Of a DNA stretch of 64,000 bases, positions 1 to 64,000 are shown piece after piece; the stretch's first letter is position 1; every line of letters starts with the position of its first letter. The notes under the pieces were generated by a model. It was not told the origin of the DNA, searched no databases, and saw nothing but the letters and a program-made list of their open reading frames with translations. The position numbers were made by a program, and so were the translations under genes. Source of the stretch: Chondrosia reniformis (lineage: Eukaryota; Porifera; Demospongiae; Chondrillida; Chondrillidae); contig OX359197.1 in NCBI GenBank assembly GCA_947172415.1, positions 1,550,001 through 1,614,000 of the forward strand, given 5' to 3'.

Positions 1-31
1 AATTATTGTGTATATATATTGTTTTATTTAG

Positions 32-498
32 AGGAAAGTAAACTTTGGAAACTAAAAACTACTATTTCTGCTCTTAAAGTTCATAAAGGTGAAAACATAT
101 GGGATGACGTATTTGAGAATAATCCGCATCTAGCAAACGAACTAGACCACTCAGTCCTAATTACAAGGAAGATTGACTTAACAAAGTTGAGGAACACTTA
201 TGTCCTCACCTTGCTCGTAATCAATACCTCTTGGATAGCACTCATGCTTTCCGCAAAGACTGCCATTCCACTGTCTGCTCTCAGCATCCTTCAACCAGAA
301 GTATCCTTAGTCTATCTAGGAATTTACTTGATCATCATAGTGTTCCAGGAAATTATCCTTGTCATCTTTAAAGTGAAAAAAATCATTCATAGTAAAATAT
401 ACAAAGTTCATATTAGGGACCTTCAGAAACAAAACAAATATACTAATAGGTCACAGGAAAGAGCTCCTAAAAGACCTAATTTGGAAGAAAGTGCATAA
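32..498 (+). CDS. Last exon of a multipass membrane protein, possibly chitin-synthase-like tail (5' part off window)
   Basis: This is an open terminal exon. The acceptor is a T-rich tract ending in AG at 30-31; reading starts with a split Glu codon (EESKLWKL...) and stops at 496-498. It encodes a soluble stretch of about 60 residues, then LRNTYVLTLLVINTSWIALM, a short loop, a second hydrophobic span (SLVYLGIYLIIIVFQEIILVIF) and a basic tail. The order 'acidic/Trp region, D-L-x-x-LRN, TM, QP, TM' recalls the C-terminal two-TM tail of animal chitin synthases, and the related copy at 20550-20958 has SAM-like exons just upstream, with matching splice phases. The family call is from memory and weak; the membrane topology and exon structure are well supported. 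It is the only undamaged copy of the three in the window, so the parent gene to the left may be functional. Confidence 0.5.
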
Positions 499-1445
499 AC
501 ATATCCATTAAAAGTCTAATTTTTTGCCAAGATATTAATTTCATGTATTCATTTGGAATGTAAGCTTACATATGCATGTGCATAATAATATATTTGCTCT
601 GTGTGCATTTCTAATAATACATAATATATATATACAATCCAAAGATATGTGAACTATATAATATTTGAAATTGAACATGTATGTATACAATGTACTTGAG
701 CATCATCGGGTGCATAAAAACAATGACATGCACCCTATATATACATATAGCCTATCATCAGCAACAATACACACGTGAGTACATATATATATAACAATCT
801 AATATTATATTAAACAGCTATATATAATGCAGCTGATGACTATATAAATATATATACAAAATTACTAGCTAGGTCTACAGTTCCCCATGGGCAAAGCAGA
901 ATCATATACAGTAGATATAAATTCAACCTGTTTAAAAATATAACCATGCAGATAAACATTAATATATATTCATATGCATACTTAGCTAGAACAGATATAT
1001 CATTTAGTATATATAGACTGCATGAGTATTAAGTATAAAAATTGAACGTGTTTGTATATATATATATATAATTGAAATACACTGCAAAGTGAGATTGTAT
1101 AACTGTTATACACTCTGTCCCTAGGCTTTTCGTGGGATAACACAAGCTTTAGACGTTCACTGAGCTATTGGTGGGATATTGCATTGTATAACTATAATAA
1201 GAGGCCAATTCCAAAAGTGCCTCTTATTATAGTTATATAACGAAGGTGGAATATAATTTGCCTTGGTTGTCCTAGCAACGTAGTGTATATATAGCTGATA
1301 TTATACTATGAAGGTGCCTATTATTTTCATATGATATGTTATGTGAATTTTAAAGATTGTAAGGAAAAGTAAATACAAAGTTATATATGAGTGCTACTAA
1401 TTTTTAGATCATTGGAGTCACAGTATTTCACATAATATATACAGT
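499..1445. other. Convergent intergenic region, AT-rich
   Basis: This lies between the end of the plus-strand membrane-protein exon and the 3' end of VWA1. It is AT-rich with TA-type microsatellite runs and has no supportable gene. The same sequence recurs almost unchanged at 22602-23556, and with indels at 7326-8577, as part of the duplicated unit. The only distinct structure is the hairpin at 1184-1240. Confidence 0.7.
1184..1240. repeat. Hairpin downstream of VWA1 (MITE-like)
   Basis: Inverted arms of about 22 bases (left begins TTGTATAACTATAATAAGAG) face each other across a short spacer with one mismatch. The same hairpin sits downstream of VWA2 and VWA4 but not the other copies, so it is a marker of that 3'-flank lineage. 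It could be a small foldback element or a transcribed 3' hairpin on the VWA side. Confidence 0.7.
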
Positions 1446-3191
1446 CTACTGCACATACACAGTTGCAAATGCAATGATAGCTATCAATAATGAGAGAGAG
1501 CTAGAGATTCCCAGAGCACCACATTTTGGTGGAGGATTAGCATTAGCATCTGCAGAATCAAATTCTTTACTGCAACAAGAAGAGTCTATAGTTGAACTCT
1601 GCAAGATAAGATTGCTTTTGTCAAAGCATATTTCCGATTGAAAAGAATCTCTTTGTGTGTTACAAATGTTGGGTACAGATCCATGGTTAGGGCAAGTCCA
1701 ACTTGAACTAACGCTGCATTGCGTCACTGCATTACTCTCGCAAACACTGTCTTCACTTCCACTACTCCTCCGAATGGCATCCAGGAAGCACTCTGAAACA
1801 TTTCTTATGATGGGGCAAGTTACCTGACGTGACAGATAGAGAATGGTGTTCTGCCAGTTAGTTTCATCTGCATTGCGAAGGTCAGTTGTCAGAATATCCA
1901 CCGATACAACTCCATAGAGTCTAGGAGGGTCAACATTAGTGTCGTAAAGGGCTCTGGAAACAGTAGTCACTTCACCAAGACCAAATGCATCAATGTATGG
2001 CTCAACCCAGACCGGCTGAAGATTGTCAGACACTTGACGTACAGTGGCAAAGTAATTATAATAATTACTCATAGCATCTCGAAGGTTTCCATTGTCATTT
2101 ACATGAATAAAGATACCTTTGTTACCACAAGCAATAGCCTTTGGAATAGCTGCTGGGGCATTAGATCCAAGAGTAAAGGTGAAAATGACTGCCGACTCAG
2201 TGTTCAAATTTGATACTAAATTCTGCAGCTTATCAGCATCAGTTTCTCCAGCAGTTGGCATTCCGTCGGTAAGAAAGAGTAGTGCGGTCTGGCAGCTGGA
2301 AGCCAGTTCTTGACTCTGGCTACGAGTTAGTAAATCGAATGCTTCTCTGAAAGCTGCTTCATAGTTGGTGGGTCCACGTGCAGTTATCCCGTCAATGGCG
2401 GAGTTAACATTTAAAAGATTAGCCGAGCTAGCTGGTACCAGTGTTGTGGTATATAGTGTAGAAGCGGCATCCGAAAATATAACCACTCCGACGTAATCAA
2501 AATTTGTTAGAGTATCGATAACTGTTTTTGCGGCATCCTTTGCTAGTTCCAAACGTCCAAAATCTCTCATAGACCCACTGACATCGATCACAAGTACGAC
2601 ATTTTTGGGACCACTGGTGGCTGCCACGTACCAAGGACGAATACGGGGATCGTACGAGGCGCAAATCTCTTGTGCATCGCCTGGGTAACCTCTGAAGTAA
2701 CCGCTGGGCGTTCCGATATATTGCCATCGCAAAGTTATCGTCTCAAGACTGACGCTTAATTCATTTTTGAAAGCGCCTTCCAGATTTCTAGTCCAATGAT
2801 TGTCTGTTGTTTCATCTTGACCTGTAACGCCGGTGGGATTATTTGAAGGGAGGCGAATCGCAGAGTTGTCAAAGTCTAATCTTCTTGTTGAGCATTCGTG
2901 CGTGCACTGTCCTCGGAATGTGGTTATTACTGGTTTTCCGAACTGGGTAGTAGCCCTTCCACCTTCCAAGCGGTTTTGACAAGCGGCCTGACTACAGGGA
3001 ACTCCATTCACAGAGCCACTACAGCGATCTGCGTAGTCGGCCGCGGCAGCATCGGCTAATCTATTAACGATGTCAACGTTTGAATCGATGAGCGTCAGAA
3101 CGTCATCGTTTGGAGTTCCTTGTCCGGAGGAATAAGAAATTAGCCCCACAGTAATCTCGAGAAAAATAAAGAGCAAAACTTTAAATTTCAT
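1446..3191 (-). CDS. VWA1: secreted GPI-type VWA/Cache protein (alpha2delta-like)
   Basis: Single-exon gene, 581 aa from the Met of MKFKVLLFIFLE. An in-frame Met lies 21 codons upstream, but that leader is not conserved between copies. Layout: signal peptide 1-23; Cys-rich VWA_N-like region ~25-190 with the alpha2delta/CACHD1-type motifs WQYIGTPSGYFRGYPG and DPRIRPWYVAA; VWA domain ~197-380 with a complete MIDAS (D203-x-S205-x-S207, T275, D309); Cache-like segment ~385-460 (VWVEPYIDAFG, RLYGVVSVDI); Cys-rich stalk ~475-557; hydrophobic C-terminal tail 562-580, typical of a GPI signal. It is about half the length of a calcium-channel alpha2delta subunit. Expected at the outer cell surface, binding a ligand through a metal ion. 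Cassettes: 'FKNEL' block, LYTTT loop, SKEFD stalk. Channel association is not shown; adhesion or recognition is equally possible. Confidence 0.9.
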   Translation of the reverse strand: MKFKVLLFIFLEITVGLISYSSGQGTPNDDVLTLIDSNVDIVNRLADAAAADYADRCSGSVNGVPCSQAACQNRLEGGRATTQFGKPVITTFRGQCTHECSTRRLDFDNSAIRLPSNNPTGVTGQDETTDNHWTRNLEGAFKNELSVSLETITLRWQYIGTPSGYFRGYPGDAQEICASYDPRIRPWYVAATSGPKNVVLVIDVSGSMRDFGRLELAKDAAKTVIDTLTNFDYVGVVIFSDAASTLYTTTLVPASSANLLNVNSAIDGITARGPTNYEAAFREAFDLLTRSQSQELASSCQTALLFLTDGMPTAGETDADKLQNLVSNLNTESAVIFTFTLGSNAPAAIPKAIACGNKGIFIHVNDNGNLRDAMSNYYNYFATVRQVSDNLQPVWVEPYIDAFGLGEVTTVSRALYDTNVDPPRLYGVVSVDILTTDLRNADETNWQNTILYLSRQVTCPIIRNVSECFLDAIRRSSGSEDSVCESNAVTQCSVSSSWTCPNHGSVPNICNTQRDSFQSEICFDKSNLILQSSTIDSSCCSKEFDSADANANPPPKCGALGISSSLSLLIAIIAFATVYVQ

Positions 3192-5210
3192 GATTATATA
3201 CACTGCATGCAGCTGCAAAGAACAAATCGCCAAAATAGAGCAATATATACGCAATAATACTATTAGTTAGTCTATATATATGTGTGTTTTTAGCTAAAGT
3301 GTATATCACTCGTGCTAAATGCCAATTTCATACCAGTTACCTAGGCAACATTATAATATTACACCTGGTACACTAATTATGATTGCACCACACATATCCA
3401 ACATTCTGTTATTAATCACACATTTCTACTACAACAGGATAGCTAGCCGTAATTACATTATTTATTGAATTGATCGAATATCCATGTACAGTTATAGGTC
3501 AGTGGGAGGATTAGCTAAAGTAGACTGTTCCTTTGTGTAAATCTTAGTGAGTATATCAAGATCACCATGTGAACCTGAGGCCACTATTTATATGAATGTT
3601 GAAGATTACTGACCTTTTATCAATCATCAATGGCCTCTTCATGTCGTAACAGGTGTTGGATACATAGTCCAAATTGATCATGTTATATAGCTAGTATAGC
3701 TAGTATAGCTAGCTATACTAGCTAGCTATACTACAGGTAGATACAATACATACAGTGGTGTATATAGGAAGATGTTTTTGTCAGGGGGCTGTACAACCCG
3801 TGTACAGTATAGTTCTTGTTAACAGAATGTTTCTCCTAGAATCCTCTTTTGGGGATCAAAGAAGCAGGGGCTATAGGAACACAAATCCTAACGTACGTAC
3901 AACAGTACAGTGTAAATGCTAATATACTACATGCTTGTCCAAGAAGGAAAGAGTACATATATAGCAATGTTAGAGTAAAATAAATGGATACCACCACAAA
4001 CACTCCCACCCCTACATTTAGAAAGAGGAAGCAGACACATAAAAAATTCAAATTTCCATACATAGACGTGAAAAATCTAATGTATATACCATTTTCCTAC
4101 ATGCTAAACCTATTCTGTAAAAAAGCCTACAAGGGAACTAAACCCGAAGAGAGCTTTGGATGAAGATACAGGAGTCTTTTCTTTCTTCTTTTCCTTTCTT
4201 TCATCTTCTTTTCCACTGGAGCAGACAGCTGTTTCTGGGAATTCCACCCTTCATCAGTGATCCTTGGAGTCTGTCTTTTTCTTTATCTTAATCTTCTGTT
4301 AATCCTATGTATCCCATGTATATTACTGTGAAGGTTATTATGATTGTGAAAGTTATACCATGCAGGTTGCATACAAGCACAACCTGTATACAAAGAACGC
4401 TAGCATGTACTATAAGGTGAAGAAGAGATGTGGTGACTACTGTAACAAAACTAAACAAAAGTGCATGTGTCTTGATTATCAGCTTGTCCTGATAAAGAGA
4501 ATCACCACTAATTAGTGAATGAAGACTAATTGCTGGCTTGTAGAGGGAAAGCATGAGGTAGGCAATGCTGTGGCAATTGTAGTAGCTCAGTGGCAGATCA
4601 ACTGGTAGTCATAACCTGCAGTCCTGGGTTCAATTCCCAGCACTTGCTTCTCTCGTGTTTTTCCCTATTTATGATGGTGGTTGATTATCACTTCGGTTAT
4701 TCATAAGACTTGGAGAACAGGAAATCTGAAAATTGACATTATCAAATAAGGGATATAATTATATACATATACATACGCATATAGGAACCAAAAAGACCAT
4801 CACTGCAATTAGTACTGTTTCTAATTTCCAAAATTATTATACTACATGTTTTGTTAATTGCTTCTTTTGTGTTTTTACCTCTTCATGATATAGCTGAGAA
4901 CAATAATATGTGGTTTATTATCATGTAGTTTCAATCTATCATTCCATCATAGATTTACCCAGCTCTAAGGTGGCTGATGGTGCCCAGTGACTAATTAGTA
5001 AGATGATTTGAAGTTGAAAACACCAAATGAAACTAATTCAGTGAATGTAATTAATTCTTAGAAACTGAAATTACTTACTGCATATACAACCCACATAGGC
5101 ACATGTATGATTGTTCCATTACTATAATACTCATGTGTAGACATAACGAATAGTTTTATATATATATATTTAGCTCCTCCCTCATTTCAAAGTCATATGA
5201 TCCAAATAAA
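3192..5210. other. Shared 5' flank of VWA1, no gene seen
   Basis: This region runs between the VWA start and the TRIM relic. It repeats with 90% or better apparent similarity upstream of VWA2-VWA6. It holds a palindromic AGCTAGTAT cluster at about 3680-3735 unique to this unit, a block at about 3770-4560 conserved in every unit (pyrimidine-rich TTTCTTTCTTCTTTTCC stretch near 4190), and a tRNA-like repeat at 4573. ORFs here are interrupted differently in each copy, so coding is not supported. The VWA promoter should lie just above 3191. Confidence 0.6.
4573..4647 (+). repeat. tRNA-derived sequence (pseudo-tRNA or SINE head)
   Basis: It carries an A-box-like TAGCTCAGTGG and a B-box-like GGTTCAATTCC at tRNA spacing. 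The acceptor halves GCAATTG and CACTTGC are nearly complementary. There are five instead of two bases between acceptor and D-stem, so it is unlikely to be a working tRNA. The unit-3 homologue at 18983 folds better. Confidence 0.6.
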
Positions 5211-5477
5211 ATGGCTGAACTTCCAGAGGTTCTACCCACTTATACTTCTTCTTTTTCCATCAACTAATCTCAGGTGGATTGTCAGGAGAAGATGCTCCAA
5301 CATGGAGTGTCCTGTGAGATCTGTGAAGAAGTGTTCTCCATCCCTCCCGGTGGTCTTCCAAGCCATCCCTTTGCTCTGAGGAAGACAGTGAGCAGTCAGT
5401 ATCAGAAGGAAAGAGTGGTCTGTCAAGAGGACCACGAAGAGAAGAGGGCAGCCATGAGCTACTGCTCAGACTGTTAG
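5211..5477 (+). pseudogene. Truncated TRIM/B-box gene relic (unit 1)
   Basis: The reading frame starts MAELPEVLPTYTSSFSIN, meets TAA, then continues in frame through SQVDCQEKMLQHG, CEICEE and a B-box-like Cys/His series (VCQEDH...YCSDC). It stops where homology to the long TRIM-like pseudogenes ends. The coiled coil, filamin and NHL parts are gone. The N-terminal 'PTYTSS' stretch is more complete here than in the three long copies, which carry a 10-base deletion. The right edge is fused directly to the 5' stump of a VWA gene. Confidence 0.75.
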
Positions 5478-5640
5478 CCCCACAACAAATTTTTCATAAA
5501 ATTATTACCAACTGTAAACTACATACGTATATATATATAATGTGACTTGAACTCGATGGCATCAAAACATGAAATTCTATATTAGGTAATAACCGTAACA
5601 AAAGAGCATGAAGTAATAATTACAGATGGACCTCTTTCAA
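5478..5640 (-). pseudogene. 5' stump of a deleted VWA gene copy (unit 1)
   Basis: On the minus strand from the ATG at 5497 the sequence gives MKNLLWG then stop, and upstream of it matches the VWA7 promoter region (48257-48420). It is a shortened version of the stump at 19884, where 15 signal-peptide codons survive. The left edge abuts the TRIM relic at the same CAGACTGTTAGC junction as in unit 3. Confidence 0.65.
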
Positions 5641-5889
5641 CAGAACAATGACCTATATTTCTGATTCATTTATATTATGTATTATGATATTTATAAAGAT
5701 AACCATTCAGCACAAATTACACTGATAATATATTTTACCTGAATGATTTAGGGACACAAACACCTGCACTATATAGCTGCAAGTTATAATAAAATAAAAC
5801 TGCTGCACTTTAATGTTAAGAATTCAGAAAGGCATATTGGAAATTAATTTTTGAACAGCCAGTTGTAAAAGGAATGAAGGTATGAATAA
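5640..5889. other. VWA7-type distal promoter sequence, no gene
   Basis: This continues the match to the region upstream of VWA7 (about 48460-48720). The same block also appears, out of place, at 18632-18865. AT-rich, nothing coding. Confidence 0.6.
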
Positions 5890-6360
5890 GTACACTCCCC
5901 AGCACTATTGCAGTACACACCCAAGCACTATTGCAGTACATACCCAAGCACTATTGCAGTCCACACCCAAGCACTATTCCAGTACACACCCAAGCACTAT
6001 TCCAGTACACACCCAAGCACTATTTCAGTACACACCCAAGCACTATTCCAGTACACACCCAAGCACTATTTCAGTACACACCCAAGCACTATTTCAGTAC
6101 ACACCCAAGCACTATTCCAGTACACACCCAAGCACTATTGCAGTACATACACAAGCACTATTGCAGTACACACCCAAGCACTATTGTAGTACACACCCAA
6201 GCACTATTCCAGTACACACCCAAGCACTATTCCAGTACACACCCAAGCACTATTGTAGTACACACCCAAGCACTATTCCAGTACACACCCAAGCACTATT
6301 GTAGTATACACCCAAGCACTATATTGCAGTACACACCCAAGCACTATTCCAGTACACATT
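5890..6360. repeat. 23-bp minisatellite, about 20 units
   Basis: The unit is close to AGTACACACCCAAGCACTAT + TCC, with TTGC/TTCC/TTTC/TTGT variants at one spot. Because 23 is not a multiple of 3, all three plus frames read the same periodic peptide; these ORFs are by-products. About three diverged units remain at the equivalent place in unit 3 (20210-20275), so the array expanded in unit 1 or collapsed in unit 3. Confidence 0.95.
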
Positions 6361-6390
6361 CTTATTGGGCTATATATATTTAGAATACAG

Positions 6391-6510
6391 TAGGAGATTT
6401 TCTTTGAAGGTTTTGCCTGAAAGAGTTTGAGGATTGCCTTAAAAGTGAGGGTTACTTTGCCAAGAGCCCTGTTTCTGACTTGTATATTATCGATGAAATT
6501 GAACTAAAAA
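6391..6510 (+). pseudogene. Relic of SAM-like exon (unit 2)
   Basis: Homologous to the exon at 20818-20958, with the acceptor AATACAG kept. The frame reads GDFL, then TGA in place of CAA, then RFCLKEFEDCLKSEGY...IIDEIELK. Beyond position 6510 the end of the SAM exon and about 780 bases of following intron are missing relative to unit 3. Confidence 0.65.
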
Positions 6511-6902
6511 ATATATATTCTGTGGGGATGTATGTGTGATCAAAGGTAAAATGTTCCTTATATAAATAAAATAAGAAGTGACAGACCTATAATATAAAGT
6601 CAAAAGAGATTGAAGAGCCTAAGGACTGAGTCAGAATGGTCATATATATTCCAGGAATGTTTTACAGTCTCTGTTATGGATTGATTTGATTACCTGGTTG
6701 ACCCTAGATAGTAACGTTTACATTGTATTAATTTTTGTTATTCATATGTCTATATATTATATATAAAACCCTAACTACGTATATATACACATAAGGATTC
6801 TTTATAATAAGCTATGGGGTGGTTACAAAATAGACTAAATGTTTTATATACTCCAAGTTAATTTTATCTATATTAAATTGTTGTGTATATTGTTTTATTC
6901 AG

Positions 6903-7325
6903 AGGAAGTAAACTTTGGAAACTAACAACTACTATTTCTGCTCTTAAAGTTCATAAAGGTGAAAACATATGGGATGACATATTTGAACGAACTAGACCAC
7001 TAAGTCCTAATTACAAGGAAGATTGACAAAGTTAAGGAACACTTATGTCCTCACCTTGCTGGTAATCAACACCTCTTTGATAGCACTCATGCTTTCCGCA
7101 AAGACTGCCATTCCACTGTCTGCTCTTCAACCAGAAGTGTCCTTAGTCTATCTAGGAATTTACTTGATCATCATAGTGTTCAGGAAATTATTCTTGTCAT
7201 CTTTAAAGTGAAAAAAATCATTCATATACAAAGTTCATATTAGGGACCTTCAGAAACAAAATAAACATACTAATCGGTCACAAGAAAGAGCTCCTAAAAG
7301 ACCTAATTTGGAAGAAAATGCATAA
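6903..7325 (+). pseudogene. Broken last exon of membrane protein (unit 2)
   Basis: Second copy of the exon at 32-498. It has a one-base loss in the GGAAAGTAA stretch at the start, a deletion in the 'FENNPHLA' region, and smaller losses between and after the two TM spans. The two-TM stretch still reads from 7023, but no frame covers the exon. Confidence 0.75.
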
Positions 7326-7573
7326 ACATATCCATTAAAAGTCTAAATTTTTTGGCCAAGATACTAATTAATGTCATGTATTCATTTGTACTGTAAGCTT
7401 ACATTTAGATTAGTATATATATACGTACATAAACTCTATGCATGTGCATAATAATACATTATTATACAGTATTTGCTCTGTGTGTGTAAATTTCTTATAT
7501 ATAATACATAATATGCAATCCAAAGATATGTGAACAGTATAATATTTGAAATTGAACATGTATGTATACAATA

Positions 7574-7798
7574 TACCGTATATTCAATTTGGGAATTGAA
7601 TGCGTGTGTCAAAAGAATGTGAATTATGAGCTTTTACTGTATGCGCAATCTTTTGACACGTATTGATTTGACACCTCAGTAATTTCGTATACACATCCTG
7701 TACACCTAAGCTTTATCTCGCATTCTTTTAACCACAATGATACTTTAACCCGTAATTCGCAATCTTTTACTCTCGCATTCATATCCTGATATACGGTA
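7574..7798. mobile_element. MITE-like insertion specific to unit 2
   Basis: Inverted ends start TACCGTATAT and the reverse complement closes at 7798. Inside are several subterminal motifs of the CGCATTCTTTT / CGCAATCTTTT type. Units 1 and 4 read straight across this point (GTATACAATGTACTTGAG), so it is a clean insertion. It has no coding capacity, and the superfamily is not recognised. Confidence 0.65.
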
Positions 7799-8307
7799 CT
7801 TGAGTATCATCGGGTGCATAAAAACAATGACATGCACCCTAACAATACACACTTGAATTATACACATGTACATGCATAGGACTATCGGACTATATAACAA
7901 TCTATTATAATGTATGTAGTACATGTACATGCATTGTTATATATGTACATACATATACATATATAACAATCTATATACAGCTATCGTATATACATATATA
8001 TAATGCAGCTGATGAAGACCTCCTATATATATACAAAACTATGGTATTGGCAAAGCAGACAAATAATAAAAATATAATTATGCAGATTAACATTAATATT
8101 CATATGTATACCTAGCTAGAACAGCTATATCATTTAGTATAGACTGCATGAGTATTAAACATATAAAATTACTGTATATACAGTGTTTGTACTTGATATA
8201 CAACTGCAAAGTGAGATTGTATAACTGTTATACAATCTGTCCCTATATGCTTCTCGTGGGATAACGCAAGCTTTAGGTGTTTACTGAGCTATCGGCGGGA
8301 TATTGCA

Positions 8308-8358
8308 TTGTATAACTATAATAAGAGGCCAAAGTGCTTCTTATTATAGTTATACAAC
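8308..8358. repeat. Hairpin downstream of VWA2
   Basis: Same foldback as at 1184-1240 with a shorter loop. Arms TATAACTATAATAAGA and its complement are retained. Confidence 0.65.
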
Positions 8359-8577
8359 TGTTGTGGAATATAATTTGCCTTGGTTGCCCAAGCAACGGAG
8401 TGTATATATATATAGCTCATATTATACTAGTCTATGAAGGTGACTACATATGTAGTATCATATTATATATGTTATGTGAATTTTAAAGATTGTATTAGGA
8501 AAAGTAAATGTAAAAGTTATATATGAGTGCTACTAATTTTTAGATCATTGGAGTCACAGTGTTTCACATAATACAGT

Positions 8578-10494
8578 CTACTGCACATACACAGTTGCAA
8601 ATGCAATGATAGCTATCAATAATGAGAGAGAGCTAGAGATTCCCAGAGCACCACATTTTGTTGGAGGATTAGCATTAACATCTGTAGGATCAAATTCATC
8701 ACTGCAACAAGAAGAGTTTACAGTGGAACTCTGATTACCACATTTTGTTGGAGGATTAGCATTAACATCTGTAGGATCAAATTCATCACTGCAACAAGAA
8801 GAGTTTACAGTGGAACTCTGATTACCACATTTTGTTGGAGGAATAGCATTAACATCTGCAGGATCAAATTCATCACTGCAACAAGAAGAGTTTATAGTCG
8901 AACTCTGCAAGATAAGATTGCTTTTGTCAAAGCATATTTCTGATTGAAAAGAATCTCTTTCTGTGTTACAAATGTTGGGTACAGATCCATGGTTAGGGCA
9001 AGTCCAACTTGAACTAACGTTGCATTTCGTCATTGCATTACTCTCGCAAACACTGGCTTCACTTCCACTACTCCTCCGAATGGCATCCAGGAAGCACTCT
9101 GAAACATTTCTAATGATGGGGCAAGTTACCTGACGTGACAGATAGAGAATGGTGTTCTGCCAGTTAGTTTCATCTGCATTGCGAAGGTCAGTTGTCAGGA
9201 TATCCACCGATACAACTCCATAGAGTCTAGGAGGGTCAACATTAGTGTCATAAAGGGCTCTGGAAACAGTAGTCACTTCACCGAGACCAAATGCATCAAT
9301 GTATGGCTCAACCCAAACCGGCTTAAGATTGTCAGACACTTGACGCACAGTGGCAAAGTAATTATAATAATTACTCATAGCATCTCGAAGGTTTCCATTG
9401 TCATTTACATGAATAAAGATACCTTTGTTACCACAAGCAATAGCCTTTGGAACAGCTGCTGGGGCATTAGATCCAAGAGTAAAGGTGAAAATGACTGCCG
9501 ACTCAGTGTTCAAGCTTGATACTAAATTCTGCAGATTATTAGCATTAGTTTCTCCAGCAGTTGGCATTCCGTCGGTAAGAAAGAGTAGTGCAGTCTGGCA
9601 GTCGGAAGCCAGTTCTTGACTCTGGCTACGATCTAGTAAATCGAATGCTTTTCTGAAAGCTGCTTCATAGTTGGTGGTTCCACGCGCAGTTATCCCGTTA
9701 ATGGCGGAGTTAAGACTTCTTATGTTAGCTGAAGTAGCTGGTAATAGAGTATTCTCCAGTGAAGAAGCGGTATTCGAAAATATAACCACTCCGACGTAAT
9801 CAAAATTTGTTAAAGTATCGATAACTGTTTTCGCGGCATCCTTTGCTAGTTCCAAACGTCCAAAATCGTTCATAGACCCGCTGACATCGATCACAAGTAT
9901 GACATTTTTGGGACCACTGGTGGCTGCCACGTACCAAGGACGAATACGGGGATCGTACGAGGCGCAAATCTCTTGTGCATCGCCTGGGTAACCTCTGAAG
10001 TAACCGCTTGGCGTTCCGATATATTGCCATCGCAAAGTTATCGTCTCAAGACTGACGCTTAATTCATTTTTGAAAGCGCCTTCCAGATTTCTAGTCCAAT
10101 GATTGTCTGTTGTTTCATCTTGACCTGTAACGCCTGTGGGATTATTTGAAGGGAGGCGAATCGCAGACTTGTCAAAGTCTAATCTTCTTGTTGAGCATTC
10201 GTGCGTGCACTGTCCTCGGAATGTGGTTATTACTGGTTTTCCGAACTGGGTAGTAGCCCTTCCACCTTCCAAGCGGTTTTGACAAGCGGCCTGACTACAG
10301 GGAACTCCATTCACAGAGCCACTACAGCGATCTGCGTAGTCGGCCGCGGCAGCATCGGCTAATCTATTAATGATGTCAACGTTTGAATCGATGAGCGTCA
10401 GAACGTCATCGTTTGGAGTTCCTTGTCCGGAGGAATAAGAAATTAGTCCCATAGTAATCTCGAGAAAAATAAACAGCAAAACTTTAAATTTCAT
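8578..10494 (-). CDS. VWA2: VWA/Cache protein with triplicated Cys-rich stalk
   Basis: Single exon, 638 aa from MKFKVLLFIFLE, the longest copy. Signal peptide, VWA_N, VWA with intact MIDAS (DVSGS, a Thr in ARGTTN, LTDG), Cache-like part and GPI-type tail as in VWA1. The extra length is three direct copies of a 29-residue stalk module (NQSSTVNSSCCSDEFD... ending KCG), encoded by 87-bp repeats at 8651-8911. Each module brings a CC pair, another Cys and an N-S-S glycosylation site. VWA cassettes: 'FKNEL' block, GSMNDFG, and the shorter 'SLENTLLPATSANIRS' loop shared with VWA8. The triplication lengthens the spacer between head and membrane; effect inferred. Confidence 0.9.
   Translation of the reverse strand: MKFKVLLFIFLEITMGLISYSSGQGTPNDDVLTLIDSNVDIINRLADAAAADYADRCSGSVNGVPCSQAACQNRLEGGRATTQFGKPVITTFRGQCTHECSTRRLDFDKSAIRLPSNNPTGVTGQDETTDNHWTRNLEGAFKNELSVSLETITLRWQYIGTPSGYFRGYPGDAQEICASYDPRIRPWYVAATSGPKNVILVIDVSGSMNDFGRLELAKDAAKTVIDTLTNFDYVGVVIFSNTASSLENTLLPATSANIRSLNSAINGITARGTTNYEAAFRKAFDLLDRSQSQELASDCQTALLFLTDGMPTAGETNANNLQNLVSSLNTESAVIFTFTLGSNAPAAVPKAIACGNKGIFIHVNDNGNLRDAMSNYYNYFATVRQVSDNLKPVWVEPYIDAFGLGEVTTVSRALYDTNVDPPRLYGVVSVDILTTDLRNADETNWQNTILYLSRQVTCPIIRNVSECFLDAIRRSSGSEASVCESNAMTKCNVSSSWTCPNHGSVPNICNTERDSFQSEICFDKSNLILQSSTINSSCCSDEFDPADVNAIPPTKCGNQSSTVNSSCCSDEFDPTDVNANPPTKCGNQSSTVNSSCCSDEFDPTDVNANPPTKCGALGISSSLSLLIAIIAFATVYVQ
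8651..8911. repeat. Three in-frame 87-bp tandem repeats in VWA2
   Basis: Units start at 8651, 8738 and 8825 (CCACATTTTG each). Units one and two are almost identical, and the third (5'-most in the gene) differs at several bases, so the expansion is recent. All other VWA copies have one unit. Confidence 0.95.
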
Positions 10495-11265
10495 GATTAT
10501 ATACACTGCATACAGCTGAAATGAACAAATCGCCAAAATAGAGCAACTATAATTTTTTTTTACTTTATATCTATACACGCAATTGTACTATTAGCTAGTC
10601 TATTATATATATATTGGTGTTTTTAGCTATAGTGAATAATATTACACCTTAGGGCACCATGGCATGGTGCCCTAATTATATGATTGCACCACAAATACCC
10701 AACAGTCTGTTTTTAACCACACATATCTACTACAACATGATAGCTAGCCATAATTAAATTATTAATTGAATTGATCAAATATCTGCATGTGTACAGTTGT
10801 TAGGTCAGTGGGGGGATTAGGTCAAGTACACTGTTCCTTTGTGTAAATCCTAGTGAGTACCACTTTGAAATTTTGATATTCCAGGATCACCATGTGGACC
10901 TGCATGAGGCCACTATTTATATGAATGTTGAAGATTACTGACCTTTTATCAATCATCAATGGCCTCTTCATAACGTAATAGGTGTTGGATACATAGTCAT
11001 AAATTGATCATGTTATATAGACTTAAGGCTATACTACAGGTAGATACAACACATACAGTGGTGTATATATATAGGAGATGTTTTTGTCAGGGGGCTGTGC
11101 AACCCATGTACAGTATAGTTCTTGCTAACAGAATGTTTCTCCTAGAGTCCTCTTTTGGGGATCAAAGAAGCAGGGGCTATAGGAACACAAATCCTAACGT
11201 ACGTACAACAGTACAGTGTAAATGCTAATATACTACATGCTTGTCCAAGAAGGAAAGAGTATTAT
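10495..11265. other. 5' flank of VWA2, no gene
   Basis: Homologous to 3192-3950. It contains the conserved segment around 11080-11225. ORFs here are not kept between units. Confidence 0.6.
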
Positions 11266-12168
<903 letters not shown>

Positions 12169-12666
12169 AGCAATATGTTAATATGAAATAAATGGATACC
12201 ACCACAACCACTCCCACCCCTACATTTAGAAAGAGGAAGCAGACATAAATAATTCAAATTCCATACATAGAAGTGAAAAATCTAATATACCATTTTCCTA
12301 TATGCTATAGCTATTCTGTAAAGAGCCTACAAGGGAACTAAACCTGAAGAGAGCTTTGGATGAAGATACAGGAGTCTTTTCTTTCTTCTTTTCCTTTCTT
12401 TCATCTTCTTCTCCACTGGACCAGACAGCTGTTTCTGGGAATTCTACCCTTCATCAGTGATCCTGGGAGTCTTTGTCTTTTTCTTTATCTTAATCTTCTG
12501 TTAATCCTATGTATCCCATGTATATTACTGTGAAGGTTATATGATTGTGAAAGTTATACCATGCAGGTTGCATACAAGCACAACCTATACAAAGAACGCT
12601 AGCATGTACTATAAGGTGAAGAAGAGATGTGGTGACTACTGTAACAAAAGTAAACAAAATTGCATG

Positions 12667-12901
12667 TGTAACGATTGTATGTGAAGTAACATTATTAATT
12701 AATTACTTGTGGTTTTATGTGACATATAAAAAAGAGTCTCAGTTAGATTAGACAGTTTTTGATCAGCTCTCTTTTATTATTAAAAGTTGTACAAGTGTCT
12801 GCGCCCGTTTGCGACCGTTCTCGCTCACGTTTGCCCTTTGTAACGCTACGTTCGGATTTCACTTATACCTTGGATTGCTGAACGACAGGGTTGGTGTTAC
12901 A
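12667..12901 (+). repeat. 5' LTR of the Gypsy element
   Basis: It begins TGTAAC and ends GTTACA, the usual TG...CA inverted termini, and a primer-binding site follows two bases later. No second copy is in the window, so its age cannot be read from LTR divergence. Confidence 0.8.
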
Positions 12902-13042
12902 ATTGGCGACCCTGGCAGGATTTCATCTGAATTATACTGGATTCCGTTGATGTCACAAAGGGAATTTCAAGGTCTTCTTAATCAAGGATCCGTGTTAACT
13001 TCAAGTCGATTCTGGAGCGGAAAAAATCCGAGCTTGAAGGAA

Positions 13043-14169
13043 ATGGAATCAGAGAGCACTAGTAATGAGCTCGAGGGAAGCGCTCAAAGTAGTGAGGTGC
13101 AAAAATGGAAGGAGAAGCTGGAAGCGGCACAGCAGGAGTTTTGAAACAGGAAGGACCAACCTCTGTGCTAGCTTGAAGAAGCTAGGCAAACCGCAGAAAC
13201 CATTAAGGAAGAGAGTGAAGAATGGCACTCTAACGCTGAAGAGCTAGAAAGGGAATTAGATAAGCAGACACGAATGAGTGATGATTTAAGGGTACAGCTA
13301 GATGAAACCCAAGTAAAACAAGACGCTGAGATTGAATGAGAGCGACGCTTGAACTAGAGTCACTTAAACGGCTGGAGGAAGGATGAAGCCAATTCGATAG
13401 GGAACGTGAATGGTTTCGGAGTGAAAGAGAACAGCACTTGTCCACAATTGCACAGCTCAAGCTGCAGCTACAGAACAGTAGTGAGAAAATGTCCAACACT
13501 GGAAACCAGGTTCCAGGTGAGTCAAGCAAGACTGACAGGAGAGACCATATGTACGATGTTGGTAATGTATGTGGAGAGAAGAGTGTATCTGAGGTGCATG
13601 GTAGTGCGATAATTGAGCAGGCTGATAACAGCAGAAGTTGTTCGGGAAGCCAGCTAACAGTATCCCCTCAGCTGATTAGCAGCACTGATAAGCAGGCTGA
13701 TAGTCTTGTGTTGCCTGCCCCTGGCACTTTAAACCAATTGGAAATGGGAAGTGCCCCACATACTGAGGTTGTTGAGACTCCCACAGTAATGGGTAAATGT
13801 GGAGGTGGTGCAAGTGTGGGGGTTGCACCTACTACTGCTGAAGGGGGACTGATGCATCGGCTCGCCCAGTTAGTGCAGATGCAGACAGGCATGGTGGTGG
13901 CTCAGACCCAAGCCATGTCTACCCAGAGTTTGCCCCTTTTGCCTCGCCATAGTGGTGAGGGTGACCAGGCTATGGATGATGGGTTTGATAGGTGGGTGGA
14001 TCAGTTCGAGGAACGAGCAAGGTTGGTGGGGTGGTCTGATGACCTCTGCTGTTACCACCTCAAAATGCTATTGAGCAAGTTGGCTTTTCAGGCTTATCGT
14101 CTTTTGCCAGAGTTGGGATGTACTGATATTGTTAGCCACTCGATTAATACTGGAGACCTATCCTATTAG
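13043..14169 (+). pseudogene. Degenerate gag of the Gypsy element
   Basis: The first Met gives MESESTSNELEGSAQ. A long coiled-coil region (KWKEKLEAAQQEF; ELERELDKQTRMSDDL; REWFRSEREQHLSTIAQLKL) is split by at least two frameshifts or stops. A gag core follows from about 13960: FDRWVDQFEERARLVGWSDD...LKMLLSKLAFQAYRLLPEL, matching the common 'F-x-RWL-x-x-FEERA-x-x-x-GW' pattern. After LPELGCTDI the sequence jumps directly to the pre-RT motif SHSINTGD, an internal deletion. Confidence 0.8.
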
Positions 14170-14365
14170 GCAGCAGCCTTACCATACACCCATAGCACGT
14201 AAGGGATGCTATTAAGAGGTTGGTTGATCAGATGCAACAGCAAGGTATAGTAAGACCCTTTAGGAGCCCATGGGCCAGTCCAGTAGTCTTAGTGCAAAAA
14301 GGGATGGCAGTTTACATTTTTACGTGGACTAACATAAACTGAATGCTATAACCAGTATATTATTT

Positions 14366-14480
14366 TTTATTATTATTGTTATTATTATTGATTTAAGTGC
14401 ATCATATATGCAGTTGCACACTAGGGCTAAATTTGCCCAATGCAGCACTATAATACAATAAACATTGACACCAGTTCTAT
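14366..14480 (-). mobile_element. Possible retroelement 3' end, minus strand
   Basis: Read on the minus strand this stretch ends in an AATAATAATAACAATAATAA-type tail, like the tail of a non-LTR element or SINE. It abuts the broken end of the Gypsy element and may explain its truncation. No coding part is left, so the assignment is tentative. Confidence 0.35.
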
Positions 14481-15614
14481 ATATACATATATATACACAC
14501 AGAGACAGTTCTGATTAACCCTTTAATGACCGCAAACGATATACTCGTCATGACAATTATATAATATTCAACATATTATATATAAACACAATCACCTGGT
14601 AATCACACCACAGTCATACATCAAGTTATTACAATCACCTAAAATTACACAAATAGTTAGTGGAGATGTTAGTGTAGGTGTGCTATAACCAGGAACACTT
14701 GTGACTAATTAAATGCTTTGAAGTTCGCCACCCAATAAAAACGTATGGCCGACTTGGATAAGGTATCGTTTGTTTTGTTAAACTTTTTCAAAAGGAAAAG
14801 GTAGCAAACATGCAGTGAATTGGTGTATAAGTCTAAATTCTAAACATGTTCTCTGGTATTGATGCATCATATGTGTAGCTATATTCTAGGGAGCCAAACT
14901 GTACTATAAAAATGACCCTAAAGTTTATACAGAAGTTGCATATATACTGAAATTTAAGTAACTTAACCATACACTTTTGTGTTTGGGCGCCACAATTTTC
15001 GGTTTTCATAATTAGATCTAACATGCTCCATGTGGAGCGCATTCGGACTTAGGGCTGTCTATTCCCTAGTTCGGAATTTTATGACGATTAATAACTTGTA
15101 CGCGCCCATATAAGTTCGCTGTTAGCGGTAGTCCATTCAATAAAAGAAGATGATGCAAATATGAATTTTGGAAATGGGCCTATTCCTGGTTAGCCTCTTT
15201 TTGAACGCTGTAGAACGTCGAAACATGTTTTGGCATTAGAAAAGCGTACATGAATGTCTGCAAATAACCGAAAATCGCTTCGTTGGTGATTTATGAGGTG
15301 CATGTTGCTTGCTATAGGGCGGCAATGTTATTTTCGGCCATTCCTACTTTTAAGAGAGTAGCTACCCCCATACTCTCTCATATGAGTTGGAAATTTTTAT
15401 TTTCAACATATGGCATGTTGAAAATAAAAATTTCCAACTCACAAAGTTAATTTCCCAATACATTATAGGATCACATACATCATTTAAATGAAATAAGATT
15501 CTAAATCTTAATAAAACATGCTATAAAGGAGGAGCTGTCACTAACATACTCTTTATGGGTGACCTTATATTAGGGTAAACAATTGAGGTAAACAGTTTGT
15601 AATATTAACAGAAT
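14481..15614. other. 3' flank of VWA3, shared with VWA8
   Basis: From about 14577 this aligns with 48885-50079 downstream of VWA8, and its last ~140 bases also match the flank of VWA6. Units 1, 2, 4, 5 and 7 have a different 3' flank. No gene is supported; it contains the hairpin at 15384-15440. Confidence 0.6.
15384..15440. repeat. Perfect 26-bp hairpin near VWA3 3' end
   Basis: Arms 15384-15409 and 15415-15440 (GAGTTGGAAATTTTTATTTT + CAACAT and its complement) around a 5-base loop. The matching place beside VWA8 (about 49880) has only the left arm start, so the hairpin is unit-specific. Confidence 0.85.
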
Positions 15615-17360
15615 CTACTGCACATACAAAGCTGTAAATGCTATGCTTGCTATCAATAATGAGAAAGAGCTAGAGATTCCCAGAGCACCACATTTTGGTG
15701 GAGGATTAGCATTAACATCTGTAGGATCAAATTCATCACTGCAACAAGAAGAGTCTATGGAAGATTTCTGCAAGATAATATTGCTTTTGTCAAAGCAAAG
15801 CTCAGCTTCATAGGAATCTCTTTGTGTGTTACAAATGTTGGGTACAGATCCATGGTTAGGGCAAGTCCAACTTGAACTAACGTTGCATTGCATCATTGCA
15901 TTACTCTCGCAAACACTGACTTCGCTTCCACTACTCTTTCGAATGGCATCCAGGAAGCATTCTGAAACATTCCTAATGATGGGGCAAGTTACCTGACGTG
16001 ACAGATAGAGAATGGTGTTCTGCCAGTTAGTTTCATCTGCATTGCGAAGGTCAGTTGTCAGAATATCCACTGATACAACTCCATAGAGTCTAGGAGGGTC
16101 AACATTAGTGTCGTAAAGGGCTCTGGAAACAGTAGTCACTTCACCAAGACCAAATGCATCAATGTATGGCTCAACCCAAACCGGCTTAAGATTGTCAGAC
16201 ACTTGACGCACAGTGGCAAAGTAATTATAATAATTACTCATAGCATCTCGAAGGTTTCCATTGTCATTTACATGAATAAAGATACCTTTGTTACCACAAG
16301 CAATAGCCTTTGGAATAGCTGCTGGGGCATTAGATCCAAGAGTAAAGGTGAAAATGACTGCCGACTCAGTATTTAAGCTTGATACTAAATTCTGCAGATT
16401 ATTAGCATTAGTTTCTCCAGCAGTTGGCATTCCGTCGGTAAGAAAGAGTATCGCAGTCTGGCAGCTGGAAGCCCGTTCTTGATCCTGGCTACGAGTTAGC
16501 AAATCGAATGCTTCTCTGAAAGCTGCTTCATAGTTGGTGGTTCCACGCGCAGTTATCCCGTTAATGGCGGAGTTAAGATTTAAAAGATTAGCCGAGCTAG
16601 CTGGTACCATTGTTGTGGTATATAGTGTAGAAGCGGTATCCGAAAATATAACCACTCCGACGTAATCAAAATTTGTTAGAGTATCGATAACTGTTTTTGC
16701 GGCATCCTTTGCTAGTTCCAAACGTCCAAAATCGTTCATAGACCCGCTGACATCGATCACAAGTATGACATTTTTGGGACCACTGGTGGCTGCCACGTAC
16801 CAAGGACGAATACGGGGATCGTACGAGGCGCAAGTCTCTTGTGCATCGCCTGGGTAACCTCTGAAAAGGCCGCTGGGCGTTCCGATATATTGCCATCGCA
16901 AAGTTATGGTCTCAATACTGTTACCTAATTGACTTCTGAAATCTTCATCCAGATTTCTAGTCCAGTGATTGTCTGTTGTTTCATCTTGACCTGTAACGCC
17001 TGTGGGATTATTTGAAGGGAGGCGAATCGCAGACTTGTCAAAGTCTAATCTTCTTGTTGAGCATTCGTGCGTGCACTGTCCTCGGAATGTGGTTATTACT
17101 GGTCTTCCGAACTGGGTAGTAGCCCTTCCACCTTCCAAGCGGTTTTGACAAGCGGCCTGACTACAGGGAACTCCATTCACAGAGCCACTACAGCGATCTG
17201 CGTAGTCGGCCACGGCAGCATCGGCTAATCTATTAACGATGTCAACGTTTGAATCGATGAGCGTCAGAACGTCATCGTTTGGTGTTCCTTGTCCGGAAGA
17301 ATAAGAAATTAATCCAACAGTAATCTCGAGAAAAATAAAGAGCAAAACTTTAGATTTCAT
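15615..17360 (-). CDS. VWA3: VWA/Cache protein, 'FRSQL' cassette type
   Basis: Single exon, 581 aa from MKSKVLLFIFLE. Same domain order as VWA1 with intact MIDAS residues. It carries the alternative pre-VWA block (DEDFRSQLGNSIE, PSGLFRG, QETC) shared with VWA6 and VWA8, GSMNDFG at the MIDAS, the longer LYTTT loop, SQDQERASS as in VWA6, and the stalk RDSYEAELC shared with VWA8. The last residues (IASIAFTALYVQ) keep a hydrophobic GPI-type tail. Its 3' flank also groups with VWA8. Confidence 0.9.
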   Translation of the reverse strand: MKSKVLLFIFLEITVGLISYSSGQGTPNDDVLTLIDSNVDIVNRLADAAVADYADRCSGSVNGVPCSQAACQNRLEGGRATTQFGRPVITTFRGQCTHECSTRRLDFDKSAIRLPSNNPTGVTGQDETTDNHWTRNLDEDFRSQLGNSIETITLRWQYIGTPSGLFRGYPGDAQETCASYDPRIRPWYVAATSGPKNVILVIDVSGSMNDFGRLELAKDAAKTVIDTLTNFDYVGVVIFSDTASTLYTTTMVPASSANLLNLNSAINGITARGTTNYEAAFREAFDLLTRSQDQERASSCQTAILFLTDGMPTAGETNANNLQNLVSSLNTESAVIFTFTLGSNAPAAIPKAIACGNKGIFIHVNDNGNLRDAMSNYYNYFATVRQVSDNLKPVWVEPYIDAFGLGEVTTVSRALYDTNVDPPRLYGVVSVDILTTDLRNADETNWQNTILYLSRQVTCPIIRNVSECFLDAIRKSSGSEVSVCESNAMMQCNVSSSWTCPNHGSVPNICNTQRDSYEAELCFDKSNIILQKSSIDSSCCSDEFDPTDVNANPPPKCGALGISSSFSLLIASIAFTALYVQ

Positions 17361-18631
17361 GATTATATACACTGCATGCAGCTGAAATGAACAAATCGCC
17401 AAAATAGAGCAACTATATAATTTAACTTTATATATCCAATTATACTATTAGCTAGTCTATATAATAGTGAATATCACTCGTGCTATTGTAATGCCAATGT
17501 CATACCAGTTATATACCTAGGCAACATTATATAATATTTACACTAACTATGATTGCACCACAAATACCCAACATTCTGTTATTAATCACACATTTCTACT
17601 ATATAATATATGGTTAGCCATAATACTAATTGAATTGATCGAATAGCTATGTACAGTTGTTAGGTCAGTGGGGGGATTAGCTCCTTTGTGTAAAGCGATC
17701 CTATAGTGAGTACCACTTTGAAATTTTGACATTCCAGGATCACCATGTGAACCTGAATCCACTATTTATATGAATGTTGAAGGTTACTGACCTTTTATCA
17801 ATCATCAATGGCCTCTTCATGTCGTAACAGGTGTTGGATACATAGTCCTAAATTGATCATGATATATAGACTTAAGGCCATACTACAGGCAGATACAATT
17901 AATACATACAGTGGTGTATATAGGAAGATGTTTTTGTCAGGGGGCTGTGCAACCCGTGTACAGTATAGTTCTTGTTAACAGAATGTTTCTCCTAGAGTCC
18001 TCTTTTGGGGATCAAAGAAGCAGGGTCTAAAGGAACACAAATCCTAACGTACGTACAACAGTACAGTGTAAATGCTTATATACTATGTGCTTGTCCAAGA
18101 AGCTTATACATAGCAATGTTAGAGTAAAATAAATAGATACCACCATAACCGCTCCCACCCCTACATTTAGAAAGAGGAAGCAGACACATAAATAATTCAA
18201 ATTTCCATACATAGACGTGAAAAATCTAATAATACCATTTTCCTACATGCTATACCTATTCTGTAAAAAAAACCTACAAGGGAACTAAACCTGAAGAGAG
18301 CTTTGGATGAAGATAATCGTTTCTTTCTTCTTTTCCTTCTTTCATCTTCTTCTCCACTGGGCCATGCTGTTTCTGGGAATTCCACCCTTCATCAGTGATC
18401 CTGGGAGTCTTCGTCTTTTTCTTATCTTGATCTTCTGTGAATCATATCATATATGCCATACCAACCAATCTGTGAATCCTATGTATCCCATGTATATTAC
18501 TGTGAAGGTTATATGATTGTGAAAGTTATACCATGCAGGTTGCATTGCACATGAGCATAACCTTTACATAGAACGCTAGCATGTACTATAAGGTGAAGAA
18601 GAGATGTGGTGACTACTGTAACAAAACTCAA
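17361..18631. other. 5' flank of VWA3, no gene
   Basis: Homologous to the other VWA 5' flanks, including the pyrimidine-rich block near 18320-18360. No conserved frame. Confidence 0.6.
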
Positions 18632-18865
18632 CATAACAATGACCTATATTTTTGATTCATTATAATTATGTATTATGATATATATAAGGATAACCAATCA
18701 GCACAAATTACACTGATAATATATTTTACCTGAATGATTTAGGGACACATACACCTGCACTATATAGCTGCAATTGCAAGTTATTAAGCAATATAATAAA
18801 ATAAAACTGCTACACTTTTATGTTAAATATTAAGAAAGGCATATTGGAAATTAGCTTTTTGTAAG
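18632..18865. repeat. Displaced copy of VWA7-type upstream sequence
   Basis: The other units read AACAAAACTAAACAAAAGTG here. In unit 3 about 235 bases matching 48470-48700 and 5640-5860 are inserted, ending near CTTTTTGTAAG. It is either an ectopic conversion or a mobile segment; I see no convincing inverted ends. Confidence 0.6.
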
Positions 18866-18982
18866 CAAAAGTGCATGTGTCTTGATTATCAGCTTGTCCT
18901 GATAAAGAGAATCACCACTAATTAGTGAATGAAGACTAATTACTGGCTTGTAGAAGGAAAGCATGAGGTAGGCATTGCTGTG

Positions 18983-19057
18983 GCAATTGTAGTAGCTCAG
19001 TGGCAGAGCAACTGGTAGTCATAACCAGCTGTCCTGGGTTCAATTTCCAGCAATTGC
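18983..19057 (+). tRNA. tRNA-like cloverleaf (likely pseudo-tRNA/SINE head)
   Basis: Seventy-five bases fold completely: acceptor GCAATTG/CAATTGC (7 bp, perfect), D-arm GCTC-AGTGGCA-GAGC, anticodon arm CTGGT-AGTCATA-ACCAG, and T-arm CTGGG-TTCAATT-TCCAG. Against function: five bases instead of two before the D-stem, and G instead of U at position 33, so the anticodon position would read TCA. Homologues in other units are more decayed. I treat it as tRNA-derived, not as an active tRNA. Confidence 0.4.
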
Positions 19058-19617
19058 TTCTCGCATGTTTTTCCCTATTTATGATGGTGGTTTGATTATT
19101 ACTTCGGTTATCATAAGATTTGGAGAACAGGAAATCTGAAAATTGACATTATCAAATAAGGGATATAATTATATACATATACATACACATATAGGAACCA
19201 AAAAGACCATCACTGCAATTAGCACTGTTTCTAATTTCCAAAACATTATACTACGTCTTTTGTTAGTTGCTTCTTTTGTGTTTTTACCTCTTCATGATAT
19301 AGCTGAGAATAATTATGTGTGGTTTATTATCATGTAGTTTCAATCTATCATTCCATCATAGGTTTACCCAGCTCTAAGGTGGCTGATGGTGCCCAGTGAC
19401 TAATTAGTAAGATGATTTGAAGTTGAAAACACCAAATGAAACTAATTCAGTGAATGTAATTAATTCTTAGAAACTGAAATTATTTACTGTATATACGTAC
19501 AACCCACATAGGCACATGTATGTTCCATTACTATAATACTCATGTGTAGACATAGAGAATAGTTTTATATATTTAGCTCCTCCCTCATTTCAAAGTCATA
19601 TGATCCATGCAAATAAA
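19058..19617. other. Intergenic, duplicated-unit sequence
   Basis: Matches 4648-5210 and the segments before the long TRIM-like pseudogenes. No gene. Confidence 0.6.
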
Positions 19618-19883
19618 ATGGCTGGGATTCCAGAGGTTCTACCCACTTCTACTTCTTCTTTTTCTATCAACTAATCTCAGGTGGATTGTCAGGAGAAGAT
19701 GCTCCAACATGGAGTGACCTGTGAGATCTGTGAAGAAGTGTTCTCCATCCACCCGGTGGTCTTCCGAGCCATCCCTTTGCTCTGAGGAAGGCAGTGAACA
19801 GTCAGTATCAGAAGGAAGGAGTGGACTGTCAAGAGGACCACGAAGAGAAGAGAGCAGTCATGAGCTACTGCTCAGACTGTTAG
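19618..19883 (+). pseudogene. Truncated TRIM/B-box gene relic (unit 3)
   Basis: Starts ATGGCTGGGATTCC; the frame continues past an in-frame TAA to VDCQEKMLQHGVTCEICEEVFS. A one-base loss in the CCACCCGG stretch then breaks the B-box frame. It ends in CAGACTGTTAGC, where it fuses to a VWA 5' stump, exactly as in unit 1. Confidence 0.75.
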
Positions 19884-20165
19884 CACTGCAGTAACCACAA
19901 AAATATGGGACAGCAACGTTTTCATAAAATTATTACTTACTGCAAATTTAGTACAACTGAAACAAACAAACTAATTGCGAGCTAGTGTAAACTACATATA
20001 TATATAATAATCTGGCATGTGACCTGCACTCGATTGCATCAAAAACATGAAATTCTATATTAGGTAACAATTAATATTGCATTTATTATGGGAAAGAAAA
20101 GAGCATGAAGTAATTTTATCCAAATAATTACAGAAGGACCTGAAGTATGAAGTAATATAGATGGA
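19884..20165 (-). pseudogene. 5' stump of a deleted VWA gene copy (unit 3)
   Basis: On the minus strand from the ATG at 19925 it reads MKTLLSHIFVVTAVL, which aligns with the VWA7 signal peptide MKTLLSLIFAVTVGL for 15 codons before hitting the TRIM junction. The sequence above it matches the VWA7 upstream region for over 200 bases. A VWA copy therefore once stood here and lost everything past its signal peptide. Confidence 0.75.
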
Positions 20166-20209
20166 CCTCTTTCAACATAACAATGACCTATATTATGTAT
20201 TATGATGAA

Positions 20210-20275
20210 GCACTATTGCAGGACACACCCAAGCACTATATTGCAGTACACACCCAAGCACTATTCCAGTATATA
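20210..20275. repeat. Remnant of the 23-bp minisatellite
   Basis: About three units of the AGCACTATTGCAGTACACAC type, at the position that holds about 20 units in unit 1. Confidence 0.8.
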
Positions 20276-20549
20276 TTTATACACAGCCATTATTGTAACA
20301 TACTCCTAATATATAAATTATTATTATTATGAATGTTTAGGTTGTCATTGAAAAGTATAAGAAGAATGGATACAAAAACTGCACTATATTAAACATATGG
20401 ATCGCATGGTATGGAGGCCAATGTATATATAAGTATAATTTGAAGTAGTTGATAATATGTGGTCTAAATGACTTTCTTTATAAATAATAAAGTGAAGTAC
20501 GTAATTTTGTATGCAAGGTGTGACACTGATGGTTATCTGGTATGTGTAG

Positions 20550-20673
20550 GACTTGACAGCAATTGGAATATCAGGTGGACACTTGGCAGAGGTTGAAAGA
20601 AGAAGAATGAGACTTAACATTGAACTAGCTGAAAAGGAAGATGGAGAAGCGGAAAGAGAACCATTGATAGTCA
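20550..20673 (+). pseudogene. SAM-like exon remnant a (unit 3)
   Basis: Bounded by a TATGTGTAG acceptor and a GTTAAGT donor. It reads DLTAIGISGGHLAEVERRRM followed by an acidic stretch ending EREPLIV. 'L-T-x-IGI-x-x-GH' is typical of the second half of a SAM domain. It ends with one base of a split codon, which fits the next exon. Part of the broken copy ending at 22601. Confidence 0.5.
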
Positions 20674-20817
20674 GTTAAGTGTAGCTAAGTGATATTTTAT
20701 CAAGATCATTGTTAAATTTTACTTGATTAAGTATGCACGTTCACCATATAAAGTTTCATATATAGTTAATAATTTGACCTATTCTTACTTGGCTATATAT
20801 ATATATTTAGAATACAG

Positions 20818-20958
20818 TAGGAGACTTTCTTCAAAGGTTTTACCTGGAAGAGTTTGAGGATTGCCTTAAAAGTGAGGGTTACTTTTCCAAGAGCCCTGTT
20901 TCTGACTTGTATATTATCGATGAAATTGAACTAAAAAGAATGGGCATCACAAAGAGAG
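20818..20958 (+). pseudogene. SAM-like exon remnant b (unit 3)
   Basis: Acceptor AATACAG, donor GTTTGT. The open frame reads GDFLQRFYLEEFEDCLKSEG, then SDLYIIDEIELKRMGITKR, a SAM-domain pattern (protein-protein interaction). It leaves one base that completes a Glu codon with the exon at 22145. The exon itself is intact, but the following exon is frameshifted. Confidence 0.55.
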
Positions 20959-22144
20959 GTTTGTCATTATAGATTATACTGCTGATTACATGAACATTAC
21001 ACTATATAGTGCATACACTAGTGCTATTATATATGTTGAGTATCATAATTTATTGATAATGAAGATTGACAAGGCTGATGAAGACCTCCGGGTTGAAACG
21101 TTCAATTTGGTTTTAAATACAATTGTTGCTGAGTCTCAATAAATTAGGATACTCATTATGAACACAACAAAACCCCTTATCACTTCATTGACAGCTATTA
21201 TGTTATATCGCTATTTATACTCTTTGCAGAACCCAATCCTGACTTGTGTATGTATTTACGTATATTGATCTGAATTTTTATCTGTAGCATGTATATACCC
21301 TATTTCCATGGCAAAGAACTGATAATGGGGGCCCGAAGGGCATCTAACAGAATTGCTGATTAATAGGATATACGACGTTAAAAATTATACAGAGAGAGAA
21401 ATAATTCTTAAATATTCGTTCTTTTAGTATATATCAGCGGACCGGTTCTTACGTTATCAAATAAATCACACACATTCCTTCACCTTTTTATAAGTCATTA
21501 ATATCCTGGTCAGCCTGAATGCCAAACAATTGGCTATGGCATATTATATATAATCATTACAATATGTATGCGTGTGCATGTAATATATATGTATTATCTT
21601 TCTTCTTCACTTATGTATAGCTCATGTGAGGCAGTTTCTTTACGGAATTAAAATGCTCACAAATCCACAAGATAGTAAGGAAGCACCAACACTGATATAT
21701 AGCCATTGCTAGGCAGGCTGGATTGTGTTCACCTGCGTATAATATATTCTGTGGGGATGTATGTGTGATCAAAGGTAAAATGTTCCCTATATAAATATAA
21801 CATAGAAGTGGCAGACCTATAATATAAAGTCAAAAGAGATTGAAGAGCCTAAGGACTGAATCATGATGCAGAATGGTCATATATATTCCAGGAATGTTTC
21901 ACAGTCTCTGTTAAATGGATTGATTTGATTACCTGGTTGACCCTAGATAGTAAAGTTTACATTGTATTAATTTTTGTTATTCATATGTCTATATATATAA
22001 AACCCTAACTACGTATGTATATATACACATAAGGATTCTTTATAATAAGTTATGGGGTGGTTACAAAATAGACTAAATGTTTTATATACTCCAAGTTAAT
22101 TTTATCTATATTAAATTATTGTGTATATATATAGTTTTATTTAG
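20959..22144. other. Intron-like sequence of the broken membrane-protein gene
   Basis: Lies between SAM-like exon b and the final exon. AT-rich. It holds the hammerhead-like foldback at 21036-21154. No further exon with good boundaries was seen. Confidence 0.5.
21036..21154. repeat. Foldback with hammerhead-like core
   Basis: Inverted arms (GAGTATCATAATTTATTGA, and TCAATAAATTAGGATACTC at 21136-21154) enclose CTGATGA at 21075, a GACC-TCCG-GGTT stem-loop, then GAAACG at 21095. CUGAUGA-stem-GAAA is the hammerhead ribozyme core, known from Penelope-like elements and retrozymes. There is one extra A before stem II and I find no clear cleavage site, so activity is doubtful. Confidence 0.5.
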
Positions 22145-22601
22145 AGGAAAGTAAACTTTGGAAACTAAAAACTACTATTTCTGCTCTTAAAGTTCATAAA
22201 GGTGAAAACATATGGGATGATGAATTTGAGAATAATCCGCATCTAGCAACCACTAAGTCCTAATTACAAGGAAGATTGACTTAACAAAGTTGAGGAACAC
22301 TTACGTCCTCACCTTGCTGGTAATCAACACCTCTTTGATAGCACTCATGCTTTCCGCAAAGACTGCCATTCCACTGTCTGCTCTCAGCATCCTTCAACCA
22401 GAAGTATCCTTAGTCTATCTAGGAATTTACTTGATCATCATAGTGTTCCAGGAAATTATCCTTGTCATCTTTAAAGTGAAAAAAATCATTCATAGTAAAA
22501 TATACAAAGTTCATATTAGGGACCTTCAGAAACAAAACAAACATCCTAATAGGTCACAGGAAAGAGCTCCTAAAAGACCTAATTTGGAAGAAAGTGCATA
22601 A
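22145..22601 (+). pseudogene. Broken last exon of membrane protein (unit 4)
   Basis: Nearly identical to 32-498, including the stop codon, but a 10-base deletion after GCATCTAGCAA shifts the frame before the TM spans. The two-TM part still reads from 22290. Confidence 0.8.
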
Positions 22602-23556
22602 ACATATCCATTAAAAGTCTAATTTTTTGCCAAGATATTAATTTCATGTATTCATTTGGAATGTAAGCTTACATATGCATGTGCATAATAATATATTTGC
22701 TCTGTGTGCATTTCTAATAATACATAATATATATATATATATACAATCCAAAGATATGTGAACTATATAATATTTGAAATTGAACATGTATGTATACAAT
22801 GTACTTGAGCATCATCGGGTGCATAAAAACAATGACATGCACCCTATATATACATATAGCCTATCATCAGCAACAATACACACGTGAGTACATATATATA
22901 TAACAATCTAATATTATATTAAACAGCTATATATAATGCAGCTGATGAATATATAAATATATATACAAAATTACTAGCTAGGTCTACCGTTCCCCATGGG
23001 CAAAGCAGAATCATATACAGTAGATATAAATTCAACCTGTTTAAAAATATAACCATGCAGATAAACATTAATATATATTCATATATATGCATACTTAGCT
23101 AGAACAGATATATCATTTAGTATATATAGACTGCATGAGTATTATATAAAAATTGAACGTGTTTGTATATATATATATATAATTGATATACACTGCAAAG
23201 TGAGCTTGTATAACTGTTATATACACTCTGTCCCTAGGCTTTTCGTGGGATAACACAAGCTTTAGACATTCACTGAGCTATTGGTGGGATATTGCATTGT
23301 ATAACTATAATAAGAGGCCAATTCCAAAAGTGCCTCTTATTATAGTTATATAACGAAGGTGGAATATAATTTGCCTTGGTTGTCCTATCAACATAGTGTA
23401 TATATAGCTGATATTATACTATGAAGGTGCCTATTATTTTCATATTATATGTTATGTGAATTTTAAAGATTGTAAGGAAAAGTAAATACAAAGTTATATA
23501 TGAGTGCTACTAATTTTTAGATCATTGGAGTCACAGTGTTTCACATAATATGCAGT
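22602..23556. other. 3' flank of VWA4, no gene
   Basis: Near copy of 499-1445 with only small differences in TA repeats, so units 1 and 4 share a recent duplication. Confidence 0.65.
23297..23353. repeat. Hairpin downstream of VWA4
   Basis: Same foldback as at 1184-1240, almost base for base. Confidence 0.7.
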
Positions 23557-25302
23557 CTACTGCACATACACAGTTGCAAATGCAATGATAGCTATCAATA
23601 ATGAGAGAGAGCTAGAGATTCCCAGAGCACCACATTTTGGTGGAGGATTAGCATTAGCATCTGCAGAATCAAATTCTTTACTGCAACAAGAAGAGTCTAT
23701 AGTTGAACTCTGCAAGATAAGATTACTTTTGTCAGAGCATATTTCCGATTGAAAAGAATCTCTTTGTGTGTTACAAATATTGGGTACAGATCCATGGTTA
23801 GGGCAAGTCCAACTTGAACTAACGCTGCATTGCGTCACTGCATTACTCTCGCAAACACTGGTTTCACTTCCACTACTCCTCCGAATGGCATCCAGGAAGC
23901 ACTCTGAAACATTTCTAATGATGGGGCAAGTTACCTGACGTGACAGATAGAGAATGGTGTTTTGCCAGTTAGTTTCATCTGCATTGCGAAGGTCAGTTGT
24001 CAGGATATCCACCGATACAACTCCATAGAGTCTAGGAGGGTCAACATTAGTGTCGTAAAGGGCTCTGGAAACAGTAGTCACTTCACCAAGACCAAATGCA
24101 TCAATGTATGGCTCAACCCAGACTGGCTGAAGATTGTCAGACACTTGACGTACAGTGGCAAAGTAATTATAATAATTACTCATAGCATCTCGAAGGTTTC
24201 CATTGTCATTTACATGAATAAAGATACCTTTGTTACCACAAGCAATAGCCTTTGGAATAGCTGCTGGGGCATTAGATCCAAGAGTAAAGGTGAAAATGAC
24301 TGCCGACTCAGTGTTCAAATTTGATACTAAATTCTGCAGATTATCAGCATCAGTTTCTCCAGCAGTTGGCATTCCGTCGGTAAGAAAGAGTAGTGCGGTC
24401 TGGCAGCTGGAAGCCAGTTCTTGACTCTGGCTACGAGTTAGTAAATCGAATGCTTCTCTGAAAGCTGCTTCATAGTTGGTGGGTCCACGCGCAGTTATAC
24501 CGTCAATGGCGGAGTTAAGATTTAAAAGATTAGCCGAGCTAGCTGGTACCATTGTTGTGGTATATAGTGTAGAAGCGGTATCCGAAAATATAACCACTCC
24601 GACGTAATCAAAATTTGTTAGAGTATCGATAACTGTTTTTGCGGCATCCTTTGCTAGTTCCAAACGTCCAAAATCTCTCATAGACCCACTGACATCGATC
24701 ACAAGTATGACATTTTTGGGACCACTGGTGGCTGCCACGTACCAAGGACGAATACGGGGATCGTACGAGGCGCAAATCTCTTGTGCATCGCCTGGGTAAC
24801 CTCTGAAGTAACCGCTTGGCGTTCCGATATATTGCCATCGCAAAGTTATCGTCTCAAGACTGACGCTTAATTCATTTTTGAAAGCGCCTTCCAGATTTCT
24901 AGTCCAATGATTGTCTGTTGTTTCATCTTGACCTGTAACGCCTGTGGGATTATTTGAAGGGAGGCGAATCGCAGACTTGTCAAAGTCTAATCTTCTTGTT
25001 GAGCATTCGTGCGTGCACTGTCCTCGGAATGTGGTTATTACTGGTTCACCGAACTGGGTAGTAGCCCTTCCACCTTCCAAGCGGTTTTGACAAGCGGCCT
25101 GACTACAGGGAACTCCATTCACAGAGCCACTACAGCGATCTGCGTAATCGGCCACGGCAGCATCGGCTAATCTGTTAACGATGTCAACGTTGGAATCGAT
25201 GAGCGTCAGAACGTCATCGTTTGGTGTTCCTTGTCCGGAGGAATAAGAAATTAACCCCACAGTAATCTCGAGAAAAATAAAGAGCACAACTTTAAATTTC
25301 AT
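23557..25302 (-). CDS. VWA4: VWA/Cache protein, close sister of VWA1
   Basis: Single exon, 581 aa from MKFKVVLFIFLE. Domain order and MIDAS as in VWA1. Cassettes: 'FKNEL' block with PSGYFRG and QEIC, GSMRDFG, LYTTT loop with SANLLNLNS, and the SKEFDSADANANPPPK stalk shared only with VWA1. One oddity is ICSDKSN where all others have ICFDKSN or LCFDKSN. The 5' end (signal peptide, leader, upstream flank) is nearly identical to VWA5, whereas the 3' half and 3' flank match VWA1, so the gene looks recombinant. Confidence 0.9.
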   Translation of the reverse strand: MKFKVVLFIFLEITVGLISYSSGQGTPNDDVLTLIDSNVDIVNRLADAAVADYADRCSGSVNGVPCSQAACQNRLEGGRATTQFGEPVITTFRGQCTHECSTRRLDFDKSAIRLPSNNPTGVTGQDETTDNHWTRNLEGAFKNELSVSLETITLRWQYIGTPSGYFRGYPGDAQEICASYDPRIRPWYVAATSGPKNVILVIDVSGSMRDFGRLELAKDAAKTVIDTLTNFDYVGVVIFSDTASTLYTTTMVPASSANLLNLNSAIDGITARGPTNYEAAFREAFDLLTRSQSQELASSCQTALLFLTDGMPTAGETDADNLQNLVSNLNTESAVIFTFTLGSNAPAAIPKAIACGNKGIFIHVNDNGNLRDAMSNYYNYFATVRQVSDNLQPVWVEPYIDAFGLGEVTTVSRALYDTNVDPPRLYGVVSVDILTTDLRNADETNWQNTILYLSRQVTCPIIRNVSECFLDAIRRSSGSETSVCESNAVTQCSVSSSWTCPNHGSVPNICNTQRDSFQSEICSDKSNLILQSSTIDSSCCSKEFDSADANANPPPKCGALGISSSLSLLIAIIAFATVYVQ

Positions 25303-27288
25303 GATTATAGACACACTGCATGCAGCTGAAATGAACAAATCGCCAAAATAGAGCAACTATATATATATATACTATTAGTTAGTCTATGTATATGTGTTTT
25401 TAGCTATAGTGTATATCACTCGTGCTAAATGCCAATTTCATACCATTTACCTAGGCAACATTATAATATTACACATGGTGCACTAATTATGATTACACCA
25501 CAAATACCCAACATTCTGTTATTATATAATCACACATTTCTACTACAACAGGATAGCTAGCCGTAATTATATTATTTATTGAATTGATCGAATATCTATG
25601 TACAGTTGTTAGGTCAGTGGGGGGATTAGCTAAAGTAGACTGTTCCTTTGTGTAAATCCTAGTGATTATACCACTTTGAAATTTTGACATTCCAGGATCA
25701 CCATGTGAACCTGAATCCACTATTTATATGAATGTTGAAGGTTACTGACCTTTCATCAATCATCAATGGCCTCTTTATGTCGTAACAGGTGTTAGATACA
25801 TAGTCCTAATATAAATTGATCATGATATATAGACTTAAGGCCATACTACAGGCAGATACAATACATACAGTGGTGTATATAGGAAGATGTTTTTGTCAGG
25901 GGGCTGTGCAACCCGTGTACAGTATAGTTCTTGTTAACAGAATGTTTCTCCTAGAGTCCTCTTTTGGGGATCAAAGAAGCAGGGTCTATAGGAACACAAA
26001 TCCTAACGTACGTACAACAGTACAGTGTAAATGCTAATATACTATGTGCTTGTCCAAGAAGGAAAGTATTATATATATAGCAATGTTAGAGTAAAATAAA
26101 TGGATACCACCACAACCACTCCCACCCCTACATTTATATAGAAAGAGGAAGCAGACACATAAATAATTCAAATTTCCATACATAGATGTGAAAAATCTAA
26201 TATATATACCATTTTCCTACATGCTATACCTATGCTGCAAAAAAGCCTACAAGGGAACTAAACCCGAAGAGAGCTTAATTTGGATGAAGATACAGGAGTC
26301 TTTTCTTTCTTCTTTTCATTTCTTTCATCTTCTTCTCCACTGGGGCAGACAGCTGTTTCTGGGAATTCCACCTTTCATCAATGATCCTGGGAGTCTTTGT
26401 CTTTTTCTTTATCTTGATCTTCTGTGAATCCTATGTATCCCATGTATATTACTCTGAAGGTTATATGATTGTGAAGGTTATACCATGCAGGTTGTACACA
26501 TACACAACTTTTACAAAGAACACTAGGCTAAGCATGACTATAAGGTGAAGAAGAGATGTGGTGACTACTAAACAAAATTGCATGTGTCTTGATAATCAGC
26601 TTGTCCTGATAAAGAGAATCACTACTAATTAGTGAATGAAGACTAATTACTGGCTTGTAGAGGGAAAGCATGAGGTAGGCATTGCTGTGGCAATTATAGT
26701 AGCTCGAGTAGTGGCAGATCAACTGGCCATGGTAGCTGTCCTGAGTTCAATTTCCAATTCTCGCATGTTTTTCGATCATCACTTCGGTTATTCATAAGAC
26801 TTGAAGAACAGGAAATCTGAAAATTGACATTATCAAATAAAGGATATAATTATATACATATACATACACATATAGGAACCAAAAAGACCATCACTGCAAT
26901 TAGTACGTACTGTTTCTAATTTCCAAAATCATTATACTACATGTTTTGTTAATTTCTTCTTTTGTGTTTTTACCTCTTCATGATATTTGAGAATAATTAT
27001 GTGTGGTTCATTATCATGCAGTTTAAATCGATCATTCCATCATAGATATACCCAGCTCTAAGGAGGCTGATGGTGCCCAGTGACTAATTAGTAAAAATTA
27101 CTTGAAGTTGAAAACACCAAACTTGAACTAATTCAGTGAATGTAATTAATTCCTAGATACTAAAATTATTTATTGTACAACCCACATAGGCACATGTATG
27201 TGTCATGTGTAGACATAGTTTAATATATGTATCTAGCTCCGGTCCTCCCAAATTTCTAATTCAGATGATCCCAACATTACCAAATAAA
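25303..27288. other. 5' flank of VWA4, no gene
   Basis: About 2 kb nearly identical to 33331-35291 and similar to 40786-42913. It contains a decayed tRNA-like block near 26690-26760 and the pyrimidine-rich block near 26300. Small ORFs recur only because the DNA was recently copied. Confidence 0.6.
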
Positions 27289-29090
27289 ATGGCTGAACTT
27301 CCAGAGATTCTAGTTCTTCTTTTTCCATCAACTAATCTCAGGTGGATTGTCAGGAGAAGATGCTCCAACATGGAGTGTCCTGTGAGATCTGTGAAGAAGT
27401 GTTCTCCGTCCCTCCCGGTGGTCTTCCGAGCCATCCCTTTGCTCTGAGGAAGGCAGTGAGCAGTCAGTATCAGAAGGAAGGAGTGGTCTGTCAAGAGGAC
27501 CACAAAGAGAAGGGAGCAGCCATGAGCTACTGCACAGACTGTGATTTCCTTATTTGCCAAGAGTGTGTAGATCTTCACAGATCAAAAAATGCTTAAGAGA
27601 CTTCAAATCCAATCAATTAATGAAACCTTAGAAGCTAGTCTCCAACAGCAGTCCACTGATGCTGTAGAAGACATTCTTGTAATGAAGGAACAGCTAATTG
27701 CCATGGTAACTAGAAGATGTGATAGTCTTGTTGGTGAAGTCTGGAAAACGGAAAAAAGGGAAGAATATCTCAATGTAAGCAGAAAAAGTGCTTCAAGGTA
27801 AAATAATGAAATGGGTGGAGTTTCTTTCCCTTTCAGAAGACATCTTTTCAAATGGAAAAAGAGAAGAACAGCTGTACTTGACCAAGGTGGTGGTTAAACG
27901 AGTGTATGAACTTATTGAACAGACTCCTCAGTCATCTTGCTACATTCACCCATCTGTCCAGTTTATCTCTTCCAAGCAATCCAAAACAGAAAAGACATTG
28001 TCTTCACTTGTTAAAGGGTTGAAGACTTAAGAACAATAAGAGTGCTGCCTTTGTTCAGATACAGAAGAAGAAACAATGTTCCTTTAAAGTCACCACAAAA
28101 AGATGAGAGAGACAATGAGTGTGGAAGAGGAGAAAAAGTGTTGGCTGCAGGTGTTCTTTAGAGAGGTAAGGTAACAGACAAGAGAGATGGTACATATGAG
28201 GTACACTTTAAGAGTTCCATCACTCGAGTGTATGCTGAGTGTGACCATCGGAGGTCACCACTTAGCAGGCAGTCCAGTAGAGGTGAAGGTTGCTAAGACA
28301 TTGGATATTAAGAAGAACATCCAAAGGAAGATTAAGATTGGAGGAGCATGCTATGCAGTGGCTTGTGAATCAGATGGAATGTTGTATGCCGCAAATCACA
28401 CTAAAGAAATCCTAGTTATTCAGGGCAGGTCAAATGACAAGAAGATTTAACAATAATTTGTGACCAATGTGATGACTCTATGTGATAACTTGCAGCAAAT
28501 CTGGTAATGTTGTCATTTGTGACTATAGCAATCATGTTATCAAAATCTACACTCCATGCAATTGGTCAGCTAGTAAGTCTGTTTAGAGGTCAAGGTTCAA
28601 AGCAAGGTCAATTAAGCAATCCTACAGGAGTGGCAGTCAATGGGGAGGGACACCTTTTTATAGCAGAACATTATAATCACAAGATATCTGTATTTACAGA
28701 GGATGGTCAGTTCCTAAGGTGCTTTGGTTCACGTGGCAATGGAGCAGGCCACTTTGAATTCCCTGGTAGCTCTGTATATCATCAGATGGATTAGTGTACA
28801 TCACTGAAAGTCATTGCATCAAAGTACATGATCAGGATGGACGGTACATCCAAAAGTTTGGTGAAGGCATTGACAAGCACCCTACTGGTATAGCAGCCAC
28901 AAGTAATGGACACAAAAGAGTTACATCATCAAGTTATACTAACAAAATCTCCATCTTCACACCAGATGGACAGTGTGTTGGTGACGTTAATAATAATCTT
29001 GGGTTGTCTCATCCTCATAGTCTTGCTATCAGTGAAGAAGGAAACATATATATTGCTGACAGTGAAAACAAGAGAATTGTTGTACTCTGA
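27289..29090 (+). pseudogene. TRIM-like B-box/filamin/NHL pseudogene A
   Basis: Order along the DNA: MAELPEI start; CEICEE; B-box Cys/His series (VCQEDH, YCTDCDFLICQECVDLH) to 27596; coiled-coil region (LEASLQQQSTDAVEDILVMK) 27589-27780; ISSKQSKTEKTLSSLVKGLK to 28030; filamin-like strand (VPSLECMLSVTIGGHHLAGS) about 28190-28300; NHL repeats (GVAVNGEGHLFIAEHYNHKI; LAISEEGNIYIADSENKRI) to 29090. It is broken by a 10-base N-terminal deletion, frameshifts near 27590, 27790, 28570 and 28790, and stops around 28028 and 28450. It matches the TRIM2/3/71-type layout (E3 ligase scaffold), without a convincing RING. The same lesions occur in copies B and C. Confidence 0.8.
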
Positions 29091-30876
29091 CCCCCATTGT
29101 AAAGACATGTGCTTTATAGATTACTGCTACATTTTCGCTCAAACCTTGATTTTTTGAAAGACCACACTTCAATATATGAAATTCAGAGAGTGAGAGTAGG
29201 ATAAAATTGAAAAAAAATGCATGAGGGAGGGGTGAAATCTCGGACACTGACAACAAAATTTTTTCATCGATCACGATATGATTAACTAGTTCATTTTGTC
29301 TTAAAGAAAGAGTACAAAATTAACTTAATCACAATTGATTAGAATTTCTACCTAAATACATAGATAGTTTGAGAGCAGTTGATTTTACAGCTTATTCAAT
29401 AATTGACTTATTCTTGTCCGATCTTTCTTTCGCATCGGATTAATTCAAACATCTATATTACAAATAGTCTATATGGAAAATGGCCAACTCAGTAAGGTTG
29501 AAGTTATTGTTTGTCAACCCTCCTCCTGCAAGCTTGTCCACAGTAAGTTTGGTTTCTCGTGAATCAGACATCCTGCTCCGTCTATGCTGATCTGTGTGGC
29601 ACCCTCAAGAGGTTCTTTGAAGATCTGTGTGGTGTACGTCACACATGTGAGCATTGCTCCTTCAAGAAGACATTCATCTGCTAAAGGATAATGACACAAT
29701 TCGGTATGCTGATCCATATTTCATGCGACAATAGGCAGTGCTATATATTCTGTGTTGTATTATATATACCTATTACTGACATTATAGATATACTTTCTAA
29801 TGTAAGTTATGTAGTCACGGAATATACCACAACTAATGTACACTAAACGTGTCTTAAGGACTAATACTGTAGATCCACAATTGCTTCGAATTCTCTTGTG
29901 TTTTTCCCTCTTCATGATGTTTGACTGATTATAATTATTGTGGTTTGATTATCAAAATAGTACATGTTTTGCTTTTTCACAGTTGCTTCTCTTGTGTTTT
30001 TCCCTCTTCATGATGTTTGAGAACAACTTCGTGATTGATTATCAGTTTCAATCGATTATTCGATCATAGATTTACCCAGCTCTATTGTATTTGATGCTGC
30101 CCATTAACTAATTGGTAAGATGGCCCCTCCCACTGGAAATGGGCTGGTTCTCTGCCTATATCAGCTTGCTGTGATGCATGGAGTCACCCCTAACCAGTGT
30201 GAATGGCAAATTAAATATTTATCTACTTTTAGCTAGCTCAGTGGTAGAGCACTGGTAGTCGAAAAATTTGAAAATAATTACTTGTGGCCATATTACTTTG
30301 ACTCAATTTTTCGTCTACGTATAAGAAATAAACAGGAGAGTTGGTTATGACCTCCAGTGTTCTGCCACTGAGCTACAAATGCCACAGCAATGCTAGCGCT
30401 CCCTTCATATTTTCCTCTTATACTTACTAACAAACTTATAAAATAGACAATTAGTTGCTATTCACACTGATACCAGGGTTAAATTTGGTAGAGAAAAGAT
30501 TAACTTTAAAGTGGCAGAAAAGGGAACAACCCATAAGCTTCCTGAATTAACATATGAAATCCTGTCATTTGCAAAACATCACATAGTGTGTGATACTTAA
30601 GTGTGGACACTTATTAGTATCAAATGAGTACTAGTGTAACAACTGGAATAGGGGCTAAATTATGAAAGCATTGGGAAGTATGTATTGGTTGGCTGGAAAT
30701 ACACCCAGCTAGTTCACTGTGTGTATATATGTATACATCGAAATTATGCAGATCTCCATACACTTTGTCTATAGTTTCACTACAAATATGAAACACAGAT
30801 ACATAATATTATAAATGCTGAATATAGTAATAAACGTGACTATATATAAATGGATTAAGAGCAATACCGGTTACCA
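29091..30876. other. Intergenic between TRIM pseudogene A and VWA5
   Basis: Repeated almost exactly at 37100-38880 and 44719-46510. No gene. It contains the inverted tRNA-like pair at 30230-30384. Confidence 0.6.
30230..30384. repeat. Inverted pair of tRNA-like fragments (unit 4/5)
   Basis: The plus strand has TAGCTCAGTGGTAGAGCACT at 30234; about 110 bases on, the minus strand has GTAGCTCAGTGGCAGAAC. Both are A-box-containing tRNA 5' halves facing each other. Neither has a full tRNA fold. Present in three units. Confidence 0.55.
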
Positions 30877-32640
30877 TCAATGTGTTTCACATATGCTGCA
30901 CATATACACAGTTGCAAATGCAATGATTGCTATCAATAAGAAGAGAGAGTTAGAGATTCCCAGAGCACCACATTTTGTCGGAGGATTAGCATTAACATCT
31001 GCAGAATCAAATTCATCACTGCAACAAGAAGAGTCTATGGAAGACTTCTGCAAGATAAGATTGCTTTTGTCAAAGCATATTTCTGATTGAAAAGAATCTC
31101 TTCTTGTGTTACAAATGTTGGGTACAGATCCATGGTTAGGGCAAGTCCAACTTGAACTAACGCTGCATTGCGTCACTGCATTACTCTCGCAAACACTGGC
31201 TTCACTACCATTACTCTTTCAAATGGCATCCAGGAAGCACTCTGAAACATGTCTTATGATGGGGCAAGTTACCTGACGTGACAGATAGAGAATAGTGTTT
31301 TGCCAGTTAGTTTCATCTGCATTGCGAAGGTCAGTTGTCAGGATATCCACCGATACAACTCCATAGAGTCTAGGAGGGTCAACATTAGTGTCGTAAAGGG
31401 CTCTGGAAACAGTAGTCACTTCACCAAGACCAAATGCATCAATGTATGGCTCAACCCAAACTGGCTCAAGATAGTCAGACACTTGACGCACAGTGGCAAA
31501 GTAATTATAATAATTACTCATAGCATCTCGAAGGTTTCCATTGTCATTTACATGAATAAAGATACCTTTGTTACCACAAGCAATAGCCTTTGGAATAGCT
31601 GCTGGGGCATTAGATCCAAGAGTAAAGGTGAAAATGACTGCCGACTCAGTGTTCAAGCTTGATACTAAATTCTGCAGATTATTAGCACCAGTTTCTCCAG
31701 CAGTTGGCATTCCGTCGGTAAGAAAGAGTAGTGCGGTCTGGCAGCTGGAAGCCAGTTCTTGACTCTGGCTACGAGTTAGTAAATCGAATGCTTCTCTGAA
31801 AGCTGCTTCATAGTTGGTGGGTCCACGCGCAGTTATACCGTCAATGGCGGAGTTAACATTTAAAAGATTAGCCGAGCTAGCTGGTACCATTGTGGTGGTA
31901 TATAGTATAGAAGCGGCATCCGAAAATATAACCACTCCGACGTAATCAAAATTTGTTAGAGTATCGATAACTGTTTTTGCGGCATCCTTTGCTAGTTCCA
32001 AACGTCCAAAATCTCTCATAGACCCACTGACATCGATCACAAGTATGACATTTTTGGGACCACTGGTGGCTGCCACGTACCAAGGACGAATACGGGGATC
32101 GTACGAGGCGCAAATCTCTTGTGCATCGCCTGGGTAACCTCTGAAGTAACCGCTTGGCGTTCCGATATATTGCCATCGCAAAGTTATCGTCTCAAGACTG
32201 ACGCTTAATTCATTTTTGAAAGCGCCTTCCAGATTTCTAGTCCAATGATTGTCTGTTGTTTCATCTTGACCTGTAACGCCTGTGGGATTATTTGAAGGGA
32301 GGCGAATCGCAGACTTGTCAAAGTCTAATCTTCTTGTTGAGCATTCGTGCGTGCACTGTCCTCGGAATGTGGTTATTACTGGTTCACCGAACTGGGTAGT
32401 AGCCCTTCCACCTTCCAAGCGGTTTTGACAAGCGGCCTGACTACAGGGAACTCCATTCACAGAGCCACTACAGCGATCTGCGTAGTCGGCCACGGCAGCA
32501 TCGGCTAATCTGTTAACGATGTCAACGTTGGAATCGATGAGCGTCAGAACGTCATCGTTTGGTGTTCCTTGTCCGGAGGAATAAGAAATTAACCCCACAG
32601 TAATCTCGAGAAAAATAAAGAGCACAACTTTAAATTTCAT
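30877..32640 (-). pseudogene. VWA5: VWA/Cache gene with nonsense codon and 3' frameshift
   Basis: Starts MKFKVVLFIFLE like VWA4 and is open through the VWA domain (intact MIDAS) and Cache-like region to ...ECFLDAI. There TGA at 31219-31221 replaces the CGA (Arg) of VWA1, 2 and 4. The frame resumes 14 codons before 31176 through the stalk. Near the 3' end a two-base gain in GTGTATATGTGC replaces the normal ...TVYVQ stop with TVYMCSICETH. If translated, it would be a soluble 473-residue protein with no stalk and no GPI signal. The lesion is a C-to-T change at a CpG. Either a young pseudogene or a secreted isoform; I favour the former. Confidence 0.85.
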
Positions 32641-32706
32641 GATTATAGACACACTGCATGCAGCTGAAATGAACAAATCGCCAAAATAGAGCAACTATAT
32701 ATATAT

Positions 32707-33328
32707 CCCTTTATGCGCGAGATAATTACGTGGGCGTAATAATCGCCTGAAGCGATATTTAATTGTCACGAGGACACCATGAGGCAGGAATTAACATTTG
32801 TCACCTCGATAGGAATGTGGCAACTCTTTATGACGGTAAAACTTTGATGCCGATTTTTAGCCATATTTTGTTGCTCTATTGGCTTCTAAGATGCTCTAAT
32901 TTTCGTGATATTACCTCTTTTAGTGAAGAAAGTAAGCACGGCTATGTTTTCTAAGTTCCTTCGGGTAAGAAGCTTTCTCTGACTATCTACGGAAGCAAAT
33001 TCGGTCAGGAAGAGCCCTGGTTATCCTTTTGTAACGGTATATATCTTTATGTAGTCTTTTCAAAGCCCTAGAACATTGGAGAAGCGTCGTAGCCTCAAAC
33101 AAATTGTTTACCAAACCGTCAAGTGAAGCGTGGCAAGCAGAATAAGGCGCACAAATAAACCACCGTCTTTAGTCTTTGTATCGCCAAAATTTCGGCTGCA
33201 GCAGTGTTATGTAGCTCTGTAAATCTTGCTACAAAACGTCCATGGTATCTTTGACGCAAATATGCGGCACTCGCTATTGAAGATACCTAATTAATTGACG
33301 CAAATATGCGTCACTCGCGCATAAAGGG
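32707..33328. mobile_element. 622-bp TIR element inserted above VWA5
   Basis: Perfect 15-bp inverted ends CCCTTTATGCGCGAG (32707-32721; complement 33314-33328). Near the right end GACGCAAATATGCG occurs twice. The CCC...GGG ends, with TTAA directly after the right end, recall piggyBac-type MITEs, but TTAA is missing on the left. Instead both sides carry the same 22 bases (AATAGAGCAACTATATATAT + AT; 32685-32706 and 33331-33352), present once in unit 4. A 63-codon ORF at 32763 resembles nothing I know. Confidence 0.8.
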
Positions 33329-33352
33329 TTAATAGAGCAACTATATATATAT

Positions 33353-35291
33353 ATACTATTAGTTAGTCTATGTATATGTGTTTTTAGCTATAGTGTATAT
33401 CACTCGTGCTAAATGCCAATTTCATACCATTTACCTAGGCAACATTATAATATTACACATGGTGCACTAATTATGATTACACCACAAATACCCAACATTC
33501 TGTTATTATATAATCACACATTTCTACTACAACAGGATAGCTAGCCGTAATTATATTATTTATTGAATTGATCGAATATCTATGTACAGTTGTTAGGTCA
33601 GTGGGGGGATTAGCTAAAGTAGACTGTTCCTTTGTGTAAATCCTAGTGATTATACCACTTTGAAATTTTGACATTCCAGGATCACCATGTGAACCTGAAT
33701 CCACTATTTATATGAATGTTGAAGGTTACTGACCTTTCATCAATCATCAATGGCCTCTTTATGTCGTAACAGGTGTTAGATACATAGTCCTAAATTGATC
33801 ATGATATATAGACTTAAGGCCATACTACAGGCAGATACAATACATACAGTGGTGTATATAGGAAGATGTTTTTGTCAGGGGGCTGTGCAACCCGTGTACA
33901 GTATAGTTCTTGTTAACAGAATGTTTCTCCTAGAGTCCTCTTTTGGGGATCAAAGAAGCAGGGTCTATAGGAACACAAATCCTAACGTACGTACAACAGT
34001 ACAGTGTAAATGCTAATATACTATGTGCTTGTCCAAGAAGGAAAGTATTATATATATAGCAATGTTAGAGTAAAATAAATGGATAACACCACAAACACTC
34101 CCACCCCTACATTTAGAAAGAGGAAGCAGACACATAAATAATTCAAATTTCCATACATAGATGTGAAAAATCTAATATATATACCATTTTCCTACATGCT
34201 ATACCTATGCTGCAAAAAAGCCTACAAGGGAACTAAACCCGAAGAGAGCTTAATTTGGATGAAGATACAGGAGTCTTTTCTTTCTTCTTTCATCTTCTTC
34301 TCCACTGGGGCAGACAGCTGTTTCTGGGAATTCCACCTTTCATCAATGATCCTGGGAGTCTTTGTCTTTTTCTTTATCTTGATCTTCTGTGAATCCTATG
34401 TATCCCATGTATATTACTCTGAAGGTTATATTGTGAAGGTTATACCATGCAGGTTGTACACATACACAACTTTTACAAAGAACACTAGGCTAAGCATGAC
34501 TATAAGGTGGAGAAGAGATGTGGTGACTACTAAACAAAATTGCATGTGTCTTGATAATCAGCTTGTCCTGATAAGAGAATCACCACTAATTAGTGAATGA
34601 AGACTAATTACTGGCTTGTAGAGAGAAAGCATGAGGTAGGCATTGCTGTGGCAATTATAGTAGCTCGAGTAGTGGCAGATCAACTGGCCATGGTAGCTGT
34701 CCTGAGTTCAATTTCCAATTCTCGCATGTTTTTCCCTATTTATGATGGTGGTTTGATTATCACTTCGGTTATTCATAAGACTTGAAGAACAGGAAATCTG
34801 AAAATTGACATTATCAAATAAAGGATATAATTATATACATATACATACACATATAGGAACCAAAAAGACCATCATTGCAATTAGTACGTACTGTTTCTAA
34901 TTTCCAAAATCATTATACTACATGTTTTGTTAATTGCTTCTTTTGTGTTTTTACCTCTTCATGATATTTGAGAATAATTATGTGTGGTTCATTATCATGC
35001 AGTTTAAATCGATCATTCCATCATAGATATACCCAGCTCTAAGGAGGCTGATGGTGCCCAGTGACTAATTAGTAAAAATAACTTGAAGTTGAAAACACCA
35101 AACTTGAACTAATTCAGTGAATGTAATTAATTCCTAGATACTGAAATTATTTATTGTACAACCCACATAGGCACATGTATGTTCCATCACTATAATACTC
35201 ATGTGTAGACATAGTGAATAGTTTGATATATGTATCTAGCTCCGGTCCTCCCAAATTTCTAATTCAGATGATCCCAACATTACCAAATAAA
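33353..35291. other. 5' flank of unit 5, no gene
   Basis: Near copy of 25366-27288. A 145-codon plus-strand frame at 34163-34600 is open here but interrupted in the other units, so I do not call it coding. Confidence 0.6.
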
Positions 35292-37099
35292 ATGGCTGAA
35301 CTTCCAGAGATTCTAGTTCTTCTTTTTCCATCAACTAATCTCAGGTGGATTGTCAGGAGAAGATGCTCCAACATGGAGTGTCCTGTGAGATCTGTGAAGA
35401 AGTGTTCTCCGTCCCTCCCGGTGGTCTTCCGAGCCATCCCTTTGCTCTGAGGAAGGCAGTGAGCAGTCAGTATCAGAAGGAAGGAATAGTATGTCAAGAG
35501 GACCACGAAGAGAAGGGAGCAGCTGTGAGCTACTGCACAGACTGTGATTTCCTTATTTGCCAAGAGTGTGTAGATCTTCACAGATCAAAAAATGCTTAAG
35601 AGACTTCAAATCTAATCAATTAATGAAACCTTAGAAGCTAGTCTCCAACAGCAGTCCACTGATGCTGTAGAAGACATTCTTGTAATGAAGGAACAGCTAA
35701 TTGCCATGGTAACTAGAAGATGTGATAGTCTTGTTGGTGAAGTCTGGAAAACAGAAAAAAAGGGAAGAATATCTCATGGTAAGCAGAAAAAGTGCTTCAA
35801 GGTAAAATAATGAAATGGGTGGAGTTTCTTTCCCTTTCAGAAGACATCTTTTCAAATGGAAAAAGAGAAGAACAGCTGTACTTGACCAAGGTGGTGGTTA
35901 AACGAGTGTATGAACTTATTGAACAGACTCCTCAGTCATCTTGCTACATTCACCCATCTGTCCAGTTTATCTCTTCCAAGCAATCCAAAACAGAAAAGAC
36001 ATTGTCTTCACTTGTTAAAGGGTTGAAGACTTAAGAACAATAAGAGTGCAGCTGCCTTTGTTCAGATACAGAAGAAGAAACAATGTTCCTTTAAAGTCAC
36101 CACAAAAAGATGAGAGAGACAATGAGTGTGGAAGAGGAGAAAAAGTGTTGGCTGCAGGTGTTCTTTAGAGAGGTAAGGTAACAGACAAGAGAGATGGTAC
36201 ATATGAGGTACACTTTAAGAGTGTTCCATCACTCGAGTGTATGCTGAGTGTGACCATCAGAGGTCACCACGTAGCAGGCAGTCCAGTAGAGGTGAAGGTT
36301 GCTAAGACATTGGATATTAAGAAGAACATCCAAAGGAAGATTAAGATTGGAGGAGCATGCTATGCAGTGGCTTGTGAATCAGATGGAATGTTGTATGCCG
36401 CAAATCACACTAAAGAAATCCTAGTTATTCAGGGCAGGTCAAATGACAAGAAGATTTAACAATAATTTGTGACCAATGTGATGACTCTATGTAATAACTT
36501 GCAGCAAATCTGGTAATGTTGTCATTTGTGACTATAGCAATCATGTTATCAAATTCTACACTCCATGCAATTGGTCAGCTAGTAAGTCTGTTTAGAGGTC
36601 AAGGTTCAAAGCAAGGTCAATTAAGCAATCCTACAGGAGTGGCAGTCAATGGGGAGGGACACCTTTTTATAGCAGAACATTATAATCACAAGATATCTGT
36701 ATTTACAGAGGATGGTCAGTTCCTAAGGTTCTTTGGTTCACGTGGCAATGGAGCAGGCCACTTTGAATTCCCTGGTAGCTCTGTATATCATCAGATGGAT
36801 TAGTGTACATCACTGAAAGTCATTGCATCAAAGTACATGATCAGGATGGACGGTACATCCAAAAGTTTGGTGAAGGCATTGACAAGCACCCTACTGGTAT
36901 AGCAGCCACAAGTAATGGACACAAAAGAGTTACATCATCAAGTTATACTAACAAAATCTCCATCTTCACACCAGATGGACAGTGTGTTGGTGACGTTAAT
37001 AATAATCTTGGGTTGTCTCATCCTCATAGTCTTGCTATCAGTGAAGAAGGAAACATATATATTGCTGACAGTGAAAACAAGAGAATTGTTGTACTCTGA
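35292..37099 (+). pseudogene. TRIM-like B-box/filamin/NHL pseudogene B
   Basis: Copy of pseudogene A with the same N-terminal deletion, frameshifts and stops, plus a few private changes (stop within QI*SI at about 35610; a 3-base gain near 36050; C-to-F in LRFFGS at about 36730). B-box, coiled-coil, filamin-like and NHL parts are recognisable in separate frames. Confidence 0.8.
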
Positions 37100-39039
37100 C
37101 CCCCATTGTAAAGACATGTGCTTTATAGATTACTGCTACATTTTCGCTCAAACCTTGATTTTTTGAAAGACCACACTTCAATATATGTGATTCGGAGAGT
37201 GAGAGTAGGATAAAATTGAAAAAAAATGCATGAAGGAGGGGTGAAATCTCGGACACTGACAACAAAATTTTTTCATCGATCACGATATGATTAACTAGTT
37301 CATTTTGTCTTAAAGAAAGAGTACAAAATTAACTTAATCACAATTGATTAGAATTTCTACCTAAATACATAGATAGTTTGAGAGCAGTTGATTTTACAGC
37401 TTATTCAATAATTGACTTATTCTTGTCCGATCTTTCTTTCGCATCGGATTAATTCAAACATCTATATTACAAATAGTCTATATGGAAAATGGCCAACTCA
37501 GTAAGGTTGAAGTTATTGTTTGTTAACCCTCCTCCTGCATGCTTGTCCACAGTAAGTTTGGTTTCTCGTGAATCAGACATCCTGCTCCGTCTATGCTGAT
37601 CTGTGTGGCACCCTCAAGAGGTTCTTTGTGGTGTACCTCATAATGTGAGCATTGCCCCCTCAAGAAGACATTCATCTGCTAAAGGATAATGACAAAATTC
37701 GGTATGCTGATCCATATTTCATGCGACAATAGGCAGTGCTATATATTCTGTGTTGTATTATATATACCTATTACTGACATTATAGATATACTTTCTAATG
37801 TAAGTTATGTAGTCACGGAATATACCACAACTGATGTACACTAAACGTGTCTTAAGGACTAATACTGTAGATCCACAATTGCTTCGAATTCTCTTGTGTT
37901 TTTCCCTCTTCATGATGTTTGACTGATTATAATTACTTGTGGTTTGATTATCAAAATAGTACATGTTTTGCTTTTTCACAGTTGCTTCTCTTGTGTTTTT
38001 CCCTCTTCATGATGTTTGAGAACAACTTCGTGATTGATTATCAGTTTCAATTGATTATTCGATCATAGATTTACCCAGCTCTATTATGGTTGATGCTGCC
38101 CATTAACTAATTGGTAAGATGGCCCCTCCCACTGGAAATGGGCTGGTTCTCTGCCTATATCAGCTTGCTGTGATGCATGGAGTCACCCCTAACCAGTGTG
38201 AATGGCAAATTAAATATTTATCTACTTTTCACTAGCTCAGTGGTAGAGCACTGGTAGTCGAAAAATTTGAAAATGATTACTTGTGGCCATATTACTTTGA
38301 CTCAATTTTTTGTCTACATATAACAAATAAACAGGGCAGTTGGTTATGACCTCCAGTGTTCTGCCACTGAGCTACAAATGCCACAGCAATGCTCCCTTCA
38401 TATTTTCCTCTTATACTTACTAAAATAGTCAATTAGTTGCTATTCACACTGATACCAGGGTTAAATTTGGTAGAGAAAAGATTAACCTTAAAATGGCAGA
38501 AGAGGAAACAACCCATAAGCTTCCTGAATTAATGTATGAAACCCCGTCATTTGCAAAACATTAAATAGTGTGTGATACTTAAGTGTGGACACTTATTAGT
38601 ATCTATAAAATGAGTACTAGTGTAACAACTGGAATAGGGGCTAAATTATGAAAGCATTGGGAAGTATGTATTGGTTGGCTGGAAATACACTGGTGGTCAT
38701 ACCCAACTAGTTCACTGTGTGTATATATGTATACATCAAAATTATGCAGATCTCTATACACTTTATCTATAGTTTCACTACAAATACGAAACACAGATAC
38801 ATATTATAAATGCTGAAATATAGTAATAAACGTGACTATAAATGGATTAAGAGCAATACCATCAATATGTTTCACATATGCTGCAGTCTACGGTCATATA
38901 CGTCACTTAAATGAAATAGATTCTAAATTTTAATAAAACATATGCTATAAAGGAGGACTCTTTATGGGTGACCTTATATTAGGGTAAACAATTAAGGTAA
39001 ACAGTTTGTATTATTACACACACACACAGCATGCAGAAT
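37100..39039. other. Intergenic; mosaic 3' flank of VWA6
   Basis: Up to about 38885 it matches the flank of VWA5 and VWA7. The last ~150 bases (from GTCATATACGTCACTTAAAT) switch to the flank type of VWA3 and VWA8. No gene. Confidence 0.6.
38231..38382. repeat. Inverted pair of tRNA-like fragments (unit 5/6)
   Basis: Same arrangement as at 30230-30384, with A-boxes in opposite orientation. Confidence 0.5.
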
Positions 39040-40785
39040 CTACTGCACATACAAAACTGTAAATGCAATGATTGCTATCAATAAGAAGAGAGAGCTAGAG
39101 ATTCCCAGAGCACCACATTTTGGTGGAGGATTAGCATTAACATCTCCAGAATCAAATTCATCACTGCAACAAGAAGAGTCTATGGAAGACTTCTGCAAGA
39201 TAAGATTGCTTTTGTCAAAGCATATTTCTGATTGAAAAGAATCTCTTCGTGTGTTACAAATGTTGGGTACAGATCCATGGTTAGGGCAAGTCCAACTTGA
39301 ACTAACGTTGCATTGCGTCACTGCATTATTCTCGCAAACACTGGCTTCACTTCCACTACTCTTTCGAATGGCATCCAGGAAGCACTCTGAAACATTTCTA
39401 ATGATGGGGCAAGTTACCTGACGTGACAGATAGAGAATGGTGTTCTGCCAGTTAGTTTCATCTGCATTGCGAAGGTCAGTTGTCAGAATATCCACCGATA
39501 CAACTCCATAGAGTCTAGGAGGGTCAACATTAGTGTCGTAAAGGGCTCTGGAAACAGTAGTCACTTCACCAAGACCAAATGCATCAATGTATGGCTCAAC
39601 CCAAACCGGCTCAAGATTGTCAGACACTTGACGCACAGTGGCAAAGTAATTATAATAATTACTCATAGCATCTCGAAGGTTTCCATTGTCATTTACATGA
39701 ATAAAGATACCTTTGTTACCACAAGCAATAGCCTTTGGAATAGCTGCTGGGGCATTAGATCCAAGAGTAAAGGTGAAAATGACTGCCGACTCAGTGTTCA
39801 AGCTTGATACTAAATTCTGCAGATTATTAGCATCACTTTCTCCAGCAGTTGGCATTCCGTCGGTAAGAAAGAGTAGTGCGGTCTGGCAGCTGGAAGCCCG
39901 TTCTTGATCCTGGCTACGAGTTAGCAAATCGAATGCTTCTCTGAAAGCTGCTTCATAGTTGGTGGTTCCACGCGCAGTTATACCGTCAATGGCGGAGCTA
40001 AGACTTCTTATGTTAGCTGAAGTAGCTGGTACCATTGTTGTGGTATATAGTGTAGAAGCGGTATCCGAAAATATAACCACTCCGACGTAATCAAAATTTG
40101 TTAGAGTATCGATAACTGTTTTTGCGGCATCCTTTGCTAGTTCCAAACGTCCAAAATCGTTCATAGACCCGCTGACATCGATCACAAGTATGACATTTTT
40201 GGGACCACTGGTGGCTGCCACGTACCAAGGACGAATACGGGGATCGTACGAGGCGCAAGTCTCTTGTGCATCGCCTGGGTAACCTCTGAAAAGGCCGCTG
40301 GGCGTTCCGATATATTGCCATCGCAAAGTTATGGTCTCAATACTGTTACCTAATTGACTTCTGAAATCTTCATCCAGATTTCTAGTCCAGTGATTGTCTG
40401 TTGTTTCATCTTGACCTGTAACGCCTGTGGGATTATTTGAAGGGAGGCGAATCGCAGACTTGTCAAAGTCTAATCTTCTTGTTGAGCATTCGTGCGTGCA
40501 CTGTCCTCGGAATGTGGTTATTACTGGTTTTCCGAACTGGGTAGTAGCCCTTCCACCTTCCAAGCGGTTTTGACAAGCGGCCTGACTACAGGGAACTCCA
40601 TTCACAGAGCCACTACAGCGATCTGCGTAGTCGGCCACGGCAGCATCGGCTAATCTATTAACGATGTCAACGTTGGAATCGATGAGCGTCAGAACGTCAT
40701 CGTTTGGTGTTCCTTGTCCGGAGGAATAAGAAAATAGTCCAACAGTAATCTCGAGAAAAATAAAGAGCAAAACTTTAAATTTCAT
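39040..40785 (-). CDS. VWA6: VWA/Cache protein, mosaic loop
   Basis: Single exon, 581 aa from MKFKVLLFIFLE. MIDAS intact (DVSGS, ARGTTN, LTDG). It has the FRSQL pre-VWA block of VWA3/8 and GSMNDFG. Its loop starts like VWA3 (LYTTTMVPA) and ends like VWA2/8 (TSANIRSLSS), which places a conversion breakpoint inside the loop. GESDANN is shared with VWA7. The stalk is RDSFQSEIC...SDEFDSGDV, the VWA7 type, with a GPI-type tail ending TVLYVQ. The 3' flank is also mosaic. Confidence 0.9.
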   Translation of the reverse strand: MKFKVLLFIFLEITVGLFSYSSGQGTPNDDVLTLIDSNVDIVNRLADAAVADYADRCSGSVNGVPCSQAACQNRLEGGRATTQFGKPVITTFRGQCTHECSTRRLDFDKSAIRLPSNNPTGVTGQDETTDNHWTRNLDEDFRSQLGNSIETITLRWQYIGTPSGLFRGYPGDAQETCASYDPRIRPWYVAATSGPKNVILVIDVSGSMNDFGRLELAKDAAKTVIDTLTNFDYVGVVIFSDTASTLYTTTMVPATSANIRSLSSAIDGITARGTTNYEAAFREAFDLLTRSQDQERASSCQTALLFLTDGMPTAGESDANNLQNLVSSLNTESAVIFTFTLGSNAPAAIPKAIACGNKGIFIHVNDNGNLRDAMSNYYNYFATVRQVSDNLEPVWVEPYIDAFGLGEVTTVSRALYDTNVDPPRLYGVVSVDILTTDLRNADETNWQNTILYLSRQVTCPIIRNVSECFLDAIRKSSGSEASVCENNAVTQCNVSSSWTCPNHGSVPNICNTRRDSFQSEICFDKSNLILQKSSIDSSCCSDEFDSGDVNANPPPKCGALGISSSLFLLIAIIAFTVLYVQ

Positions 40786-42913
40786 GATTATATACACTGC
40801 ATGCAGCTGAAATGAACAAATCGCCAAAATAGAGCAACTATATAATTTAGCTTTATATTTATATATCCAATTATACTATTAGCTAGTCTATATAATAGTG
40901 TATATCACTCGTGTTATTGCAATGCCAATGTCATACCAGTTATATACCTAGGCAACATTATATAATATTTACACTAACTATGATTGCACCACAAATACTC
41001 AACATTCTGTTATTAATCACACATTTCTACTATACAATATATGGTTAGTCATAATACTAATTGAATTGATCGAATAGCTATGTACAGTTGTTATATAGGT
41101 CAGTGGGGGGATTAGCTCCTTTGTGTAAAGCGATCCTATAGTGAGTACCACTTTGAAATTTTGACATTCCAGGATCACCATGTGAACCTGAATCCACTAT
41201 TTATATGAATGTTGAAGGTTACTGACCTTTTATCAATCATCAATGGCCTCTTCATGTCATAGCATGTGTTAGATACATAGTCCTAATATAAATTGATCAT
41301 GATATATAGACTTAAGGCCATACTACAGGCAGATACAATACATACAGTGATGTATATAGGAAGATGTTTTTGTCAGGGGGCTGTGCAACCCGTGTACAGT
41401 ATAGTTCTTGTTAACAGAATGTTTCTCCTAGAGTCCTCTTTTGGGGATCAAAGAAGCAGGGTCCATAGGAACACAAATCCTAACGTACGTACAACAGTAC
41501 AGTGTAAATGCTAATATACTATGTGCTTGTCCAAGAAGGAAAGTATTATATATATAGCAATGTTAGAGTAAAATAAATGGATAACACCACAAACACTCCC
41601 ACCCCTACATTTAGAAAGAGGAAGCAGACACATAAATAATTCAAATTTCCATACATAGATGTGAAAAATCTAATATATATACCATTTTCCTACATGCTAT
41701 ACCTATGCTGCAAAAAAGTCTACAAGGGAACTAAACCCGAAGAGAGCTTAATTTGGATGAAGATACAGGAGTCTTTTCTTTCTTCTTTCATCTTCTTCTC
41801 CACTGGGGCAGACAGCTGTTTCTGGGAATTCCACCTTTCATCAATGATCCTGGGAGTCTTTGTCTTTTTCTTTATTTTGATCTTCTGTGAATCCTATGTA
41901 TCCCATGTATATTACTCTGAAGGTTATATTGTGAAGGTTATACCATGCAGGTTGTACACATACACAACTTTTACAAAGAACACTAGGCTAAGCATGACTA
42001 TAGGGTGAAGAAGAGATGTGGTGACTACTAAACAAAATTGCATGTGTCTTGATAATCAGCTTGTCCTGATAAAGAGAATCACCACTAATTAGTGAATGAA
42101 GACTAATTACTGGCTTGTAGAGAGAAAGCATGAGGTAGGCATTGCTGTGGCAATTATAGTAGCTCGAGTAGTGGCAGATCAACTGGCCATGGTAGCTGTC
42201 CTGAGTTCAATTTCCAATTCTCGCATATTTTTCCCTATTTATGATGGTGGTTTGATTATCACTTCGGTTATTCATAAGACTTGAAGAACAGGAAATCTGA
42301 AAATTGACATTATCAAATAAAGGATATAATTATATACATATACATACACATATAGGAACCAAAAAGACCATCACTGCAATTAGTACGTACTGTTTCTAAT
42401 TTCCAAAATCATTATACTACATGTTTTGTTAATTGCTTCTTTTGTGTTTTTACCTCTTCATGATATTTGAGAATAATTATGTGTGGTTCATTATCATGCA
42501 GTTTAAATCGATCATTCCATCATAGATATACCCAGCTCTAAGGAGGCTGATGGTGCCCAGTGACTAATTAGTAAAAATAATGTGAAGGACTTCTGCGTGG
42601 CTAGGTTCTTGCATATCGGTACGATCGAGGGAACCACACTAACGTTTGGAATCTATTCTAAGTTGATTTTGGCTAGTGTGGTTCCCTCGATCGTACCGAT
42701 AGTAAAAATAACTTGAAGTTGAAAACACCAAACTTGAACTAATTCAGTGAATGTCCTAGATACTGAAATTATTTATTGTACAACCCACATAGGCACATGT
42801 ATGTTCCATCACTATAATACTCATGTGTAGACATAGTGAATAGTTTGATATATGTATCTAGCTCCGGTCCTCCCAAATTTCTAATTCAGATGATCCCAAC
42901 ATTACCAAATAAA
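40786..42913. other. 5' flank of unit 6, no gene
   Basis: Homologous to 25303-27288. The proximal part (to about 41150) matches VWA3's flank and the distal part matches units 4 and 5. It contains the hairpin insertion at 42580-42700. Confidence 0.6.
42570..42710. mobile_element. 121-bp hairpin insertion with 10-bp target duplication (unit 6)
   Basis: The insert at 42580-42700 is flanked by AGTAAAAATA on both sides; units 4 and 5 have this once. It holds a perfect 27-bp inverted repeat (42615-42641 and 42674-42700; starts ATCGGTACGATCGAGGGAAC) around a 32-base loop, plus 35 bases on the left outside the stem. The stem-loop has pre-miRNA-like proportions, but the target duplication makes transposition the simpler reading. 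Confidence 0.85.
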
Positions 42914-44718
42914 ATGGCTGAACTTCCAGAGATTCTAGTTCTTCTTTTTCCATCAACTAATCTCAGGTGGATTGTCAGGAGAAGATGCTCCAACATGGAG
43001 TGTCCTGTGAGATCTGTGAAGAAGTGTTCTCCGTCCCTCCCGGTGGTCTTCCGAGCCATCCCTTTGCTCTGAGGAAGGCAGTGAGCAGTCAGTATCAGAA
43101 GGAAGGAGTAGTATGTCAAGAGGACCACGAAGAGAAGGGAGCAGCTGTGAGCTACTGCACAGACTGTGATTTCCTTATTTGCCAAGAGTGTGTAGATCTT
43201 CACAGATCAAAAAATGCTTAAGAGACTTCAAATCCAATCAATTAATGAAACCTTAGAAGCTAGTCTCCAACAGCAGTCCACTGATGCTGTAGAAGACATT
43301 CTTGTAATGAAGGAACAGCTAATTGCCATGGTAACTAGAAGATGTGATAGTCTTGTTGGTGAAGTCTGGAAAACGGAAAAAAAGGGAAGAATATCTCATG
43401 GTAAGCAGAAAAAGTGCTTCAAGGTAAAATAATAAAATTGGTGGAGTTTCTTTCCCTTTCAGAAGACATCTTTTCAAATGGAAAAAGAGAAGAACAGCTG
43501 TACCTGACCAAGGTGGTGGTTAAACGAGTGTATGAACTTATTACAGACTCCTCAGTCATCTTGCTACATTCACCCATCTGTCCAGTTTATCTCTTCCAAG
43601 CAATCCAAAACAGAAAAGACATTGTCTTCACTTGTTAAAGGGTTGAAGACTTAAGAACAATAAGAGTGCTGCCTTTGTTCAGATACAGAAGAAGAAACAA
43701 TTTTCCTTTAAAGTCACCACAAAAAGATGAGAGAGACAATGAGTGTGGAAGAGGAGAAAAAGTGTTGGCTGCAGGTGTTCTTTAGAGAGGTATAAGGTAA
43801 CAGACAAGAGAGATGGTACATATGAGGTACACTTTAAGAGTGTTCCATCACTCGAGTGTATGCTGAGTGTGACCATCGGAGGTCACCACTTAGAAGGCAG
43901 TCCAGTAGAGGTGAAGGTTGCTAAGACATTGGATATTAAGAAGAACATCCAAAGGAAGATTAAGATTGGAGGAGCATGCTATGCAGTGGCTTGTGAATCA
44001 GATGGAATGTTGTATGCCGCAAATCACACTAAAGAAATCCTAGTTATTCAGGGCAGGTCAAATGACAAGAAGATTTAACAATAATTTGTGACCAATGTGA
44101 TGACTCTATGTGATAACTTGCAGCAAATCTGGTAATGTTGTCATTTGTGACTATAGCAATCATGTTATCAAAATCTACACTCCATGCAATTGGTCAGCTA
44201 GTAAGTCTGTTTAGAGGTCAAGGTTCAAAGCAAGGTCAATTAAGCAATCCTACAGGAGTGGCAGTCAATGGGGAGGGACACCTTTTTATAGCAGAACATT
44301 ATTATCACAAGATATCTGTATTTACAGAGGATGGTCAGTTCCTAAGGTGCTTTGGTTCACGTGGCAATGGAGCAGGCCACTTTGAATTCCCTGGTAGCTC
44401 TGTATATCACCAGATGGATTAGTGTACATCACTGAAAGTCATTGCATCAAAGTACATGATCAGGATGGACGGTACATCCAAAAGTTTGGTGAAGGCATTG
44501 ACAAGCACCCTACTGGTATAGCAGCCACAAGTAATGGACACAAAAGAGTTACATCATCAAGTTATACTAACAAAATCTCCATCTTCACACCAGATGGACA
44601 GTGTGTTGGTGACTTTAATAATAATCTTGGGTTGTCTCATCCTCATAGTCTTGCTATCAGTGAAGAAGGAAACATATATATTGCTGACAGTGAAAACAAG
44701 AGAATTGTTGTACTCTGA
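42914..44718 (+). pseudogene. TRIM-like B-box/filamin/NHL pseudogene C
   Basis: Third long copy with the same breaks as A and B. Private changes include loss of EQ in YELIEQTPQ (about 43540), which shifts the frame again, and loss of a stop so that the filamin-like part reads from 43743 (KVTDKRDGTYEVHFKSVPSL). Confidence 0.8.
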
Positions 44719-46516
44719 CCCCCGGCCCATTGTAAAGACATGTGCTTTATAGATTACTGCGCGTGCTAGATTTTTCGCTCAAACCTTGATTTTTTGAAAG
44801 ACCACACTTCAATATATGTAATTCGGAGAGTGAGAGTAGGATAAAATTGAAAAAAATGCATGAAGGAGGGGTGAAATCTCGGACACTGACAACAAAATTT
44901 TTTCATCGATCACGATATGATTAACTAGTTCATTTTGTCTTAAAGAAAGAGTACAAAATTAACTTAATCACAATTGATTAGAATTTCTACCTAAATACAT
45001 AGATAGTTTGAGAGCAGTTGATTTTACAGCTTATTCAATAATTGACTTATTCTTGTCCGATCTTTCTTTCGCATCGGATTAATTCAAACATCTATATTAC
45101 AAATAGTCTATATGGAAAATGGCCAACTCAGTAAGGTTGAAGTTATTGTTTGTTAACCCTCCTCCTGCATGCTTGTCCACAGTAAGTTTGGTTTCTCGTG
45201 AATCAGACATCCTGCTCTGTCTATGCTGATCTGTGTGGCACCCTCAAGAGGTTCTTTGAAGATCTGTGTGGTGTACGTCACACATGTGAGCATTGCTCCT
45301 TCAAGAAGACATTCATCTGCTAAAGGATAATGACACAATTCGGTATGCTGATCCATATTTCATGCGACAATAGGCAGTGCTATATATTCTGTGTTGTATT
45401 ATATATACCTATCACTGACATTATAGATATACTTTCTAATGTATGTTATGTAGTCACGGAATATACCACAACTAATGTACACTAAACGTGTCTTAAGGAC
45501 TAATACTGTAGATCCACAATTGCTTCGAATTCTCTTGTGTTTTTCCCTCTTCATGATGTTTGACTGATTATAATTACTTGTGGTTTGATTATCAAAATAG
45601 TACATGTTTTGCTTTTTCACAGTTGCTTCTCTTGTGTTTTTCCCTCTTCATGATGTTTGAGAACAACTTCGTGATTGATTATCAGTTTCAATCGATTATT
45701 CGATCATAGATTTACCCAGCTCTATTGTATTTGATGCTGCCCATTAACTAATTGGTAAGATGGCCCCTCCCACTGGAAATGGGCTGGTTCTCTGCCTATA
45801 TCAGCTTGCTGTGATGCATGGAGTCACCCCTAACCAGTGTGAATGGCAAATTAAATATTTATCTACTTTTAGCTAGCTCAGTGGTAGAGCACTGGTAGTC
45901 GAAAAATTTGAGAAAAATTACTTGTGGCCATATTACTTCGACTCAATTTTTAGTCTACGTATAACAAATAAACAGGACAGTTGGTTATGACCTCCAGTGT
46001 TCTGCCACTGAGCTACAAATGCCACAGCAATGCTCCCTTCATATTTTCCTCTTATTAGTCTTACTAAAATAGACAATTAGTTGCTATTCACACTGATACC
46101 AGGGTTAAATTTGGTAGAGAAAAGATTAACCTTAAAATGGCAGAAAAGGGAACAACCCATAAGCTTCCTGAATTAACATATGAAACCCCGTCATTTGCAA
46201 AACATTAAATAGTGTGTGATACTTAAGTGTGGACACTTATTAGTATCTATAAAATGAGTACTAGTGTAACAACTGGAATAGGGGCTAAATTATGAAAGCA
46301 TTGGGAAGTATGTATTGGTTGGCTGGAAATACACTGGTGGTCATACCCAACTAGTTCACTGTATGTATATATGTATACATCAAAATTATGCAGATCTCTA
46401 TACACTTTGTCTATAGTTTCACTACAAATATATATGAAACACAGATACATATTATAAATGCTGAAATATAGTAATAAACGTGACTATAAATGGATTAAGA
46501 GCACACATGCTGCAGT
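44719..46516. other. Intergenic between TRIM pseudogene C and VWA7
   Basis: Third copy of the 29091-30876 type. No gene. Holds the tRNA-like pair at 45870-46022. Confidence 0.6.
45870..46022. repeat. Inverted pair of tRNA-like fragments (unit 6/7)
   Basis: Same arrangement as at 30230-30384. Confidence 0.5.
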
Positions 46517-48256
46517 CTACTGCACATACACAGTTGCAAATGCAATGATTGCTATCAATAAGAAGAGAGAGCTAGAGATTCCCAGAGCACCACATTTTGT
46601 TGGAGGATTAGCATTAATATCTCCAGAATCAAATTCATCACTGCAACAAGAAGAGTCTATGGAAGACTTCTGCAAGATAAGATTGCTTTTGTCAAAGCAT
46701 ATTTCTGATTGAAAAGAATCTCTTCGTGTGTTACAAATGTTGGGTACAGATCCATGGTTAGGGCAAGTCCAACTTGAACTAACGTTGCATTGCGTCACTG
46801 CATTACTCTCGCAAACACTGGCTTCACTTCCGCTACTCTTTCGAATGACATCCAGGAAGCACTCTGAAACATTTCTTATGATGGGGCAAGTTACTTGACG
46901 TGACAGATAGAGAATGGTGTTTTGCCAGTTAGTTTCATCTGCATTGCGAAGGTCAGTTGTCAGGATATCCACCGATACAACTCCATAGAGTCTAGGAGGG
47001 TCAACATTAGTGTCGTAAAGGGCTCTGGAAACAGTAGTCACTTCACCAAGACCAAATGCATCAATGTATGGCTCAACCCAAACCGGCTTAAGATTGTCAG
47101 ACACTTGACGCACAGTGGCAAAGTAATTATAATAATTACTCATAGCATCTCGAAGGTTTCCATTGTCATTTACATGAATAAAGATACCTTTGTTACCACA
47201 AGCAATAGCCTTTGGAATAGCTGCTGGGGCATTAGATCCAAGAGTAAAGGTGAAAATGACTGCCGACTCAGTGTTCAAGCTTGATACTAAATTCTGCAGA
47301 TTATTAGCATCACTTTCTCCAGCAGTTGGCATTCCGTCGGTAAGAAAGAGTATCGCAGTCTGGCAGCTGGAAGCCAGTTCTTGACTCTGGCTTCGAGTTA
47401 GTAAATCGAATGCTTCTGTGAAAGCTGCTTCATAGTTGGTGGTTCCACGCGCAGTTATACCGTCAATGGCGGAGTTAAGATTTAAAAGATTAGCCGAGCT
47501 AGCTGGTACCATTGTGGTGGTATATAGTGTAGAAGCGGTATCCGAAAATATAACCACTCCGACGTAATCAAAATTTGTTAGAGTATCGATAACTGTTTTT
47601 GCGGCATCCTTTGCTAGTTCCAAACGTCCAAAATCTCTCATAGACCCGCTGACATCGATCACAAGTATGACATTTTTGGGACCACTGGTGGCTGCCACGT
47701 ACCAAGGACGAATACGGGGATCGTACGAGGCGCAAGTCTCTTGTGCATCGCCTGGGTAACCTCTGAAGTAACCGCTGGGCGTTCCGATATATTGCCATCG
47801 CAAAGTTATCGTCTCAAGACTGACGCTTAGTTCATTTTTGAAAGCGCCTTCCAGATTTCTAGTCCAATGATTGTCTGTTGTTTCATCTTGACCTGTAACG
47901 CCTGTGGGATTATTTGAAGGGAGGCGAATCGCAGACTTGTCAAAGTCTAATCTTCTTGTTGAGCATTCGTGCGTGCACTGTCCTCGGAATGTGGTTATTA
48001 CTGGTTTTCCGAACTGGGTAGTAGCCCTTCCACCTTCCAAGCGGTTTTGACAAGCGGCCTGACTACAGGGAACTCCATTCACAGAGCCACTACAGCGATC
48101 TGCGTAGTCGGCCGCGGCAGCATCGGCTAATCTATTAACGATGTCAACGTTTGAATCAATGAGCGTCAGAACGTCATCGTTTGGTGTTCCTTGTCCGGAG
48201 GAATAAGAAATTAGCCCCACAGTAACCGCGAAAATAAGGGACAGCAAAGTTTTCAT
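46517..48256 (-). CDS. VWA7: VWA/Cache protein with a different signal peptide
   Basis: Single exon, 579 aa. It starts MKTLLSLIFAVTVGL, unlike the MKFKV type of VWA1-6. From VGLISYSSGQG on it is the common protein: FKNEL block but QETC, GSMRDFG, LYTTT loop, ARGTTN, intact MIDAS, AAFTEAF (Thr where others have Arg), DVIRK (Val for Ala), stalk SDEFDSGDI, GPI-type tail. The upstream DNA is unrelated to that of VWA1-6 but matches the two stumps at 5478 and 19884, so a second promoter/signal-peptide type exists in the array. Confidence 0.9.
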   Translation of the reverse strand: MKTLLSLIFAVTVGLISYSSGQGTPNDDVLTLIDSNVDIVNRLADAAAADYADRCSGSVNGVPCSQAACQNRLEGGRATTQFGKPVITTFRGQCTHECSTRRLDFDKSAIRLPSNNPTGVTGQDETTDNHWTRNLEGAFKNELSVSLETITLRWQYIGTPSGYFRGYPGDAQETCASYDPRIRPWYVAATSGPKNVILVIDVSGSMRDFGRLELAKDAAKTVIDTLTNFDYVGVVIFSDTASTLYTTTMVPASSANLLNLNSAIDGITARGTTNYEAAFTEAFDLLTRSQSQELASSCQTAILFLTDGMPTAGESDANNLQNLVSSLNTESAVIFTFTLGSNAPAAIPKAIACGNKGIFIHVNDNGNLRDAMSNYYNYFATVRQVSDNLKPVWVEPYIDAFGLGEVTTVSRALYDTNVDPPRLYGVVSVDILTTDLRNADETNWQNTILYLSRQVTCPIIRNVSECFLDVIRKSSGSEASVCESNAVTQCNVSSSWTCPNHGSVPNICNTRRDSFQSEICFDKSNLILQKSSIDSSCCSDEFDSGDINANPPTKCGALGISSSLFLLIAIIAFATVYVQ

Positions 48257-50079
48257 AAAATTATTACTTACTGCAAATTTAGTACAACTGAAACGAACGA
48301 ACTAATTGCGAGCTAGTGTAGACTACATATATATAATCTGGCATGTGACATGCACTCGATTGCATCAAAATATGAAATTCTATATTAGGTAACAATCAAT
48401 ATTGCATTTATCATGGGAAACAAAAGAGCATGAAGTAATTTTATCCAAATAATTACAGATGGACCTCTTTCAACATAACAATGAAGATGGACCTATATTT
48501 CTGATTCATTTATATTATGTATTATGATAACCAATCAGTACAAATTACACTGATAATATATTTACCTAAATGATGTAGGGACACAAACACCTGCACTATA
48601 TGTAGCTGCAAGTTATTAAGCAATATAAGAAAATAAAACTGCTAAACTTTAATGTTAAGAATTCAGAAAGGTATATTGGAAATTAACTTTTTGAACTGCC
48701 AGTTTTAAAAAGAATGAAGGTATGTATAAGTAGTCCGAAATAGGCTATATAGATGTTATATAAAATCTGAGATATGGTCCTGTGCATCATTATCTACAAC
48801 CACTAGCTTGTAGCTATAATAGATCTATATATATGTTTATATGTTGAATACTGGTGGTGCAATTATTACACCACCAGTATTCAACATATAAACACAATCA
48901 CATGATAATCACACCACAGTCATACATCAAGTTATTACAGTCACCTAAAGTTACACAAATAGTTAGTAGTAATCATTAATGAATAACAATAAATGTTACT
49001 GTAGGCAGCATTGTGACAGTGTGCTATATTTTAGTAGTTATATCACATAAATAGGGGATTAAGCCACTTAGTCGTAATGACTTCCTAACCTGAGGCAGGA
49101 ATAGGGTCTGGCCAACCAGGAACACTTGTGAATAATTAAAGGCTTTGAAGTTCGCCAACCAATAAAAATGTATGGCCGACTTGGATAAGGTATTGTTTGT
49201 TTTGTTAAACTTTTTCGAAAACAAAAGTATAGCAAACAGAGAATTGGTGTAAGTCTAAAATCTAAACATGTTCTCTGGTACTGATGCATCATACGTGTAG
49301 TTATATTCTAGGGAGCCAAACTGTACTATAACAATGACCCTGTTTGCATTGTAGTTAATAAAACAATAAAAGATCTCTTGTACAATATATACAGGATTGA
49401 TATATACAGTAGAATTACTACATACTATACATGATATGGCTATATATACCGGGTATATAAGAGTTAGTGTATACATGCAAATAGGTAAATTTTCGGCAAA
49501 TTTTCGCTTTTCACAATTAACATACTTCATGTGAAGCGCATTCGGACTTAGATCTAGAGCTGTCTATTGCCTAGTTCGAATATTATGACGATTAATAACT
49601 TGTACGCGCCCGCATAACGGTTCGCATATTAGCGGTAGAAGATGATAAAAAAAGGAATTTTAGAAATGGGCCTTATTCCTGGTTAGCCTCTTTTTGAGCG
49701 CTGTAGAGCGTGTAAGGCGTCGAAACATGCTTTGGCATTAGAAAAGCGTACACGAATGTCTGCAAATAACCGAAAATTGCTTCGTTGGTGATTTATGAGG
49801 TGTTGCTTGCTAATACATGTCCGTACATTGTATATGGATAGGGCGGCTTCCGAGAGTACTCCCGTACTCTTTGATATGAGTTGGAAATTTTTAAACATGC
49901 CATCATACAAGTTCATTTCCCAATACTTTATAGGGTCATATACGTCACTTAAATGAAATAGATTCTAAATTATAATAAAACACATGCTATAAAGGAGGAG
50001 CTGTCACTAACATACTTTTTTGGGTGACCTTATATTAGGGTAAACAATTAAGGTAAACAGTTTGTAATATTAACAGAAT
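48257..50079. other. VWA7 upstream region and VWA8 3' flank
   Basis: To about 48730 this is the VWA7-type upstream block, repeated at 5490-5880, 19926-20200 and 18632-18865. From 48885 it is the VWA3/8-type 3' flank. Between them is the hairpin at 48834. No gene supported. Confidence 0.6.
48834..48894. repeat. Perfect 26-bp hairpin
   Basis: Arms 48834-48859 and 48869-48894 (TGTTTATATGTTGAATACTG + GTGGTG and its complement) with a 9-base loop. Only the right arm end resembles the homologous site near VWA3, so the left arm looks like an inverted copy. It sits at the junction between the VWA7-type and VWA8-type flanks. Confidence 0.85.
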
Positions 50080-51819
50080 CTACTGCACATACAAAGCTGT
50101 AAATGCAATGATTGCTATCAATAATGAGAGAGAGCTGGAGATTCCCAGAGCACCACATTTTGTTGGAGGATTAGCATTAACATCTGCAGGATCAAATTCA
50201 TCACTGCAACAAGAAGAGTCTATGGAAGACTTCTGCAAGATAAGATTGCTTTTGTCAAAGCAAAGCTCAGCTTCATAGGAATCTCTTTGTGTGTTACAAA
50301 TGTTGGGTACAGATCCATGGTTAGGGCAAGTCCAACTTGAACTAACGCTGCATTGCGTCACTGCATTACTCTCGCAAACACTGGCTTCACTTCCACTACT
50401 CTTTCGAATGGCATCCAGGAAGCACTCTGAAACATTCCTAATGATGGGGCAAGTTACCTGACGTGACAGATAGAGAATAGTGTTTTGCCAGTTAGTTTCA
50501 TCTGCATTGCGAAGGTCAGTTGTCAGGATATCCACCGATACAACTCCATAGAGTCTAGGAGGGTCAACATTAGTGTCGTAAAGGGCTCTGGAAACAGTAG
50601 TCACTTCACCAAGACCAAATGCATCAATGTATGGCTCAACCCAAACTGGCTCAAGATTGTCAGACACTTGACGCACAGTGGCAAAGTAATTATAATAATT
50701 ACTCATAGCATCTCGAAGGTTTCCATTGTCATTTACATGAATAAAGATACCTTTGTTACCACAAGCAATAGCCTTTGGAATAGCTGCTGGGGCATCAGAT
50801 CCAAGAGTAAAGGTGAAAATGACTGCCGACTCAGTGTTCAAGTTTGATACTAAATTCTGCAGATTATTAGCATTAGTTTCTCCGTCAGTTGGCATTCCGT
50901 CGGTAAGAAAGAGTAGTGCAGTCTGGCAGTCGGAAGCCAGTTCTTGACTCTGGCTACGATCTAGTAAATCGAATGCTTTTCTGAAAGCTGCTTCATAGTT
51001 GGTGGGTCCACTCGCAGTTATACCGTCAATGTCGGAGCTAAGACTTCTTATGTTAGCTGAAGTAGCTGGTAATAGAGTATTCTCCAGTGTAGAAGCGGTA
51101 TCCGAAAATGTAACTACTCCGACGTAATCAAAATTTGTTAGAGTGTTTATAACTGTTTTTGCGGCATCCTTTGCTAGTTCCAAACGTCCACGACTTCTCA
51201 TAGAACCGCTGACATCGATCACAAGTATGACATTTTTGGGACCACTGGTGGCTGCCACGTACCAAGGACGAATACGGGGATCGTACGAGGCGCAAGTCTC
51301 TTGTGCATCGCCTGGGTAACCTCTGAAAAGGCCGCTGGGCGTTCCGATATATTGCCATCGCAAAGTTATGGTCTCAATACTGTTACCTAATTGACTTCTG
51401 AAATCTTCATCCAGATTTCTAGTCCAATGATTGTCTGTTGTTTCATCTTGACCTGTAACGCCTGTGGGATTATTTGAAGGGAGGCGAATCGCAGACTTGT
51501 CAAAGTCTAATCTTCTTGTTGAGCATTCGTGCGTGCACTGTCCTCGGAATGTGGTTATTACTGGTTTTCCGAACTGGGTAGTAGCCCTTCCACCTTCCAA
51601 GCGGTTTTGACAAGCGGCCTGACTACAGGGATCTCCATTCACAGAGCCACTACAGCGATCTGCGTAGTCGGCCACGGCAGCATCGGCTAATCTATTAACG
51701 ATGTCAACGTTGGAATCGATGAGCCTCAGGACGTCATCGTTTGGTGTTCCTTGTCCAGAGGAATAAGAAATTAGCCCCACAGTAATCTCGAAAAGAACTA
51801 ACTGAAAAATCCTTACCAT
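50080..51819 (-). CDS. VWA8: most divergent VWA/Cache copy, third 5' end
   Basis: Single exon, 579 aa from MVRIFQLVLFEITVGL; an in-frame Met 12 codons upstream is possible. FRSQL block with PSGLFRG and QETC. MIDAS intact, but its next residues are GSMRSRG instead of GSMRDFG/GSMNDFG. Other private changes: VINTLTN, VVTFS, SDIDGITASGPT, GMPTDGE, GSDAPAA, VNGDPC. Short loop SLENTLLPATSANIRS type as in VWA2, stalk RDSYEAELC as in VWA3, GPI-type tail. The signal-peptide region and upstream DNA are unlike both other types. The start ATGGTAAGG also looks like a splice donor, so an upstream exon is conceivable. Confidence 0.88.
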   Translation of the reverse strand: MVRIFQLVLFEITVGLISYSSGQGTPNDDVLRLIDSNVDIVNRLADAAVADYADRCSGSVNGDPCSQAACQNRLEGGRATTQFGKPVITTFRGQCTHECSTRRLDFDKSAIRLPSNNPTGVTGQDETTDNHWTRNLDEDFRSQLGNSIETITLRWQYIGTPSGLFRGYPGDAQETCASYDPRIRPWYVAATSGPKNVILVIDVSGSMRSRGRLELAKDAAKTVINTLTNFDYVGVVTFSDTASTLENTLLPATSANIRSLSSDIDGITASGPTNYEAAFRKAFDLLDRSQSQELASDCQTALLFLTDGMPTDGETNANNLQNLVSNLNTESAVIFTFTLGSDAPAAIPKAIACGNKGIFIHVNDNGNLRDAMSNYYNYFATVRQVSDNLEPVWVEPYIDAFGLGEVTTVSRALYDTNVDPPRLYGVVSVDILTTDLRNADETNWQNTILYLSRQVTCPIIRNVSECFLDAIRKSSGSEASVCESNAVTQCSVSSSWTCPNHGSVPNICNTQRDSYEAELCFDKSNLILQKSSIDSSCCSDEFDPADVNANPPTKCGALGISSSLSLLIAIIAFTALYVQ

Positions 51820-51915
51820 CGTACTCACCGACAAAAGAAGCGGATGCAAAATCAATACGATACTGACAGTTTTTACAAACTTAATACGTCACCTTGCATG
51901 CGGCAATTATGGAGC

Positions 51916-52229
51916 ATTCGGTCATTCGGAATCGAAGCGATCTAAATTTCCGGCAATCCGAATTGAAGCGGATTTCCGTTTTTAGTATGTACATACCGTT
52001 TATGCTCTATTCGGACATATACGGTACGTATACGTATCTCTCATTGTTAAGCATATTTGAAAGTATTATTAGTACACTGTATGTCTTTTTTATCAGAGGG
52101 TTACGTTAAAATCAGTTAATTTTCACTGTCTGGTGTACCCTGCTAAATATGATGACTGATGAATGAAAGGATGATGAAATTTCGATAGCTTCGATTCCGA
52201 ATGACCACTTCGATTCTGGATGACCGAAT
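51916..52229. mobile_element. 314-bp TIR element directly upstream of VWA8
   Basis: The left end ATTCGGTCATTCGGAATCGA (51916) has two complements on the right: a perfect 18-bp one at 52189-52206, and the outermost at 52208-52229 with a few mismatches. It lies 97 bases above the VWA8 ATG. No coding capacity. Confidence 0.65.
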
Positions 52230-53346
52230 ATTGTCCACTTTGACACCAGCAATAATTTTTTACGATTACCAATTGCAATGTCCTATCTTGACAACCAACC
52301 CAAAAAGTACTGTAGATTGAGTCTAAAAAATAAACCCTTCTGGTTTGAGTAAAATAAAATAAAATGAACGTCAGAGCTTAGAGTGCTTTGTAACATTTCT
52401 AATGTGTTTGACCAGGTCAAGATATTTAACATATGCATTACGCATCAGGCATCAGGTAATCATGATTGCATATGTACAACAAAAATATACGCTGTGCATG
52501 AAAAATCTAATATACCATTTTCCTACATGCTATATGCCTGCATGCATGCTCCTGAATAATGTAAAACACCATATTTCAAAATATTTTGATTATCATACAA
52601 GCTACGTAAACAAAGAGAATAGACAAAAGACCATTTCCTTAGACTAACGACTTAGGGCAAACCTATAGAGCTTTGTAAGACAAAAAATCATAACTGCTAC
52701 ATAATTTAAATAAACATTGCAAAGAGGCTATGAGTTCAAAAACTTCTATGTCAGGGATCAATTAAAGTGTTTTCTGTTAAAGATACAAATATTTTCACTG
52801 TTCAAGTATACATATGTTTGAAAATAGAGATGCACCCATAAGGCTTCTGAATTATATGTTTATGAAAATGGACCTAATTTGAAACTAAAGAATTACGATA
52901 TTATATTGCTCTTGATAAATATCAGTCACACCTACTTATAAATGGTAACAACAATCATGATTAATTTAACAAATCATAATTATTAAAAGTGGCTAAAACT
53001 AAGAGTAATTTTCATACAGTATACTTCTTAGAATAAGTGGTTCATAAATGACACAAACCTAAGACACTCAAACTGTCTACTGATTGCTGCTGCAAATATA
53101 TCTTCACTCATCATAACAGACACATTGGCGCAATTGCCAAAACCTCAAAAAGGGAGATCACCTACATATAATTGCATCAGGAGAATCAGGCTAATATTTG
53201 TATGTGTAATATCATACAAATAAGATGTATAATACATGAACAAAAGTACACGCTCTGCATAAGCATTGTGAGTTAACCACAAAGTGGGATAGGGATTTGA
53301 TAAAAATTGAGTAACTTTTAAGATTATTAAAGTATGATATCATCTC

Positions 53347-53476
53347 ATTGAACTCTGGATATTACCCCTGTCCATTCATGTCTTCTGAGGAGTGCAATGA
53401 GCAAATGGGCGGAACCAAAGTTCGCTCATTGCGCTAAGGAGAAATGAGTGGGCAGGGGTAGTCTCCAGAGTTCAAT
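53347..53476. repeat. 130-bp imperfect hairpin
   Basis: Arms of about 56 bases, starting ATTGAACTCTGGA and ending in its complement, with scattered mismatches and a short loop near 53405-53420. Single copy in the window. Either an old foldback element or a candidate small-RNA precursor. Confidence 0.7.
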
Positions 53477-55712
53477 GCTGGTGATATTGATAAAAAGAAG
53501 TGACAAATTTTCTGGATTTCATTGCAATGATACAAAAGGGTTATGGTATTGCTGATATCCTGTTATGTGCCAGGTTATGAGGTCAAAGTACAAATACTGT
53601 ACCAGGAAAAATTAGTAAATAACTTCATTTCACAGGGGTTAATGAACTAAAGGTCATTGCATGTACAATATACATGTGCATATTTGTCTTTGGTATATAA
53701 TTATGTATGTACGTATACCAACCTCATTATGAAGTGGTGTAGTTAATATCTTCCCTCTAGCTGAAAGATACATACCCTAAATGTAGTACAAGAAGATAAT
53801 GTATATATGAATGAATCTAGGCTCTGCCAAGAAAAGGTGAAGATATCAAAAATGCATACTCCTTGGTTACAACCAGAAATATCTCCCGTTGCCATGGCAA
53901 CCACATGCTGATCACATGAAAGCCCTGGGCTAATGATAGTGATATCATTGCACAGGTCAAAATTTATGTAAACACAGCAAAGTGAAAAAATGCAATCACA
54001 GCATTACATCACTTAGGAGCAAACACATACAGGTATGTCCAGAAAAGTGTAAGTAGTCAAAGTCCTAGGAAGCCTTGCAAAATCTGGTTACAACCAGAAG
54101 TACAGCTTACAGGTGTTTCAAATGCACACAGAATATTAGTTTGTGCTATGTTAAGCCTAAAATATATATATATATATATAGACAGTGGTCTAGTGGGTCC
54201 AAAATTACAAGTTTTCTCTGTTAAGGATATCATAGCCTCATATCCATTTCATGACCTTAGTATATCACATATCATAGCCTCATATAATAATGTGAATGAC
54301 ATCATGAATATTGAAATATCACTTAATGCAAGGACTCTTTTGAGCATGCTCAGTGCAACCTCTATTCATGCTGTGATAAAATAGTAGGTCATCCTCCTAA
54401 GGGTTTGGACTACATGATATAAAACACTTACATTGGCCTTTGATTACAAATTGGAAGACTTGGCACTTTTAGAATTTGCCCAGATTAATGTGTAAGTAAA
54501 GTTATGTGTATGCACTTGACTTCCTTATTAGGGAGAGTGTAACAAGCTTCACATACAGAGAAGAACTGTAAGGCGTCTGTGTATAGGTAGGTATGTGGAT
54601 AATTGGCTGGTAAGACAGTCAATTTCTAATTTAGAATTGGGTGTGTTTAATAAATTTGACTTCTTCTGTAATATCTGTTTTAATTAACAAATTACAATAT
54701 AGGTACATTAACCAAAGGGAATAGACACTTTCAGAATACCACCATTTGCAAATACGTACGTAAATGAAGAATAGTGTATGTACAACACATAATAATTATG
54801 AGACAAGCATAACTACCGGAAGGAAGAATGAAATGCAGCTATTCAACTTTGGGCCATTTGCAGCTGTCTCTTGTACAAGGTATACAGTTACAGTAATAGG
54901 GTACAAGAAACAGCTGGAAATAATCCAAAGATTGAATAGCTATTAGTTCAGCCTGTTACTATGCAAGCCATACAGAATAACAACGTCTGGGGTTCATGGA
55001 TGCATACTACCATATCCATAGCTGGAAATATTGGCGGGAAGAATATTTGGCAATTTTGGACTGATTTAAATATTGGCGGTTTTAAGTTTCGTGGTTACCT
55101 TGCCCACCTTATCAAAATAAATTCCCCTCCAATAATTCTGGCTATATGGTATACTAAAGATTATCAACCCAATACCATGTACATACATATGTACGTACAT
55201 ACACATGTTAACACAATGTATTGATATTGGTATACTCACTTTTAGCTGAGCTAAGGGTAGAGTACCGTCTGACCTTGACTTGTTGTAAATACACTCCTAA
55301 GAGAGTGCAGTGATAAATATGTAATATACAGAATACATACATGTAATTCTACAGTATATACAGAAATATTAATTGTACAACACCTGTGCATTATTGCCTG
55401 TGCATCCCAGCTGTTTGAGGTTCATTTTTGTCATCTTAGATGACTGGAAGGCAATCACTGGTTACTATATGTACTAGATTTTGGTCTCCCAACTAATATA
55501 TGAACAACCTCCATCACTTGTTTGGTTGGTGTTTAATTCCTGGTGACTATTTACATTTCATGTACACATACATATAACATATCTTACTATCCATTCAGTT
55601 TTAATATTGACAACTGTAGGATTTAGACTGAGAGGTACGCATATAATTGTACATATGGTATTGCACAAATGAAAGGGTCTACCTCTTTGAACCATCATAT
55701 AAAGGTATACTA

Positions 55713-55853
55713 TAATTGATGATAATTGAGCTGCAGCAACAGGAATATTCTTTAGAATTGAAAAATAAAATTTATTGCTGATGAAGACCTTAGGGTCGAA
55801 ACGTTCAATTCTAAAGAATATTCCTGTTGCTGCAGCTCAATAATCATCAATTA
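55713..55853. repeat. Foldback with hammerhead-like core
   Basis: Arms of about 49 bases with about one mismatch (inner 37 bp, 55725-55761 and 55805-55841, perfect) enclose CTGATGA at 55778, the stem-loop GACC-TTAG-GGTC and GAAACG at 55798. Same design as at 21036 but with unrelated arms. As there, one extra A precedes stem II and the stem I/cleavage side is poor. Confidence 0.6.
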
Positions 55854-55949
55854 ACTAATTATGATCGCAACAACTACTCCATATCATTTTATACCATGTA
55901 TCTATATACAGACTGTATGTATGGATGTACATAGGTACATAGTATAGTA

Positions 55950-56094
55950 TATCTTTGGGATGGTACATCCTTTGACTTTTGAGCATTTAAAAACTCAGTC
56001 AGAATACCCCAGGGTCAAAACGTTTGACCAAGAACCCAAACCATACTGCGTTTCTAAACGTTCAAAAGTCGAAGAATGTACCATCCCAAAGATA
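55950..56094. repeat. Foldback with degenerate hammerhead-like core
   Basis: Arms 55950-55984 and 56060-56094 (TATCTTTGGGATGGTACAT...) with about four mismatches. Between them is CAGAATACCCCAGGGTCAAA + ACG, which looks like a decayed version of the core at 55778. The arms are again unrelated to those of the other two. Confidence 0.5.
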
Positions 56095-57610
56095 AGTTTG
56101 ACGCAGTTATAAGGAATCCTTATCCTATTAGTAGCATACGTAGTATACTTGTACAGACACATAAATGAAATACATACGTATACGTAATGTATGTGTATAT
56201 ACAGTACGTACTAGAAATGGGACAATAATGTTTCTAATTTTCTCAACTGAAATCTCTTGAAAGGCTGAAGATTGTAGTGTGAATATTGACCTGTAAATAT
56301 ATAAACATAATCAGAATAAAAGTATACTTATGCATACAGGCACAAGATGTGACCCAGTGGAACAAGAAAGAAAAAATATGTATAAACACTGTATCTTCAT
56401 TTAAGGTATGCACTAATTCCTAAATCTGAGAACTATATTACGTGTTTCCTTATTACCCATATGCAGAAAACTGCTTACGTATCTCAAGTCAAGTACTGTA
56501 GGCATATATGTAGATGGTGAATATATACGTACGTATACACATGTACATACACATGTAGATACAAATATGCAACATTTATCCAAGGATCACTACATGTATG
56601 TATGTAAATACATACTTACGTACATTGATTTGCCTAATCTCTCAGCCACTGAATAAATAACAAAGAATTCTCTTTTTCCAAAATATGTCGACTCACTCAA
56701 CAATAAATACAACTATAAGCAGACAGATACAATTGCAATTTCTACAAGCAAGCACAGAATTGTCTAAAAATTACACATGTACGTACATATTAATTATATT
56801 GTTGCATGTCTGATATGTAAATGATAACATGTTTTATGAACACACTCACCTGATGAATGTAATGCAAGAAGTGTTTGGATAATGAAAATGCACAAATGAC
56901 CTTTAAAACCTCTTGATATGTCAAGTTGCTACACATAGGTAAAGACAGGAATGTCTATTTTACAAAGAGTAAACAGGGTGACCATATTAACCTTCAATGT
57001 ACAATTTAAAAGCAAAACTATGTACATACCTAGGTATGCTATTGTTTATTATTTATAGTGTATATCAAGGAGAAATGAAAGGAGGATAAATGAAATTGAA
57101 GATTCTGAGCTCATCCTAACATATCACTGGTACTACTATACATACATCAGTAAATAGAGGCACACAAGGCATGAAGGATGAATATATGATTAGAAAGTCA
57201 TTAAATAATTTGAACAATTAAAGCAAACAGTAAAAGATTTACATAGATGGTAGATGGTCGAGTGGTTATAGCCTTGTATTCTCAACATAAAGTGTTTACG
57301 GCTTTCTGTGCAGCTTTCTAAGTAAATTTGGATCATTGACCTGTTAATCCACCATAATTTAATACTTGTGGTTTCATAACAAGATGGAAGCTATTCACAA
57401 AATGATTGCACAATGCCTGTGCAAAGGCTATGGACAGATTACATAACAATTATATTGGGCAATAATTGTTATTATTGTTAAGTGATAATTACCATATAAG
57501 GAGGTTGTCATTTGGTTACTCCCCCTGTCTTTTCAAAGTCCAAAAAAGGAGAGTGTTAGGGGCGTTTACGACTTTTTGTGCTGGTTTGTGCCTTTGATAC
57601 AGTGTTGGAG

Positions 57611-60141
57611 ATGAATAGAACATATCTAGTGCTAATCTGCTCTCTACTGATTTCATACATCAGGGAAGCTGAGAGTGAGACTCATTCTCTTAGGAAGGCC
57701 TTGAAGACCAAAAAGGTTAGAGATTGCAAATACAATGCTTTCTCTGATTATCACTATAACAGGATTTCTTTTAGGAAATATCACAGGGAGAGGAAAAAAC
57801 AATATAATAAATGATGAGTGGCAACCTGGTTCAAAATGTTAGTTTACTTGTAAAAATTGGTAATTTGACTTTCTTCAAAGGAATGGGGAAAAATATTTTT
57901 GAGAGAGGGGCAAATGCCACCTAAAATTCCTTAATTGACACAGAGTTGTAATAGAAAGGAGTAATTCTATTGTGTTTATGAAAGAGATAATCACTGAAAA
58001 TATTATGCTGACCATCCAAGTGACCAAAGTCCAGTGATTATCTATTTCTCCATCATAACATTCAGCGCAATTAACGATGTACCTTATTTCGTTGTAAGCG
58101 CTCATTCTTGCCTAGACTGCAGCTTCCACACCTTCACTTACTATGAAACCACAAGTGTTTCACTTGCGTTGAAAAATAAATTGAAGGCAAGTCATCCAAA
58201 CTCACCACCAGACGTACACAACACTGATGAGCCCAAAGGAGGGAGAAACAGCCAACTGTGGCTTTGGGAAGTGATCACTGGTTGCAATTAATGGGACTTT
58301 AGTCACTTCGCTGGTCGGTATAATATTTTCCATTGATTATCTATGAACGTATTTCTCCATACACTGGCTCAGTACAATTAACTATCTCACATTGAATGTA
58401 CATATATACATACGTATGCATACATGTAATACAAACTTCTCATTTTATATATGTTTATATACGTACGTATGTTCCATGCACATACATTAATTACTGGCCA
58501 CCTATATACGTATGTAACTGTTCGATTGTTCCTTCACACAGAGAAACACTGATGAGGTGCCAACTAGTGACTGTGAATCTGGTAATGAGGGAAGTGTATA
58601 CCCAATGCCAGTACATGGTGATGAGATATGGGTTTGTAAGAGTGGAGAATGGATACCTTATGAGTAAGTATGGAACAGTATAATCTACCAAGCAGAGTAT
58701 TTGCTAAGTTTCAAAACCCACTGAAGAGATGGTCTTTATTAGCAATGTTATTAAGCTCATAATAATATTTATCAGCTACGTACATACGTACATACATATG
58801 AAATGATAAGGGGTTACTTGCTGATAATTATTTTGAGCATCAGCAACACTTATTGAACAGGTTTGAATGTTTTGTTTAGATCCTCAGCAATGATAATGAG
58901 ATGGTTTACAGAGCCAACTTAAATGGGGTAGTATGACATCTGGTGATGAGTGATGAAGTGTTGTCGACACTCAAATATTATTAACGTAACTGATAAACAA
59001 GTTATAGACAATATGGGTTCTTTGTAATTATTACCTGAAAACCCAAAAAGGGGCGAAACATAAGAATCCCTATCATCTAATTCTCTATACATGCTATGTA
59101 GTTTCATATTGGCATTTGTAGAATGGTATCACTGACTATTATTATTGCTAGACATTCATATATGTACAGTATTCACACATCATAACGCAGGGGTAACTCA
59201 TTAATGTTCTATACCTTTCTAATAGTTTGCTACCATCTTTGGGGAAATCCCAGTCCCTCCCTGGGAAGTCTTGCAAACATATTAGAGATACTATATCCAA
59301 CAATTGTGCTCAACCTCCACAAAATGGAGCATATTGGGTCAAAGTACTTGATCCTTGCTCTGGAGAAGAGCAGACTATGCAGGTGAGATACAACTAAGTG
59401 TACCAACTAACTGTTTAAATCTTATTTCTATGAAGAAATATTATTTTCTCTTTTTCAACACCCTTAATTTTTTATTATACTAATTATCCTTCCACTGTGG
59501 GCACTATTACTAATACTGTATGTACATAATATGTATGTCATGGATGAATATTAACTTGATCTACAGTATAAGACACCCATGACAATGATGTATACTAAAT
59601 ACTTTACTAGGTCTACTGTGACATGACTACTGACAATGGAGGATGGTCACTGGTGTGGAAACACTCTTATGTGGAGGTTAATCCTAGAACTACAGATATG
59701 TTCTGGCACAGCGACTACTACAAGCCATGTCTGGATCTCTCAGGTGGATCAGATGGATGGTGCAATGTACCAATGAAGATTAGATTCAATCCAGAAGAGA
59801 TGATCATTGTGGCATATCACAATGGAGTTATGGTGTATGCTTATAAAGGATACTTTAACAGGAATATTGACCATCACTGGACTGGAGCTACTCTGCTACA
59901 ACCTACTATGATAGTGGATCATTGTACTCAATCTTCTAGTCAAGGGGTAGCTCCTTATCCACAGAGAGAGGGTGATGCTATTACTGGACTAGCACTAGCT
60001 AAGTATCCTGGTAGTAGTAACACTGATACAATTGATGGAACAGGAGCTGATGATGATCGCTGGGCTGAATGTCGACTACCATCCTCTATATCATCTTCAA
60101 CTGCTAATGTTCAAATGACAGTGTCCATATTGGTTCGTTAA
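57611..60141 (+). CDS. Secreted fibrinogen-related protein 1 (4 exons)
   Basis: Exons 57611-57715, 58542-58663, 59226-59382 and 59611-60141, all with GT/AG borders and matching phases, give 304 aa. Exon 1: signal peptide (MNRTYLVLICSLLISYIREA). Exon 2: small two-Cys module (DCESGNEG...EIWVCKSGEWIPY). Exon 3: start of a fibrinogen-like domain (SCKHIRDTI...NGAYWVKVLDPCSG). Exon 4: VYCDMTTDNGGWSLVWKHSY, the classic fibrinogen-domain motif, then a Trp/Tyr/Asp-rich half (MFWHSDYYK, HHWTGATL, DDDRWAEC) diverging from canonical fibrinogen C-termini. Such proteins are usually secreted lectins or matrix/defence factors; the specific ligand is unknown. A tandem, decayed copy follows. Confidence 0.85.
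59000..59080. repeat. Possible hammerhead-like remnant in intron
   Basis: In intron 2 of the fibrinogen-related gene, CTGAAAACCCAAAAAGGGGC + GAAAC has a stem II-like ACCC/GGGG hairpin followed by GAAAC. Short inverted pieces (GGGTTCTT; AAGAATCCC) lie on both sides. Weak. Confidence 0.3.
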
Positions 60142-61706
60142 GAACTAAAGGGTTATGTTCATTAACTTGGTGACAAATGTTATAGATATACTTACTTATA
60201 CGTAGATAATTGATGTACTTAATGTACTGAAACAAGTTATTATGCATACGTAGTAAGTTGAATATTTAAAGAATATCATATACGTACGTTTATATACCAT
60301 TGCCACAAAACATATACATACGTAAGTATAAACGTATATGCAAAATGACTAGATGAGCTAGAAAAATGATATAACAGATTCCCGTGTCAGTTGTTTGAGG
60401 AATGTATAATGTGTATGGTAGTTATTATGTAACATGTATTTTTATAATATTTCTATTGTAATTGGTATTACTATTCAGACTGCTATCTTTACTATTATTT
60501 CAACATGTGACAAACTTGTCAGCTCACAGAATTGCTGTCATTTCTACTTCCAATTGTTATATTCATTACAATACATATTTATCTAAAATATGGGTTTATA
60601 ACAACACTTTATTTATATGTAATTGTATTGCATTGGTAATGCATGGTTTAAGCTGTTATTTCCTTATTTTACCATTCTTTATAATTTTATAAGATATTTA
60701 AGGATCGTAAAGACTATGGCTATAGGAGGTATAAACCTAACGAAGTGGCCAAGTAATTTGAGTTTGGGGGCAACAGTCCCACAAGCTTTTAAACTGGAAT
60801 CACTTGCTTCAATGAAGACAAACAAAACACAATCTAAAGAGGTTATTACAGAAAACATAACGTCTATTATACCCATCATCATTACTGTCCAGTAATCTTA
60901 ACACATGCATCTCTAAGCTGTTGTTGTTTGTTTATCAATAAACTTTCCCAAAGTAGATAACTTCAAAAACAGTAATAAACCAAATTAGAACCAAAAATTA
61001 CATGTACATTACAGTACATATTCCAGAATATGTACTGTAATGTCTCGTTTCTCTAATTTGCATGCTTCATAAGTATGACTACACAATTCTGTAATGCATA
61101 TACATAAGTAAGTCAATTCATATTTAAGCATTACAAATTACGTATGAAAAATCTAATACTACATGCTATGCCTACTCTGTAAAAAAGCTTATAGGAAACT
61201 AAACCTACTACTAAGGTATTACTACTTATGTATTGGCCCCTATTACCGATAGAAAATGAAACATACTGTACCACCTCAATATTATTATTACAAAAGAGGA
61301 TAACTTATATAATACACAAATTCTATTTAATTGTTATCAAACGGCATAAGTCCAATTGATGGTACACGATAATCCATTTTAAATACAATGGTATGAAGTT
61401 AAACATGTTCACGTTAGGGTATGGTTAATATAACAGAACATACATGTACATAGCACCTGCATACGTAACTGTTCATAGATGACTGCCTTTGACAAAACCA
61501 TAAGTTAAATACTTGTGGTTTCATAACACGAAGATGAAAAGCAGATTGAGTGCTCAAGTGTATACAGATTACATAACAATTATTATTGCTAAGTATTAAT
61601 TACCATATAAGGTATAATTGATAACTGGTGGTTAGTCCCCTTGTCGTTTCAACATAAAGTGTTTACGACTTTTTGTGCTGGTGGTGCCTTTGATACAGTG
61701 TTGGAG
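60142..61706. other. 3' UTR and intergenic region between the fibrinogen-related copies
   Basis: AATAAA at 60937 is a possible distal polyadenylation signal of gene 1. A fragment at about 61146-61206 again matches the conserved 5'-flank block of the VWA array (GAAAAATCTAAT...TACTCTGTAAAAAAGC). Small ORFs (e.g. 60623-60895) show no recognisable domain. Confidence 0.45.
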
Positions 61707-63605
61707 ATGAAGAGAACATATCTAGTGCTAATCTGCTCTCTACTGATTGCATACATTGGGGAAGCTGAGAGTGAGACTCATTCTCTTAGGAAGGCCTTGA
61801 AGACCAAAAAGGTTAGAGACTGGCAGTGATAGATACTATTAGACATACCAACCTTCTAATAAGCATATTATATCTATATATTATGTAATCATCTGTCTTA
61901 GGTTTTGTGTAAATACAATGCTTTCTCTGATTATCACTATAACAGGATTTCTTTTAGGAATATCACAGGAAGAGGAAAAAAACAATATAATAAATTTTGA
62001 GTGGCAACCTGGTTCAAAATGTTAATTTACTTGTAAAAATTGGTAAGTTGACTTTCTTCAAAGGAATGGGGGAAAAATATTTTCAAGAGGGTCAAATGCC
62101 ACCTAAAAATCCTTAATTGACACAGAGTTGTAATAGAAAGGAGTAACTCAATTATGTGTATGAAAGAGATAATATTATCACTGAAAATATTATGACCATT
62201 CAAGTGACCAAAGTCCCGTGATTATCTATTTCTCCATTATAGCCTTTGCACAGGCTCAGCGCAATTAACTATGTACCTTATTTCGTACATTCATTAATTA
62301 CTGGCCACCTATATACGTAACTGTTCAATTGTTCCTTCACACAGAGAAACACTGATGAGGGGCCAACTAGTGATTGTGAATCTGGTAATGAGGGAAGTGT
62401 ATACCCAATGCCAGTACATGGTGATGAGATATGGGTTTGTAAGAGTGGAGAGTGGATACCCTATGAGTAAGTATGGAACAGTATAATCTACCAAGTTGTC
62501 TTTGTGCAGAGTATTTGCTAAGTTTCAAAACCCACTGAAGAGATGGTCTTTATTAGCAGTGTTATTAAGCTCATATTAACATTTATCAGCTACGTACATA
62601 CATACATATGAAATGATAAGGGGTTACTTGCTGATAATTATTTTGAGCATCAGTAACACTTATTGAACAGGTTTGAATGTTTTGTTTAGATCTTCTGCAA
62701 TGATAATGAGACGGTTTACAGAGCCAACTTAAATGGGGTAGTATGACATTTGTTGATGGGTGATGAAATGTTTAATAAGTGTTGTTGATGCTCAAAATAG
62801 AGATACGTTATCAAAATTGTGCCCAACCTCCTTGATCCTTGCTCTGGAGAAGAGCAGACTATGCAGGTGAGATATTTCTATGAAAAATATTATTTTTTCT
62901 TTCAACACCCTTAATTTTAATTATGCTTATAATACTAATTATCTTTCCACTGTGTGGGCACTATTACTAATACTGTATGTACATAATATGTATGTCATGG
63001 ATGAATATTGACTTGATCTATAAGTATAAGACACCAATGACGATGATGTATACTAAATACTTTACTAGGTCTACTGTGACATGACTACTGATAATGGAGG
63101 ATGGTCACTGGTATGGAAACACTCTTATTGGGAGGTTAATCCTAGAACTACAGATATGTTCTGGCACAGCGACTACTACAAGCCATGTCTGGATCTCTCA
63201 GGTGGATCAGATGGATGGTGCAATGTACCAATGAAGATTAGATTCAATCCAGAAGAGATGATCATTGTGGCATATCACAATGGAGTTATGGTGTATGCTT
63301 ATAAGGGATATTTTAACAGGAATATTGACTATCACTGGACTGGAGCTACTCTGCTACAACCTACTATGATAGTGGATCAGTGTACTCAATCTGAGATCCA
63401 AGGGGTAGCTCCTTATCCACAGAGAGAGAGTGATGCTATTACTGGATTAGTACTAGCTAAGTGGCATGTTCGTAATGAGGAACACTGATACAATTGATGG
63501 TAACGGAAATGATGATGATCATTGGTATCAATGTTTTCTACCATCCTACATATCATCTTCAAAATTTGAAGTTCAAATGACAGTAGCCATATTGGTTCGT
63601 TAAGA
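61707..63605 (+). pseudogene. Fibrinogen-related gene 2, decayed tandem copy
   Basis: Exon 1 (61707-61811, MKRTYLVLICSLLIAYIGEA) and exon 2 (62345-62466) are intact with good splice sites. Exon 3 has lost its acceptor and first half, and a further 29 bases before LDPCSG. Exon 4 (from 63069) is open through MTTDNGGWSLVWKHSYWEVN to ...LVLAKW, then a one-base shift near 63465 gives HVRNEEH and a stop; the rest (TDTIDGNGNDDDHWYQC... VAILVR) continues in another frame to 63603. It cannot make the full protein. Confidence 0.8.
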
Positions 63606-64000
63606 ACTGAAAACTGATACTCCAGAGTTATGTTCATTAACTTTGTTCCAACTGTTATAGATATACTTACTTATAGTTAATGGATGTACTTAATGTACTG
63701 AAACAAGTTACGTAAATACAGTTATTATGCACACATAGTAACAGAATACCTGCCACTGCGTACGTATATATACAGTGCAAGTTACAAAATATCATAGTAA
63801 TCTAATATAATCAATATATGTAAATACATAATTCATATATATGGCTCCAATAAAGGACCTAGAAACAGAATGGGCACATTAGTAAAAAATTCAGGGTATA
63901 AAACTCATTTTTATTTAGGCCTCCATTTAGTATATAGAAAACGGAGGACAAAGTCTGCCTATAAAATACCATAAGACTATAGAAAAGCTATAGGAAAATT
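63606..64000. other. Right-edge intergenic sequence
   Basis: AT-rich; the first ~100 bases match the 3' UTR of fibrinogen-related gene 1. No gene seen. Confidence 0.5.

Follow-up and report, generated by a model that had tools for sequence, protein, structure and literature searches.

The alpha2delta proteins of calcium channels are GPI-anchored; their first dCache domain is split by an inserted VWA domain with a complete metal-binding motif (MIDAS), an RPWY motif is present, and a second dCache domain and the delta part follow. The genes V1 to V8 described here, which form an array on the minus strand at positions 1446-51819 of the window (the whole 64,000-nucleotide stretch of Chondrosia reniformis DNA that was analysed), encode proteins that resemble alpha2delta in the inserted VWA domain, in the RPWY motif and in being predicted membrane-anchored extracellular proteins. 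Unlike alpha2delta, they hold the first half only, a Cys-rich stalk replacing the second dCache domain and the delta part, and their genes are intronless, tandem and mosaic. In the part of a review devoted to it (PMC9901441), the VWA-Cache core is placed within Metazoa only in the alpha2delta proteins and in CACHD1 (VWFA and cache domain-containing protein 1), the latter being a longer transmembrane protein. The array proteins are like CACHD1 over this core (profile E 1.1e-29) but differ from it at their hydrophobic end, after which merely 0-3 residues remain.

Tandem arrangement and diversification by gene conversion characterize allorecognition and MHC-type arrays. With these, the sponge array shares tandem paralogs, block mosaics and divergence peaks against a homogeneous background, whereas its protein folds are others and it is known from the sequence of one haplotype. 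The likeness to sponge aggregation factor genes lies in sponge surface adhesion, putative here; the two are set apart by domain plan rather than by sequence comparison, the plan of the array proteins being that of alpha2delta. The main Microciona protein is termed highly polymorphic in a title cited in one reference list.

Behind its signal peptide, each array protein has the first half of calcium-channel alpha2delta, in which a VWA domain interrupts a split Cache domain; a Cys-rich stalk follows, and a tail of the GPI type forms the end. Positions 28-441 of the family profile align to alpha2delta-1 83-500 with an E value of 4.7e-47 (3e-32 for V3 alone against alpha2delta); homology stops at about position 441, where the stalk and tail begin, and the second dCache domain and delta part are absent. 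In each of the eight copies the VWA domain exceeds its Pfam cut-off, with a complete MIDAS. Curated-cut-off scores for the Cache domain are mixed, and its assignment rests on the alpha2delta alignment: MCP-like_PDC_1 falls below its cut-off of 27 in the three proteins of the window that were scanned (19.3, 19.0 and 18.8) and in both chromosome 11 relatives (17.7 and 17.4), and exceeds it in the chromosome 7 relative (30.8), the only protein with a dCache_1 match (18.7, below the cut-off of 45). Likewise, VWA_N stays below its cut-off of 34.7 in those three window proteins (23.1, 19.1, 23.2) and in the three relatives scanned as proteins (24.1, 32.6, 31.1), one relative passing it in the genome search (35.9). 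VGCC_alpha2 (PF08473) has no match in this genome, nor in any control genome, and is hence uninformative. A hydrophobic C-terminal end is found in 11/11 family members (V5 being read past its stop), with a tail 15-mer hydropathy of 2.13-2.95 and 0-3 residues after it, while internal 19-mers are all at or below 1.53. By hydropathy, which is the sole basis of the tail call in place of a trained predictor, the layout is that of a putative GPI-anchored protein, with an N-terminal signal peptide, a hydrophobic C-terminus and no cytosolic part. The first-pass annotation's description of alpha2delta-like VWA proteins with GPI-type tails is thus supported by profile and hydropathy. The AlphaFold model has a mean pLDDT of 33.8, too poor for residue mapping.

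Open reading frames are intact from ATG to stop in 7/8 copies (579-638 aa), and pairwise nucleotide identity among the eight coding sequences is 92.9-98.4%. Four intact copies, V1 (1446-3191), V3 (15615-17360), V4 (23557-25302) and V6 (39040-40785), encode 581 aa; V2 (8578-10494) encodes 638 aa, an in-frame repeat of 87 bp (8650-8907) having extended its stalk. V7 (46517-48256) and V8 (50080-51819), both of 579 aa, each have their own 5' end; they begin with signal-peptide codons unlike those of the other copies, with which they do not align directly upstream of the ATG. The exception is V5 (about 30892-32640), a broken copy with an in-frame TGA at codon 474 (31219-31221), in which the stop usual for the family is lost. 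As far as can be read from the DNA, all eight genes are intronless, because a single frame runs from signal peptide to tail in each. The earlier picture of an eight-copy intronless array with seven intact members is therefore borne out by coordinates and frames, and that of very similar copies stands for the coding sequences at large but not for the 5' ends and first signal-peptide codons of V7 and V8.

A whole-genome protein search, the counts of which are lower bounds, found no further array copies; at least three diverged relatives lie elsewhere in the genome (two on chromosome 11, one on chromosome 7). Conversion between chromosomes was considered and rejected, third positions in windows of V1, V2, V3, V6 and V8 being 13-59% identical to a chromosome 11 relative. 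A hidden cassette store elsewhere was likewise discarded: a 651-nt stretch of V6 comprising cassette 1 and the VWA domain, searched as DNA, matched the eight array copies only. Recent transfer from a prokaryote was also rejected, as no close relative appears among the matches listed (at least 47 loci); the best prokaryote match listed, a Hodarchaeota MAG, reaches 33% over 55-438, and most others listed are limited to some 40 residues surrounding the RPWY motif. For the genome as a whole, an ascidian origin was rejected: COX1 on contig C15 lacks internal stops under genetic code table 13, but Gly then stands at positions that are normally Arg, whereas the table 4 translation looks normal. The Ciona spliced leader was absent.

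Variation among the proteins is concentrated in one Cache stretch, in VWA residues 240-300 and in the stalk. Cassette 1, in the Cache half before the VWA domain (aa 138-176 in V3, 16833-16949, minus strand), lies in a stretch (aa 134-176) where 11/43 residues vary among the seven intact proteins, 11/11 of them as shared alleles. The VWA cassettes (aa 240-300 in V3, 16461-16643, minus strand) vary at 24/61 residues, and the stalk cassette occupies aa 513-549 in V3 (15714-15824, minus strand). By comparison, 6/110 residues are variable in aa 24-133, 0/20 in the RPWY stretch (aa 177-196) and 1/97 in the second Cache half. The blocks named in the first-pass annotation are real: 'FRSQL' is common to V3, V6 and V8, 'SQDQER' to V3 and V6, and the 'SYEAEL' stalk to V3 and V8; three stalk types occur, in V1 and V4 with V2 near them, in V3 and V8, and in V5, V6 and V7. 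The loop said to be shared by V2 and V8 is common to both as '-LENT', the exact SLENT being confined to V2 and V8 reading TLENT. V6 switches affinity at least four times along its coding sequence and once more in its 3' flank, and cassette 1 of V8 is of the type nearest a chromosome 11 relative.

Such mosaicism is strong, with weaker support from synonymous sites alone. Compatibility of neighbouring sites is 0.24 against 0.49 after shuffling (107 biallelic informative sites; p = 0.0005, 0/2000 shuffles as extreme), and an Rm of 23 indicates at least 23 recombination intervals. In AU tests at a threshold of 0.05, uncorrected for the number of tests, 46/56 comparisons on a grid of eight blindly placed segments reject another segment's tree and 6/8 of these segments reject the whole-CDS tree; with segments picked after the blocks had been seen, 37/42 reject. 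Restricted to synonymous-codon sites (n=28), the 100-nt test falls short of significance (p 0.27) and the 200-nt test reaches it (p 0.010). A single tree for all segments, which the first-pass annotation named as grounds for abandoning its view, thus fails on the compatibility and AU results, and the block-wise incongruence that it proposed to look for is found; its proposal that gene conversion or unequal crossing-over exchanged blocks between copies draws support from the conflicting blocks and trees.

The genealogy of the genes is also decoupled from that of their flanks. The V4/V5 (27089-30890), V5/V6 (35070-38885) and V6/V7 (42700-46510) spacers carry decayed TRIM-filamin-NHL-like sequence, on the plus strand in the first and with Pfam Filamin and NHL matches at 43743-44715 in the third. 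These three spacers differ from each other by 1.3-1.6%, against 3.0-4.3% for the adjoining genes and up to 9.5% for gene cassettes: spacer versus coding divergence is 1.59% versus 4.25% for V5-V6 (Fisher p 1e-8), 1.51% versus 4.14% for V6-V7 (p 8e-9) and 1.44% versus 3.00% for V5-V7 (p 2e-4). For V4-V5, the 5' flank has 5/1310 differences versus 42/1743 in the coding sequence (Fisher p 2e-6); in V1-V4 the order is reversed, with 5.7% in the 5' flank, 1.6% in the coding sequence and 1.3% in the 3' flank. When the cassettes, themselves selected after inspection, are set aside, V6-V7 divergence is 1.52%, without excess over the spacer (p 1.0). Homogenised spacers would yield a similar gene-versus-spacer contrast. 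The 3' flanks fall into three unrelated classes, {V1, V2, V4}, {V3, V8} and {V5, V6, V7}, and that of V6 holds a 121-128 nt patch of the V3/V8 type. As young spacers lie beside more diverged genes and cassettes, short-tract conversion probably carried old variants into young copies, and exchanges probably brought one gene body next to 3' flanks of three unrelated kinds.

The likeliest reading of these sequences is a diversified adhesion or recognition family, and we put at about one in two the chance that the array is a shared cassette pool of surface proteins, diversified by conversion, whose cassette combinations serve recognition or adhesion. Tandem demosponge surface-protein genes would here act as a small common pool of cassettes, each protein being a cut-down alpha2delta ectodomain on a Cys-rich stalk with a putative GPI-type anchor. 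New copies would come from unequal crossing-over, and short-tract gene conversion would then shift old, diverged cassettes among them; even recent duplicates would consequently be unlike each other at the Cache stretch, VWA domain and stalk, the remainder of the protein being nearly identical. The predicted surface protein may bind through its VWA face, and cassette combinations may matter in cell-cell or cell-microbe recognition or adhesion.

The strongest competitor, somewhat unlikely in our estimate, is neutral concerted evolution, in which an ordinary tandem family, turning over through conversion and unequal crossing-over, carries cassettes that are merely spots still unhomogenised, its diversity being without function. 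The NG86 dN/dS ratios of cassette 1, the VWA loop and the stalk (0.45, 0.62 and 0.44) agree with it, and the ratio exceeds 1 only at aa 264-300 (1.09) and in the tail (1.15); positive selection is therefore not demonstrated. The broken V5 shares blocks like the remaining copies, and exchange homogenises too, as in V1-V4. Against neutrality, divergence peaks at the VWA domain, one Cache stretch and the stalk within a near-invariant background, at synonymous sites too (dS 0.24 for the VWA loop, 0.18 for cassette 1 and 0.13 for the stalk, against 0.04-0.06 in the remaining ectodomain segments), and seven of the eight frames stay open next to a decayed pseudogene.

Doubtful, by a wider measure, is the proposal of immune or symbiont receptors, by which a sponge with dense bacterial communities would use the diversified VWA-Cache proteins to bind ligands from microbes, perhaps resembling amino acids and held in the Cache pocket. 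According to an abstract (PMC12181767), the host is a high-microbial-abundance sponge from which 53 bacterial genomes were binned. Within the amino-acid motif, Arg, Trp and Tyr of RPWY and a later Asp are invariant in 6 aligned members; yet the second Cache half is near-invariant and the RPWY stretch does not vary, and the pocket itself is therefore not the varying part. A little less probable again is a sponge histocompatibility locus, at which GPI-anchored receptors with an alpha2delta core, in cassette combinations differing between individuals, would decide fusion or rejection. Sponges can tell self from non-self grafts, and this has been read as a sign of a polymorphic genetic system behind it (PMC5450542). 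The dN/dS above 1 expected of allorecognition loci in exposed segments is not seen in the main cassettes.

An expanded set of alpha2delta-type accessory subunits for a sponge calcium channel, or a channel-like partner, is improbable. Homology to alpha2delta-1 over the first Cache-VWA unit fits it, and all four VWA_N matches listed for the genome belong to the family described here, but these proteins lack alpha2delta's second half and eight mosaic copies would be unexpected of such subunits. An assembly artefact, in which alleles or repeats were falsely strung into tandem copies, is very improbable: although spacer divergence could be allelic in size (the genome note yielded no species heterozygosity) and four haplotypic duplications were removed in curation (genome note), the HiFi assembly was treated with purge_dups and has a QV of 69.8 (genome note), the window holds no N, and eight copies whose 3' flanks fall into three unrelated classes cannot be two alleles.

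What is new in this analysis is the presence of low-divergence TRIM-NHL spacers beside more diverged genes and cassettes. The array shows the VWA-Cache core leading a separate life as a short protein, predicted to be anchored, and a compact surface-protein array with mixable cassettes provides a concrete, testable candidate for a sponge self/non-self system. Should the histocompatibility proposal hold, the calcium-channel alpha2delta fold would be an ancient recognition fold.

The window that holds the array (G000:C9:1550001-1614000) lies in a genome of 117,379,552 bases in 15 contigs, among them C7 (8,459,200 bases) and C15 (17,451 bases), whose COX1, translated with NCBI table 4, reads as a normal-looking protein; for Chondrosia reniformis, the genome report gives 117.37 Mb, 14 chromosomal pseudomolecules, a 17.45-kb mitochondrion and a scaffold N50 of 8.46 Mb (PMC12181767). 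Eight family copies (V1-V8) were located on the minus strand at window 1446-51819, as the first-pass annotation had proposed, and its count of seven intact genes also holds: seven contain complete frames of 579-638 codons, and V5 alone is broken, by a TGA at codon 474 and loss of its stop. Genome searches with V3 and with the C7 relative returned the same eleven family genes, eight in the array, one on C7 (39% identity to V3) and a pair on C11 (63% and 41%), these counts being lower bounds; each of the eleven except V5 is a single open frame. The two C11 relatives lie in opposite orientation about 3 kb apart (locus L027). Weak, VWA-only matches on C8 and C10 were taken as other proteins, outside the family, and a separate cluster with five VWA-domain matches (G000:C6:5758812-5779957) is absent from the V3 search results. 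The window also contains, on the plus strand, an open frame of 260 codons (13387-14166), gag-like by eye and with no Pfam match, and two tandem frames (59611-60138 and 63069-63485) that begin with a weak resemblance to fibrinogen-C (15.4 and 19.0 bits; cut-off 22), the DNA surrounding them being 86% identical. A 23-bp tandem repeat in 20 copies (5889-6358) and an ATT microsatellite in 79 (11932-12168) are further features.

The VWA domain scores above the Pfam cut-off in every one of the eight copies, and their description as alpha2delta-like is borne out by a six-member profile, positions 28-441 of which align to residues 83-500 of alpha2delta-1 (E 4.7e-47), with CACHD1 matched more weakly. 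In the three window proteins that were scanned, the Pfam Cache and VWA_N models fell short of their cut-offs; the Cache assignment is thus based on the alpha2delta alignment. DVSGS (203-207), the T of TNY (275) and the D of TDG (309), the pieces of the MIDAS motif, do not vary among the array proteins. RIRPWY retains the third Arg of the alpha2delta triple-Arg together with the W and Y after it, and R185, W187, Y188 and D432 are identical across the six aligned members; a review counts the Arg, W, Y and later Asp as parts of the amino-acid-binding motif, and the spacing it gives for the first Tyr could not be matched here (PMC9901441). Past position 441 follow a Cys-rich stalk and a hydrophobic end, with 0-3 residues beyond it in all eleven family members (V5 translated through its stop); in this they resemble GPI-anchored proteins, and the GPI-type tail proposed earlier remains the probable reading of these termini. 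The stalk of V2 alone is lengthened, by an 87-bp in-frame repeat in three copies (window 8650-8907) that adds two 29-residue units bearing Cys and NxS/T. A Cache-VWA frame (with an in-frame stop) beside a plain dCache-like frame in a Candidatus Hodarchaeota MAG (L038:1006-4052) is a hint of an old origin for the alpha2delta core.

No single tree fits the coding sequences, in line with the block-wise incongruence anticipated at first pass. Across 107 biallelic informative sites (signal peptide excluded), neighbouring pairs conflict at 0.24 compared with 0.49 in shuffles, with no shuffle out of 2000 going down to that level, and the sites call for a minimum of 23 recombination intervals. In AU tests, uncorrected for their number, another segment's tree is rejected in 37 of 42 cases for segments picked after inspection and in 46 of 56 when the sequence is cut blindly into eight segments of equal size, six of which also reject the whole-CDS tree. 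Conflict persists at the 28 sites in codons with unchanged amino acid (Rm 10); there the test for clustering is weak, with p 0.27 over 100 nt and 0.010 over 200 nt. The clearest chimera is V6, whose affinity changes at least four times within the CDS and once beyond it: to V3/V8 in cassette 1, the Cache half before the VWA domain; to V3 (also V1, V4, V5 and V7) at the loop start; to V2/V8 in alignment columns 764-788; to V3 in columns 861-887; to V5/V7 in the stalk; to V3/V8 at the CDS end and the first 121-128 nt of alignable 3' flank; and to V5/V7 further out.

The chief new result is the decoupling of genes from their flanks. Spacers V4/V5, V5/V6 and V6/V7 (window 27089-30890, 35070-38885 and 42700-46510) share a decayed plus-strand TRIM-filamin-NHL-like sequence that was duplicated along with the array units, its frames broken in every copy; Pfam Filamin and NHL match pieces of the third copy, and RING and B-box were recognised by eye. 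The three spacers diverge by 1.28-1.60%; when spacer and gene are aligned together, the spacer part differs by 1.44-1.59% and the CDS by 3.00-4.25% (p 2e-4 to 8e-9), and V4 and V5 differ at 5/1310 positions upstream and 42/1743 in the CDS. Over cassette columns chosen after inspection, divergence reaches 9.5% for V5-V6, 9.0% for V6-V7, 3.5% for V5-V7 and 4.2% for V4-V5; outside them V6-V7 (1.52%) is not above spacer divergence, while V5-V6 (2.8%), V5-V7 (2.4%) and V4-V5 (2.4%) still are (p 0.008, 0.03 and 8e-6). V1-V4 is the opposite case (CDS 1.6%, 5' flank 5.7%, 3' flank 1.3%). Old variants moved into young copies account for these contrasts; alternatively, the spacers may have been homogenised and the genes spared, and conversion or repeated exchange is needed either way. 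Mutation after duplication does not easily produce such decoupling. The 3' flanks form three classes not alignable to one another, which shows that gene bodies have, through exchanges, also come to lie in different surroundings; the 3' flank can be aligned in 9 of 28 pairs, for two of them over just 121-128 nt. Next to the ATG, the 5' sides of V7 and V8 align to no other copy, and their upstream 2 kb yields only a 217-nt V3-V7 match (8.8%) and 34-36-nt V8 matches. We put the probability of the mosaic mechanism at about 0.9.

Among the seven intact proteins (V5 and the V2 insertion excluded, gaps counted as a state), 101 positions of V1 numbering vary, 57 with the second state in at least two proteins and 15 within the signal peptide. 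Variable positions number 6/110 at aa 24-133, 11/43 at 134-176 (all shared), 0/20 at 177-196, 39/177 in the VWA domain (197-373; 24/61 at 240-300), 1/97 in the second Cache half (374-470), 22/82 in the stalk (471-552) and 7/29 in the tail (553-581). Residues 209-211 and 274 adjoin the MIDAS motifs in linear sequence; structure prediction gave a pLDDT of 33.8, and cassette positions are given by sequence. NG86 means over 28 pairs (codon-alignment columns, V5 included with stop codons skipped) give dS of 0.18 in cassette 1, 0.24 in the VWA loop and 0.13 in the stalk, and of 0.04, 0.04 and 0.06 at about aa 24-128, 167-238 and 301-470; the corresponding dN/dS values are 0.45, 0.62 and 0.44, and 0.24, 0.52 and 0.20, with 1.09 in aa 264-300 and 1.15 in the tail. 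The high cassette dS, which is no demonstration of dN/dS above 1, indicates a greater age for the cassette types than for the background, as with diversity kept against homogenisation. As cassette 1 of V3, V6 and V8 is nearer the C11 relative than are the versions in V1 and V2, judged by DNA, and in the remaining copies, judged by protein alignment, the FKNEL type of this cassette is probably derived.

Open-licence sponge papers yielded no VWA-Cache array of such kind, which is weak evidence that none has been published; sponge graft rejection has been attributed to an underlying polymorphic genetic system (PMC5450542). Mosaic exchange among surface proteins whose scaffold is conserved while VWA, Cache and stalk blocks vary is best explained by selection for binding variety in cell adhesion or recognition, and the chances that the family serves in such a role are about even.
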